A DNA stretch of 64,000 nucleotides. Source: Phorcus lineatus. Taxonomy: Eukaryota > Mollusca > Gastropoda > Trochida > Trochidae. Each line of letters opens with the position of its first letter. The first letter of the stretch is position 1. A program made the position numbers and the translations under genes. Shown piece by piece: positions 1 to 64,000 of the stretch. Below the pieces are notes generated by a model. The model saw only the letters and a program-made list of their open reading frames with translations. It searched no databases and was not told where the DNA came from. The stretch spans positions 15,906,701-15,970,700 of the forward strand of contig OV121091.1 in assembly GCA_921293015.1 (NCBI GenBank). The letters run 5' to 3'.

Positions 1-1850
1 TACGCTTAAGACATATCATTGTGACAAACCTGATTTATGGCAAAATTGAGTCATATGTTGCTCTACTTTTAAGTAAGATCAGAAACATAAATGGGATTTG
101 ACAAGTAAAATTCTATGATCATTACTGATCATTTGATTTTGATATTTGTTGATTTGCCTGATTGATGCTATCTCATTAAGATGGTCATTAGCTTGTCCTG
201 GTGCGTCAAGATATAGGTATTAGCGATGCTACTGTGATTACCTAGTCTATGCTGTCTATTTGTTTATTCACGAGTCGTTGACTCTCCTAATGAGTTGTTA
301 ACTCCTGTTGAGTTGTCTACGGGTAGCCAGTTGTACCCAGTAATCGTCTTGTTTAGACTGCAAATAAATCACTTTATTCACTCATTGCTTCTCTCTTACT
401 TTTATTGGCGTGATTTTTATATTGTTTTATCTTTCTAAACGGGTCTCGTCTGAGTTTAGATTTCGTTACACCGTGACAATATTTCCAGCTGGTACAACAG
501 AACAAGAGCAAGTTTATGTGTCCACCTTAAAATTAACTGAGTTCATTGGTTGCAATACTTTCCAGTAAATGTCAACGCCGGTTACACTTATCCTTAGGAA
601 TGTTAATGTGTGGCATACTATTTTCCCAACCTGTTGATAGAGACAGCCAAGACAAACATGATGCCATGTTCATTGTTTATCTTGGTTCTTCATTTACCAA
701 CAGAGGTAGCTAAAACTCTATATCTCAACGTACAACTCTCCCTTATGGTTTGGAGTCATTGTCCAGAAATAGAAGAGTGTGCCTCTAGAAACAGCCAATA
801 TGAAAAGACAGGATAAATCAACAATCCGAAAAGGTTCCTCTATACAATTATTCATTGAGCAACTTCAGATTCTCGTCTGGATTTCTGTTTCTGATATTTA
901 TTTTCATTCTTACAAGCAGACAAGAAGTGGATAGACAGGAAAGACACAACTAGATATGATGATTGTTCTTTATACAAAGATGAATTGATCAAGGGCATCT
1001 GGTTTTGAGTAAAAATATTGAGTATTTGGGTATTACAAGCCTGTAGTTGTGATCTTGAAACGCAAGGAAACAATGCTTTATGAGCACAGAGATGAATTGT
1101 GCATGGCAGAAACTGACTACTGATTTATTTGCATGTTTAGACATAGCGCATAGTAACGGAAAAAGTCATTCATATGCTAGGTTTGGCAACCATAAACAAC
1201 CACGAACAATGTTCATTTCAGGGAATTAAGCCTTAAGAAACAACAGCCCTGTTTACTTTACATCATGAAGAAAGGACATTTAATATGCGTTTCCCATTAT
1301 TGATAATGAGCAGGATATAAACTGTACCCATATATTCTCGTTTTAAAATGAGCAGGTAAGAGTTTGGGGACATCATTTCAAGAAGCCATAAAGAAGCAAA
1401 GAGATGGGGAAACGAATAACGTTATTTTATATTTCTAACAAATTGATACATATAAAGCACGGAAAATTAATTGTATTGTTTCTGTAAATGTTGGCTTTCC
1501 TAATTATTCGATACAAAAGGAAACCATTTAGTTCACGATATAACCTTGTTTCTGAATAAGTGATTACAACAGGATAACTTCTTACAAGGATTTCGTTAAA
1601 GTAACTGTTAATTAAGTATTGTCTTATATTACATATTTAAAAAGTAACCTTTCTCATTGTTTCAGTGTGAATGTTTTGCCAGTACACGATACTGGAAGAA
1701 AGCAAGCTTATTAAACTCATGAACCCTTGATGAATATTCTATAGCCCGTTAGTATATCTAGAGGGAGACGACGTGATGTCGAATGCACATCAATTGGTCA
1801 TCTCAAATAAACCATTTTGCTGAGGTACGGTTTGATATAGTGTAATATAG
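1..1850. other. AT-rich stretch, nothing recognised
   Basis: Only short reading frames of under 75 codons occur here, none resembling a known family, and I see no repeat shared with the rest of the window. Likely intergenic or intronic DNA. Confidence 0.5.
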
Positions 1851-2230
1851 TCGTCGGCCCGTCCGCCTGTCCGTCCGTTCGCCATCCGTCTTTAATCATT
1901 TCTTTTCCGGAGCAGAAGTAGGAAACCTTTCGTCAGATCATTCTGAAACGTTTCATGAATATTGCCTACCTACTGGATTGGTGCATTCTGATATTTTCAG
2001 AATTGTGAATTTTGTTTTTCGCTCCCATGTAAATGTGTTACATTTGAACTCGCCATATTTTTATGAAAATGTGCATTTTTTCACCAACCTATTCAAGTTT
2101 TGCCTATCGACAATTTTAGATTATGGGAAACATTGTGTCAGTCTCCTAAAGTAGAAATTGGACTCACTACAGGAATAACTTCATTTAGGGAGTAGAACTA
2201 AAAAGCTGCTTATCATATTATACTGTATGG
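1851..2230. repeat. GTCC-rich dispersed-repeat-like segment
   Basis: Begins with a GC-richer run of imperfect GTCC units (about 1854-1890) in otherwise AT-rich DNA, then about 340 bp with a uniform texture ('ccggagcagaag...', 'gggaaacattgtg'). A GTCCGTCC leader of this type is, from memory, common at one edge of mollusc dispersed repeats. No second copy is visible in the window, so the call rests on style only. Confidence 0.35.
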
Positions 2231-4690
2231 TTTTATAAGAAATTTGTATTTTATGATTTCAAAGATATATGTTATAAATAATTGGGAACTGGTGGGATAT
2301 GCAAACTTCTAAGGACTCTTCAAGGTTGATTTATTTCACTGTTCGTCAAAGGCACATCCTGTATATTCATGAATCGTAATCTGTTTCATACTATTATCAT
2401 ATACATATTCATAGGTTATACGTCAATTGGAGTTTTTATATTTTTACGATAATATGTATTGACTTTATAACATTATCATAAGTTGTTTTTAATGACATAG
2501 TTTCACATCCGAGGCCATTGCCCTAAATTTGCAAAACGAAACAACATGCAAGAAACCATGGCTAAATCAATCATTTCAATAGGAAATATAATACAATATA
2601 AAGCTATGTTCATGTGTGTTTTTCATTATAGCTGACCAGAACTTTCCAGGAAGTTTCCTTTTCATATTTCGTAATATTTTATGTTTGTGAGTCATAACAA
2701 CAACGCACCATGAGATTTAATCCAGCAATGATCCTTTAATTACAACTTCATATTATTTCGTGTAAAAAGCATGAAATGATCATGTAAGTATGTGGTCTTA
2801 TGATTGCTTTTTTCGTTCACGATATCACGGAGGTAATTTCCTGCTCACCATATTACTTATTTCAATACCTGTTCAGGGGTTCACTCATTGATTTCCGTTG
2901 AGGACTTTTGACTGAATAGAAGAGGATTCTATGCGATAACCGACATTTGGTGTAAATATATCACCATCAAGCAATTGATGTTCTTCTTGGTCATTCCCCT
3001 TTTAGATCACAAATTTCTGTATTTTTTCTGATAGACGTTATCTCTACATAAGGAACTCAGGGGATTTACATCCACCGGTATCTGCCATAGACATTTCAAA
3101 ACAGGGTATTTAGATGAATTGAAAACTAAATTGAATGATGCTTTCTATTAAAGACCTCATACTTTAACGTAGCAAGTTGTTAGTGCACTGGTTGCATACA
3201 CATGAGATATACGCTACTTGAATAGTGAACAAATCTTAACATAGAGTTTTTCACACTATATGGAGCAAGTCATAAATTCGGAGGAGTCAGTTTGATTCGT
3301 CAGAAAGTGATTGACTGACCTCGGCAATGTTAAAACTAAATAAAATTTATATAAATGTTATAATATAGTTGATACCCTTGAGGGAAAAATTGGCTTTTAA
3401 TGCAGTGCAAGACATGATAAGAACTAAATTTCTCATCTGAAAAGACGTTTTTGGTTCACATCGCTATTATGCTATAATGTGAAATTGATATACATTCCCA
3501 TTCTTTCTGGTCACCTAGTTTCCAATAATTGCATTTTTTCAAATGAACACCTATTAAGATGTTTTCATTGGAAGAAGGGAAGGAATACCTAGATTGAAGA
3601 GGATCGACACTTTTTATTAAAATGTCTTAATTTTAAGGAAATAAGAATGTATTTCCAAAGCTGCCTGGTCATGTACATATAAGTTACTTGCAATATTGTT
3701 TAAAAAATAAGTTTCGTGTCAAAATCCTCCTAGTTGGGTTTCATTTGGTGCACTTACTCAGCAATCTATGATTTTATCCCCGAATTAAACTTCTTAGTTA
3801 CATTGTAAACTTTTCACTGATCTCAGAAACCACTTGTATAATTTTCTATATATACCATGGAAATGGGTATTTTACTAAAATAAATGAATAAAGAATGAAT
3901 ATGGTTTTCCTATTGATATCCCTTAGTTATAACCAATATCCGTATACTCGTGTCATGCATGCATTATGGTAACATGTCAATTTAAGCACGCGTTTTGAGG
4001 AAGTATATTGCCTTTTGATAGTATATCTGTTGTTTGACATATGCGACAAGTACTGGTGCACTGAAGTCTCAAATTTTTAAAAATAATAATTTAGGTAAAG
4101 GAATCGTTTATCAGAGTTAAATGTTATTTGATAATGACATTAGAAACAAATATTTCGGACAATAAGTCCTATGAAAAAAAAAATAAAAACACCCTAACAT
4201 AGCACCCAATGAGGAAGGTAATTGGTTACATGCTACACTAAACCCAGTTTATATAGATATTTCTTAAAAAGTCCTCGGCACACCGAGTCCAGAATGAAAC
4301 TGCTGAGATATGTGGAAAGAAATCAATGAGAAAAATCCAACAAGTTATTAGAAATACGCTAGGAAAAATCGGTGACCCGTGGTGAGACTATTGTCATGAT
4401 AAGACAACATATTAGTTGTCCATTCCAAGGGAGTTTGTTGATATGTATCATGTTGTGAGCTTTGAATCAGTCATTTGTATAACATTTCCATAATTGTTTT
4501 AGGAAACAAACTTATTTATCTATGGGTCTAAAAGGTCTAGTTTTTTTATTTCTTCGTAGAAATAAACATTTTATAAAACAAGACAGGTTCTAAAAACATT
4601 CAATTTTCAGTGCATAAAAGTGAAACATTATTATCATACTTATAGGAGAAAAGCACAATCTTTTGAAATAGCCTTCAAATAGAGAAATTG
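2231..4690. other. AT-rich stretch, nothing recognised
   Basis: No reading frame over 60 codons, no inverted repeat with arms over 20 bp and no copy of the window's repeat families noticed. A poly-A run lies near 4175. Confidence 0.45.
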
Positions 4691-4699
4691 CAACAACTC

Positions 4700-4930
4700 G
4701 GGGGCGTCAGCTATATTGGTAGAGTATCTGCTTATCCTGAAACACCGGGGTTCGAATTCCGTTGCCTCATGCACAAAGATGAAAAAACGAGAGTTGTCGC
4801 TCCTTGCCTGACACACCTTTTTTTTTTAAAAAGTGGTAGAACAACGCATCAACTGGCGCTGCACTTTGGTTACCGGAAGCTGAACACACATACTAAAATT
4901 GCGGGACTAGGACAACTAGGACAATAAAGA
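4700..4930 (+). repeat. tRNA-derived SINE-like head
   Basis: A degenerate tRNA-like unit spans about 4700-4769. It has an A-box-like segment (cagctatattggtagagt) and a clear B box (ggggttcgaattcc, 4747-4760) about 35 bp later, the spacing of an internal RNA polymerase III promoter. The acceptor ends pair only partly (GGGGGCG against TTGCCTC), so it is a SINE head and not a working tRNA gene. The following 160 bp, with a T-run then A-run at about 4821-4842, would be its body, perhaps continuing into the repeat at 4945-5285. Confidence 0.55.
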
Positions 4931-4944
4931 GTGATTATGGAGTT

Positions 4945-5285
4945 TAAAGTGGCCGTAGCACGCTATTTGAAAGATTTAAACAAATTTCCCCCAATTAACA
5001 TTAGTTTTTGCCAAATGTATCATCTTCAAAACAAGGGAGTCAAAACATCACGTTACTCAACTGGAACATCCATAGTCGTAGAGGAAATAATCAAGTATGA
5101 CCAAAACCAACTTGCGGTCATTTTTGTGTGAGCACCTTTCAATCATTGAAGAGACAGAATTGTATTCGAAAACTTTAACCGGTCAAGGTACGTACATGTA
5201 CGCTTTAAAATTGCCCCTTTTGATGAAAAAAACATTGTCTTGCAAATGGAAACATTTATTTTCGTTTTCGTGTGGTCACTTGATG
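4945..5285. repeat. Dispersed repeat copy 1 (pair with 14.8-15.0 kb)
   Basis: Shares ordered blocks with 14784-15002: 'tagcacg' near the start, 'tagtcgtagaggaaat(a/g)atcaagt' (5074-5100 against about 14881-14907), then 'aaaaac(a/g)ttgtcttgcaa' followed by 'gaaacatt(t/a)' and 'ttttcgttt'. Copy 1 carries extra sequence between the blocks. Lying just downstream of the tRNA-like head, it may be the body and tail of the same SINE family. Confidence 0.6.
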
Positions 5286-5289
5286 ATAA

Positions 5290-6350
5290 TAAAATTTGTG
5301 CTTATGTCCCGTTAAGATCATCATCATCATGATTATCATTAAGCTGTAAGATTAATGTAAATAAAAAAAGTCTTTCCAACAGCTTTTGCTGACAATAATT
5401 CAAATCAGTGAAAAGTTGATATTTTTCTCAAATATTTATGACGCAGTGTGCATAAAGAGGGGAAGTTACCCCTCCGATAAATTATTGCATCTAACGTTAC
5501 TACACTTCATCTGACTCGCCTGAATCATAATTTAGACCCGAAAACCCATCAGAACAGGTCAAACGCCTGTTAAAAAGAAACCATATTGTTGGAGAAACTA
5601 TGTCAGATAATCAAAAAAGCTATATAAAGGTCAGCCAAGTTACCCTTTAATGATAGTTCGAAAGCATTGTCTCCAAGTAGTCAACCTAATTATACTATGG
5701 ATCATGTGTTTTACAACCAGGAAACCGTCATTTGTCTGATTAAATGGCTTCCATTACGTGTGAACCTTCTCTGATATATAGTAAGAGCTTTATATAAAAG
5801 ATCTATTGGCAATCCAGTCTCTATCGAAAAGTCAGAGAAACCTCGTAGAGTTTTGATGACACAAACCTGTAACATTTCTATCCTGATCAATTACTCACGT
5901 CACGACATTGATCCCAACCGTTATTAATTGACATTATGTTAGAACTACATCACCTATATTCCAAAAACTCATCATAAATAAAATATTTCAAACAGTCTCA
6001 CTTTGATATTTGAACCCTGCATATATTAAAATCTCAATATAGCCGTCTGTTGTAATTAATGTGATTGAACGTTTCATGTCAGGGTGACAGTGACTTTTGT
6101 GACACATCATGCCATTTGGAGATATATTCAGCTCTTTGGTTTCATGATTGAAAGCATAATACATTTGTACAGTGTCACATTTTGAGGGGAGGAGGAGGAG
6201 GAGGTTTCATGTCTCTAAATAGATATTTATTGATAGCATGAACTTCTGCTTGTCAACAAGTAAAGGCTTAAATAATACTTATGTGATAACGGACTGATAT
6301 AATTGATAATTTTGGCCAACTTTGGTTAAAAAGTCGAGTTGATTTATTAA
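5290..6350. other. AT-rich stretch with two short simple repeats
   Basis: An ATC run lies at about 5308-5336 and a GGA run at about 6183-6203. Nothing else recognised. Confidence 0.5.
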
Positions 6351-6360
6351 AACTATCTAA

Positions 6361-6719
6361 TTACTCGCCCGTGTAAGATACTGCAGTGTAATATTTATAC
6401 GACGATATTACACTAGTGTAATACCGCTGCAGGTATGACGTCATAATATTGTGTGGATGTGACGTCACAATGTTGGCACCGCCGTCACAATGGCGGCCAA
6501 GTCGCAAATTTGTTTCGTTCAGTACACTTTCGGCAATCATTCTTGATTACTGAGGTCAAGTAATAAACAGAATACTAAACTTCCTTCAACTTAATACTAT
6601 TTTTATAAAAATCGTTAATGATTTGGTATCAAACTCGCTTTCGTTCGTTCTATACTGAATCATTAACTCGTTTAATAAAAAATAGTATTAAATGGAAGGT
6701 CGTTCAGTATCCTCTATAT
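6361..6719 (+). mobile_element. Hairpin-bearing CRE-rich element, copy 1
   Basis: About 360 bp repeated at 43039-43386 with roughly 80-85% identity by eye. It has an inverted repeat (GTGTAATAT/ATATTACAC), two TGACGTCA-type palindromes about 25 bp apart (cAMP-response-element consensus), and in its right half a long imperfect hairpin: arms about 6578-6635 (ttaatactattttt...cgttaatga) and 6655-6705 (tcattaactcg...aaaaatagtattaa). ACTATCTAA occurs directly on both sides (6352-6360 and 6720-6728), a likely 9-bp target duplication. No coding capacity. Class uncertain: foldback or MULE-like MITE. Confidence 0.75.
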
Positions 6720-6729
6720 ACTATCTAAT

Positions 6730-9700
6730 AAGGGTAATAAGAATATCGTTACTGATCTGTGTCAACAATAAAAAAAAGATTTGAAAAAGTTATAGTCGTA
6801 TTAATTATGTGAATATTGAATGGCATTAAAAAGCGAAATACCAAGTTCAGTTCTAGTTTTCTCATATTCGGTACGTAATCAGTAAAAAGAAATCTAATTT
6901 TCAACTGCTTTTTCGTAGTCTCGTTTGTTTTTACCATGCTAATAAATAAATATAAACCTATAAGTTTGACCCTTATAATAAATTAGTTAAATGTGGGTGT
7001 TTTATTCATGTAGAACATAGACGCTGCCGTAAATAAATGATAAATGTTCTCTATTTAGTCATAACTTTCTTGAGCTTGAGCTTGGAAATACGTTGAATAA
7101 ATATCAAATTATCTATCTTATTCAACAGTCCGTTGTCGTACCTGCATAAGAAATATCCAGATTTTCTTTCAAAGACTACCTCACATGCAGTTTAGTTTAG
7201 TTTTTAGTTTGATTATGCATAGTTTAGCTACTTCCTGTGGTGAGAAGTAGAAGTTTCAAACTCTTATGCTATTGTCACAGGTAAAGGCCCTTCACAAATC
7301 CATACTGCCATCCTGATATCATTGAGAACATTCTTCGACTTTACCCCATGCCCATGAGACATCCACATAACAATGCCCGTCCCAAAATGGCAAGAATTTC
7401 CTATGAAATCAATTTCGCTTAAATATGACTCATATATATCATTTTGAAGATATTTCATGTTTGATTGAAATATTGAAAACATAAATTTCAAAATTCATAT
7501 TAATATTATATCATTTTCAGCATTTGATTTTAACAATTGTGAGATGGCAATCTTTAAATAGTAGTAATGAAAGTTTGGTGACGTCTCTTTTATAATTGAT
7601 GAAGTATGAGTGGATAAAACGTGAATGAAAATACTTTCAGATGAAATAACATAAAAATCAACATGAAACTAGCCCTTATTTAACAACAGCATTGCCAGTG
7701 AAATACTGTCATTATGACGTTTGTCAACCTTCTGGATGGGAATTAAAGCATGCAAGTCAATCTCTCAACAGTTGCCCGAGATATATGGAGGGTAAAACAT
7801 AAAGTCTTAGATATGACATGAGCAGCATGCAACGTTTCCAAACGTTATAATATCATTATTTCACTGGAAATGCCCTTGTTGCATAAGGGTAAGTTTCATG
7901 TTGATTTTTTTGTTATTTCATCAGTATTTTCATTCATCTTTATTTATTAATGAAGGAGTTGTCCGTGACAAGTTTAAGCAACGTCTATACACTTGTAATG
8001 GGAAAGTTGTCAATGACAAACTTGTCTCATGTCAATTGCAATATCAATGGATCCTTAAAGAGCAATTTTGCACGATTTGCCATGTGTGGTCGTTTAAAAA
8101 ATATATTAAATGTGATATTTGTTTCTGATAATGAATCAAATTAATTGCGTTATCATGATTTGAAATAAAGGCTCTGAAGTTAATAGAAGATATAATGTTG
8201 CTTTTATTAATCGAAGAGTCTGATTTTGTAGTAATCGCTGTAATATAAAAAGGTATATCAAATCTATTTTAATGTTACAGAGAAAGTACAAAATGATTGA
8301 GTTTTACAAGTATGATTTTAAATCATTTTAAGTGTGAACAAAATGGAAAATACTGAACCTAATACTATGACATGAATATGATTTCTCTAAGAGGCAGAGG
8401 AACATCTTTCCAAAAATCCTTACGAGATAATATAAAGGTTTTTTTTCGTAAAGAATGCTACTCTTTTTTATAACTTATCCTAACCTATGTGTTCTTGCTA
8501 TCCCTTTGCGTTTATTGAAGGTACGTACTGCGGTTCAAACAAGTACGGAACGATTGGAATCTTGTTAATTGAATTTGATCATTTACAATTTAGACGGTAT
8601 TTTTCCCGAAATTTAAAGTGATGAACAGATGCTCTTGCAAATTTCACGTGACTCCCAATTGCCAAACACTTGAATTAATATGTAGATAGATAAAAACATG
8701 AACAAACAAACGCAAATGAAAATGAACAACATGCTTACTTACAAATAAGAAAATGTACTTCATAAACACGAAAAACGTTACATCTAGACATAATCATGTA
8801 GACAGGTTGAAAAATGTATGCAGAGTGCAATATTCGTTCTCAATTTCACTTTGTACATTTACCGAAATAACCTTGTTCCCTTGTTCTCCCTTGTTCTTTG
8901 CTCATCAGACACGAGAATGTCCCGTTCTTCATACAAGGTTCAGTGCCCTCTTTTTCAGGTAAATAGCTATTTGATTTCGTTTGCACTTGTTTCTCGTCGG
9001 ACACAGAAGGGAGGAAGTACCTGTTCCTATTAATCTTTCTTATCTTTTTTAAATTCTGCCAAAAGTTCATTAAAAGCACCGTGGCTTATTTCTAAGATGT
9101 TTAATTCTTTAAGTTGTCCCCTTCAAGTGTTAGTTATGTATGTTCTTCTGAGGATAAACATCACATGACAAAACCCGCGTATCAGAAGTCGTAGAATTAA
9201 GTATTGCGTATAATGCGAAAACTGCATGCGGCAATTTCAGTGTAGACACCTTCAGGTCTAAGGTGAATTGTTTGGGGATTTTTTTTGTAACAACTGTTTC
9301 TCTTCTCATTAAATCTTTCAACTTTCCTAAGAAACCGTGCTACAGTGCCTCTAAGCAACCAATTTGATTGGAAAAGTTTCTAACGAAGTCTTTGTTACTT
9401 AATGATAAATATTGTCTATCTTGCTCGGATGTGATATTGAAGATGAAAGTGACAATTTCGTTAAGATTATTGATATCTGCCTTCTTTCGTGCTTTGATGG
9501 TAACGTTAAAACGGATTCAGAGAGTTTATCTTGTTAAGATAGACCATTGAGAAGTGGTTGCATAGCCTTAGGAATGTTTACTCTACCTACATTTATGCAA
9601 GTGTTGTTTGTAGCTGGTGCACAAAGTCAAGGTTATCGTTTAAAGGTAGAGCCATTTTCAGCTATTTTCTCTGGGAATATGATCACTTTCGACAGATGAC

Positions 9701-10110
9701 TATCCCATACCTGGATAAATAATATTCGTGACAATAATGTAAAGTAATGTAATAATGCTATCGATAAACTAGAAATGACGTAGGAATGGAAGTTGTCAGG
9801 AAATCTCAGAATAATAACTAAAATAAAGAACCACCAAAATATTATCTGTAAACAATGTAGACGTCGTTAATGACAATAATGAAAAGATATTTCTTTGTAA
9901 AATGATCAGATAATTTGCTTTTCTAAAGGAAGACAATATTTACTGAATAACAACTTCTTTAATGTGAAATTCGCGACGCTTCGGAATTGGCGTTGCTTAA
10001 AGTGAGATGTAGGTTATGTGAAATGGGGTACATATTTACCACTGCAATACATTATGTTGTTGAATGAGATTTCTGCGTTTCATCTATGCAATAACAGTGA
10101 AACAGTTTTC
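6730..10110. other. AT-rich stretch, nothing recognised
   Basis: Several frames of 60-77 codons occur, some overlapping on opposite strands near 8.75-9.1 kb. None carries a motif I know, and composition is like the surrounding DNA. Confidence 0.45.
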
Positions 10111-10111
10111 A

Positions 10112-10182
10112 AATTACCAATGTACAATGGAAAAATTAATTAGTCATTAATTGTTTTTCCTTACCAAGGAACATTGGCAATT
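10112..10182. other. Imperfect inverted repeat / hairpin
   Basis: Arms are 'aattaccaatgt...tggaaaaattaat' (10112-10140) and 'attaattgtttttcc...acattggcaatt' (10146-10182) around a 5-nt loop, with a few bulges. It could be a transcribed hairpin or a tiny inverted-repeat element; no second copy was found here. Confidence 0.5.
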
Positions 10183-10189
10183 GATATTG

Positions 10190-11225
10190 TTTACCACCGT
10201 TCGGACAATAATTCAGTTAAAAATAAAAACATCGATTTTTTCACGTATCCCCTAAAACATTGAAGTAAAGCGTCAATCCCTGAAACAAGGCGTCAATTCC
10301 AAGACCATTGTACTACAAAGTAATGTAACCTACTAACCCGACATAACGTTAATTTGCTCTTAACTAGATACTGAAAAAAGATAATCTAGTGGCTCGATTG
10401 TTTTACCTGTCTGGGCACACTAATATGTCTTGTATAGTATCGTATTATCAAATATTAGCTAACTGAAAGCTAAAGATAATGAAACTTTGATTAAACTCTA
10501 AATAAGGTAACTTAAATTGAAGTCAACATTGCTTAAATCGATTTATTTATTTTACCAAAACTCAATCAAATGTCTTAATTTGGCTAACAGTGATTTCATT
10601 CAGGTTCAATTGACCCACCTGTTTTTTCCGAAAAAGTCAAATAGTCCTCCTCAATCTGTTTCGAAGGCATATTATCATCATAAATTGTGTGCAAGGTTTT
10701 GACTATACCGGGGGAAAGCATTCCTTCATTATAAGTGCCTTTCGATATTTCTTAAAAAAACATTGAGGAAACCATTAACGATATAACCAACTTACCTACT
10801 TACTAGACATTTAAAAACTAAAAACATGTGATTCTGTTTCAGTTCCTTTGGGTGTTTTAAAACACAGATATAAAAAAACTATTCAAGTCCATTCAGAAAG
10901 GTTCGAAATATTGAAATACCTTGTATCAAGCAATATGTTGTTGTCCTTATAGAAAGACATCTTACGCTATTGTTTTCACGATAACACCTGTGTAGGTCCC
11001 ATCTACCATCGGTCATGCATCATCCACGATTTACTCTCTTTTCCTAAACAACATCACTTTGTTTTGAGATTTCATCAACACGAATTTTTCCTTTCTCGAA
11101 ATCAGTGAACTATCACGTTTGCTATTAAACAACCTTTCATATATAATCATGACCACTCAAAGTCGTTTCCTTATTGAAACTCAAATGTCATATGTCACAC
11201 ATTTCTTCTTTTCTTTTATGATTGT
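10190..11225. other. AT-rich stretch, nothing recognised
   Basis: No recognisable repeat, motif or coding frame. Confidence 0.45.
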
Positions 11226-11230
11226 ATACA

Positions 11231-11262
11231 GTAGGACCAAAAGTATCCGCACAATTTAGTTA
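11231..11262. repeat. Possible orphan Tc1/mariner end
   Basis: The string 'cagtaggaccaaaagtat' resembles the outer end of Tc1-type inverted repeats, which often read CAGT...CCAAAAGTAT. The matching inverted end was not found and no transposase follows, so this is at most a solo end. Confidence 0.3.
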
Positions 11263-11641
11263 CAACTGAAAATCGACCAAAAAGCTGATAATACGTTAAT
11301 GTTAATGTAGAAATATCATGTGTTTGGACGAGTACTCCGTTATGACGGGCCCGGTAACCGGTGTTTTCATTTCAAATTAGAAAAAAAACTAATATCAATT
11401 GTTTTTCTAAATTACTACTTTACTCTGTTAGTTTTCTGTGTAGGTCAATGCATATGTGCTGTCTATTTAAGCAATAAACGAATACACACATTGAAATGTT
11501 ACAATATGTTTGGTTAATCCATATTTTGATCACATTCATCATACCCCTTTGGTATACATGCCATATGATAGTGAACAAATGTAACATTGTAATATTTGGG
11601 ATCACAACATATAAAATAGTAAACATTCTGGTACTTTTTGC

Positions 11642-11726
11642 GCGTTTCGAACCCACACCCTAAAAGTCGACCAGAATGCACTGACCGTACCAGCAGATTA
11701 CCAATTCTCCTATCTCGCCTTGTCAA
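11642..11726 (-). repeat. tRNA-like SINE head
   Basis: Read on the minus strand, an A-box-like segment (gataggagaattggtaat) is followed by a B box (gtgggttcgaaac), with about 45 nt between them, longer than in an ordinary tRNA. Acceptor pairing is poor, so it looks like a decayed tRNA-derived repeat; the body would run toward lower coordinates. Confidence 0.4.
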
Positions 11727-11729
11727 TAA

Positions 11730-13665
11730 GTGGTCTATAATTGTGGTCTATAATTAGTTGCTATTGTGGGATCCCTTATTTTGATATAGACATTACATTT
11801 GCAGTTTTCCACTCAGAGGGGTAGCCACATGATTGAAGCCACACATTGACCAATAAACAAAGTAAATCACTTACAAAAAAATCCAACATTTTCAAAATGG
11901 AATGACTTATTCTGTCAAGGCCAGAAACTTTTTTAACATGTAAACATTTTAAGATATCTTCAATTTCACCCTTGGTTCCAGGAAGAGTGTTACATTTAAT
12001 GTTAGTTCTTTTTTAAGATTGGCAGACATGGATAGAGACAATCGATGCTTATGATTGATGAATTATATTCATACATTTTGTAAGCCTGCTCACGAACAAA
12101 GAAACAGGTTGGATTAATTTGATCATTTAGATTTAAGAGGAGGTTTGAAGTAACTCGAGCCAGATTGCTTCACTAAGTAGGAACCTCTACTAATAACATA
12201 CGAATCGAGAATTACATTTCTGCACATTCCTTCACATAAGTAACTCTATGTATTTGCTTTTTAATTTTATGATATCAGATTCATTCCCTACAATCGTTCT
12301 CTTCTTCTGCACTCTTAAATTTTAGTTTATGGTTAAATCTTATTGTGACGTTCCTTGTATGAATACATTATTTTATAAATGCAATCTGTCCAAAAATTAT
12401 TTTGCAAGCTTAAATTACATCTACGCAACAGCAAAGCCCAATTTATTATTTTTATTTCATTCATCAATTCATAATCTCCCTGGCTATAACATGATTTCTC
12501 CCTGACAACAGATACTGATTGATTCTATTAGTTTCCTGTCTATGCTCAACAATTATTATCGATTTAGGTGGTATATAAATACATACATCGAAGTACTTTA
12601 CGTGTATAAATTACTGTAGTCTAAATCTTTCATATAAACTTATCAAATTCATATTTGTCTCAATATCCTATTTGGTATATTTCGTCATGCTGTGTTTTTT
12701 TATTGACCATTATATCCAATATATCGTTACCAAACGATTCGTTATCGTTTTGATAGCTAATTCATCAAATTAACACTGCTTTAATTCGTTGACATTCGAT
12801 GTCAACATATAAATTTCTCAGTGTTAATTTTTTCATATTTGCATATATACAAAAATCAATTTTATCTAGTAAAGATTGATTCAAGGCGAGTTCCTGTATT
12901 TGTCGTCTCTGACATTACTAAAACCATTGTTTGTTACGTCTCTGTCGCAGTTGATATCCTTTTATTTCCATTAGATACAAATTTATTATATTAACGAAAG
13001 ATATTATTGCATTTTTACGTGTGTTCTATGACTCGTTTACGCTCGGGTGGGACAAATAACATATTCGTTTGTGAAAAGTTATATGACCTACTTCTTCGTG
13101 AATAAATCATCTTAATGTGTATGTCTAAATATATCAAATGATTGTGTAACACTCAGTCAATTGACAAAATGAAAATGAAGGCAATTTTTACGCCACTATC
13201 TGTAATAATATCTATCTTGAATTACTATTTGGAATTCTTCAGATGCTATCCGTAAAAAATGACTTGACCACAAAGATATGCAGATAATACTTTGTATACT
13301 CACCTAAATAATTTAAGAATCACTCTGATGTGTAATATCTATGCATGCCGGGCCGTTCGTTACTATTTTGTCAGATATATAAGAACACTTATGACAACTG
13401 ATTGTATAGGATCACTTGTCTTACATTTGTCATCTCATGCTTACAATTAAATTTGAATCTGTGCTTAAACATCGCCTGTTCGAAGGTTCTAAATCGATTG
13501 CATAGTCTTCATTCTTCAGATCAATACAAAACTTGTATAAATAACAATCATGGTTACCTGCAATATTTATCATTGATAATTTATGATGTTTCATTGACTA
13601 AGAAGTACCCATCAATATTTCACCAACTGTCATTAATGTAACGGAACATACTTTTCTTCACTCTT
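11730..13665. other. AT-rich stretch, nothing recognised
   Basis: No motif, long inverted repeat or supported coding frame. Confidence 0.45.
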
Positions 13666-13674
13666 GTATACCTT

Positions 13675-14016
13675 CATCCTGCTTCATCAGCGTAATTGAA
13701 TCCGCTGATCGAGCTCCATCCATATACGCTGATATCCTTCGAGCCAAATCCCTCGTATCGCTAGCTATCTAACCAGCCAATGAGACGACTCGCATCAAGC
13801 AACAGCGGCACAACCCGGATGGAAAATTCCGTTAAATTCAAAGGAGTAGCGTCAAGCGCCTTGGATAACGACATTTCCTTGGCTGAAACAATGACAGGTG
13901 AGCACAGCCACGAACATCAAGCCGCGCAGGCCGTACGAGAGATTTGTATCGAAGGAGATCATGGTATATGGAAGGAGCTCGATCAGCGGATTCAATTACG
14001 CTGATGTAGCAGGATG
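13675..14016. mobile_element. MULE-like MITE, family CATCCTGCT, copy 1
   Basis: A 342-bp non-autonomous element with inverted ends of about 90 bp, both starting CATCCTGCT(T/A)CATCAGCG and continuing through 'aattgaatccgctgatcgag'. It is flanked by near-identical 9-bp sequences, gtatacctt (13666-13674) and ctatacctt (14017-14025), as expected for a target duplication. Long TIRs with a 9-bp duplication are typical of Mutator-like elements. A short frame on the plus strand covers the GC-richer right half and is a by-product. Full second copy at 28210-28489, partial third at 60246. Confidence 0.85.
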
Positions 14017-14025
14017 CTATACCTT

Positions 14026-14780
14026 GTCTTTGGGGTTGCTAAAAAGACTGCAAGACTAAGTGCAAATCCTCTTCATCATTTTCATTTCATTAACTTTTTC
14101 TGTTTCGTGTAAAGTTACCCTTTGGCAATACGAACTATTAATTTTCATTGGAAACCTCTGAAAAGAAATTAATGAACCTTATCAGGTTTCGTTGAGAGTT
14201 TTGATAGCTTATTTATTATTACGTAAGTAGATCTCATTTCTGGCGTCTCGAAATGTACTCTTCTAACAACCTTAACTTGATTTTAAAATTGATATTTGAA
14301 ACCACCTTATTAACAGACTTTATCGTGATCAAATGAAATGCAAACCATTTCAACAACACACACAATCAAAACTTTTTGCATTGTGTTACACTAACAAGGT
14401 AGTCGCCAAGATATGATAATCTTATGATAATATCAACATTTTTAAGTTACATGTAACTTGGGACATAGCTGCGATACTATTCGTAATACACGTGAAAACA
14501 CTTTTAGAAAATCAAATGAAGTCATAACTGAAAACATGTAATTAAACCCAGTGTGCATCAAATTATCCCAAAGCCTTGTGCTATTTTATGGATGTGTAAT
14601 TCGATCTATTCGAGGTGATTGCCTTCTTTATACAAAAGTCACTTTGAAGGTAAAACAGTAAAAGATAAATGTGAATTTAATTTCAAATTTTGTCAAATAT
14701 TAATGTTAGAATGATATATTTATTAACAATATATAAGATGAAATATACACGACATATATCCTTACATAAATGTCAAAGTT
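14026..14780. other. AT-rich stretch, nothing recognised
   Basis: No recognisable feature. Confidence 0.45.
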
Positions 14781-14783
14781 GAA

Positions 14784-15002
14784 GGGGCAATAGCACGTAC
14801 TTGCAATAATTATTTCTTCAAATTGCGCCCAGTAAAATTATTCTAAAGTTTTATCGCCTTCAGAGGGTCAACGATTATCCGTAGTCGTAGAGGAAATGAT
14901 CAAGTCCGTTTCTTCTTCTTTGTACGTTTCAAAATGCTTCATTTGATAAAAAAACGTTGTCTTGCAATTCGAAACATTACTTTTCGTTTCGTTTACTTAC
15001 CT
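14784..15002. repeat. Dispersed repeat copy 2 (pair with 4.9-5.3 kb)
   Basis: Contains in order the same conserved blocks as 4945-5285, including 'tagtcgtagaggaaat' and 'ttgtcttgcaa', with shorter spacing. No tRNA-like head precedes it, so it may be 5'-truncated. Confidence 0.6.
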
Positions 15003-16125
15003 AAAAAAACACGCTACCCGCTATTTTTAATGATTTAAGAAACGTATGCACTATATTTGTATATGTGTGTAAATGAGTAGACGTTTCAGTGCTTTGTGAT
15101 TACAGACAACGTTACACGGATCGTAAATGTTGGATTATCTGTGTAAAGAGGCAGAGTTTGATTATTCATAATGAATTAAAACTTTCAAGCAGTACCTCTT
15201 TATTTTTTAAGAGAGGGTTGAAATACACGTCAGGTTCCTAAGAAAAACCTTCACGTCCCTAGTAAGATCAATATGCTTGATTAGGAACGTAGTGGTTAAA
15301 AGTTATAAATCTCATTAAAATCGGCTGGCGCGTTAAAAACACTACTTCAGATCTAAATAAGTATTATAACTGAAAAACATTAATCTTTTTTTTTTTTACA
15401 AAGAATCAAGTCGCTATCTAATCTGCAAACCTAACAGTTATTTCAGGTAAAAATTAGAAAAAGTAATAATTCTTGAAAAGTCTGAACTTTCACTCGAGAA
15501 TCACAATAACCAAAAATATCAAAATGTTGTGTTGTAATTGTGTCTTATCAAAATGATAGGAATATGGTATTAAGTTTTGCATATACTTTAGATTAAATGA
15601 AACAATTAACTATAAACGGTTTGAATTATCCTATTGTTTCAACATATCACATTGCTTTGAATTTCGTGTTATATCACAATAATTTGAGGGTACTTAAATT
15701 TTCTGAATCAGTTTGTTCATCATCAAAATGTCTTTACTTACTACTGCGCACTTTCAGTGAAAGAAATTCCACCATCGCAATTTTTAAGTTGATAAGTTTT
15801 GATAAAGGTTAAAATCGTGACTACTGGTTGTAAATATTATTGTCAACGCTTGCAGTGCTGTGTCGGCATTTAAATTCCCCTTTCAAGTGCATAAAACCTA
15901 ATTAAAAGTAAAATTGCAGGAGTTGGTGTCGTCTTTTATTTGTACTTACATAACCTAAGAATGAATACGCATTAGATATCTTGTTACTCCTTGGCTGTTC
16001 GATTAACCTATTGCTTTAACTGTTTGAAATGACAAGTGAAAGTGTTTTAAGGTATACGCGACTGAATAGAACAATGTTTTTATGGCATGTAATGATAATC
16101 GCCCTTATTGACACTCTCCTACTAA
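15003..16125. other. AT-rich stretch, nothing recognised
   Basis: One 71-codon frame near 15.6-15.8 kb has no recognisable motif. Confidence 0.45.
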
Positions 16126-16129
16126 ATAC

Positions 16130-16330
16130 TTTATACTACTGAATACTACTGCTACTACTACTACATCTGCTACTACTACTACTACTGCTGCTGCTACTAT
16201 TATACTACTGCTACTATTATAATCGTTATTATTATTATTTCCACTGCTTCTACTGCTACTACTACTACTACTACTACAACAACAACTACTACTACTACTT
16301 CTAATCCTTCTTCTACTACTTCTACCTTTC
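16130..16330. repeat. CTA-trinucleotide microsatellite
   Basis: About 200 bp dominated by CTA/TAC units with interspersed GCT, TTA, TTC and CAA variants; an old, interrupted trinucleotide array. Confidence 0.95.
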
Positions 16331-16950
16331 TATAGTGGATATAATAACATTGTTAATTAATAACTACCAACAACCCTTTCATGTAATTAATTATACATAA
16401 TAAAGCACTTGTATTTTATATTACTCATATCTTTTGAAAGATTTTGTAAATATTAAGTAAGGGTAGTGTGACCCGACATTCGAAAGAGAAATAATGACAA
16501 AAACGTGAAATTCAGAAGGAAGTACAGAAATTATATTTGCATTTACAATTCTGCCCTCATGTTAAAGATACATTTAGACGTTATCATGTGTCGTCATGAA
16601 AGCAACCAGTATAGAATTGATCATTTATAGTGAAACTTTTTCAGGATGAAAAAAATAAAGTCACTGAATAATTGTTAAACTTTCAAAAAGAAGTTTTTGA
16701 TATAGTCTAGGACTTCATGAACTCCATTGCCACCTCTTTTTTCATAAAATGTTTACTTATTATTATGTTAATCATGAATTCTTTATACATTTCTCTCGGT
16801 TTCGGTAGAACGCGCACTAAGAACACTGTTAGTTGAGAGAAGGTCAAACGAGTTTGAACTTCCTGTATCTTGAAGCATCTAAAAGTAAAAGTTTTGTATA
16901 TATTGAATCAGACTGTTTGTTATCTTTTACACACAAAAAAACCAACAAAA
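16331..16950. other. AT-rich stretch, nothing recognised
   Basis: No recognisable feature. Confidence 0.45.
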
Positions 16951-16955
16951 CAATC

Positions 16956-17001
16956 GTGAATGAATGAATGAATGAATGAATAATGAATGGATGAATGAAT
17001 A
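16956..17001. repeat. GAAT tetranucleotide microsatellite
   Basis: About ten GAAT units with two interruptions. Confidence 0.95.
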
Positions 17002-17759
17002 ATGTGTGTTCAATTACAGACATATTCATGTTTAATCATTTCAATGTGAGAGAAAAAGAAAAAAATATTAACTTTTATTTTTGATCGAACTGTGATAAAG
17101 TTACTTTGTGAAGTAACACATTTCACTATTAAGAAAAATGATCATGACTTTCTATATTAAAAAAAACCAAAGTAATTTCATATAAACATGTTTTCCATGT
17201 TAACGTAAATTAAAAACCATTGTTCTCGAATTTACAAGCATGCTGGTCTCAATTGAAAGGTGGTTCGACCAGATATTATAATGTTTGTAATTTCCTATAT
17301 TGTCATATTTACATTTTTTATTTTCAAATTATAAAACTTCAAGTCTAGGCATATCGTTTGTAAGACTATTAATTGAACTTTGATAATTCCAAGTATAAAG
17401 TGTTGTGAATTGTTTTGATTTATGTTTATTCTATAAAAGAAAAGCCTTTTTTTCCATTGAATTAACTACTTGAACAGAAGAATGGTAGAAATTCTTGTCT
17501 GTTGCCGTCAGATTACTCGCTATCCGATTTATTGAATCATTATCTCAAGAGATATACCTACTTTAAGTGCTTTAAGAACTTCCATCATTACATTTCGTCA
17601 GCAGGTTTATGATAATCTCTCATGTTCTAAGATATTTTATTCAGAAAGTTTTGATACTACCTACCAAATCACATTAGATGAGACGAGACGTCTTTGTCAG
17701 TTTGAAAGAGTCGTTATCATGTACTATAAAATACTAATAAAAGTTACATAAACGTTTCT

Positions 17760-17960
17760 TAGAGCAGGACTTCATATCTGTTATCAAAGTGGTTATAGCT
17801 GAAATTCTTTCATGACATGGTCGGCAGACGAAGTAATGTATGGTCATGATGTCAAACACCTTTGCTAAGATAATTTCATCTACGTTTCTTTCTCTATGTT
17901 TTTAAGAACAAATACTAAATAAATCATATTGAGTAATGTTTTTTACGTACATAATCAATA
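17760..17960 (-). repeat. Inverted paralogue of 49.25-49.45 kb
   Basis: On the minus strand it reads 'gacatcatgaccatacat', matching 49333-49352, and 'tttcagctataaccact...ttgataacagatatga', which aligns with 'tttcaagctgtggttt...ttatcaaatagatg' at about 49387-49421. The order of the two matched blocks still has to be checked by alignment. Suggests the old block duplications reach this far left. Confidence 0.4.
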
Positions 17961-18141
17961 GAGTATAACTTTACTAAATGGTTAAGTGTTCATTCGTTTT
18001 GAAAAATAAAGATAATTTTGATGAGATATATTTTAGATAAATGTACAATTTGAATAGCAAAACTGAATTGATGAATGCGATGTGTAACAAAGAGGGAGAC
18101 CTGTACACACATTTGTGACGGCTTTCCAACCTTTTGTAAGA

Positions 18142-18416
18142 GGTGAGTGAGTGAGTTAAAAACGTGGATGACAAGCATCCAAAAGAGAGTGGACAGACAA
18201 GAGAGAAAGGGATCGAAAGGATGAGAGAATAAACGGAAAAAAGGCATAGTGAGAGATAGAAAGCAGGTTTTAGAAGGACTCAAATTTAGTCTGGCTTCTA
18301 CCCGTCGACCTGTTCAGCTTGGGTGTCCCTACAAGGAGCATGAAAGCTCCAGCTGGCATATCTCTTGGGGTCTCTGAAGCATGCAAACCACCACACCACG
18401 TTAAGGTATTGAGTCC
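18142..18416 (-). repeat. SINE-like repeat, family GTGAGTGAG, copy 1
   Basis: About 275 bp starting 'gtgagtgagtgag', then 'cgtggatgacaagcatcc', 'gagagatagaaagcagg' and, near its far edge, 'ggggtctctgaagca'. Related copies lie at 44026-44200, 44571-44862, 48255-48393 and 59065-59260. In the last two, inverted copies the family ends '...acacgttaaacc(t/c)', then an ACTC-rich tail, so the GTGAGTGAG side is probably the 3' end of the element. No clear tRNA head; 5' truncation is likely. Confidence 0.8.
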
Positions 18417-18419
18417 AGT

Positions 18420-20470
18420 GGTGGTTTTGTAAGAAACACTACATCATTGTGTTTTCGTAATGTCAGTTTGGTAAAACCTAAATAGGCAGAAGAATGAATT
18501 TTGATAGATTTCTTGAAAACATTTTCCCAAAAAACATTTCTTTTTTCCAAATTTACTATTTTCAGTGGGTCCTCACATCTCATTAACTTGCTGAAGAACC
18601 GTGCTCCTGGCCATTAATAGTATATCTGCTGTTAACTTATACTGGATTATTACATTTACATTTGTCCCATTAGTCAGCCGACGATAAAAGTTATTCTCGT
18701 GACAAGTGCTTTTGAAAACGTCATTTACACTGACTAACTCAGCAAGGACGTCTGAAAGAAAAAGCCTGCATTAATGAGATTACAATTCTGATTTAGTGAC
18801 ATAGTAAAGAATTCGAGTCTGCACTGAGAGGTACAATAGTTTCAACAATATAGATAAGATACATTTTTCATCCCTCTCTGTTTCAGGCAATTCTTATATC
18901 TTTCTTAACCACGGTTTCTGCTAATTTGAATACATTAATTCCTTCATATTAGCCATATATAATTGTGAAAAACAACAGTTTGACCGTTTGTTGTTTGAGT
19001 GCTGTCATTGACTATACGTGAGTTTGGAAGTTTTAGCAGTTAATTTTTTATTTATACATTTCTTATTAGGATTAGTATAGGTGTGCAAGACGCAAACAAA
19101 AACTGTATCACTGGATTACATAAAAAGCAATTTGTTTTATCATATGGTCTGGAATCCATTCCATTCTCATGGTAATTGTCTTTTTTCTGTCACAAAATTA
19201 TTAATATTATAATGAATAATGAATTAATATTATAGTAGCATATTTCATAAATACAACCCCAATTACAGTTATGCTATTATTGTCAAAACTATACATTACT
19301 AGTTAAGTATTTCAAAGTTCAATGAATTGAAAAACGGACAGAAACAGTGAAAGGCTTAGGTTAAATCTAATTTTGACAATAATATTATCTATATTTCTTC
19401 TTGACTATTGAAAATAATCTATTGATAGTAATTGGAACTGTAGCCATTGCAATTATATATACCTATCATTGTACCTACATTGAAGAGCAATCTAGTCAAC
19501 ATTTAACTATAATACTTTCTTCCTGATTTCCCTTGGAGGTGGTTATAAGATACTGGCTGTGAAAAAATCAATTTGAACATCTCTAACGATGCCAATTGCA
19601 AGATATATTGTCTCATGAATATGACTCCTTGATCTATGTGTGTCTATTAAGACGTTTGATTCAAAGTGTCAAAATCTGGTAATTTGTTCTTATCATTTTT
19701 CATTTGATAGTTTGTCCTTCGTTCTATCAGTATGAATGTGTATGTTTAATATGTCACAAGTGGAAGATGAGTGCCCTCTTACGCCAGATGGGCCTTATGA
19801 GCTAGCTTAAACAGATATGCTGACACCCTTTCTCTCTTGGATTTGTCTAAATAACACGACCTGAAGTAATGAAACAAACCATGAAACCAGACAATATGAA
19901 TTAAGATCAACCCATTCAAGACTTACAACAATTGATTTGTCGCTTTCATAATTTTTCCTTTTCGTAAAATAGATTATTTTAGATGTTTTTTTACGTGCAG
20001 GTTGAATATATTGTTAGGTCATGTGTTCAATCGCACTGACGTCAGAGGATTTCACACAGGCACAGACAGTAAAAATTAATGACAATAAACGACCTGTTCC
20101 AAGTTATTAATTATCGAATTAATTTTAATATTTCACCCTTGCAGGACTATAGGACCTGACTGTTTTTTTCCATACTTACAATTTGATGTCGTCAGTATTC
20201 TATAAACAGTATGTCTATTAGAAAAACTCAAAATGAAAAATTAATCATTCAAAATGCAAAAACATTTATTTGACTGTAAATGGTGAATAAATTTATAACT
20301 TAATTATGATGGCATTATTTCCTTAGTCATATCGCCTAGACTGTTAAAACACACTGTTTGAGATTTGTCCTATTGCAATTTGTCTTGATTTATTTCCATG
20401 ATAAGAATAATTGTAACTGTGTATCTAATTCGTCTGTACTATCTATTCAAAGTCTACTTTTGTTTAGACA
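18420..20470. other. AT-rich stretch, nothing recognised
   Basis: No supported coding frame or repeat family member noticed. Confidence 0.4.
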
Positions 20471-20472
20471 GA

Positions 20473-22640
20473 CAGACACATTTTATTCAGTATAAGGACA
20501 TAGGCCAAAAATACATAATTTAATATGAATGTTTATACACAGCATGCATTAAGTTACATTCGTTTGTGATGAGGAACGCATCTTTAAAAGATAGTTACCT
20601 ACGTCGCATAAAGTAGTTTTTCATTTGATTGTAATAAGGCTTAAAAAATGTTTATAGTTGGATATTGAATATAGGTTGTATCAAGTAGATTTTCCGTATT
20701 TCACCGTAGGAGGGACATTAAAGCAATACATGGAACTCATGTTCAATGACACGAACGTTATTTTTCTGACATCTTTTCCACAGTCTTTCTTCCTTTGGGA
20801 TTTTATTGCGTCGACCCAATTCTGTTTCTAGTGGAACATTGGAAAAATGGAATTATGCTAGAACTCTACGAAATATGAAAGGCAAAAGAAGAGTCAGATA
20901 TTATTCGATGTTGAGCATACATTTGAACTGTCTATAGGTTGAACACTTGCTTCTGGAGTAGAGGGAGGAGTGCCAGTCTTGAGTTAGAGTATCGTTTAGT
21001 AGTTATTTGAAAGTTGAAATGAATATGTCTGTATTACCTATTTCTTCCTATATGTGTATCCAAACTATTCCAAAACAAAGTCTTTATAGTAACGATTTAA
21101 TATGTGTAGCCAATGTTTTTCATCCTCCTTCTGAGGCGGATTTTAGAATAAGATAAGCTTGATGTGGTAGTCTAGATGGAGGACGATTGATAACACTGTT
21201 CCAGTACACAATAGCTTGGGTCATTATACACTTTGTAAAATGGTTCTACCGTACCATATTTGTTGGGGTTGATTTGGAAACACCGAGAAAACGCTTGCAG
21301 ATTTGGGTGTCAACGATTGCTATGGTTTTGCTAAAGCATGTACCCCACACCTCGGCACCATTACAAAGTATTGGAATGTTAATGCCAAAATACAAGTCAG
21401 TTTTGTAAAATCAAAGTACAACATGTAAAATATTTAACATGATTTGTCAGGCACCGTGAACTAGTGGATAGCATACTGGACTGTAAACCCTAGTTTCCAG
21501 GCTTCAATTCCAACTAGAGGCATTCAAAAACTGTTGCAAATTTAATCCAATCTTCTAAGCCTCACTTTCAGATCAGCTGGTCACAGGACTTCATTGCACC
21601 AGAATTTCATGCATTTGCTACTTTTCATTGTGTAGTGTGCTGTCCACAGGGGCACTTGCCTGTTTGCAAAGCTCCATATTGAAACACAATGTGAGTACCC
21701 TTTTGACGTGTATTGTTACTAATGTATGATATTTGAATGAACTGTTGTTAGGGTTGTCACTTTTGAGTATGTTAATATAATTGTGATATTAAGATAAAAG
21801 ATTGCTGTTTTAAGTTTGAAACTGAAGTGTACTGACAAAATTGTAGTAAATGTCATTTGTAACTTGTAATTTTGAGGTACTTTATTTGATAATTATAAGG
21901 TGCTTTATTGTCAATTTGGAATATTTATGCTAAAATTGTTTAATTTTGGATTAGTTACTAAAAGAATTCCATTGTTTCTTTTAGTTCCTTTAACCTCATC
22001 GATGGATAAGTGTCACTTCAACGCCTTAACGCCAGTGACTTCTGGAATTATTGACAAAACGTGTATTCACACCTAATGATTAAATCTCTGTCGATGTGAG
22101 TCTGGACTTTTGTTCTTGCATCTGAACCACCATGCTGTTGTATAGCTTATTATGTCAGAGTTAGCAAAGACACACATTTTCTCTGATATAGATAGCCAGT
22201 ATAGCCTTCCGGGCTTGTGCCGCAAGGGTGGTTTGAGACTTACTCCAAAATAGCTTTGGGGAGAACACAATACCAATATATCTCCATCGGTTTAATGTTT
22301 CTATATTTTTTTCTTTGAAAAACCATCTTTCGTAGTGTCAAAGTGGTCCTCCGTTTCTAAATACTATGATCTTTGATTTATCTAAATTGAGCTTCATCTC
22401 AGTCTTGTCACAGAATTCTTCCCTTGTTATTGTGCAGTAGATGACACATCATCGGCAAAGAAACATCATAGAAACTAGTTTGTTAACGAAGAACATTTGT
22501 GACCGCTCTGTCTACAATAGTACAAATTCATGTCATTTTTGTGATCATAAAATGAGATAAGGGCAAGACTGCCAACACTGGCCGTACCAATACCACCTTG
22601 CCTTGACAGAAATCGAGATCGAACAAGCGGTATTTAAGTT
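20473..22640 (-). pseudogene. Degraded LINE ORF2 (reverse transcriptase C-terminal half)
   Basis: On the minus strand, broken frames carry the hallmarks of a non-LTR retrotransposon reverse transcriptase. The catalytic box FFADD lies at 22448-22462, followed by a thumb-like region including 'LNLDKSKIIVFRNGG' and 'RYIGIVFSPKLFW', and after an interruption 'GAEVWG' (21342-21359) and 'CKRFLGVSKSTP'. The lower end (20473-20690) resembles a 3' UTR with 'ttggcctatgtcc'. Stops and frameshifts are many. The 5' half (endonuclease, RT fingers and palm) is absent, as in 5'-truncated copies. A SINE-bearing segment of about 0.7 kb interrupts it at about 21.4-22.1 kb. Clade not certain. Confidence 0.8.
21447..21740 (+). 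mobile_element. tRNA-Tyr-like SINE inserted in the LINE
   Basis: A tRNA-like head at 21449-21525 has A box 'gtgaactagtggatagca', an anticodon-loop region 'ggactgtaaa' that would read GTA (Tyr), and a B-box-like 'ggcttcaattcc'. It lies where the minus-strand LINE loses its alignment between 'KLYNSMVV' and 'PILCNGAEVWG'. The right boundary is uncertain and the foreign segment may run to about 22.1 kb. Confidence 0.6.
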
Positions 22641-22849
22641 ATCAATACATTCATACCCCTCAGATGGATAAAAATTTTAACAATCCCCAAGGCAATATGC
22701 AATAGAAATAGATACCATTTGGAAAGTAAATAAATGTTATATTGTGATTTTGGGTTTCTGCAAAAGTACAAATTCTTGAACTCTGCTTTAATAATCATTT
22801 ATCCTTTTGCAAATTCAAGACTTTAGGCAAATATCATGGATAATAACTT

Positions 22850-23285
22850 TAAAAGATTAATGTAAGGCACGCTGCTGATTAAATAAATTACTAATAACCA
22901 TGAAACCATAGCTTGTATAACTGACATTACCATTATACAACAATACAAGAACAGTTTTTGTATCGATAAGTTTCCTGCGGCATATCAGAGATAAGCACTT
23001 CTCACATGTTAAGGTAGCGATTAAGAAGACAGATGATATTTTTGAAAACATTAATAGGTTGCTTTTGAGACGTAAACAGCTCCGTTTAAATTCAAAACAA
23101 ATCTAAATTTGACAAAAGATGCTTTTAAAATAGAAAATAATCTGTTGAAAGGCCACATATGAAAACATCTTCCTTAATATTTTGATTTCAAATAATAACA
23201 ACTAAAAGTATATGTATCAAATACGTTTCCTTAATTTCAAATTCAAAATATATCAACCGATTATATTTTTAGAGATGGGTGTATA
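22850..23285 (-). repeat. Paralogous segment X, inverted copy
   Basis: Read on the minus strand it aligns with 30230-30560 and 43395-43690: 'ggagctgtttacgtctc', 'cttaatcgctaccttaac' and 'aatgtcagttata(c/t)aag' recur in order. A 64-codon minus frame contains 'NVSYTSYGFMVISN', which resembles 'NVSYISYVFMGISN' in the 43.5-kb copy. The copy near 30.4 kb has stops there, so coding is possible but unproven. Confidence 0.7.
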
Positions 23286-23744
23286 CTATACCAGCCAATC
23301 AATCAGGATGCAAGACATTTTATTTCCACCTGGCTTAACCAACAGTCCAAAACATTGAACTACAAGTCGATGTCCAATAGATAAACCAAATTATTTTTTG
23401 TGAAGACAATAGGACCTGGTATGGAAGATGAAAACTAACATGTGTGTCAAAATAATATGACAAGAAAATCATTGAATGTCTTATTAATCAGTAATAAAAA
23501 GAATCGAAGATTTAAAAATTATTCATATACAAAAATTATGAATGAGATTAAAATTGTTTTCTTTGATCAAATAACTATCTCCTACTGCGATGTATATAGT
23601 TTTTGTTTCTGTACCGTAACCTATTGTTAAGAATAAAGATAAGTTCAGAGATTTTCATACTCTTATCTGTGTGACTATTGGTTGAATTGCTTATCCAAGC
23701 TACAAGCATGCATCAACACAGTCAATAAACTTTGCTTTTGACAA

Positions 23745-24800
23745 CCAATTTAGTATTAACAAATGTCGATTACACTTTGAAGATAATAGTTAAAAAATAT
23801 TAAGTTATGTAGATATGACAACTTGACACCCCCCCCCCCCCCTCCTCCCCAACCCCCCTATTCGCTCAACAGCGAGTTGTAAATGTTAACTTGAAGATTT
23901 TCCTTTTTCATACGTCTGCAAGGAATATTTTGATAGCAATTCTTCGTCCTGTTATTATGAATTTTTAAAAAAATTCTTTATTCCTTTTTTAAAAATATTG
24001 ATTGAGTTATTTTTTTATCCTAAAGCACTCAATTTCTGTTATCGAAATATTTCAGGTGTTAATCATTAATTAAAATAAGATCAAAGTGCATTACACTCTA
24101 GGAATATGTTGTAAAGGAAACGTGATAGGGATACATGTTTCAAGGGATTGTTTATGAAAACAATGTTATTTGTGTCCAAGTATGAGACATGTATATATTT
24201 GTGTATATTTAGTAAACATATTTTGATATTGACATTTACATGGCAAAAGTCCTGTAAACAAATTATAAGTATTACTAATATCATTAATATCTTGAGTATG
24301 AATGGAATTTGCAAATTTTAAAGTTAAAGCAAATTAAGAATTATAACTTGCCGTAATAATTTGAAACCCGTGTTTTTAAAAGTTCCTTTCTAGTACAAAA
24401 AAACATATTAGAATTTTAATTGCCTTGGGCCTAGGTCTATCTAATTGCAGACAAACGGATAACGGAGTCGCAGAAGAGAGCTCATATATCAATTGGCCAA
24501 CAACAGCATTCAGATAAAACAAGTTCCAAACTGACAAATATAAGTTATAAAATATATAATTTTTCTCGCACAAATGTTATTGTATATTTTTTCATATAAC
24601 ATCATGCTCGTGTGCATTTCAGATAAATGCAACACGGCAATTTGAATGATCATAGTTCACCCAGCGAAAACAGCATCTGTGAATCAGCGTAGCTCATTCA
24701 TTGTGTTGTAGAATCTATGCGTAGCTAACTGGATGCCCAAACATATGAGCAGAGATATCTAATCACAATTGAACTTTATTTAGTGTATATTCACGCAACA
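23745..24800 (+). repeat. Paralogous block A
   Basis: Aligns in order with 36430-38640 (block B) and 55320-56490 (block C). Shared landmarks include 'acactttgaa(g/a)ataatagtt', 'aaggattgttta', 'gacatgtat', the stretch from 'gacatttaca' to 'cctgtaaaca', 'tatgaa(t/c)gg(a/g)att', and 'gtcgcagaaga(g/c)agctca'. Divergence is high with many indels, so the duplication is old. A poly-C tract (about 23828-23842) interrupts it. No coding frame is conserved that I can see. Confidence 0.75.
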
Positions 24801-25004
24801 AGTTTGTGTTAATTTTTTCTTTTGTAATAAAACCTTGAAATAGCTATTTCAGAAATCTATGTCTGTTTATAGAAGAAAAACAAATACCTGTAAATATAAT
24901 TGTGTACAGATTTCGTTAATGTTAACGTTAAATTCTTTGTCAAATTTACCGGTTTGACGAGGGACATTTTCTCATTCCAAATTTACATGTAACAGGATTT
25001 AGGA

Positions 25005-25200
25005 TTCAAGATATTTTATTTGTAGAAAGGCCAAAGGCCAAAGGCCCAAAGTACAATAAGATTGCTACAACAGAATACAGAGCTATCTAATTTTTGTATG
25101 CATTCAATTACATGTTTAAGGGAGTTGGTGAGATTTATAACAATTATTATCATTTAAAAGGCATACATTTACAAAATAAATATAGTCACATAATATATGT
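25005..25200 (-). repeat. LINE 3'-end fragment
   Basis: Contains 'attttatttgtagaaaggcc' with tandem 'aaaggcc' units and 'aaagtacaata'. On the minus strand this gives a tail like that of the LINE remnants at 20.5 kb ('ttggccta') and 51.9 kb ('gtggccttt'). No coding part remains. Confidence 0.45.
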
Positions 25201-25245
25201 TTTTCATTTAGCAGTACCTAATTCACTTTTAAAAGCACATATTTG

Positions 25246-25399
25246 ACTTTGCATTCTTAATAACCAATAGCTTAAAACCAATACTTTGCATTCTTAACAA
25301 CCAATACCTTAAAACCTATACTCTGCATTTTTGATAACCAATACTTTATAACCAATACTTTAAAACTGATACTTTTCATTCTAAATAACCAATATTAAG
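25246..25399. repeat. 37-bp minisatellite
   Basis: About four degenerate units of 37 bp around the consensus 'gcattcttaataaccaata' plus 'ctttaaaaccaatact'. The third unit has an extra partial copy. Confidence 0.75.
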
Positions 25400-25854
25400 T
25401 AGCTAATTATTGATGCTATTAACATAATGAATCGGCATTTTACGATTTATAGCCAATATGGATGACAGATTTACAAAACTTTCTATGAATAATTTAACAC
25501 AATAGTTACTGAACTGCCATCCCAAAACTTCAGCCTCGTAAGTACGAATTGGAGTAATCCTTTTGTCAAACTTAAAGAAAGATTCTCTTCATTTTTGAAT
25601 TCTGATTAATGATTTTGATGCGTCATTTGCTTGCTCAAGTTTTGTCAAGCTTTCATCCAAACTAGTTAAGGCGTTGCGGTATCTTTCAACCAAAATATAA
25701 ATATGCATTCACAGTTTCATTAAGATTTCCATTAAAGTAGAATATTTCATATCTTGACAAGTGCCCACCCAAAACAGTTGTTTTACTGATGTTACATTAA
25801 TTTCATACCCAATATTTAAGAATACTTATGTAAAGCGTCCAACTCTCCTTTACA
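25400..25854. other. AT-rich stretch, nothing recognised
   Basis: No recognisable feature. Confidence 0.4.
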
Positions 25855-25861
25855 ACACTAT

Positions 25862-26531
25862 TGTGTTTCCCCTAGTCGTTTTTAGCAGGGCGCAACGCCC
25901 CGCCCTTTTGAACATGCGCCCTGCCCTTTTTCCTGAGTGCCCTGCCTTGTTTCTAGCCCAAATCTTCATGTAGGCCGTTTACAGAATTACAAGTACGCAC
26001 TTATCTATAATGTCGCAATTGTATTTTACTTAAGATACTTATCCTAATGTATGAAGAGCTCATCATTGCTATGGTATTAGAACTACAAGCATTTGACAAA
26101 AGAAACAGTGAATAAACCTAAAGAGAATGATTATACAAACTAATGATCCATCCTTTGTTTCCCTGGGACACATCTGCTGACCACATGTTTAGCTAAATAC
26201 AGAAACAATAGGAGGATTACTGGCGAACACAGCAGAATAATCTCACTTGATGTAACGAGTGAAAGGCACATGTTTGAAATCCGTTAGTCATGTAAAATTG
26301 GTTAAAATAAATGTTATGTTTTTCTGAATTTATTTATAAGATTCAGAAAGTTATCAAATATATGTTATATTGCTAGAATTGACACAAGTGTCAAGAAAGT
26401 ACAGAAAGTAGCGCTGTTTTTGTTCGAAACATAATTTCAAATGAAATTGTATGTAAGTGCCCTTTTAAAAGGAGTTGTGCCCTTTTTAAAATCAATTTGC
26501 CCTGCCCTTTTTGCAACCTAGGGGAAACACT
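25862..26531. mobile_element. hAT-like non-autonomous element
   Basis: Both ends read (T/A)GTGTTTCCCCTAG in inverted orientation, very close to the CAGTGTTTCCC-type ends of many hAT transposons. ACACTAT flanks both ends (25855-25861 and 26532-26538), 7 of the 8 bp expected for hAT. Just inside both ends 'gccctgcccttttt' type motifs occur in the same, not inverted, orientation. The 670-bp interior has no transposase frame. Confidence 0.6.
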
Positions 26532-26539
26532 ACACTATG

Positions 26540-27275
26540 TGCTTGAAATATCAAATCATCGGCAAACAACAAAGCAATTACATGTAACAGCCAATAACCA
26601 TCTCGATTTTTTCAATCACATTGTAGTTAATTCATGTTAAACGATGATACTGTTGTTTACGTCACAATTATGGACAATTTGAAAAATTTCTAATGCTTAT
26701 TACGTTGCCAGTTATTTGTCATCATATATTATTTTATTCTTTGATTCATGTAGGAGACAGCAAAGTGTGGAAATTATCAGTTACAAGTTTGAAGAGCAAC
26801 AAAACAAAATTTGATAGACTCAATCAATGCGATGGTTCTTGTGTTTAAGTTTTAAACAGCAACAAAATAAATCAATGATCAAGTTTAGGTGCCGCTTGTG
26901 GTACTACGATCTGTTTGATCTTTGTGGATGGACATTAACATGTTTGATGACTTCCGATGCTACATGACAAAAATCCAGTTATTTACCTGGTGTAGGTTAT
27001 CAATTCTCATGCGTTTTGGCTCTACGCGTACCAAGATGAGTTTACGAAATGCTGGTTTTGGGCTGGTTATTAGTGGGAAGGTTCAACTGGAATCGCAAAC
27101 ACTTATTTGTTTTTATCAACGGAGATAATTTTTTCAAATTCTTAATTGGATAAAAGGGATTTTAAGATACTGCAACATCGCAAAATCGTCCTTTTAACAG
27201 CTTGGCATTTCATGTTTTGATAGGCGACATTTCTTTTGCGGTTCAATAAATACATGTGCAATCTGTAATACTGTT
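26540..27275. other. Nothing recognised
   Basis: A 68-codon plus-strand frame (26922-27128) has no recognisable motif or partner copy. Confidence 0.4.
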
Positions 27276-27279
27276 TAAT

Positions 27280-27700
27280 CATCGGTGTTCATATTGATGG
27301 CATCAATATAGACTCAGCTTCACTTTAACTCGAATGATATAAGACATGCAATGCAATCAGTATTAACAGATACGATGAAGCGTTATCATTGAGATGAAGA
27401 CAAACATGTCAGAGATCCAGATGTGCTCCTCCCATTAGACTCCTCAGTCAGCCTAGAAGAGCAATTCACAAAGTACCAGAGACAGTCTGTTTTATTTCCG
27501 ACTAGTCAGTTTAATGAGACAAGCATGCCATCTGATGCCTATTTTTTCACACCATTTAATACACAGGAAAATTAAATCAATCTAGAACAATTGAGCTTTG
27601 AAAGTGTCTTAACAAATTGTACATCATAATATCTGCAATTTGAAGGTTTTCCATAACCAACCTAGGTAGTGCAACAGACCAAGGTTTTCAGGAGTCATAT
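27280..27700 (+). repeat. Conserved core, copy A
   Basis: 27372-27540 matches 41622-41790 and 60005-60160. Within it about 120 bp ('cagatgtgctcctccca', 'agactcctcagtcagccta', 'gagacagtctg', 'gacaagcatgcca' region) is about 85-95% identical, against much weaker similarity outside. One plus frame here is open and contains 'VLLPLDSSVSLE'. The same frame has stops in copy B, and a minus frame is open through much of all three copies, so exon, regulatory element and ncRNA remain possible. Similarity to copy B fades out toward 27.7 kb. Confidence 0.7.
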
Positions 27701-27732
27701 GAAACAAATTGTTCAGGGCCTAGATTTTCGCT

Positions 27733-27807
27733 GCTCTCTTAGAGCTAAGATAGTCGTAGGTATCATCAAATACTATTGGCCTACGACTGTCTTAGCACTA
27801 AGTGAGC
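27733..27807. other. Near-perfect hairpin, 28-bp stem
   Basis: Left arm 27733-27760 contains 'gctaagatagtcgtagg'; right arm 27780-27807 contains 'cctacgactgtcttagc'. The inner 23 bp pair with two mismatches around a 19-nt loop, with further outer pairing. The dimensions fit a microRNA-like precursor, but 'cttag.gctaaga.agtcgta' palindromes also occur as tiny MITE remnants, from memory. Confidence 0.65.
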
Positions 27808-28209
27808 TTATATTATTAAATTCAGTTAGGATATAAATAAGAAGTTTATATCATGGATTATATCAGCATTTTGGCTCATTTGGCACGTTGTTAGGGTTCA
27901 CACTAAAACGTCAAGCAAATATTTTAGTTTCCAATGTGAAGATCAGGCAAATGTTTAGGCTTCACATAATGCAGTTCAGGAAAGTGTTAGGTTTTACACT
28001 ACATGTATATGCATCAATATTACTTCATGGCTTGACATGATATGTACATTGTACCTGCTAGAAGGATTCAAGGACATGTTCCGAAAATATTACAACAAGT
28101 GATCACAGTTTGTCAAAATGGTAACCCAGAAGTAACAATGGCTAATAAATTATGACAAATGCGATGCGTTCGTGTAGTGTAAAATGTATGAGCTGTTTCG
28201 AAGAGTTAC

Positions 28210-28489
28210 CATCCTGCTACATCAGCGTATTTGTCTCCGCCTAGCTCCATCATATACCCTGATATCATTCGGCCTAAAACGCTCGTATCGCTAATTATAG
28301 CAAGCCAATGAAATGACTCGCATTTAGCAATAGCGGCACCACCCGTATGAGAATTCAAACAAATATCAATGTAGGCTATAACTAGCCATGAGAAACCAGC
28401 CGTACGCGATACGAGCGTTTTAGGCAGAATGATATGAGGGTATTTGATGGAGCTAGGCGGAGACAGTGATACGCTGATGTAGCAGGATG
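28210..28489. mobile_element. MULE-like MITE, family CATCCTGCT, copy 2
   Basis: A 280-bp element with inverted ends of about 83 bp starting CATCCTGCTACATCAGCGTA and running through 'ctccgcctagctccatca' to 'aacgctcgtatcgc'. The target duplication is a perfect 9 bp, AAGAGTTAC (28201-28209 and 28490-28498). Ends match 13675-14016 closely for the first 22 bp, then diverge. No coding capacity; it would need transposase from an autonomous relative not in the window. Confidence 0.9.
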
Positions 28490-28614
28490 AAGAGTTACGA
28501 GTGTTGATAGATTACATCAGATAAAAGGATTTGATCAAGGAAGAAATAATTTGTAAGATGTAAAGAAGTCGCTTGTGTAATACTATAAATGATCAGCTGG
28601 CAATATTTCAACTA

Positions 28615-30092
28615 AACTCTTCAAAAAAAGAAACTTGACATTTTTTCGAAACGGGTCAATTTTTTTCATGATACATACATGTAATTTAAAGAAAGGCTTG
28701 CTCAAAAGTGTAAATTTACCAAAAACAATGGCCCAAAAAGTTTACGTTGTGTTCAGGGACGAAAACGAGCGATTCGTCCAAATGCATTTTCTGCCAAAGC
28801 ACGTGCAGCATGGGGTCATGAAGGTTTACATGCAGACACGTCTGCTTTAGGGGTATAAAAAGCCATATCAGCCGCTGTTCATTCAGACTACACAACATCG
28901 GTACAGCGACCTGAAGAATGCCAAGACTGAACAGAGCGCAACGCAACAACGCTATTGGCAGATTGCAAGCAGGAGCGACGCAGCGAGGTGTTGCAACACA
29001 CTTTGGCGTGTCCAGACAGACCATCTCTTCATTGTTGACCCGTTTCAACACCCGAAACAGCGTTGATGATAGGCCAAGGTCAGGCAGACCAAGGGTGACT
29101 ACTCGGGCCCAAGATCGGTACATCCGACTGCTCCACCTTCGGGAACGCACCAGGACAGCAACGTCAACAACAACGCAGATACCAGGCCTGCGTCGAATTT
29201 CCGAACAAACGGTACGCAACAGGCTGAGAGAGGCTGGACTTTTTCCACGACGACCGGTTCGACGTCCCGTTTTAACGCAACGTCATCTGGCGCAACGTCT
29301 CCAGTGGTGTCAACAGAGAATGAGATGGGCACGTGCAAGGTGGAGAACCGTTCTCTTCACTGATGAGTCCCGTTTTCTGCTTCGACGAAGTGATGGACGA
29401 GCACGTGTATACCGACGTCGTGGAGAACGTTATGCTGCCAACTGTGTTCAGGAGGTTGTCCCATTTGGAGGTGGGAGTGTCATGGTGTGGGTCGGGATTC
29501 GTCACGGTGTTAAAGCACCCCCTTGTGCATGTTGTAGGGACTTGATCCTACAGCCTTACGTTATTCCTCACGTCAACGTCCATGGTGGTCTCTTTCAGCA
29601 GGACAATGCTCGACCACATGTTGCACGTGTTTGTCAAGATTTTTTACAGCGTAACAATGTCCAGACATTTCCATGGCCAGCCAGGTCACCAGATTTGTCA
29701 CCAATTGAGCATCTCTGGGACGAACTGGATCGACGCGTGCGCAGTAGGAATCCACCATCCCAAACACTTCCAGGACTTCTTGCAGCACTTCAGCACGAAT
29801 GGCAAAACATTCCACAGGCTGTGATTGACAACTTGATTGCATTCATGGGTCGTCGGTGCCAAGCAATAATCAATGCCAATTGTGGCCATACCCGATACTG
29901 ACATTTGTGCACCCCTGTGATGTTGAAACACTTGTGCACCTGTGCATTTCAAGATCATGCTTATTCTGAATAAAATTTACTGAACAGAGATCTTCAAACA
30001 GCGTTTTAGTTTTCATTTCAATGTTTAACTTGCATCTGTGGTCTTTATATTGAACTTTGAAAGTCAGTGTCAAGTTTCTTTTTTGAAGAGTT
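28615..30092 (+). mobile_element. Complete Tc1-like transposon
   Basis: A 1478-bp element bounded by TA (28613-28614 and 30093-30094), the Tc1/mariner target duplication. Its inverted repeats are 25-26 bp, AACTCTTCAAAAAAAGAAAC then TTGACA at the left and the same at the right with one A fewer. One transposase gene fills the middle; about 300 bp leader and 190 bp trailer are non-coding. It is absent from the equivalent positions of paralogous blocks B and C, so it arrived after those duplications. Confidence 0.97.
28918..29901 (+). CDS. Tc1-like transposase (DD34E)
   Basis: Catalyses cut-and-paste movement of the surrounding element in the nucleus. The 327 residues carry an N-terminal helix-turn-helix (about 5-45), a GRPR-type AT-hook-like motif (RPRSGRPR, 52-59), a second HTH-like region (about 65-115) and the catalytic triad: D149 in FTDESRF, D229 in QQDNARPH, E264 in SPIEHLWDEL. 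D229 and E264 are separated by exactly 34 residues, as in Tc1. The family glycine-rich segment reads GGGSVMVWVGIR, and residues about 198-207 (APPCACCRDL) do not look like the family. In the neighbouring frame the same DNA gives PLVHVVGT before a stop, suggesting a one-base insertion followed by a deletion of about 20 bp that restores frame. Length is slightly under the usual 340. The first ATG was chosen because MPRLNRAQRN leads straight into the HTH. Open, but probably not fully active. Confidence 0.95.
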   Translation: MPRLNRAQRNNAIGRLQAGATQRGVATHFGVSRQTISSLLTRFNTRNSVDDRPRSGRPRVTTRAQDRYIRLLHLRERTRTATSTTTQIPGLRRISEQTVRNRLREAGLFPRRPVRRPVLTQRHLAQRLQWCQQRMRWARARWRTVLFTDESRFLLRRSDGRARVYRRRGERYAANCVQEVVPFGGGSVMVWVGIRHGVKAPPCACCRDLILQPYVIPHVNVHGGLFQQDNARPHVARVCQDFLQRNNVQTFPWPARSPDLSPIEHLWDELDRRVRSRNPPSQTLPGLLAALQHEWQNIPQAVIDNLIAFMGRRCQAIINANCGHTRY

Positions 30093-30099
30093 TATATTG

Positions 30100-30560
30100 A
30101 CTGTTTTATTGAACTAAGAATATCAATATAATCTACTTGTATATTTTTTTATCTAAAAACACTTAAATGAAAGAAAGTTGTGATTGATAACATTTTAGAA
30201 ATTTTGATCAATACTTCAGTAAGAAATTCTGAATTGTTGCTTTCCAACTGTTTATTATTCTTCTATTTTAAAATATCTTTGTTCACATTTAGATTTGTTT
30301 TGAATTGAAACGGAGCTGTTTACGTCTCTTACGCATCCTTTTTATGTTCTCAAAATATATCATATGACGTCTTAATCGCTACCTTAACATGTGAGACGCC
30401 ACTTTCTATCAAATATGCCGTTGGCAACTTAATGATTAAATGTTATTCAATTAAATGTTATTCAAGTGTTGAATGATGGCAATGTTAATGGTATAAGCTA
30501 TGGGAACCATGGGAAATAATAATTCATTTCAAACGCAGGGTACCTAACATTGATTTTCTT
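30100..30560 (+). repeat. Paralogous segment X, copy A
   Basis: Aligns with the inverted copy at 22850-23285 and with 43395-43690: 'tctattttaaaa', 'acatttagatttgtttt', 'ggagctgtttacgtctc', 'gacgtcttaatcgctacc', 'ttaacatgtgaga'. The position equivalent to the CRE element insertion in the 43-kb copy is uninterrupted here (about 30264-30275). Confidence 0.8.
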
Positions 30561-31015
30561 CAACAAATCAGACTTGAGAGTAGCATTCAGCCTTTGGCGT
30601 TTTGCTGATTTGCGTCCATCTTGGTGTACGAAATCTAATGATTGATTACACACTGCTTGTTGAATCTCGATTGTTCTCTAGTTGGTTGGTTGGTACCTAT
30701 TGGTACAGGCAAAGCTTGCGGTTGTCCTACATGAAGTAATGCCATTTAAATATTTTAAAAATTTGTACTACTACTGTACAGATACAGTTCTACCAAATGT
30801 GATTACATTCGTTCTCTATCTAAATGACATATATATAAAAGGGTCCATAGATCAATTGTAAAGTCTAAGACAGGAGGGGGTGTAGCATATCAGTTTGCTT
30901 ATAAGAACCTCATTGTGCATGATGCTAATAACCTTCCATTTGTGATGCAAGCCACGATGACTATGTTTTATCTCCCTTACGAAAGTTTATACCCTATACC
31001 TAAATGAGTTTTTTT
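30561..31015. other. Nothing recognised
   Basis: AT-rich, with a short GTTG run near 30678-30692. Confidence 0.4.
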
Positions 31016-31019
31016 CAAT

Positions 31020-31345
31020 AAATTTGTCAATGTTTTCATATTATTTCCTTTTGAAAGACTTCACATAGGCTTGGTGAATCTCGAAAACAGCAGGAGTCGA
31101 CAGTCAGCATATAGCTTCTACAAAAATAGTTCAGAGGTATAACGGCGCTTATTTTCGGCAATACAAGCCCCTGTGATATCATTACATAACAAAACAATTA
31201 AGGCAAACCAAGATATTTTGTGTTTCTTGATAGGAAAAACTTCATAACAATAAATATTATACAACTATTATATAAGAAAACCTTCAAGCATATCACATTG
31301 CACATGCACCTGCTCATTCAAGAATATCTAATTTAAACTGGTAGT
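31020..31345 (+). repeat. Paralogous segment Y, copy A
   Basis: Aligns with 45010-45235: 'gtcaatgttttcat', 'cagcat(a/c)tagc', 'gcaatacaa', then 'gcacctg(c/t)tcattca'. It follows X in both places, so blocks A and B are colinear here. Confidence 0.7.
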
Positions 31346-33540
31346 AGTGGTTGAAATTAACAAAATGTATTTTGATAAGAATGGCTGATATCCCTGACTG
31401 AGTTAGTATATTACATACTGAATTGATTGCTCATTTCATGTAACACAGTGATATAGTTTATGTTTGCATCTTGTACACATGTCTTTGTCATAATGAGAAC
31501 GGTTTACATAAGTACTAAACATTACTTAAACCTAAATAAAACATTATATTTATCTTACTCCTGTTTTGAATACAACACTGACGTGTCCATTTTATTCCAA
31601 CATCAACCATTTGGCTATTTGTCAAATCAACGTAAATCAAGTACTGATAAGTACATGAATATATACTTCACCAATGGACATTCTTCAATAAAACTGTTAA
31701 ATCATAAGGTAAAAACAGACAGTGTACTCACCATTTACAATCACCATGGCTTTTAAGAATGTTTCGTACTGAAACAAGCAAACAAATGTGATTAGAAAGC
31801 TTTCAGAATTGCAGCCTGGAACAGACAGGGTTGAAGATGATAACAAACTTATAATCTGGGACCCATTTACCGTCTCTGTGCACAGCTGCGGTCCTTGTTA
31901 TATCACTAAATGAGGGTTTTAGATTCATCTCAATTTTTAAATCAATGAAGCTGACAATTGATGACCATTGTCTCTGCACTTCACCGTTTTATACAGTACA
32001 GCTATTTACAACAAGGATATTGTTGTTAACTTTATATCAGAAATTAGAATTAGTATTGAAAAGAGACGTTTTCGAAAGCAGTTGTCACGGGCATACCTTA
32101 AGTCCGCCTGAGACTTTAAATGTACCTATTATACATTATCTGAAAAATATGACGTAAGTACTTTCGTGTACTGGCATTTACAGCAAGCATTTTCCAACAA
32201 TCAGAAATGATTTAAGTTCTACATAGTGACAATGCTTCTTAACGTGACACAGAGTATGTTTCATAAATCATCATTGGCTTAAAAACGAGCCAATGTACCA
32301 TCTGTCTTGACTTCAATTCAAATGTCGTTAACTTGCATCTGTATCTCTTAATGCCAACATTAGAATATGTTCAATAAGAATAGTACAACCGCAATATAGA
32401 TGTTAATAAGTCAAATTAGGTATTGTATTTACAATGATTTGAGTTAATTAACCTACTTAACACTATAACCATATATTTTCCTATTTTCCCTTATATTTGC
32501 TGTAAATAAGTTTCAAGAATTAATTTAAGTGATGTATCAAAACTTTTAAAAAGAAACATGTATCGATATAGAAAAATACAAATACTATTATTTTTGCTCC
32601 AGTTACGTAATAATTGGATATCCTTGGGTCAAGACCAGCATGATTGTAATTTGATAATCATAGTAGTTTTTATCTATATGAACACGGAAAACATATTTTT
32701 ATTTGTATTAGTTAAATTTGATATCACAGATTTTTAAAAGAAACACAGAACAGGACGTTATTGTTCATATTATATCTTTCATTCGTATTTTTGTAATATA
32801 GGAACTCTTGAAGATGCTTATAGCAATATATAAACATTTACAAATGAAATGAATCTCAATTATCTAAAAATACACAACAAATTACACATGAGTTACAAAG
32901 TGAAGTAATTTTCAATTTTCAAAAATATCAATAATAAGGTATAAATTATTTGCATCTTATATAAAAGTTGGAAACATAATAATGTCTTCAGTTATACCAA
33001 CAATATTTATTTCGTATGTAAGTATATGTTTGTTTAATATTTAAAAATCAAGATCTGATTTAATTTGTACACAAATTTTACATCGATGCTTCACGATTCT
33101 TCACAGACCTTTTCGTTTGAAGGGGGGAGTTTGTTTAGAAAATAGTGTCAATACACAATAGCAAAATTATTTAAAGTCTTCTTACAATGATTTTGATTAT
33201 TTTTTTAAAGAATAAATTTATATTTCAAACTATAATGGTTGTAATATATCTTATCTCTTTTTGCAACTCAAATATAGTTCTGAAATAATGTAAATAACAT
33301 GCTACTGAATGGAATAGTTAATTGTTTTGGGGAGTGGATGTTAATTAGACCTACAATAACTAAAACTTCTAAACGTTTTCGTGAGAGGCAAATTAGTGAT
33401 ACGTTTCTTTTGCGGATTGTGTGAAAGATTGCATGTTTCAATCGATTAGGGCTTCATTAGGTTATACGGTGGTCGTAATATGTATAACACAATCGGCATA
33501 CCTTTTATCATTATATTTTTTAATTCAACACATAAAATTG
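31346..33540. other. AT-rich stretch, nothing recognised
   Basis: The longest frame (31460-31756, 98 codons, plus) has no recognisable motif and local composition; I do not support it as a gene. Confidence 0.4.
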
Positions 33541-33544
33541 CAAG

Positions 33545-34694
33545 CACTACAGAAATGACTTGGTTTCCTGAATCCTGGAAACCACAAGTAAAGTGGGTTT
33601 CTCAATTTCATGTACTCATATGAATGTTTTAAGTATCCATACAATTGTTTTCTGTTTCAGAATAAAGACCAATCCAAAACATCTGAAAAGTGAACAGGGT
33701 GAATTGTGTATATTTTGCACTTTTGAAGATTGTTAATTTTGCCATGAATAACTAAAGGCATTTCTAAACCATCATATGCATATTATTCATAGCTGTCATA
33801 AAATAATTATTTCAATGAAGATTGGAGATTTCATAAAAAGTGATAAATTTACGTTACGTTTACGTTTTCTTACTACTCGTTTAAAGATGAATTCATTCTT
33901 TGAAATTGTGTGTTTGGATAAATGTTGATAGTGAATGAAATGGTAATATTTTCTATAAAATGTTTTTATAGGAGGAATGCTTTTTAAAAGATCGGCATAC
34001 ACTTTGAACCACCATAAATTCACACCTACATTTTACCTTGTAGGTAGTTAACTTTCCATGAATGTTTTTTGTCTTTATTGCAATAAATACTTTATGGTAA
34101 TGTGTTTGTTCATTGTACAACATAAATAACACACAATAAACACTACATGGAAACTAATTTGAAACCTACGATAAACTTACAAAACACGGAAACCAAGGTG
34201 AAACCTACAATATATAAGGATATGAAAACCAGTTTGAAACCTACGATAAACTAACAAAACACAGAAACCAAGTTAAAACCTACAATAAACCTGAATATGG
34301 AAACCAGGTTGAAACATACAATAAACTGACTAAACAAGGAAACCAAGTGGAAATCTACGGTAAACTAAAATCACGGAAACCAAGTGGATCCTACTTGGAG
34401 GAGTGTGTAAAGAACGGTGATGGATACCATCCGGATCTGGGGCAAAAGTAGGTTTCAGTTTTCATGGAAACCACAATGAAACTTAAATCACGGAAACCAA
34501 GTGGACCTTACTTGGAGGAGTGTGTAAAGAACGGTGATGGATACCATCCGGATCTGGGGCAAAAGTAGGTTTCCGTTTTCATGGAAACCAACATGAAACT
34601 ATAGAAACCTATCTGGATACCAAGTGGAAATACTGGTTTCCATGTCGTTTCATGGTGGTTTCAATGATCTGGAAACCAAGTCATTTCTGTAGTG
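33545..34694. mobile_element. CACTA-like (EnSpm/CMC) non-autonomous element
   Basis: Termini are CACTACAGAAATGACTTGG and its exact inverse ending TAGTG; the perfect inverted repeat is 24 bp and ends GGTTTCC. A 3-bp target duplication AAG flanks it (33542-33544 and 34695-34697). CACTA ends, 3-bp duplication and many subterminal copies of a short motif (GGAAACC/GGTTTCC, about 34140-34690) are the diagnostic features of this superfamily, where such repeats bind transposase. No transposase is encoded. Confidence 0.85.
34371..34604. repeat. 117-bp tandem duplication inside the CACTA-like element
   Basis: Two units start 'tcacggaaaccaagtgga' at 34371 and 34488. They are about 95% identical through 'ggagtgtgtaaagaacgg' and 'ggataccatccggatct', so the duplication is recent compared with the rest of the subterminal region. 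Confidence 0.9.
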
Positions 34695-34699
34695 AAGTT

Positions 34700-35215
34700 T
34701 TATAAGTTTAAAGGTAAAATGGCTTGAATTCACCACAAGATGCTCTGAAAAATACCTGTATAAAACATTTTGCAAAAGGAAGCAAAATAAAACTAGTGAA
34801 TAAATTCCTCCTTAATTTACGATACAGTTTATTAATTGATTTCAATAATCAGAGGTATACATATGAAAATGTCAAAGTTGTTACACAAAGAATAATTGTT
34901 TGTATTTATGTCTCATCTTAACATTAGGTGTCAATGTTAAAGTCGTTACATTGCCAGCAAACTATATATGTATCACCAAAACAAGTCGGTCTCTGAATCA
35001 GTTTTCTAGAAATAGATTGGTTCATTAAACTTAGAAATATATTGATTCTCTAGCTATATAAACTTACTTCTGTTTTCTGCAAATTATGTATAATTATGTT
35101 CCTGTGTGTGGTTTCTTATTACTTATTAGTAAAAAAAAATTCATTATTTCCATCATGAAAAGGTCACTATCGCTAAGTTTGTGTGAAATTTCAAGTAAAC
35201 AAAACAAAGTATGTT
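34700..35215. other. AT-rich stretch, nothing recognised
   Basis: No recognisable feature. Confidence 0.4.
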
Positions 35216-35219
35216 GTTA

Positions 35220-35325
35220 TTAGAAGTAGTGGAAGTAGCGATCAAGTACTTGTGGAAGTACCAGTAGTAGCAGTGACAGTTGTAGCACTTAAAGTTAGAG
35301 TAGTTGTAGTAGAAGTTTAATCAAA
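35220..35325. repeat. Degenerate GTA-rich simple repeat
   Basis: Enriched in 'gtagta', 'gaagta' and 'gttgtag' units; an old trinucleotide array. Confidence 0.6.
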
Positions 35326-35754
35326 TGATCAAATAGTTGTCGTTTTACCAAAATCTGACATATCGTTTCACATTAAATATGTATCGGCTCAAAACTTAGC
35401 CCGTCGTTTCAGCAAAAACACACCATCGTGAATGTGTCATAACGGGAGAACATTGCCGGATGCCATGAATATAGATATCAACAAAATGTCACCAATTCCT
35501 GGAATTTGTATCATTCTTTTACTTAAGCTTATTTTTATTTAACTTAAAATTGGAATTTGAATTAAGATGCAACAATGCAATCATTGACTATAATATTCAC
35601 CTATAAAAAGATTTGTGATATATGTTTCAATAAGAAATTTATTCGGGTACATTGTTATGCAGGTTGTAGAAAACTATGTAATAAATCTAACACCGTGATA
35701 TAATGTTTACCATTAAAATGAAGGATTATAGCTATCATTCATTACACACATGTA

Positions 35755-36000
35755 ACACGATGCTGTATCTATTTGGTGGGAATATCGGTTCTCAACCATT
35801 GTTGATGGTAATGACACTACTCGGACGCGGAATAAAAAGCATCTGCTATGATACTAATGGAGATTCTTCCAATGACTAAATTAATTAGCCTGTGAGCCTG
35901 ACAAGGCATGGTTTATGATAATATGTCCTTTTATCATGGATGTGTCAAGGTTAAGAAAATAGTTTATATTTCACGTTGAATGTCCATTCAAGCTTCTTAA
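35755..36000 (+). repeat. Paralogous block start, copy B
   Basis: Matches 54480-54700 and, inverted, 61430-61680: 'acgcggaataaaa(a/c)gca', 'ctgctatgatactaatgg', 'cctgacaaggca', 'ttcacgttgaatgtcc' and 'attcaagct'. Confidence 0.8.
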
Positions 36001-36429
36001 GTATTTTGAATAATGATTTATTTTGTGAAACATTTTGGAGTCAACATTTATGAATTGTGCTATTTTATTTTTTTACTGAATGTTCCTGAAAAGTGCCAAT
36101 TCAAAGCTCTTCTGTTTTGTACAGTTAATCTCTGTAGGTTAACAATTAGGAGCTGATGATGTATGAAGATGTGATTACCACTTTTGCGTTTATAGAAGGC
36201 TACCATTTTCATTGAAAATTAAACTAACGGGCGAAATAAAAATAAAAATAAAAAACTAGAAATAAATAAAACTTAACAATATTTTGTCTGTGTCATCTTT
36301 TCTGAAAACAAAATAAAAAGTGTATCAAACATTCAGATATTCAGATACAGTCTTTTTATAATTTTGAGTTTTTGTGTGTTTACTATTAGTTATCTTTGAT
36401 TCTAAAGCACTCTATTCCTGTTCTAAAAA
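36001..36429. other. Nothing recognised
   Basis: AT-rich, with an A-rich tract near 36235-36270. Confidence 0.4.
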
Positions 36430-38640
36430 TAGTTTAGGACTTCTCAATACTTCAATATTTCTCACTACAAGGATTAATATCAAAATATACCTTCGGCAGT
36501 ATTTGGTTTCAAATATTGTTCTTACTAGTTTACACTTTGCTTGCCAATAATACGGATATGCCATCGTTGCAACAAGAGATCAATTGCAAAGTGCATAACT
36601 CTTATCGAATAAGTATGCAAGGGTAACACGATAGGTAAACAATACCTGTTTTAAAGGGCTTTTTTGTGAAAGCATTTTTATTTTTGTTTTCAGAATAGAA
36701 ATATATTTGTGTTTGTTAAAGTTTATATAACCACAAACATATTTCACTATTTTCTTTGGAATATATGAATGTCTGATTACAATTTTGCATAGTGCGTCAA
36801 AGGTCGCTACTCAAATATGTCCAGTTTGGTAATGAAAGCCGTTTTTGAATACCACTTTTGATGGGCCGCTTAGATCTATCTGGCCACAAACCAGTGAATG
36901 CATGACTGGTCACACACCCTTTTTGTGACGTCATAAACAGAATCATTGCCTCGTGATCTATACATTTATCGTAACAATATCACAGAAAATAACCAATAAT
37001 TAACGATTTTCAGAGAATGTTTTCCACTCAGTCAGATAAATCCTTTGACGATGTAACAATATTAAGCGTTTGGTGTATAAAAGGTATCCACATCAATGGT
37101 TATTAAACAATTATTTAAGGCGGTATTTCAGTTGAAAATTTTGATGCGTCACTCTGTACAGTCTGTTCATTACGTCACACCAGCGCGAATTTTATGGCCC
37201 CTAGCCCAGGTGGGTTTTTCACTGCCTATAATTACGTTGTCTTAATAAAAGGCTAATTAAAGGTGTACATTTGACAAATTAACAAAAATCAAGCCCAGTT
37301 CTTATTTTGTTGAAAAGTCTTTGAACGGAAGTCGAGAAACGATAAAGTCGAGGATATCGGTTGTTTAAGTAGACATATTTCGTTCTTGACATTTACAAAA
37401 GAACATCCCGTAAACAAATTCAGGTAATAATGATAATATAATATTTTTCAACTAGCCATGATCATTTTCTTTCTAAGAAGCAAGAAACGTCAGAAGTTTG
37501 TTTAAATTATCGTTTAAAGTTCTGTTTTAGCATTGTATCAAACTTAAACTTTCTAATCATTTAAAAATTTAAACTTGAAAACTCTTAAAGTTAATTTCTG
37601 GCATAAGAGAATCATTTGATAGGCCAGCCTCATGTAACCTCTCAAATATTGATTCAGAATTCGACAAAATTTAATTTATATTTGTATTTATTCAGTGATC
37701 ATTTTTTTGTTCTTGACATTTACAAGCAAAAGGTCTCGTAAAAAGGTCTCATTAGTAATAAAAGTATCATTGTAATAATGGTTATGAATGGAATTTAACT
37801 AAAATTTGCCATAATAATTTACAAGATCAAGCGACGTCAATCGGTTATTCAAATTATATTTTGAAATCCTTTCGATCTAAAACCTTGAACTTGTTGAACA
37901 TTTAAATGGAAAACCCTGAAACTGAATTTCAGTTGCAAAATCATTTGAAATTTAAACTGCCATAAGTCTGGGGCTATATCAATTCAGACAAACGATTTAT
38001 CCTCTATTGAATAACAGAGTTGCAGAAGATGACTTAAGTAAATCATCATCGGTCTCCTAGGAATTTATCTTCTGAAATTCAACACATCACCCCTTGGAAT
38101 GTTCATCAGTAATATGTCTACACAGCTTACCCACCCTTGAGTTTTGTTAGGAGAAAATATCCAATGAAAAGGTTTCAGAGTGTAAAGGAGAGGATGAGAG
38201 TGCTTAGAAGCGCAGATATCAAAACAATCTTTATAAGCGCATGCTCAGGAACTAGAATTCAAAATTTGAAAGTAAATCCCTGCTTTTTTAAAAATAAAGT
38301 TCGAGAATGTTTCTTATATTTTTATTTCTTCTCCGAGTTTGCTCAAATTTGAAACACATGTTTATCTCCACATATGAAAACGATATACGAGTGCAAAAAA
38401 ATACAAATATTTAATCAGGTATAGTAAAATCAGCGAAAAGAACCTCTGTGAATTAACCCAGGCTGCCATATATGTATGTAATTTGAAAAGCTCAGTGGCC
38501 CTTTCAATGTAGCAGTTTCTTTGGCTCACTAGCCATTCTCACGCCATCAGTACATTCATTAGAGGTACAGAGATATCATATCGATGTTATATTTACCTTT
38601 ATTTAGTATGTATTCTCAATTGCCTCTCGCCTACATCTAT
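36430..38640 (+). repeat. Paralogous block B
   Basis: Colinear with block A (23745-24800) and block C (55320-56490). Landmarks are 'gccaataatacggatatgcc' (C: 'gccaataaaacggttatgcc'), 'acaatacctgttt(t/c)aaag', 'gacatttaca', 'cagacaaacg', and 'gagttgcagaaga'. It is longer than A and C through inserts, including a local repeat: 'ttcttgacatttacaa' occurs at about 37382 and 37712. Confidence 0.75.
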
Positions 38641-39450
38641 GAAAAATACAAAGTGCATTCTATTATTACAAGAGTAGGAATTGCCTAAAATGTTCCCCGA
38701 TTGAAAATAACGGTATACGACAACAAGGATTTTATATATTGTAACGTTTAACCATACGAATTGCAACATATTTCAATGAAAAGCACGAGAATTGTCATAG
38801 ATTTGCTATTTCTAAAATAATGTGAAAGCACATCTCTATCAGAGGTATTACGGTAATGAAAACATAAGACAAAAAACAGTCTTCATGATTTTATGAATAT
38901 CATTGAAATAGACCAATGTACAGAGAAAACTGAGAACGATATAAATCATTAAGGCTCTGTGGGCGGACATGGACAATCATAACTTAAGTCAAGACAACGA
39001 GATTGAATTTAGACTCATGTTACCAATGTAAGACGTTCTTTAAGAAAATAAACTTATTGAATGATATCTATGCATCATAATCCAGCTTCATAGGTCACTA
39101 AATTTTCAGTAATTAATATCAATATCATACCATAGGTTCTCTTTTATATACTTCGAAATTGTTTAAACATTCAGTACTCTCTTAATTCCTAACATTCAAA
39201 GATTGGGTTAATTAAATTGTTCAATTGCCATTCATTGTAAAGACGTGATCAAAACCTCTCGAAAAGTTTCACGGCGACTTAAACATTTCTTTTAAAGGAT
39301 TGTTGCTAGTTTGTTTTGCGGAATAATAAATAATGAAGGTAAATGGCAAGTTGTCACGGTTTAGGTCCTCATTTAAAATATACTACTAAAAAACTAAAAG
39401 AAGTTAAGGGTCAAACCTTTTTTTCTACCAGGTAATTGTCTATGCACATA
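38641..39450. other. Weakly paralogous to 56.9-57.1 kb
   Basis: 'tggacaatcataactta(a/g)' (about 38970) and 'ttcataggtca' recur in order in block C near 56915 and 57011. Otherwise nothing recognised. Confidence 0.45.
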
Positions 39451-39480
39451 TCATATATAAATATATATATATATAATTAT
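39451..39480. repeat. AT dinucleotide repeat
   Basis: Short TA run next to a Tc1-like pseudogene. Confidence 0.85.
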
Positions 39481-39761
39481 TGGCGGAAATCGTGTCAAAA
39501 TTGGTTCACGATATCCTGACGACAAAACCTGTGTACAAGGCATATGCCATTTTCAAACAAAACGATTTTGACAATCTCCGTAGAAACCATAAACTAAAGA
39601 TCAAAACAAGGCTCCACAGATCTTTTTCCATCGCCCAAACGCAGTAAGGTACGACGGTTTGTAGTTGATTATGTCCTTGCACGTGCACTATGCACTTTCA
39701 ATGAACAGTTCGGGCATAAAAAACCTTCCATGACCGTGTTGCTCTCGGTTGAAATTTCAAC

Positions 39762-40461
39762 ATGGTCAATCGTCAGCTGAGTGAACTTGACAGAGGAAGA
39801 GCCATTGCGTGGCTTCAACAGGGTTTTACACAGAGGAATGTGGCACAGAGAATCGGTTTTAGCCAGAGTGTGATTGGGAGACTATGGCAGCGTTTCCAGG
39901 CAACCAATTCAATTCAGAATCGCCCACGGTCTGGTAGGCCAAGATCAAAGTCAATATCATTCAAATGGCCTTACGTCAGCGAGTTGTTACAGCGTGTTGT
40001 CTGTGGGATGAACTGCGAAATGCAAGTGGTGTTCAGGTATCGGACAAGATCATAAGAAATCATCTGCGGTCCACAACATTCGATCTCGACCACAAGCGGT
40101 TCAACCACCTCTTCTTTAACGCCATAGGGCAGCACGTCGTGACTGGTGCACACGTCATAGAGAGTCTTCGTCAAATTTGAGCAGGTTCTGTTCTTCAAGA
40201 TGACAATGCTAGACCGCATAGAGCACGAGTTGTTTATGATTTTCTCACCCCAAATGGTATTGAACGAATTGATTTGCCTGCATACTCTGCTGACTTGGCA
40301 CCAATTGACCATGCATGGGATGAGTTGGGCAGACGTGTGAGAGACAATCATAGGCAACCTGATAATCTTCAAGAATTGGTGCAATTACTTCAGGCAGAGT
40401 GGCAGGCCATTCCCTAGATGTTTTTTCGACGTCTGATCGACAACAAGCCTAGTTGTTGTTA
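39762..40461 (+). pseudogene. Tc1-like transposase pseudogene
   Basis: The first 70 codons (MVNRQLSELDRGRAIAWLQQ and on) form a good N-terminal HTH ending in the RPRSGRPRSKS motif. The frame then shifts near 39960 to 'LRQRVVTA', with a linker fragment 'IRNHLRS'. It resumes after a deletion at the second catalytic motif DNARPHRARVV (about 40201-40233) and continues to 'YSADLAPIDHAWDEL', where the last catalytic residue is D instead of E. A stop follows 'EWQAIP', and weak homology continues to 'RRLIDNK'. The first catalytic D region is missing. It belongs to a different Tc1 subfamily from the 28.9-kb element. Clear inverted repeats were not found. Confidence 0.9.
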
Positions 40462-40469
40462 GGAGCACG

Positions 40470-41535
40470 TGGTGGTTTCACTCGTTATTAACAAAGTTAT
40501 CGAATTTGAGACAGTTTTGTTGGACCTCATTATGCTCAAAATGGCGAATTTTCATCAGATCCTCAGAATAGTTGCGTTTAAAAAGTGCATATGGTTTGCA
40601 TAACAGACCCATTATTGAAACTTATTGAACTCATTCTGAGAGGAGAGCATATTAGTAGTCAAAAGAAGATAGAAGACAAGTTACTCTACAGTTTAACTGA
40701 CCTCTAGTGTCTTGTTTTCATTAATAACAGAACATAGTCATAATGACAAATTGTAGCAACTCAAAACAAAATAAACGTTACCAAAAAAATGAAAGGTAGT
40801 TTAAAATAAGAGCGAAAAATGTGACGAATGTTTAGTAAAACCATGTCTCCAGAAGAATACTAAAGTAATAAATCATCTGAAGGCATTGTCAGTCCATGTT
40901 TCTGAAAAAATCAACCTTTAGAAATCGTTGCTTTTGAATCGCCTTAACTTGGCGAGATAGAGATTAAACTTTACATCGCAGGTGAATGACCCCCTACCAG
41001 AATGAATCGTCGATAATAACTTAAGCGCAAAACATTGAAAACATACTTTACAACATCCAATGTGTGTTTAAAGAAGTATTTAAAAGTATTTAACCTTAAA
41101 AATTTTAAGGTGTACAGATTTTTCATCAAATCTGTACATCATTTTGTATATATGTAAACCTCTTGATAACAATTCCAATACACATGACATTTCAGGTTGT
41201 TAGGGAAGTTTATCACCTGGAAAAGGAGACGTAAGTTGGTCAAGTATAGTTGGTCCTTTAAGGCCGAATCAGCTTAACGATTCATCGAAAGGTATTATTG
41301 TTTAAAAGGGGATATTATTGTCGTGAATTTTTATCAAGCGTTTTGGAACTTTACTCATCATGTGGATACCACAGTGATGCGCGTCTCCCTTGGGCATGAT
41401 ATGAATAATATTTCTGGAGTTGAGGCCGTTGACTTAAAACAGTCAAGTTACTGTTGTGGTTTTTGATCAAGCGTTTTGGAACTTTACACATCCTTTGGAT
41501 AAATATCAGTAATGCTCAGTAATATCAGTAAATCT
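40470..41535. other. Nothing recognised
   Basis: Contains two internal similar strings, 'tcaagcgttttggaactttac' like, at about 41334 and 41466, possibly a small local duplication. Confidence 0.45.
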
Positions 41536-41539
41536 CTGA

Positions 41540-41960
41540 TGTTCATATCAAAAGCCTCAACTTGGGTTCAACTGCACTTGTACTCGAACTATCATTGATG
41601 TGGAGTCAGTAATAAAAATTTAGATGAAGCGTTATACTAGAGATGTAGACTCGAAATGCAAGAGATGCAGATGTGCTCCTCCCATAAGACTCCTCAGTCA
41701 GCCTAGAGCAGCTAGTCACTGAGTACCAGATACAGTCTGTTTTATTTCCGACTCGTCAGCATAATGAGACAAGCATGCCATCTGATGCTTATTTTACTAT
41801 TATCAACTGGATACATTGAAGAAAACTAGCGTAATTCAGCCGATTGTTTGAAAGTGTGACGAATGGTCCATCATTATATCTTCAGAAAATGTGTAAATAT
41901 ATAGTTGCGCATAACCTACCTGAATTGGTTCAGGAAAGGTGTTTCAATCAAACCGATGCA
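41540..41960 (+). repeat. Conserved core, copy B
   Basis: Core 41622-41790 matches copies A and C. It differs from C at few positions over 'agcctagagcagctagtcac' and from A at few over 'tctgttttatttccgact'. Stops interrupt the plus-strand frame that is open in copies A and C. Similarity to A continues weakly to about 41960. Confidence 0.75.
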
Positions 41961-42224
41961 AGGTTCACAGAATGCACATAATACAATGGCATCATCAAGT
42001 TAATATTTAGGACTATGCACAGCAGGAAAACTGTTAAATCATACAAAAAACCGTATGGGTTGACACGTTATGCATTGATATTGCAACGATTTTAATTACA
42101 AAAGAAAAATGGGGACAAAACAGCAAATAATAAGTGATTATTGATCCCGACACATCGCGAAAAAGGGGACATTGTATTCAGTGGCGTACGTCCGTCTGGA
42201 GTTTTGATACTATGCTAGCTCATG

Positions 42225-42730
42225 AATCCTTACATTCAAGTCTTCAAATTTATTCACAGCATACATTGGAGGATCACGCAGACACTAGTTCTTTTTTGGG
42301 TGACCTTAACTTTATTCTCAATGTAGATATGGCACTTTTAAACTCTTGGTAATGCGATATCGTAAGAAATTCTGCATCCTAAATTTTCAAATTTGGTCAA
42401 ACATTACATTAAAAGATAACACTGAGTTTACATTTGGGTGACTTTGGTATTATTTTCAAGGTTACCACAGCACCTTGGCCTCCTTCAAACTCTTGTAACT
42501 CATGCTAAGTCTTCAAGTTTGGTTTGGGCGTACATCGGGTAATTTCAATTACGGTCACATTAACCTCATTTTCAATGTCTACATGACACTCTGGCCATTT
42601 TTATGATTCTTGTTACGCCATATCTAATTAACTATTGAGATCTTAGTCTTCAAATATAAGGTGACATATTATAATGAGTATTTACACAGACTCTACTTAA
42701 TTATGACCTTGGATTTAAATCTTGTTGTAG
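42225..42730. repeat. Degenerate tandem repeat, about 140-bp unit
   Basis: Three to four units each carry 'gtcttcaa(a/g)tt', then 'gtgac(c/t)tt', 'attttcaa(t/g)gt' and 'aaactcttg(t/g)taa' in order. This resembles the 'gaccttgacc...tttcaaggtca' satellite-like repeats common in molluscs (from memory). Confidence 0.55.
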
Positions 42731-43030
42731 CCTTCATTGGTAGAATCCGTATCCGGAATATGTATATATAATATTAAATTTACTTTCGTTAAGCAAAATG
42801 AAAGAAATGTCTTGATTAAAACAAATGATCAACCGGCAACAATTAAACTATATCACTAATTTCTTATACAAAACCACTTACAAAATCAAATCTACTGATA
42901 TATTTTAGATTTATTTACCTAAATACAGCAAAGATATTGATTACTAACATTTCATTTGTAGTTAGTAATCAATACTTCGGTAAAAAAGCTTTCATTTGTG
43001 TTTTTTTTAACCGATTCTCAGTTTTCTATT
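42731..43030. other. AT-rich stretch, nothing recognised
   Basis: No recognisable feature apart from an inverted pair 'aaatacagcaaagatattga...' / 'tcaatacttcggt' around 42920-42980. Confidence 0.4.
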
Positions 43031-43038
43031 TTTAATTA

Positions 43039-43386
43039 TTACTCGCCCGTGTAAGATACTGCAGTGTAATATTAATACAGCGATATTAAACAAGTGTAAT
43101 ACCGCTGCATGTATGACGTCATACCATTGTGTGGTTGTGACGTCACAATGTTGGCACCGCCGTCACAGTGGCGGTAAAGTCGCAGAAATGTTTCGTTCAG
43201 TACACTTTCGGCAATCATGCTTGATTACTGAGGTCAAGTAATAAACATAATAATAAACTTTCTTCAAATAAATTCTATTTAAATAAACTCGTTAATGATT
43301 TTGTATCAAACTCGCTTTCGCTCGTTTAATACTAAATAATTACTCGTTTAGTAAAAATTGTATTAATGAAAGGTCGTTTAGTATCC
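43039..43386 (+). mobile_element. Hairpin-bearing CRE-rich element, copy 2
   Basis: Second copy of 6361-6719: 'actcgcccgtgtaagatact', two TGACGTCA-type palindromes, 'ttggcaccgccgtcac', and the terminal hairpin ending 'gtatcctc'. It lies exactly where paralogous segment X at about 30264-30275 is uninterrupted, so it is an insertion. Confidence 0.85.
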
Positions 43387-43394
43387 TCAAATAT

Positions 43395-43690
43395 CTTTGT
43401 TGGCATTTAGATTTGTATAGAATTGGAAGGCAGCTGTTTACGTCTCCTATCTATATTCTCAAAATGTATCAAATAACGTCTTAATCTCTACCTTAACATG
43501 CGATAGGGTGATTAAAATAACTTCCTGTGATTATATATGCCTAAGGCAACTTATCTTATTAAACATGTTATTGTAGTGTTGGATGATGAGAATGTCAGTT
43601 ATATAAGTTATGTTTTCATGGGAATTAGCAATTCATTTCAAAGCAGGGTGCATTACATTGATTCAAAGAAAGTGTTTTCTATATATTTGC
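43395..43690 (+). repeat. Paralogous segment X, copy B
   Basis: Aligns with 30260-30560 and inverted 22850-23110. A 71-codon frame starting at 43537 contains 'NVSYISYVFMGISN', similar to the minus frame at 22857-23051. Confidence 0.75.
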
Positions 43691-43801
43691 CTTTTACCGA
43701 ATGTATACTATATCGTATACCTAGTATTAAATTTCATGGCGTGTTGGGCTAATTTGTACATATTTGTATGGGTAGTGTTGGCAGTCTTGCCTTACCCTGA
43801 G

Positions 43802-44533
43802 CATCCTGTCTCAGGGTAAGACGTATAGCTGACGCTCCACTCTTCTTACCCTGGATGTAAACCCAAGCAAAAACTTCGCGCCGTGTCCTATTCCCTACAA
43901 ACTTTCTAAAAATAATCAACCAATGACTGCGCTTGAAAGGCGAGCCGGCAATTTAATATGGCAGCGCCCATCCCTTCAAATTCAAACCGAGCGAGTGAGT
44001 TTGGGATTTACGTGTTTTGAACAATCTTTCAGTTATTAAACACGTGGATGACAAGCACCCAAGAGGAGATCGAAAGGATGAGGGAAAAGACGGAATGAAA
44101 GGCATTGTGAGAGATAGAAAACAGGTTTTAGAACGACTCAAATTTGGTCTGACTTCTACCCGACGACATATCAAGCTTGGGTGCCCCTGCCAGGAGCATG
44201 TAAACCGATCTCTTAAAACTGAATGTATGATTTGTTGTAATAAACTAACCAGAATCGCAAAATTGGACTGGGACATTATCACCATGGTCGATCGGTTAAA
44301 AAACTTTCCATTCCAATTTGTTTGTCTATGGACGTCGCCATTTAGCATAAGAGCGAAAGCCAACTCCTGTTCGAGAGGCTCTCTTTGGTTGGCTGAAATT
44401 TAATCGCACACCATCGAGATAAAAGTATTTGATTGGCTGAATCATGGGTTACAGCGCGAAGGTTTTGCTGGGGTTTACACCCAGGGTAAGAAGAGTGGAG
44501 CGTCATCTATACGTCTTACCCTGAGACAGGATG
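43802..44533. mobile_element. MULE-like MITE, family CATCCTGTC, with a SINE inside
   Basis: A 732-bp element with inverted ends of about 80 bp, starting CATCCTGTCTCAGGGTAAGA and running through 'cgctccactcttcttaccct'. Flanks are taccctgag (43793-43801) and tacccggag (44534-44542), 9 bp with one mismatch. The outermost CATCCTG is shared with the other MULE-like family in the window. A GTGAGTGAG-family SINE fragment sits at 44026-44200. The 128-codon plus and 136-codon minus frames span the SINE junction and look fortuitous. Confidence 0.88.
44026..44200 (-). repeat. SINE-like repeat, family GTGAGTGAG, copy 2
   Basis: Shares 'cgtggatgacaagca(t/c)cc', 'gatcgaaaggatgag', and 'caggttttagaa(g/c)gactc' with 18142-18416; truncated on both sides. 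Confidence 0.8.
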
Positions 44534-44570
44534 TACCCGGAGGAGGGGAGTTCAAATTCAATAACTGTTA

Positions 44571-44862
44571 ATGAGTTGTGGTTTAACGTGTTTGCAACTT
44601 TTAATGTGGTTAATAAGCATGTAAAAGCGAGGGGAGAGATCAGGAAGAAAGTGATCGAAGGAAAGAGGGAAAAGACGGAAAGAAAGGCTTGGTGAGAGAT
44701 AGACAGCAGGTTTTCAAACGACTCAAATTTGGTCTTGCTTGTACTTGTCGACATTTACAACTTGGATGCCCCTACTGGGAGTGTGTAACTTCCGGCTGGC
44801 ATAGCTCCCGGGGTCTCTGAAGCACACAAACCACCACCACGAAAAGATATTGAGTCAGTCAA
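44571..44862 (-). repeat. SINE-like repeat, family GTGAGTGAG, copy 3
   Basis: Runs from 'atgagttgtggtttaacgtg' through 'gagagatagacagcaggtt', 'cggctggcat' and 'ggggtctctgaagcac' to 'gatattgagtca'. It lies just outside the right end of the 43.8-kb MITE. Confidence 0.85.
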
Positions 44863-45009
44863 GTGAAGGCATACAGATTTAAACATATTTTGCAAATAAA
44901 ATGGAAAGAAACTGTCTCGAATGAGTTGACCATGGTATACACTGTTTTGTTTTACGATTTGCTTCATTTGTCCAGTCCACAGTAAGGTTGGTTATTAGTC
45001 AAATAGAGA

Positions 45010-45235
45010 AATGTGTCAATGTTTTCATGCTATTATTTTCAAAAAAATGTAGATAAGCTTGTTCAGTCTAGATAATGGATTCAGTCCACGGGCAGCATCT
45101 AGCAATGAGTTAAAAGGTTACAACAGGGTTTATATTTGCAATACAAAACCGTTTCATGTAGAAATGTTTACCCGCACCTGTTCATTCACTAATATGGGGA
45201 AAAAATGGTGAAATAAGTGATAAATTATTAGTTAA
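45010..45235 (+). repeat. Paralogous segment Y, copy B
   Basis: Colinear with 31020-31345; see that entry for landmarks. Confidence 0.7.
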
Positions 45236-45239
45236 TACT

Positions 45240-45835
45240 GCCCAATAGCCTTTAGGAAATACTGGTTGGAGGAAAGACAAGATACTAAATTGAAAAATGG
45301 TAAAAGTCAAACAATGACTTTTTTCTTCGTTGGATGTTATGCAAACGAAGATGAATCCAACGTTTTAATAGACCAACAGTATTGATATAGAGTCTTCTTT
45401 ATATAACAATATTTCTGGATGTATAGTTAGAGTAGATGAAACTATTCTTAAGTCAGTATCTGGTTACACCCACAAGGAAAATCAGGAAGATAAGATCATA
45501 GATTAAGGTAACAGAGCAATGGTCGCTATTTGATATAGGTGTAAAGGTATATTAATTTGTACGTGATACAACTGCATATTACTTTCATTAATATGAATGG
45601 TTTCCTAATGATAATAATGTATAAAATAAATTATCATTATCATTAAAAACTGCATTGATCCTGCCAGTGTTAAGGGTCGTTTTTAATTATCATAACTTAA
45701 AATACCTAACTTCTAGTTGAGTTTTGATACATGCATCTTAAAAAATATACTTTTTAACAGTGTAAGTCAATGTCGATGTTATTTAGGATTTGAAGCATGG
45801 AGAAATAATAACGTATAAAAGGAATGGACTACAAG
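45240..45835. other. AT-rich stretch, nothing recognised
   Basis: No recognisable feature. Confidence 0.4.
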
Positions 45836-45839
45836 ACAA

Positions 45840-46880
45840 TATACCCGTCATAATTATATAATCTCGCCAACCTTCATCACGACGTCAATACACTTGCGCT
45901 CTTCCATAAGTTCTGTACAGTTTGAACCGACTCTCATCCGGAAAGATGACCCGTCGCCAGTTGGGGGCCATTCCCTCCCCATAGAGGTAGATTCGTTATT
46001 TATTCCTAAACAAACCCTGCTCCAATACCGGCTCTTATCGGGCGTCCGGCAGATTCTTAACATACACAACATAAACTTCCTTGCTACATTTTAGCCAATG
46101 AAAACCCAGCATGCATGGATAAAATATTTTGTCACACAGGTGGATGTAATGATACTTTCGCTAAACAGGGTGAAGTTTTTCTGTAAAGCAGACTCAAAGT
46201 GCAAAGAGCCGATCGAAAAAAGCTTTTCTTTTCGAAGAAATACGGAAATAACGTTTAAAAGGTTGATTTTTAAATGGCGTGTTGATCTCACAGCTAACTT
46301 TGATTTCATTCAAGCAGGTGCCTACATTTATAGTCTGAGAAAAGCTCGTGAGTGAGTGAGTGTGATACACCGGAAGAAAAAAGTGAGTTATTGTTTAACG
46401 CCGCTTGGCGCGAGCTTTAATGAAATAAAAATGATTGCAAAGTCAAAACAATCATGCAGCACGAAGGTTGTAAAAACATCAGCAAAATGTCACAGAGTTA
46501 AAAAAAAAGCTGATATAGAAAATTTAAAGTACTAAAACTTATCAAAAAGATTGATTGCCATTAGAAAGTCTAAAATTCTGCGTTTCTGAAGTGATAAAAG
46601 GTTGTGAATTTAATATTGGTATAATGTTTCTCCTACTTGTGCAGTGTCCCAGCAGAAAAGATCGTATCAGGACAGAGGGTGTATAGGTATTTATGACGGA
46701 GCTACCTTTGAATGGGGAAGAATGGTTCAGGGCCTGCCATCGCAAAACGTTACGTGCCCACTGACGATGTTGTATGGCCTGTAGACGCGGATACCATGCT
46801 CTCAAAGACGTCTGGCCACTGTGGCTGACAGTCTGGACAGGTTCCTAGGGTGAAGACTTCAAAAGTGGCGGTGTTCCATG
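45840..46880 (-). pseudogene. Tc1-like transposase fragment split by an insertion
   Basis: On the minus strand, 46880-46735 encodes linker-type Tc1 residues (RLSATVARRL, stop, EHGIRVYRP; then in another frame HRQWARNVLRWQA). 45969-45840 encodes the first catalytic motif (NWRRVIFPDESRFKLY, then VY-stop-RRDEG). Without the 756-bp insert and one copy of its 9-bp target, WQA runs in frame into PNWRRV, the usual family order. The N-terminal HTH and everything after the first catalytic D are missing. Confidence 0.85.
45970..46725. mobile_element. MITE-like element nested in Tc1 fragment, copy 1
   Basis: Inverted ends 'ccattcc(c)tccccat..a' then 'gaggtagattcgttatttat', against 'ccattcttccccattcaa' then 'aggtagctccgtcataaat' at the far end. 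The flanking 9 bp are ttgggggcc (45961-45969) and ttcagggcc (46726-46734), 7 of 9 matching; their position is confirmed by the Tc1 frame they interrupt. A GTGAGTGAG/TTTAACGCCGC SINE scrap sits at about 46348-46410. No coding capacity. Confidence 0.75.
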
Positions 46881-47084
46881 GTGTATATGAGTCAATTTTT
46901 AAAAAAATGTAATAATAAATTTCATGTTCGGGGTTTTAATAAAAACATTTGATAAAAAATACTCTTCTACCCCCTACACGCCATTTATCAACACTATTTT
47001 TGTTATACATAAAAATTTAATCCGTTTTAAGTATAAAAATCAAGCAAGAGTGACTGTCCCTAAGTCAAGATTGAATACGCATAT

Positions 47085-47400
47085 GAGCATTCTCTCTCAA
47101 CAGAGGTAGCTCCGTAATAAATTCCTATACTGCCTCTGTCTTAATACGAAGGTTGGAAAACAACGAATGCATGAATAACATATTTGTTGTCACGCAGGCA
47201 TATGCAATGATAATGTCGCAAAATGAGGCGTCTGTGTTCCTTAAAGACGACCAAAGTGCAAGGTGCATATTCGAATAGAATTTAGTTTTTGGAAAGTTTA
47301 CGGAAATAACTTAGACGATTTGAACACGAGAACATAATCTTCGAACCTGGTCCTTTGCGCGAGAGTTAAGCAGGCGCCTAGTTTATGTTACCGCTTTCTT
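47085..47400. mobile_element. MITE-like element, copy 2 (partial)
   Basis: Starts 'cattctctctcaac', then 'agaggtagctccgt', and continues in parallel with about 46015-46330: 'atgcatg(g/a)ataa', 'gttgtcacgcagg', 'caaagtgcaa', 'tacggaaataac', 'gcaggcgcct'. The far inverted end was not located. Confidence 0.65.
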
Positions 47401-47614
47401 TCGATTGGCGTCCCCATGGCATGACGTCATAAATGACAAGCGTTTTGACGTCAGAATGATCGATGCACTGTCACCGTAGACCTTATCGTGCTTGAGATTT
47501 TGTATCATGGAGATATCGTTGTTTCAGCCTTTATGAATGCCAATATGAAGTACAGCATGTACGCTGTTTCGAAGGTATATGAAGCCGGGCATCTGCTTTT
47601 ATTTTCACCTTCCT

Positions 47615-48058
47615 CAGTCTGATTAAAATCGACCATGTTCCGAAGAATAAAAGTTTCAAAATATTGACTCTACCGAGATTCGAACTCTATATTTGTAGGC
47701 TATCTTCTCCACTAGGTCTGACCGCAGCCTACTGTAGCGCACGTTCTTACGTAAACACAGCTAACCAATCACAATGCGTGCGGCAAAAGCATTCGGTATC
47801 AGTAGCTAGGGGCAAGTAACTCTCATTCACCATTCGTTAACATTGACTGCTGCTATCCTTATTTTAAACGCGATGATGCGATTGGTTCGCTAATGACTAG
47901 GTTTTGTATGCGCTAAACTGGTGTCAGCACGTGCGCTACAGTAGGCTGTGGTCAGACCTAGTGGAGAAGATAGCCTACAAATATAGAGTTCGAATCTCGG
48001 TAGAGTCAATATTTTGAAACTTTTATTCTTCGGAACATGGTCGATTTTAATCAGACTG
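47615..48058. mobile_element. MITE with 130-bp near-identical inverted repeats and tRNA-like boxes
   Basis: A 444-bp element beginning CAGTCTGATTAAAATCGACC and ending with its inverse. The first 130 bp of each side (47615-47744 and 47929-48058) match with one difference by eye. The target duplication is a perfect 9 bp, CACCTTCCT (47606-47614 and 48059-48067). Each inverted repeat contains an A-box-like 'ggtcagacctagtggaga' and a B-box-like 'agttcgaatctcgg' about 35 bp apart, oriented outward. MULE-like by duplication length; the high arm identity suggests a recent insertion. Confidence 0.92.
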
Positions 48059-48254
48059 CACCTTCCTATACCTCTTACTAAAATGGAACAGTCCTAAAGT
48101 AATTTCCACTCACAAGTTGATACGCAAAAAGGGAGTCATGTCATGTTAAAATGTCGGTAAATAGTTTTATAAATAAGCGTTTAAAAAGTCTAGCCAAAGC
48201 CTATTTAATTTATGGATGTTGAATGACAATGAATCCCGGATTTTTGTCTTATTG

Positions 48255-48393
48255 AGCCTTTCTTTCCATATTTTACATCATTTATTTCTATCCCTTTCTC
48301 TTTGTTGTGTCCACTCTCTTTTTGATGCTTGTTATCCGTTTGTTTAATAACTGAAATATTGTTAAAAACACGTTAAACCCAAACTCACTCACC
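48255..48393 (+). repeat. SINE-like repeat, family GTGAGTGAG, copy 4
   Basis: Relative to 18142 this copy is inverted: 'gagcctttctttcc', 'gtccactctctttt', 'gatgcttgttatcc', 'aaaacacgttaaaccc', then 'aactcactcacc'. Confidence 0.8.
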
Positions 48394-48716
48394 CTGATAT
48401 TTTTCAAACGCAACTATTTATCTTCTAAATATCTGTAGCTAATGTTGTCGATATTTGATACAAGTGTTTAAAGTTACAGACTTACAATACGAGATGTTAA
48501 AATTATTATTTGACTTTAACGTATGTATTATCATCGAAGAACTTTTCTTACAGAAAAACGACATCCACTTGGTCGGTAACAATATATCATTAACAATATC
48601 GTAATATATATATACACAAGTGACAAGTTTATTTGCATTCGTGGCCACGTGACCCATATTGCTAATACAGGGAAAACTGCACACAGTGCGCATATATATC
48701 ATTTTTAAACAGGCAG

Positions 48717-49028
48717 ATTTCATTTTAAATACAAAGATAAAGTCTTAATAATATTAGTAGATGATAACAACTGATACATTTTATGGTTTGATGCATTATC
48801 ATAATAGTATTCAGGTAAAAACTGCTTTCTACTTGCATTATAAAACGGACAGATAAATAAAAAGTGAAATTCGGCCTCGATACAACCAAGCACACACTTC
48901 GTACATAATGCATTGGGGTTATCATAGCGTTTATATCGAAGTAATATATATACATCAAGTTTCATCTTCCTATCTTTTAAGAAACTGGCAAATTTTAAGA
49001 TGTATAAATGTTCAATCTTTTGAAACAA
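48717..49028 (-). pseudogene. LINE ORF2 C-terminal fragment
   Basis: A 102-codon minus-strand frame with a zinc-binding-like pattern, C-x2-C ... 'EAEFHFLFICPFYNASRK' (C, H and C in the order typical of the C-terminal end of many animal LINE reverse transcriptases), then 'FLPEYYY' and 'YQLLSSTN', which I associate with the end of one mollusc LINE family. Catalytic domains are absent. It is open but lacks the rest of the protein. Confidence 0.75.
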
Positions 49029-49249
49029 CTTGCTTTCTCATTCAAATTATATGCAGCTTTTCAAATTACAATCATGTCAGATCGTTATGATGTCTTTTTT
49101 TTCAATTATATTTAATTCTCGAAGTCTTTTAAGATATTATAGATATCTATTGTTTATAAATTATTGTGGGTCTTGTACATTTATGGAGGATTTACATTAG
49201 TGTTAAGATAAATCGCCTCGGATTATTTTTCAAATATCAATTCTGTTCC

Positions 49250-49450
49250 AAAACAAGTGACGGACAGTTAAAAGGTCTTTACTTAATCCGGTTTTTATTG
49301 ATTAACGAGTAAGTAGTACCGTTAACCATTAAATGACATCATGACCATACATCAATCACAGAAATGTTAAAACTATCATTATTTTCAAGCTGTGGTTTAA
49401 TCAGTTATCAAATAGATGCTCGTATTTGTGACACTTTTGGATACTTGTGC
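49250..49450 (+). repeat. Paralogue of inverted 17.76-17.96 kb
   Basis: Shares 'gacatcatgaccatacat' and 'ttatcaaatagatg' like strings with the minus strand at 17760-17850. Confidence 0.4.
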
Positions 49451-49454
49451 TAGA

Positions 49455-50555
49455 CAAGCACTTGGGATGTTAAGTTCTTCCTGGCCCGCTAATGGTAAGT
49501 CATCTAATTACTAAATTAATTACGTCCATTAAGTGCAGCTGTAGCAAAGTGAGAATGAATATCAATCATGTGGAGTTCATGTTATCTTTGGAGATGGCTA
49601 TTTACTAAATCTGTGCTTTTCTTTCAAAATATAAATCTCTCTGTACTTCTTGCCTCATTTAGGGGTATTACCTAGCCAATCTACTACTCTTAGCTTGTCG
49701 TTAATAATTCACATGGTAATAGAAAGCGTGAAATTTATCACATGATTTTATCATAACAAGATAATAATTCACTGACTGTTTTCCAATAAAAAAATTTTGA
49801 ACTGTGTCATGAACTTGAAAAAGGTTAAAGTTTTGGACTATGACGAGTAAAGGTTTTGAGTTATTGAGAAAATGTAGGGTTTTTAAGGATAAAATAAAAT
49901 TACTAAATCAAATGCAAATATAAAATATTTTCAGTAGCATTAGCAAATCTGAGCTAGGTCCTTAAAGACAGTTGTACATTCATTTCAGAAACTGGAAACA
50001 GTATTAACAAATCACTGCAATAGTGAGTATTCGCTTTAGGTAATATGTGACGTTTACTTTTTCATGGAAAAAGTTTTGACGAAAATAAAGTTCAAAACAT
50101 CACATCGAAAATATTATTTCACGTCTTCATAAGCACTTATATAACTATGCCATTCAAAGAAAGTAGCAAGTATGATGATAATGGAAGTATTTTTATGTGT
50201 TTATTTCCAGTTTGCTAGATATAGTTTTGTATTGCATTTAAGAGGTTATGCACGGAATCTTTGCTTAAGGCCTCATAAAACAGCGGTATGTATTGTGCAC
50301 AACATGACATTCCTGCACTGATCATCCGCTTTCAAGTTTCACTTGTAAAATGCATAGATAAAAGCAAGCGACTATTGTAAATGGAAATAATGTTCGTTGT
50401 TCATTATGACGAGTGTGTTTCTTTTGTACACATATCATCTTATATAAAGCCTTTATATAGATATAATTAATTTACCTTGTTAAGGTATTGGAATAATGTC
50501 TTCTATTATATATGCCTATTGAAATATGTTGTTTGAACTTTCTAAACGGATTCGT
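49455..50555. other. AT-rich stretch, nothing recognised
   Basis: No recognisable feature. Confidence 0.4.
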
Positions 50556-50564
50556 GTTCGTTTA

Positions 50565-50602
50565 TAGCGTGTGTGCGTGTGTGTGTGTGTGTTTATGTGT
50601 GC
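50565..50602. repeat. GT dinucleotide repeat
   Basis: A run of about 13 GT/GC units. Confidence 0.9.
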
Positions 50603-50604
50603 CA

Positions 50605-51265
50605 TATAAACTACCGCCATGTATGTGTTGCTACTCCAAGACTGACACACGTAGATTGTGCATTTTAATCTGAAAGAAATTTCAATGATCAGCTCCCCGA
50701 AACATTTTCAAATTGGAATGCAATATCTGCATCCCTTCTTTGCAAGAAATATTTTATTTTGGAACAAACTAACTGACACATTTAGTTATCAAATTAATTT
50801 CTAATGTACATGGCCCGACGGGGATGCATGAACAAAACTAACACTTGTGTTTTCGAGAAACTTCCTTCGACTTGTCCTCAAATGACTTCATAAAATAGTG
50901 TGTTTACTCCACCCGCAGGCAGTTAATGATAACGTCAATTAAGTAGAAGTGTCATTTAAACGTTGCTCTATTGTTGATAAAATTATTTGCGATAGTTAAA
51001 ATGCTTTTTTTCAAGTCCGTTTTTGAATTTGAACCAAAACACTAAGAATCACTTAACACAACCAGCACTGATTGTATCAAGAAATTACCAGCTTGCCTCT
51101 CATGTCATGGCAAAACATCAAGGTCCAACAAGCAGTAACAAACTTTGCAATCAGTATACTCTAAAACATAAACTGGCACAGCTTTAGACAACAGAGAAAA
51201 CAAGAAAAATGTCTTAATGTTCACATCCCGCTCCATGTAACAAACTGAAAACAAATATTTATCTA
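50605..51265. other. AT-rich stretch, nothing recognised
   Basis: No recognisable feature. Confidence 0.4.
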
Positions 51266-51269
51266 AGGT

Positions 51270-51560
51270 GTAAGCATTGTATTCAATGACATTATCAAAC
51301 TTCTATTATCTTGTCATATTTTAATTGGCAATTTTCATCTCTAAGACAATTTCTTTATTTTCCACCAGTAAAGAAGATTCATGTTAAATATTTCACCATA
51401 ACATTTTATATTATCAAATTATTGCCGCTGCCTTATAAAGAAAGACGGACAAAACGTGAAATAATTTCCTTCTTGAAAGAAAGGAAATGATAAATTGTGT
51501 TCACATCTAGTTATAAAAAAGATGTCACTTGTTGACAAAAGATTAGAAGTCTCTGTCTTA
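51270..51560 (+). repeat. Paralogue of inverted 62.85-63.1 kb
   Basis: 'attattgccgctgcc', 'ttccttcttgaaagaaagga', 'aatgataaat' and 'cacatctag' match the minus strand of 62895-63000 in order. It is the left landmark of the block C / block D relationship. Confidence 0.8.
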
Positions 51561-51929
51561 ACATCTAATCTTATTATTCGTTTCTTCTTTCATGTATCGA
51601 TTGAAAACAAAATAGTGGAGATAAAAATATAAATTCCCAGGAAGGTATTAGTTTTATGATTTTTTGCCAAGTGTTTATATAACAGCTCATTTGTTTCTAA
51701 GGATCAAGTGAAAAGGTTCTTCTATTCAGCTGACGTCCACTGGTCATATAAAAGCAAACATTCTAGGTTTGATAACATTACTTGAAATTTTCATTCAATT
51801 ATATGTGATCATTAGAGTATATTTTCCCCGGCCTGCTAAGTATGGCAAGTGCTGTTTACGTAAAAGGAATGTAAAACAGATGTTTTGTTAGATTTGAAAC
51901 AAAAGAAAAAATCGACCCTTCAATCTAAA

Positions 51930-52690
51930 ATCAATCTTTTTTCAATGCTAAAGGCCACAGGCATATAGTACAATTTGAAAGATAATACAAAATATTACAA
52001 TTTAAGATTCATATGAATGATGATGTTACCTTAAACACAAATTATTAAATGTGCTTAACTGTTACTGTCCGCTTCTGAATGCTTGGTATATAAACATTGC
52101 AAGATTCTAATTACAATGAAAGGTTTACAATTTCATTACTATTTTTCTCTTGTGGGATGGACGTCATAAATTTTCTCTAAGGTATTTTTACGTAAAGTAT
52201 CGTATAATGGACACACGAGAAAAAAATGGTCTTCATGTTCCAAAACGTTGTTATTAAATGATTTACAAAGTCTTTCCTCTCTTTTCATATTAAGAAATCT
52301 GCCCTTTTTCAATCCACAAATCATGTGATGAACAGAAACTTAACCTAAACTTTCTTATAGTAAAACATGATAAATAATACTCAGTATAAAAGTATGGTTT
52401 AAAAGGTTTTAACAGTACTCACATTTAGTGGAAAGGGAAAGTTTATAAAGGCAGTTTTGTTGGTAGACATCCTTAAGTCTCTGTGAAAATGAGTTTAGTA
52501 GCCTTGTTGGAAAAATTTACTTTTTGCTCAAACCATATGTAATTAAATCCTGTTTTCAATAATAGCTTCTTTTCATTTACATCTGTTATCAGATTCTTTT
52601 GTCCATTTTGGTAATTTAAGATAATCATTTCATAACAGCTTTTGGGTAAACGATAAGAGGGCATATTAAGTAGTCTCACCCAGTACTTAA
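51930..52690 (-). pseudogene. LINE ORF2 C-terminal fragment with 3' UTR
   Basis: On the minus strand, 52679-52473 reads 'MPSYRLPKSCYEMI', 'NGQKNLITDV', 'LLLKTGFNYIWFEQKV', a region seen between the thumb and the C-terminal zinc-like motif of animal LINE proteins. After broken sequence, 52324-52139 reads 'ERLCKSF' then 'LEHEDHFFLVCPLYDTLRK', the zinc-like motif itself. The lower end (51930-52138) is non-coding and ends with 'gcctgtggcctttagc', the likely 3' UTR. 5'-truncated and frameshifted. Same broad family as 48.7 kb. Confidence 0.8.
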
Positions 52691-52771
52691 TATTTTAACT
52701 TGAATTTATTACAAGCGGAAATCTCCTGCATTCCCCATATGCCGTCGCATTAGGTGTGCTAATCTTTATCC

Positions 52772-53490
52772 CTAGAAAACCTATAATCATGAATCTCATT
52801 TTCATCATATTGTCATCATGTAAACAAACGTCCGAATTTCTTCCAAATTTTATATTTCATATCAATTAGAAATTCTTTCATAAATAGCATATTTTTGTGA
52901 ACAGTTCTCCATGTTAAATTGCAAACGCCTGTTCATTCGACCGATATCGCCTTAGGCATCTTCAACAAGCCAACGGTCAGTGATTACGTCGCCTTATATA
53001 TGTATGTTCTGCCTTTCAATCCCTCATAACATTCATTAAGCTGTTACCACAATCAGCTCCCTTTGTTCAACATCCAGCATGTGGCATGCAAAACCAGTTG
53101 CGTAGCAATATGTTGGGTGTTGTTATATAACATCTATGTGCTTAAATACGTAGAGAGGTTCTCTCTCTTCAGACTCCTGTAAGACTCCAGCTAGACTCCC
53201 TTTGGCCAATATGTAGCTCTGCCTTTGTATACCCCAGTCTTGACACAGTTTGGAGTTGAGTCTCCACGACAGAGTTTGGGAAATAACTCTGTCGTGTACT
53301 CCAAATTGTGACTGTACCACCGGCTCGGGGATGACCTTTATAACATGATCCATCAACGCCAAATAAAAGAAATGGTCGACCACAAACAACAGTCTCCAGT
53401 CTTCTTCTTGAATTCATCTTCCCTTGTCTCCGAGGTTCCACTTTCAAAATATCTAGAAAACCTATAATCGTGATTCTCATTTTCATAGTT
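52772..53490. repeat. Segment bounded by 35-bp direct repeats
   Basis: 'ctagaaaacctataatca' plus 'tgaatctcattttcat' ends the left side (52773-52806) and recurs at about 53453-53486 with two differences. The inverted paralogue at 62.45 kb has only one copy. The roughly 680 bp between is GC-richer and has two overlapping minus frames of 88 and 105 codons with no family match. It could be a local duplication with expansion or an insertion. Confidence 0.6.
53241..53313. other. Hairpin with perfect 12-bp inner stem
   Basis: CACGACAGAGTT (53265-53276), 8-nt loop, AACTCTGTCGTG (53285-53296). Outer arms 'acagtttggagt' and 'actccaaattgt' add further pairing with a small bulge. Confidence 0.75.
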
Positions 53491-53769
53491 CTTTAAAGTC
53501 AACTCATAAGTCATAAGATCACCAAGGCTTGTTACGAGCACATTAATTATACTCCGAAAGTTTTAACAAACACTACCTATCTTTGTGCAAATGTTATAAT
53601 AATTGTGATGTCTTTCATGCATCTTCAAATGACCATTTCAAGTTTCTTTTTATATCTCAAATAAGTTACAAACAGCGACAAACATGAACTGTATATTTTC
53701 TTCTGAGCCTGTACTTGTGATGTCAATGTTCTGAACTAGTCCATATGAAAAGCTTTGTTTCAGAGAAAA

Positions 53770-54075
53770 GTGATATGAGGTTTAACGCCGCTTTCAAGAG
53801 TATTTCACTTATATCGCGGCTGCTAGTGTTATTGCAGGGAGAAATCCCGCAACACTATTGTGGCTATGCATTGCGGTGAAACCTGTGAGCATCGGCTGGA
53901 ACTAGTGAGCCATGGGTGGTACTGGACTGAAATTCATTGTAGCATTGCACCCAAACCCGACTGCGTGTAGAACAGTTCTCTACTGCAGACAAAGTTGCCG
54001 AGCCCCTGGAGGGATTCGAACCAAGGACATCTTGATCCGAAGCCGAACGCGCTAACCACTGCGCTATTACGTCCC
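53770..54075 (-). mobile_element. tRNA-Arg-like SINE, copy 1
   Basis: On the minus strand the 5' end is a tRNA-like head (54075 to about 54000): A box 'tagcgcagtggttagcgcg', anticodon loop CTTCGGA (TCG, Arg-like), B box 'ggttcgaatcccTC'. The body runs to the conserved 'gccgcgatataagtgaaat' and a 3' tail 'agcggcgttaaacctca'. It is about 80% identical to 60419-60711. The inverted paralogue at about 62.02 kb lacks it, so it inserted after that duplication. Confidence 0.9.
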
Positions 54076-54079
54076 CTAT

Positions 54080-54700
54080 TGTGCCAAAGTATGAAACCTT
54101 GCACCATTGACTTGACTATCATATAATACGTTTAATAAAGATAACTGTACACATAGACAAAGGATGATACTTTAATTTGTCAGTGAAGTTGAAGTAATGA
54201 AGTTGAGGGCTAAGGGAAATCCAAATTACAGGATATTTACAGTTATAGACAACAATATGTGAACAAACTTTCAGGATAAAGCTCATGGAAAAATGAAATA
54301 ATTTTCAATAAGAGGATAACATCAAATTTCTAAGGTTTCCTCGTTTAATAAAGTTACGTACCATTGTTGGAACTTATATTATGCAATAAAACTAAAGAGG
54401 AGATTCGACGTCTACCTTTACAAAGATCAACATTCACTGCAAACCCGTAAAACAGTCATCATGGTTTTCATGCTGTGATATGATCGGATCTCCAACGTTC
54501 TTAATGTCTATGTGGCACTGTGGGGGACACGGAATAAAACGCACTTGCTGTCATACTAATGGTTACTCCTTACTGAGTTGTGTATTAGTCTGACAAGGCA
54601 ACCCTTGGATATCTATCACATTTCAATTAAGTGTAGAGGTTGAAGAACTAACTATATTCCACGTTGAATGTCTATTCAAGATAAACGATAGTATTTTAGA
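54080..54700 (+). repeat. Paralogous block start, copy C
   Basis: Matches inverted 61430-62025 ('gtgccaaagtatgaaacctt', 'attgacttgac', 'attacaggac/tatttac', 'ggacacggaataaaa', 'cttgctgtcatactaa') and, over its last 220 bp, 35755-36000. Confidence 0.85.
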
Positions 54701-54704
54701 AACA

Positions 54705-55315
54705 TTTTTAAAAAGGAAAGAGGCATCTTTGTCCCTACAAGTGAAAATTTTTGCAACAGATATGTAAATGCCATGTCATAAGAAAGCTTATCATAAGAAA
54801 TGAAACTTTTTGTCGAAACTTACAAATGTAGGAAACTTTGTATGGATACTGCAAGTTTACCCACTCAGTGCTCTTATCCTTCCCTAAATACATGCAAACA
54901 TTTAAACGTGTTCCTTTCATGAATTTTTCAAAACAAATCTGGTCTGGGTGCTACCCGTCAACCGGACACTGCTAAACTTCTTATATGTTGGAAGATAATA
55001 TGTATTCATAACACAAAAGAAATAAATAACATAACGGAAGTTAATCGCGTCTACTTTTTGCATGTTTCGATTCATAGAGCATATACAATAACTAAAACGC
55101 TTAGAATTTTCAGAGATATTTGATATTTCAAACTACTAAACATTGTATCCATAACTTATTTCAGTGTGTCATTATCCGTAATCACAAAGCACGCACATTT
55201 ACTTAAACATACTCACAAGCAAAAACAAAATACTTTTCTTTAAAGTTATTGTAATGTTGACTATAAAGCAAGAGTTAGGTTTTCTATGTCGTATATATTC
55301 TTATCAAATATAATA
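54705..55315. other. AT-rich stretch, nothing recognised
   Basis: No recognisable feature. Confidence 0.4.
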
Positions 55316-55319
55316 TGTA

Positions 55320-56490
55320 CTCAGCCGTCTATATAGTTACAAAAGTCAATGACACTTTGAAAATAATAGTTCGAAAATATTTGTCTACATCAAAAGAACC
55401 TTTCCCCTTTTCTCCCAACAGGCTGTTGTAATTGTTAATATGGAAAGAGTTTTTGTTGGGATGTCTTTTAATCAATGAAAGGAAAATTTACATTGCAGGT
55501 CTTCATCCTATAATTATCAATCTATTTTTAAATTTCTTTGGTCCAAATTTGATTTGTTTTGATATTGATAGAGTTATTTAAGTTTCTATCGAGCCCTATT
55601 TCTGCTCTCAAGATATTTTAGGTCTTGATCATTAATTCAGCACTTGAAATTTCGAATAACAAGGACTAATTCTTATTAAATATGCCTTGGGCAGTCTTAG
55701 GATTCAATTATCTGTTTAACTATTTTACACTAGACATGCCAATAAAACGGTTATGCCATCAGTGCAATAAAACCTCAAAGTGCGTGAGACTCTATGAATT
55801 TATGGGCATTGGAACCATGATAGAGATACAATACCTGTTTCAAAGGATTGTTTAGTAAAGCAATTATATTTATGTTTACTTAATAGACATGTATTTTTGT
55901 TAACTAAGTAAATATATTTCGTTGATATTTATAAGCAAAAAGCCCCTGAGCAAGTTATTTGTAACATTAGTGTCATTATATTCATGATTATGAACGGGAT
56001 TTATAAACTTTAAATTCAATTTTAAATAAAGCATAACAAAATATTATTACCTGCCATGAATGTGCAACCTCAGCAATAAACTATGTAAGTGTTGACAGTG
56101 TTATTTTATTGAATATTTGGAGTATACATCTTTTAAAGGTTGATTTCATTTTAGAATCTAAGTTTTCATACGACTTGATCAATCTCATTTTATTCAAATG
56201 ATAAATCATAATATAAGTAAGTCGCAGAAGACAGCTCAAAATTCAATTAGCGAAGACCGGCATAAAATCAAAAGTGTTTGAAAGTTAAAAAATATTATCA
56301 AATTAACATCCAATATGTTTTTTCGCACAATCGTTATCATGTACATTTAGATATAAACCTAATGCCATGTTTTTTTCATCTTAGCCAAGAAAACGCCCTC
56401 TGAATAACCATAGATCATTATGACAATAACAGCGTTTGTGTAGCCGGGTAGCTCATTTCATTGACTTGTTATAGATAGCGATACGAGGAT
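55320..56490 (+). repeat. Paralogous block C
   Basis: Colinear with blocks A and B; shares 'acactttgaaaataatagtt', 'aaaggattgttta', 'gatatttataagcaaaa', 'gtcgcagaagacagctca' and 'gtagctcatttcattg'-type strings with A. Confidence 0.75.
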
Positions 56491-56494
56491 TTCG

Positions 56495-57355
56495 GCTTGA
56501 TAGATGTCAGCATATTGCTGAGGTATGTGCCAATTATATGAACATGATTTGCTTAAAATTGCTCATATCAACAAATAAAAAAATAGTTTTTGTGTGTAAA
56601 GATTACAAAGATGCAAATTTAAGAAACATGGTTTCACCATCAGATTTTAAAGTATCCTTCCATGAAGAGAAAAAAGAAGACAAAAGATTTACCCCTTGCC
56701 AAATGAAATCGTTCTGTCAATAAAAGAAAAGCACGTTTCAGAAATGCAACCTTGATAAACATCCAAAACCCTTTAACCTGATGCAGTCAACCGTTTAAAA
56801 AATTAAGAGTAAAGAATTCAAGAATTCATTGAGTTTTTCAGATAAAACACAAATGATAATAATCTTAAACCATAACATATCATGTCTTGAAACAATTATC
56901 GTGGGCAAAAAATGGACAATCATAACTTTAGCCGATACAATGCAATTTGATATTACCAAATGTGATAAAATGATCTTACTAAATGATATCGTTGTGTCAT
57001 TTTCCTGCTTTATAGGTCAAAGACCTTTCAGAAATTAATTAAAAAGACTTTTCAAGCATTTGCTTTCATCACTCATGACTTACAATTTTGTGGTAGATTC
57101 CATAGAAATTAGATTTTCACTACATCTCAGTCTACATAATACAGTGATTGGAATTCATTAAATTGTGATATGAATAGTCATCAAATGTTAAATGAAGAGT
57201 TAATGAAGTACTTTAAAGGGACAGTAGCGTATTATTTCAGGTAAACTAAGTGATCTCACGAAACCGAAAATATATGTTAACAATTGCAAGGCAATCGTTT
57301 TAATCAAAAGAAGAGTTTCATAACCACGTAATATGTACCCATCTACCTTAAATGA
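56495..57355. other. Mostly featureless; weak paralogy to 38.9-39.1 kb
   Basis: Two frames of 61 and 69 codons lie here without recognisable motifs. Confidence 0.4.
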
Positions 57356-57360
57356 TAAAA

Positions 57361-57600
57361 TGATATTAACACGAAAACGACCACAAGCAGTTCTCTATAA
57401 TACTTTCTACTTTCCTCAACTGAGGACAAACGGGTAGAGTGATAAAGTGTTTAACCCTCTGAAGATACATCTTCTTCAGCAGATATTAACACGAAAACGA
57501 CCACAAGCAGTTTTCTATAATACTTTATACTTTCCTCTACTGAGGATAAACGGGTAGAGTGATAAAGTGTTTAAACCTCTGAAGATACATCTTCTTTAGC
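57361..57600. repeat. Exact-period 120-bp tandem duplication
   Basis: Two units, 57361-57480 and 57481-57600, differ at seven positions (about 94% identity) with no indel. Each ends in the imperfect palindrome 'ctgaagatacatcttcttcag'. Confidence 0.97.
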
Positions 57601-59060
57601 AGGGTCACCAACTCCAATGACTTGCTTGTTACTCTGCTTATCGTCCAGGCTGCTGCGATGGATCGCAATATTCCAATGAGAAATCATAATAGAATTGTAA
57701 CTTTTTACCGAAGAGGGCGCTGCACCCAAAGCACGATTTTTGATGGGTTGGTAGCAATGTTTAAATTAGCCAGAGATAAATAATGTTAAAGTTTAAAACC
57801 ACGTGTTTGAAGATGCTGATGGATGTTTTCATTGAAAAAAACTTAGAAGAAAGAAATTTAACATAGAAACGTGCTAGTAGACCTTTGATATGAACGGGTT
57901 GATAGAAAGTGGAAAGGTTTGAAAAAGCCCTTCAGAGGATATTTTTTCTTAGAAGGTTTGCGTTTGTAGCTCGTCTATATTATTCATTATAAGAAGTAGG
58001 AGTAGGGATGGATGATGGTAAATGTAAGATATGTATAAGTTTGCTCTTTTGTCCAGACAGATAAAAGTCCAGATAAATTGTATTTCATTAAATATATTTA
58101 AAATTCTTTGTGGAAAAAGTTACAGTATCCCTTTTCTTGACGAGAAAGAAAATGGATAAGACTTAACTGCACGTGTGTTGCGCCCTATATCAGTGATACA
58201 TCGACAACAAGTTTATGGTCACCTATTCTTTTTCGATTTCAGCAATAAATTTGTGTTTAAAGAGATATTAGGAAGTGAAAGAACATACCTTTGTAAATAT
58301 TATTGAGAACGTACGTAAGTCAAAACGTTTTACATTCAAAATGAACTATATATGGCAGCATTACTCATCTAAACATCTGAAGACTCATCTCTTCAAACTC
58401 GCCTACTTTTTCTCTTAAGTGCTTCGAGCACAATACATATGACATATAGAAAGGGACTCTAAAACAAGAACTGTTACTATTATTAGATGTATAACTCTAT
58501 TGACAACCAGTTGTCGTGTATGAGTAAATGTCTAAATATCTTATTCTATAGAAATCTTGCCATCATGTAATGTTAATAATGAAAGATCATAAAACAACAT
58601 TGTAAAATAGTGTTGCAGTTTTCAGTAAGTCAAACATTTGAGTTGTTATGTAACCTAGCTTACACTAGAGATTACTTTTGGTTTCTTGAACGTCTAGCAC
58701 AGGCTGCTGGAAATAGCTATATGTAGACGTTCTATAGAAGGATTAATTTATTGAAAGCAGATTAGCTCAGATTTCTGTCTCGTGCATTTGACTTTGCAAT
58801 CATTCTGTTGAACCACTGTTTTCAACTCTCGTGAATACCTGTTTCTTCTAGTTACTGTTGTATAACTGTTTTGACCTAGGACAAGGTTTATATATAAAGT
58901 AAGGTTATCTTTGTGGCTCGTTTCATATTATAATTATTATGTCACCTAAAATATTTTTATTATCAATTAATTTATTATGATTATGTCTAATTGTAATATT
59001 TTTCCGGCTTACAAGGGCAATTAACTCATTTCAAATTAACACGTAATATCTCTGTCACTT
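57601..59060. other. AT-rich stretch, nothing recognised
   Basis: No supported gene or repeat family member. Confidence 0.4.
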
Positions 59061-59064
59061 TCGA

Positions 59065-59260
59065 TGGTTCTGGGTTTTTTTTGGTCGTTCCAAATTTCAG
59101 TCGTACTAAAACTCCTGTCTATCCCTCACTATGCCTATCTTTTCCATTATCCCTTCGATCCTTTTCGACTTCATCTGTCCACTCTCTTTTGGATGCTTGT
59201 CATCCATGTGTTTTACAATTGAAGTATTGTTGCAAAACACGTTAAACCTCAACTCACGCA
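59065..59260 (+). repeat. SINE-like repeat, family GTGAGTGAG, copy 5
   Basis: Same orientation as 48255-48393: 'gtccactctcttttggatgc', 'tgtcatccatgtg', 'caaaacacgttaaacctc', 'aactcacgca'. Confidence 0.85.
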
Positions 59261-59264
59261 TGCA

Positions 59265-59915
59265 CTTCACACTATGCGAAATTGTATAGTCACGTGTGTG
59301 AAAGTAACAAAGTGATCACCTTATGATCACCTTATTAGAATTCACATTCACCAAGTTACATTTTGTATTCCTTCAAACACAATCCTCTTCAAACTTTCAT
59401 TTACAATCCCTAACCTCCCAATGATGATCCTTAATTAAGATCAAAACATTTCAGCTTCTTAGGAAGTTTTATATTTCGCCTTTAAAAAACGAGACGGAAG
59501 AAAACCACATATTAGGCAATTTAGGACTGATTAGCAGCCAAGTCATTCAAATGTTCTATCTTCTCTTGATATTTTTTACGTTACAAAGAGTAACTTACCT
59601 TCTTTTTGGGTATGTTCTCAGTGTCTTCGAACAGGGACAGTCTGCCTTTGTCAGTTGCAAAGATAAGAACTTTTTTAACCCGCCTTACTTGACTTTAGAA
59701 TTTCATAAAGGTCAATTGAAAACTCAGTGACTTAATCAATATGGAAACGCTGATTCTTTACAATGCTAAACCTGATACGGATTGCTGAAAATAAATTCAA
59801 TCATTAATCAAAGTGGCTTACAATTTGTTGCAAAAATGTGATCTTTTTTTTTCTTTTTTAAGATATTCTGTCTGTTTCAGCATACCATATATAAGTGGAA
59901 TTATAAAACTGCTTA
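59265..59915. other. AT-rich stretch, nothing recognised
   Basis: No recognisable feature. Confidence 0.4.
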
Positions 59916-59919
59916 GTTG

Positions 59920-60205
59920 CAGATGTTCATATCAGAAGTCTCAACTAAGGTTCAACAGCACTTTAACTCTAACTATCGTAGACATGCAATCGGTATAAAA
60001 ACGAAACATTATCTTTGAGATGGAGACTGAAAATGTCGGAGATCCAGATGTGCTCCTCCCATTAGACTCCTCAGTCAGCCTAGAGCAGCTAGTCACTGAG
60101 TACCAGAGACAGTCTGGGTTATTTTCCACTCTTATGGGACGAGCATGCCATATGATGCTTATTTTGCGGTCATCAACCGGATCAAGATGATATGAATCAA
60201 AATCT
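59920..60205 (+). repeat. Conserved core, copy C
   Basis: Core 60005-60160 as in copies A and B. Upstream, 'ggtataaaaacg' (59990-60001) looks like a TATA box about 25-30 bp before the conserved stretch; the equivalent sites in A and B (tattaaca, taataaaaat) are weaker. Plus frame from 60020: METENVGDPDVLLP and on, with no family match; the minus frame is open for 93 codons across the whole segment. Confidence 0.75.
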
Positions 60206-60245
60206 CTCACGTTTTTCATCAAAATGAGGTGAGGTGATGTGGTGT

Positions 60246-60310
60246 CATCCTGCTAAATCATCGTATTTGAATCCGCTCAGCCAATTCCTTATAACCTTAT
60301 CTCTTTAAAG
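60246..60310. mobile_element. MULE-like MITE end, family CATCCTGCT, fragment
   Basis: Reads CATCCTGCTAAATCATCGTA then 'tttgaatccgctcagc', the left end of the 13.7- and 28.2-kb elements with a few changes. The right end is missing. Confidence 0.7.
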
Positions 60311-60418
60311 CCAAAAGCAGAGATGTAATGTATGCAGACGTTGAAATTATCTGTCGAATGTACGTGAACAATAGTTATGTAAGCTATCAGTTATGTAATC
60401 TGTCGCATATTATCAAGG

Positions 60419-60711
60419 TGAGGTGAGGTGAGTTTGTGTTTAACGCCGCTTACAAGATTATTTCACTTATATCGCGGCTGTTAGTATTATACACCATTGT
60501 GGCTATGCATTGCGGTGAAACCTGCGAGCATCGGCTGGAACTAGCGAACATGGGTGGTACTGTCCTGAAATTTAGTGTAGCATTGCACTCAAACCTGACT
60601 GCGTGTAGAACAGTTCTCTACTGCAGACAAAGTTGCCGAGTCCCTGGCAGGATTCGAATCACGGACCTCTTGCTCCGAAGCCGAACGCGCTAACCACTGC
60701 GCTATTCTCGC
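60419..60711 (-). mobile_element. tRNA-Arg-like SINE, copy 2
   Basis: Same family and orientation as 53770-54075; the tRNA-like head is at 60711 to about 60640 (A box 'tagcgcagtggttagcgcg', loop CTTCGGA). It lacks about 20 bp of the body (the 'gggagaaatcccg' stem region) and its tail carries repeated CACCT units (GGTGAGGTGAGGTGAG on the plus strand). Confidence 0.9.
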
Positions 60712-60922
60712 ACATTATCAACTCTGAATAGATATTCAGTCTGCTTCATGTAAGTTGCCGATGTTTGAATAATTGACGAGTGTCATTTTCTGGAATTCGA
60801 TCAAAAACACAACCGTAAAATTCCATATTGTGACTGTACTAATCAGAAATGCTTTGAATACACATTCTCCCCCAACAGTTAGTCAGAATATGAAATAACG
60901 TAACTGATAAACTTTTAAATAT

Positions 60923-61405
60923 TTGATTCCAAAAATGTACAACACTTACTGTAACTTAAGCGTTTGCATTGTTGCATATGATCACGTCTCTGGAGCCCTG
61001 AAGTCACTACATTGGCTTCCAGTCAATGCTAGAATTGACTACAAGATCATCAGTCTTGCCTTCAAGTGCTATCACGGAGGCGCACCCACCTACCTGTCGG
61101 ATACACTCAGTATATACCACCCTTCTCGTGCTCTACGTTCTGACACAAAGTCCCTCTTCACAGTCCCTAAAGTTAAGACTACCACATTTGGAAACAGAAC
61201 ATTCTCTTACGCAGCAGCATCAAAATGGAACTCTCTCCCAGAAACTCTAAAAGTCTGTCAATCCAGAACAACATTCTTAAAGAAACTAAAAACCCATCTG
61301 TTCCAGCAGTGTTACCATTGACTGCGCACCGGGCATACAATCTAGTGTGATGGATGCGCGCAATATAAGTGCAATTATTATCATCATTATTATTGTTGTT
61401 GTTAA
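60923..61405 (+). pseudogene. L2-like LINE 3' end (5'-truncated)
   Basis: The 132-codon frame (60923-61321) has the conserved C-terminal tail of L2/CR1-type reverse transcriptases: 'ALKSLHWLPVNARIDYKI', 'APTYLSDTLSIYHPSRALRS', 'FGNRTFSYAAASKWNSLP', 'FLKKLKTHLF'. The first 20 or so codons are probably not element sequence. It is followed by a short 3' UTR with 'gcgcaatataagtgcaatta' and an ATT/GTT tail, as in L2 elements, whose 3' ends carry short tandem repeats instead of poly-A. All catalytic parts are absent. The intact frame suggests a recent insertion. Confidence 0.88.
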
Positions 61406-61429
61406 TGTAATTCAAACATGCCTCATGCC

Positions 61430-63130
61430 TTTTTCAAAATGTTTCTTAAAAGTGAAATCATTATTCCAAGTACTCAAGGAGCTTGAATGGATATTCAACG
61501 TGAAATATTGACTATTTTCATAACCTTGACACATCGAAAATAAATGGACATGTTTTAAGAAATCATCTCCTGGCATGGCCTGTCTGTCAGCAGACTTATT
61601 AATTAATCCATTAGAGAGCTAACCGTTAGTATGACAGCAAGTGGGTTTTATTCCGTGTCCCGACAGTGTCAATAACATGTTATGATTTATAACTGATGAT
61701 TTCACGGATATAGTGTTACTTGTTTGTAATGAATGATAGACATTTCGATCTTTGTAATAGTAGGCACTGAATGTTCATGTTACGTGGTACGCACCTTCAT
61801 TCGAAAGTTAAAAATATATCAGGATTTTTCCAAATCTTTATCCGGCATGTTTGTCTCTGAAAGTAAATGTCCTGTAATTTTGATTTTGTTTGAACGTCAG
61901 TTGCATCACGTCAACTGCAGTGACATAGATTGTAGTTTCATCCTATGTCAGTATGTATAATGATCTTTCTTAAACGAATTACATGATCGTCAAGTCAATG
62001 TCGCAAGGTTTCATACTTTGGCACAATGAAATATACATTTAGTTCTTTTTGTCAAAACCATAATCACTTTTGACTAGTTTAACAAATTGACATCAAGTTC
62101 TTCTGTGTAGCTCAAGGGAAGATATACGATTTATGTTACGCTCTTGATCACTTACTTGAGAATTTAAAAGAAACTTGACCATTAGTCCCTTCAATTAACT
62201 GCCTAGATATGAAATATGAAGTAAAACTATGTTTTATACATTGAAGCATGACATGTGAAATAAACACAAATTAAACGTAATCGATTTCTTGGTCGCCTTG
62301 CCAAGATGCAAGACATACATTACAATTTAAATGATTTGTGTACATGTATTGGCAAGTGTGTGAAAAATCTCTCTGGGTACAGCTGTATACTTAATATGTT
62401 TGTTGCAAGCTTTGATGATTGTCACACAAGGGTTCACTTTAAAGAACTATGAAAATGAGATTCATGATTGAAGGGTTACAATTGAAATATATTCCTCGTC
62501 GTCTTATTGTTTTGTTTTTAATCTGACAAAAATGTATCAGTTATACATCTCTTCTATATAGACAACACGTATCATAATTAGCAGGTCAAGAACATATCAT
62601 GTAAGGATTGGATGAGAATAAAGTGAATGTTACGAAACATAAAATGTTTGCATGTATATTATCAGCGTTCATCAGCTAAATTAAACAACCCTTTTATTTG
62701 TGTATCAGAAAATATATATGCTTAGAGAATTCGAACACGAGGCAAAAATTGTTTAAACCTTCACCTTCCTCGGAATTGATATATAGATATCCACTGTTTA
62801 GTTATACTTAGAATAAAACTTCAGACAGAGATCTGCAACCTTTTGTAAGTGATTGACATATTCATAACAAAAACTGACGACATCCCTTTTTAAATCCTGG
62901 CTAGATGTGAAAAATATTTATCATTTCCTTTCTTTCAAGAAGGAAGTTATGATGCATTTTGGCCGTCTTACTTAATCAAGCAGCGACAATAACTTAATAT
63001 CAAATACTTCGTGTAAGTCACACGAATCTTCTTCACCGTTGGATATAACTTACTGTATCGTGTGTCCTACAGATTACAAATGCAAATTGAAATGTAAAAT
63101 CAACAATGACATCGACTTCAGTGCATTTAC
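61430..63130 (-). repeat. Paralogous block D, inverted
   Basis: On the minus strand it follows 51270-54700 in order: 63130-62890 matches 51270-51530, 62470-62440 matches 53462-53490, 62030-61970 matches 54075-54130 and 61680-61430 matches 54520-54700 (and 35815-36000). The LINE fragment at 51.9-52.7 kb, the direct-repeat segment at 52.8-53.5 kb and the SINE at 53.8 kb of block C are absent. Confidence 0.8.
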
Positions 63131-63309
63131 CAAGGTAAAGCAGTTTTGCAGTGTATTACAAGGATATGGATGTGATCATTAAAAAGGGTCTTTTTAAAAG
63201 TATCCTTTGTGGTCTAAATAGTGTACTGGTGCTTATTGGACCTTAATTTTAGCCTTGGCCTATATTACACATACGGGGGAAAATCACTAAGTTCATAGAA
63301 ATTATCATT

Positions 63310-63441
63310 GATACACCCTTGAAGACATCATCGTTGATGTCATTAGTGAGACAGGCCATCTGACGACAGTGTAAAGACATCCCTTCACGATCATTTACTT
63401 TAGATTTACAGCCATTGGAACACAGGTATCCTTTGTGAAAA
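63310..63441 (-). other. Possible small cysteine-rich exon
   Basis: On the minus strand a 'ctcattttcag' acceptor-like site precedes an open 42-codon stretch, 'NFHKGYLCSNGCKSKVN' through 'LHCRQMACLTND' to 'DDVFK', followed by 'ggtgtat', a weak donor. Cysteines are spaced C-x3-C-x14-C-x4-C. GC content rises over this stretch. No family recognised and no partner exon found; could be chance. Confidence 0.25.
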
Positions 63442-63479
63442 TTTCTGAAAATGAGCATGGTGCGATTATCTAGTGTCTC

Positions 63480-64000
63480 ATGAAAGATTAGGTGAATGCG
63501 ACCAAAATACATCAACGTATGGCCATTGTGTATGGGAAAGAAGCCCCTCGATATTCTACTGTCTTAAAATGGTCAGCTGCGTTAAGCGGGGCCACAGCCC
63601 CTTGGACGATGACCCACGGTCAGGAAGACCTGTTGATGCAATAAAGGTGATATGGTTGCACTGGTCCAGGGCTTAATCATGTCCGATCGTAGAATAAAGG
63701 TGGACGAACTATCTTCAGGGCGTGGCATTCCCAATGGTGTTTGCACAATACAATAACAGGAGCCTTCTATGCTGACTTGTTGAAGCAGTTGAGAGCGGCG
63801 ATGAAGAAAGTAAGGCGCCGCATGTTGACTGCGGGATTTATGTTTCTTCATGACAACGCTCCAGGGCACACTGAAGAGTCATATGACACAAGCTGCACTT
63901 GAACAATATGGCTTTGACCAACTTCACCATCCCTCCTACAGTCTAGATATGGCCCGAAGTGAGTTCTATCTGTTTCGTAATTTAAAATCACACTTTACTC
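63480..64000 (+). pseudogene. mariner transposase pseudogene (runs off the window)
   Basis: Broken frames give a mariner-type N-terminal domain ('YSTVLKWSA', 'KRGHSPLDDDPRSGRP') and the next domain ('DRRIKVDELSS', 'GIPNGVCT'). After a jump comes the C-terminal catalytic part ('GAFYADLLKQLR', 'FLHDNAPGHT', 'LHHPSYSLDMARSEFYLF'). The second catalytic D is in HDNAPGH; the D-x34-D position of mariner appears changed or lost in 'SLDMARSEF'. The region with the first catalytic D is deleted and several frameshifts are present. Confidence 0.88.

Follow-up and report, generated by a model that had tools for sequence, protein, structure and literature searches.

The 64,000-nucleotide stretch of Phorcus lineatus DNA analysed here (the window) is built around three old direct copies of one genomic block and is flanked by two tachykinin genes that resemble their Pacific abalone counterparts. 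We lean towards the reading that it is locally duplicated intergenic DNA carrying a selected non-coding element, probably cis-regulatory and likely for a tachykinin gene. The window was examined together with 100 kb on each side (264 kb in total); negative positions lie upstream of its first letter. The three blocks are as follows.

23.8-31.3 kb, plus strand: block A, colinear direct copy
35.8-45.2 kb, plus strand: block B, colinear direct copy
54.5-60.2 kb, plus strand: block C, colinear direct copy

The blocks are duplicated as a tandem segmental duplication would be: several parts recur in neighbouring copies with their order and orientation preserved, at identities of 64-83% in the measured segments. 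The colinear chain scores were 727 for A-B, 532 for A-C, and 624 for B-C. The same blocks gave 91, 177, and 281 in the reverse-complement control and 46, 138, and 163 in the reversed-sequence control, respectively; 165 of the 281 came from one piece of an inverted duplication. Because the chains exceed both controls, the view of the initial annotation that three old direct copies form the backbone of the window is borne out, and its opposite, scattered short matches without colinearity, does not describe the data. All three cores lie on the plus strand, and their offsets of 14,254 (A-B) and 18,384 (B-C) agree with the 14.3 and 18.4 kb given before. Many of the chain links are short and weak, and two of the A-C chain (28210 and 29340) sit within transposon or repeat sequence. 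A high score did not always mean a block when 28 pairs of 8-kb tiles were compared. The tiles at 0 and 40 kb scored 562, of which 451 came from a single repeat match, and those at 48 and 56 kb scored 492 forward and 589 in reverse.

Outside the core, the following segments were recognised.

23751..24797, plus strand: block segment, copy A; 5' part X-like; matches 55332-56519 in pieces (64-74%) and 37677-37796 (74%)
36388..38034, plus strand: block segment, copy B; split by a repeat insert at about 36716-37000
55332..56519, plus strand: block segment, copy C; holds an X-like piece at 55493-55708
30204..30557, plus strand: X, copy A; 72% identical to 43389-43663 (blastn); recovered by the genome search with copy B
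43389..43700, plus strand: X, copy B; query of the genome search
22825..23181, minus strand: X, inverted copy; a short way upstream of block A; 73% identical to X of A and 71% to X of B
31020..31327, plus strand: Y, copy A (weak); 31020-31115 matches 45009-45103
45009..45195, plus strand: Y, copy B (weak); matches Y of A
51361..54731, plus strand: left arm of an inverted duplication surrounding block C; colinear with 63043-61413 on the minus strand
61413..63043, minus strand: right arm of the inverted duplication; pairs with 51361..54731

The nhmmer profile built from copies A and C of the block segment matched copy B at 36388-36745, 37355-37429, and 37677-38034. The insert in copy B is a repeat with at least 40 copies in the genome, and 39 other places match it at 94-98%. 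The likeness of the 5' part of the block segment to X was found at 55493-55708 (nhmmer E 2.4e-12), and a weak block match was seen at 72779-72874 (E 0.01). Among the landmarks named initially, X holds and also occurs inverted, whereas Y is weak (70%, 40 bits between A and B), its support being its place in the chain. The loss of X and Y from the third block stands in part: chain and nhmmer profile searches found neither downstream of the core in C, but the block segment of C contains the X-like piece. The inverted duplication around block C is old. The matching pieces of its left arm are 51361-51916, 53458-53552, 54078-54252, 54513-54565, and 54698-54731, and a part of its right arm (61435-61739) also matches 35732-36037, inverted. 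A signal-peptide candidate is present at 43736, between X and Y of block B.

The copy number was determined in the 958-Mb genome. The core gave three matches, X (copy B as the query) three, and the C block segment two, each count including the query, and all of them were within the window. The parts are thus not the genome-wide high-copy repeats that the initial annotation had named as a possible objection, and their low, local copy number is that of a tandem segmental duplication down to a limit of about 71% identity. The search with the C block segment missed the known A copy, which is about 70% identical, and the search with X missed the X-like piece at 55.5 kb. Therefore, the statement that copies occur nowhere else is valid for copies at least about 71% identical over about 280 bases; within this limit, the blocks are locus-specific. 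Another 43,002 bases taken from other places contained no match to the core, X, or the block segment.

The core is the best preserved part of the unit.

27250..27637, plus strand: core, copy A; inner part 27413-27546; 77% identical to B and 78% to C (aligned columns)
41538..41884, plus strand: core, copy B; inner part 41665-41798; 79% identical to C (blastn)
59889..60182, plus strand: core, copy C; inner part 60037-60163; 7-bp deletion relative to A and B

The inner part, about 120-130 bp long, is 87-91% identical across all three copies (A-B 90%, A-C 87%, B-C 91%). Its K2P distances are 0.10-0.14, based on 13, 16, and 11 substitutions per pair, against 0.23-0.49 for the block segment and X. 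The inner core thus changed much more slowly than its surroundings, as a conserved non-coding or regulatory element would, in a comparison between paralogs. A slow core showing no coding pattern most likely works as DNA. We infer that selection has kept it slow, and it is probably a cis-regulatory element. The duplicated regulatory region proposed initially is an inference that fits this slow non-coding core.

Neutral segmental duplication, in which the blocks are functionless and the cores are alike by gene conversion or chance, is unlikely in our judgement but has to be taken seriously. Divergence is high in the block and X pieces, the region abounds in local duplications of either orientation, and the similarity of the cores drops at one 3' edge common to the copies, sharply for A-B. 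Gene conversion between the cores could give a false appearance of constraint. On the other hand, the best 120-column window falls inside the core at overlapping places in all three pairs and was reached by only 0, 0, and 2 of 2000 column shuffles, which assume that columns are independent.

It appears improbable that the core belongs to a tandem gene family as a short coding exon, whether still alive or only recently dead. The G+C content of the inner core is 43-45% compared with 21-34% in the block segment and X. One frame of copy A runs for about 60 codons without a stop, and on the minus strand there is a frame that stays open throughout the inner part of each of the three copies. However, the plus frame is broken in B by a stop and in C by the 7-bp deletion, and the minus-strand ORF over the core of C had no Pfam match. 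The codon-phase counts of the core (11/10/6, 11/8/9, and 9/9/6) revealed neither codon periodicity nor a third-position excess, and no frame common to the three copies had a protein-like substitution pattern. X likewise displayed no shared open frame; parts of two of its copies resemble each other in one frame, which is interrupted in copy A. In the Pfam search, only Tc1-type transposase matches were above the cut-off among 20 chosen window ORFs, and nothing was above it for two further ORFs in the blocks. The tandem gene family with unseen exons suggested at first is therefore not upheld for the blocks, but a real tandem duplication of a tachykinin gene lies just outside the window.

A non-coding RNA gene or its exon, in three copies, is still less probable. 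The minimum-energy folds pair both ends of the inner core in all three copies, a pairing that is lost in the plus-strand centroid fold of B, and no fold was stable in all copies. The folding z-scores were -2.39, +1.01, and -0.84 on the plus strand and -1.90, -0.22, and -0.52 on the minus strand. Rfam gave no family at the gathering score over the window, and a permissive search with the core of B alone returned one sub-threshold match (E 0.41), located outside the inner part. Copies of an old transposable element are hardly credible: X also occurs inverted, the block segment is partly X-like, and the weak match at 72779-72874 might be counted in their favour, but several parts are matched in one order over 6-9 kb and no further genome copies were found at the search sensitivity (about 71% identity).

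The two flanking genes have a signal peptide and tachykinin motifs, FXGXR-G or YXGXR-G followed by a dibasic site or a stop.

-60.6 to -56.9 kb, plus strand: TK2-like gene, signal peptide and tachykinin motifs
150.7-152.2 kb, plus strand: TK1-like gene, signal peptide and tachykinin motifs

In the upstream gene, ..KRGPFGFVGSRGRR.. is encoded at -59.8 kb, and ..KRKPHFGFHGSRG-stop follows at -56.9 kb; in the downstream gene, ..KRFGYVGSRGKR.. is encoded at 151.4 kb, and ..KRQPNFGFHGVRG-stop follows at 152.2 kb. When the 264 kb were scanned for first exons with a signal peptide, five plus-strand candidates emerged, two of which are at these genes (-60578 and 150733). Neither precursor was assigned to a Pfam family. 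Among the Pacific abalone peptides, KPHFGFHGSRa (TK2) and FGYVGSRa (TK1) have exact counterparts encoded beside the window, GRHFGFVGSRa and pQPHFGFHGVRa closely resemble the remaining two, and TELGFGYVGSRa (TK1) is without a counterpart among the motif matches here (PMC9521575). Judged by titles and the openings of abstracts, no report on the genomic arrangement of TK1 and TK2 was found, and one may be published.

Some 210 kb separate the two genes, and broken TK2 copies lie in this interval. The TK2 exon region is tandemly triplicated (-60.0, -33.4, and -19.6 kb); the matches downstream of the copies are colinear, and copies 2 and 3 are broken by stops or frameshifts. The K2P distances of the copies are 0.20-0.40, similar to the divergence of the window blocks. 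Their exons are only slightly more alike than their own introns, which makes it difficult to tell age from constraint in these copies. Local matches cluster in two islands, from -60 to -10 kb and from 20 to 70 kb, with few in between, so the triplications of TK2 and of the window need not be one process. The TKd1 landmark matched at -2306 (E 5.9e-12) and at 1137-1394 (E 6.8e-9), which may mark a fourth, decayed TK2 unit reaching the start of the window.

The nearest core is about 84 kb from TK2 and about 90 kb from TK1. In the window and flanks, the core profile found no convincing copy adjoining either gene; its other matches had E values of 0.15 (41320), 0.89 (159264, minus strand), and 4 (145713). 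The link between core and genes is therefore one of neighbourhood. The core was also considered as a divergent tachykinin exon, since its GDPD...PSDAYF resembles by eye GDPD...PSEAMF of TK2 exon 2, but shuffles failed to support this. The DNA score against the three TK2 copies was reached by 38-229 of 300 shuffles (nine tests) and the protein score against TK2 copy 1 by 14-296 of 300 (18 frame tests), and the TK2 profile had no match in the cores. Window blocks as extra copies of the TK2 unit were rejected as well, as profiles of its landmarks had no convincing match in the blocks. The intron profile matched at 57224-57322 (E 0.00066), the place of a dispersed repeat, and at 40883-40983 (E 0.13, minus strand), and the exon profile at 42146-42211 (E 1.7). 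Elsewhere in the window, the intron profile matched 5042-5285 (E 1.8e-10) and 9146-9367 (E 4.8e-6), both on the minus strand and apparently of the same repeat family. The TKd2 profile includes a dispersed repeat, having matched DNA from another place, and blastn gave no match between the blocks and the TK1 gene.

In the explanation that we favour, a selected non-coding element within locally duplicated intergenic DNA, the DNA between TK2 and TK1 would have been duplicated repeatedly. A unit containing TK2 would have given three tandem copies, two of them now broken, and a separate unit (block segment, core, X, and Y) the three window blocks, with pieces nearby undergoing inverted duplication. 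Erosion of the copies by indels and transposon insertions would have followed, while the inner core changed much more slowly in all three. The core would act, for example, as an enhancer, a promoter, or a non-coding first exon, and its target would probably be a tachykinin gene. A bolder version sees in the cores three copies of one distal regulatory element or non-coding first exon, common to or split between both tachykinin genes and multiplied alongside the TK2 expansion; it is tentative and rather doubtful.

Birth-and-death evolution proceeds by tandem segmental duplication with pseudogenes. The locus resembles it in its direct copies in one place, their unequal decay, and one good-looking gene with broken copies; it differs in that the window unit has no recognisable gene and its best-kept part looks non-coding. 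Like conserved non-coding elements and duplicated enhancers, the core is short, slowly changing, and lacks a coding pattern, whereas its conservation is seen between paralogous copies in one genome. An anonymous repeat-like pattern can thus be assigned to a definite locus, the interval of a tachykinin gene pair that local duplication has caused to expand and decay. If the core has no regulatory role, nothing more than an ordinary, old segmental duplication is at hand. If it has one, it offers three paralogous copies of one element for measuring what selection keeps and a handle on the control of molluscan neuropeptide genes. Should the triplicated shared element be true, a neuropeptide control region would have grown by duplication along with its own gene cluster.

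The DNA between two tachykinin genes was locally duplicated. Self-comparison of the window by blastn placed three copies of the core, one of the ordered landmarks (block, core, X and Y) of the units A, B and C, and the copies are mutually 73–79% identical.

27250-27637, core of unit A
41538-41884, core of unit B
59889-60182, core of unit C

The offsets are 14,254 (A-B) and 18,384 (B-C), in agreement with the spacings of 14.3 and 18.4 kb in the initial annotation. The colinearity it proposed was confirmed by chaining weak block-to-block matches in order. The chain scores were 727 (14 pieces) for A-B, 532 (10 pieces) for A-C and 624 (10 pieces) for B-C, against 46–281 for controls with one block reverse-complemented or reversed. 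Block, core and X form the strong links, and many of the others are short and weak. In the highest control (281, B-C reverse complement), 165 came from part of a genuine inverted duplication. Other tile pairs among the 28 of the window also reached 562, owed chiefly to a single repeat hit (0/40 kb), and 589, owed to inverted matches (48/56 kb, reverse).

The genome (958 Mb in 74 contigs) was searched with the landmarks. Counting the query itself, the core and X of B gave three matches each and the block of C gave two, all within the window. The C block did not return the A block, and X of B did not return the X-like piece at 55.5 kb; therefore, a copy must be roughly 71% identical over some 280 bases to be returned. 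Down to this limit, core, X and the C block match inside the window alone, and the reading of the blocks as local copies rather than a dispersed repeat holds. The piece at ~36716-37000 inside block B is an inserted genome-wide repeat, found at 94–98% identity in at least 39 other places (40 scored of 938 candidates). Two dispersed repeat families (53770-54077 and 60419-60706; 43989-44856, 18161-18415 and 59090-59260) recur within 100 kb of the window.

Other rearrangements and insertions were mapped as follows.

22825-23181, inverted copy of X
51361-54731 versus 63043-61413, old inverted duplication, its arms enclosing block C
28613-30094, Tc1-type transposon in unit A, terminal inverted repeats of ~27 bp
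39753-40414, broken Tc1-type transposase remnant in unit B

Given the inverted X and the likeness of the block's first part to X, smaller duplications appear to have assembled the unit, either ahead of the triplication or in its course. The transposon of unit A keeps an uninterrupted transposase frame (328 aa, 28915-29898; PF01498, PF13358). The unequal lengths of the units are partly explained by these Tc1-type insertions. Minisatellites lie at 34133-34601 and 57362-57602, and their repeat units measure ~36–39, 75, 117 and 120 bp, the last present twice. A 136-codon frame at 60911-61318, to which Pfam assigned no family, presumably resembles a reverse transcriptase end.

Within 100 kb on either side of the window, two tachykinin genes were found (negative positions lie upstream of the window start).

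-60.6 to -56.9 kb, TK2-like gene
150.7-152.2 kb, TK1-like gene

The former has, in order, a signal peptide with splice donor, ..KRGPFGFVGSRGRR.. and ..KRKPHFGFHGSRG-stop. The latter has, at 150733, a candidate signal peptide with strong donor, then ..KRFGYVGSRGKR.. and ..KRQPNFGFHGVRG-stop. Pfam gave no family for either precursor. Among the Pacific abalone peptides in Table 2 of PMC9521575, KPHFGFHGSR-amide (TK2) and FGYVGSR-amide (TK1) are identical to peptides of these genes. A third peptide of the abalone, TELGFGYVGSR-amide (TK1), had no counterpart here by motif search. By its tachykinins the animal is probably a gastropod. A scan for signal peptides with donors gave five candidates on the plus strand of 264 kb, under rules looser than those of an earlier version that returned none and missed even the TK2 exon. 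One of the five, a signal-peptide-like frame with a good donor, lies directly after X in B (43736-43816).

The TK2 exon region is itself tandemly repeated (-60.0, -33.4 and -19.6 kb), with further-downstream matches colinear in each unit; stops or frameshifts disrupt the second and third copies. Bases of low-copy local matches, no more than 45 kb apart, were counted per 10-kb bin. They form one island from -60 to -10 kb (1925–4736 bases per bin) and another from 20 to 70 kb (1186–1903), with 153–628 in the bins between (-10 to 20 kb). Most of the remaining bins stay below 800; 1867 bases fall in the one at 110 kb. Therefore, the blocks of the window are the second duplication island between the two tachykinin genes. 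No TK2-unit landmark was convincingly detected in blocks A-C; the triplicated units are therefore not the same in the two islands.

K2P distances over aligned columns, a measure biased towards alignable pieces, were 0.20–0.22 for TK2 exon 2, 0.24–0.29 for its intron, 0.23–0.40 for further TK2-unit pieces, 0.31–0.49 for block pieces and 0.23 for X. The whole core gave 0.20–0.28, against 0.10–0.14 for the inner core (27413-27546, 41665-41798 and 60037-60163). In every pair, the best-conserved 120 columns lie within the core, at overlapping positions, and their value was reached by 0 (A-B), 0 (A-C) and 2 (B-C) of 2000 column shuffles.

A similarity of the core to the TK2 exon was not supported. 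Core A has one long open plus frame, in which B contains a stop and C has lost 7 bp, and substitutions by codon phase were 11/10/6, 11/8/9 and 9/9/6. On the minus strand, one frame stays open through the inner core of all three copies; judged by reading, most differences between copies alter its amino acids. Folding z-scores showed no consistent excess across the three cores on the plus (-2.39, +1.01, -0.84) or minus strand (-1.90, -0.22, -0.52), and an Rfam search of the window gave no family at gathering score. Gene conversion among the cores is the main alternative to selection as the source of their likeness. Selection has likely kept the core. The distance from any core is at least about 84 kb to TK2 and at least 90 kb to TK1. 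On the basis of its position and its non-coding constraint, we infer that the core may be regulatory, with a tachykinin gene as its target.
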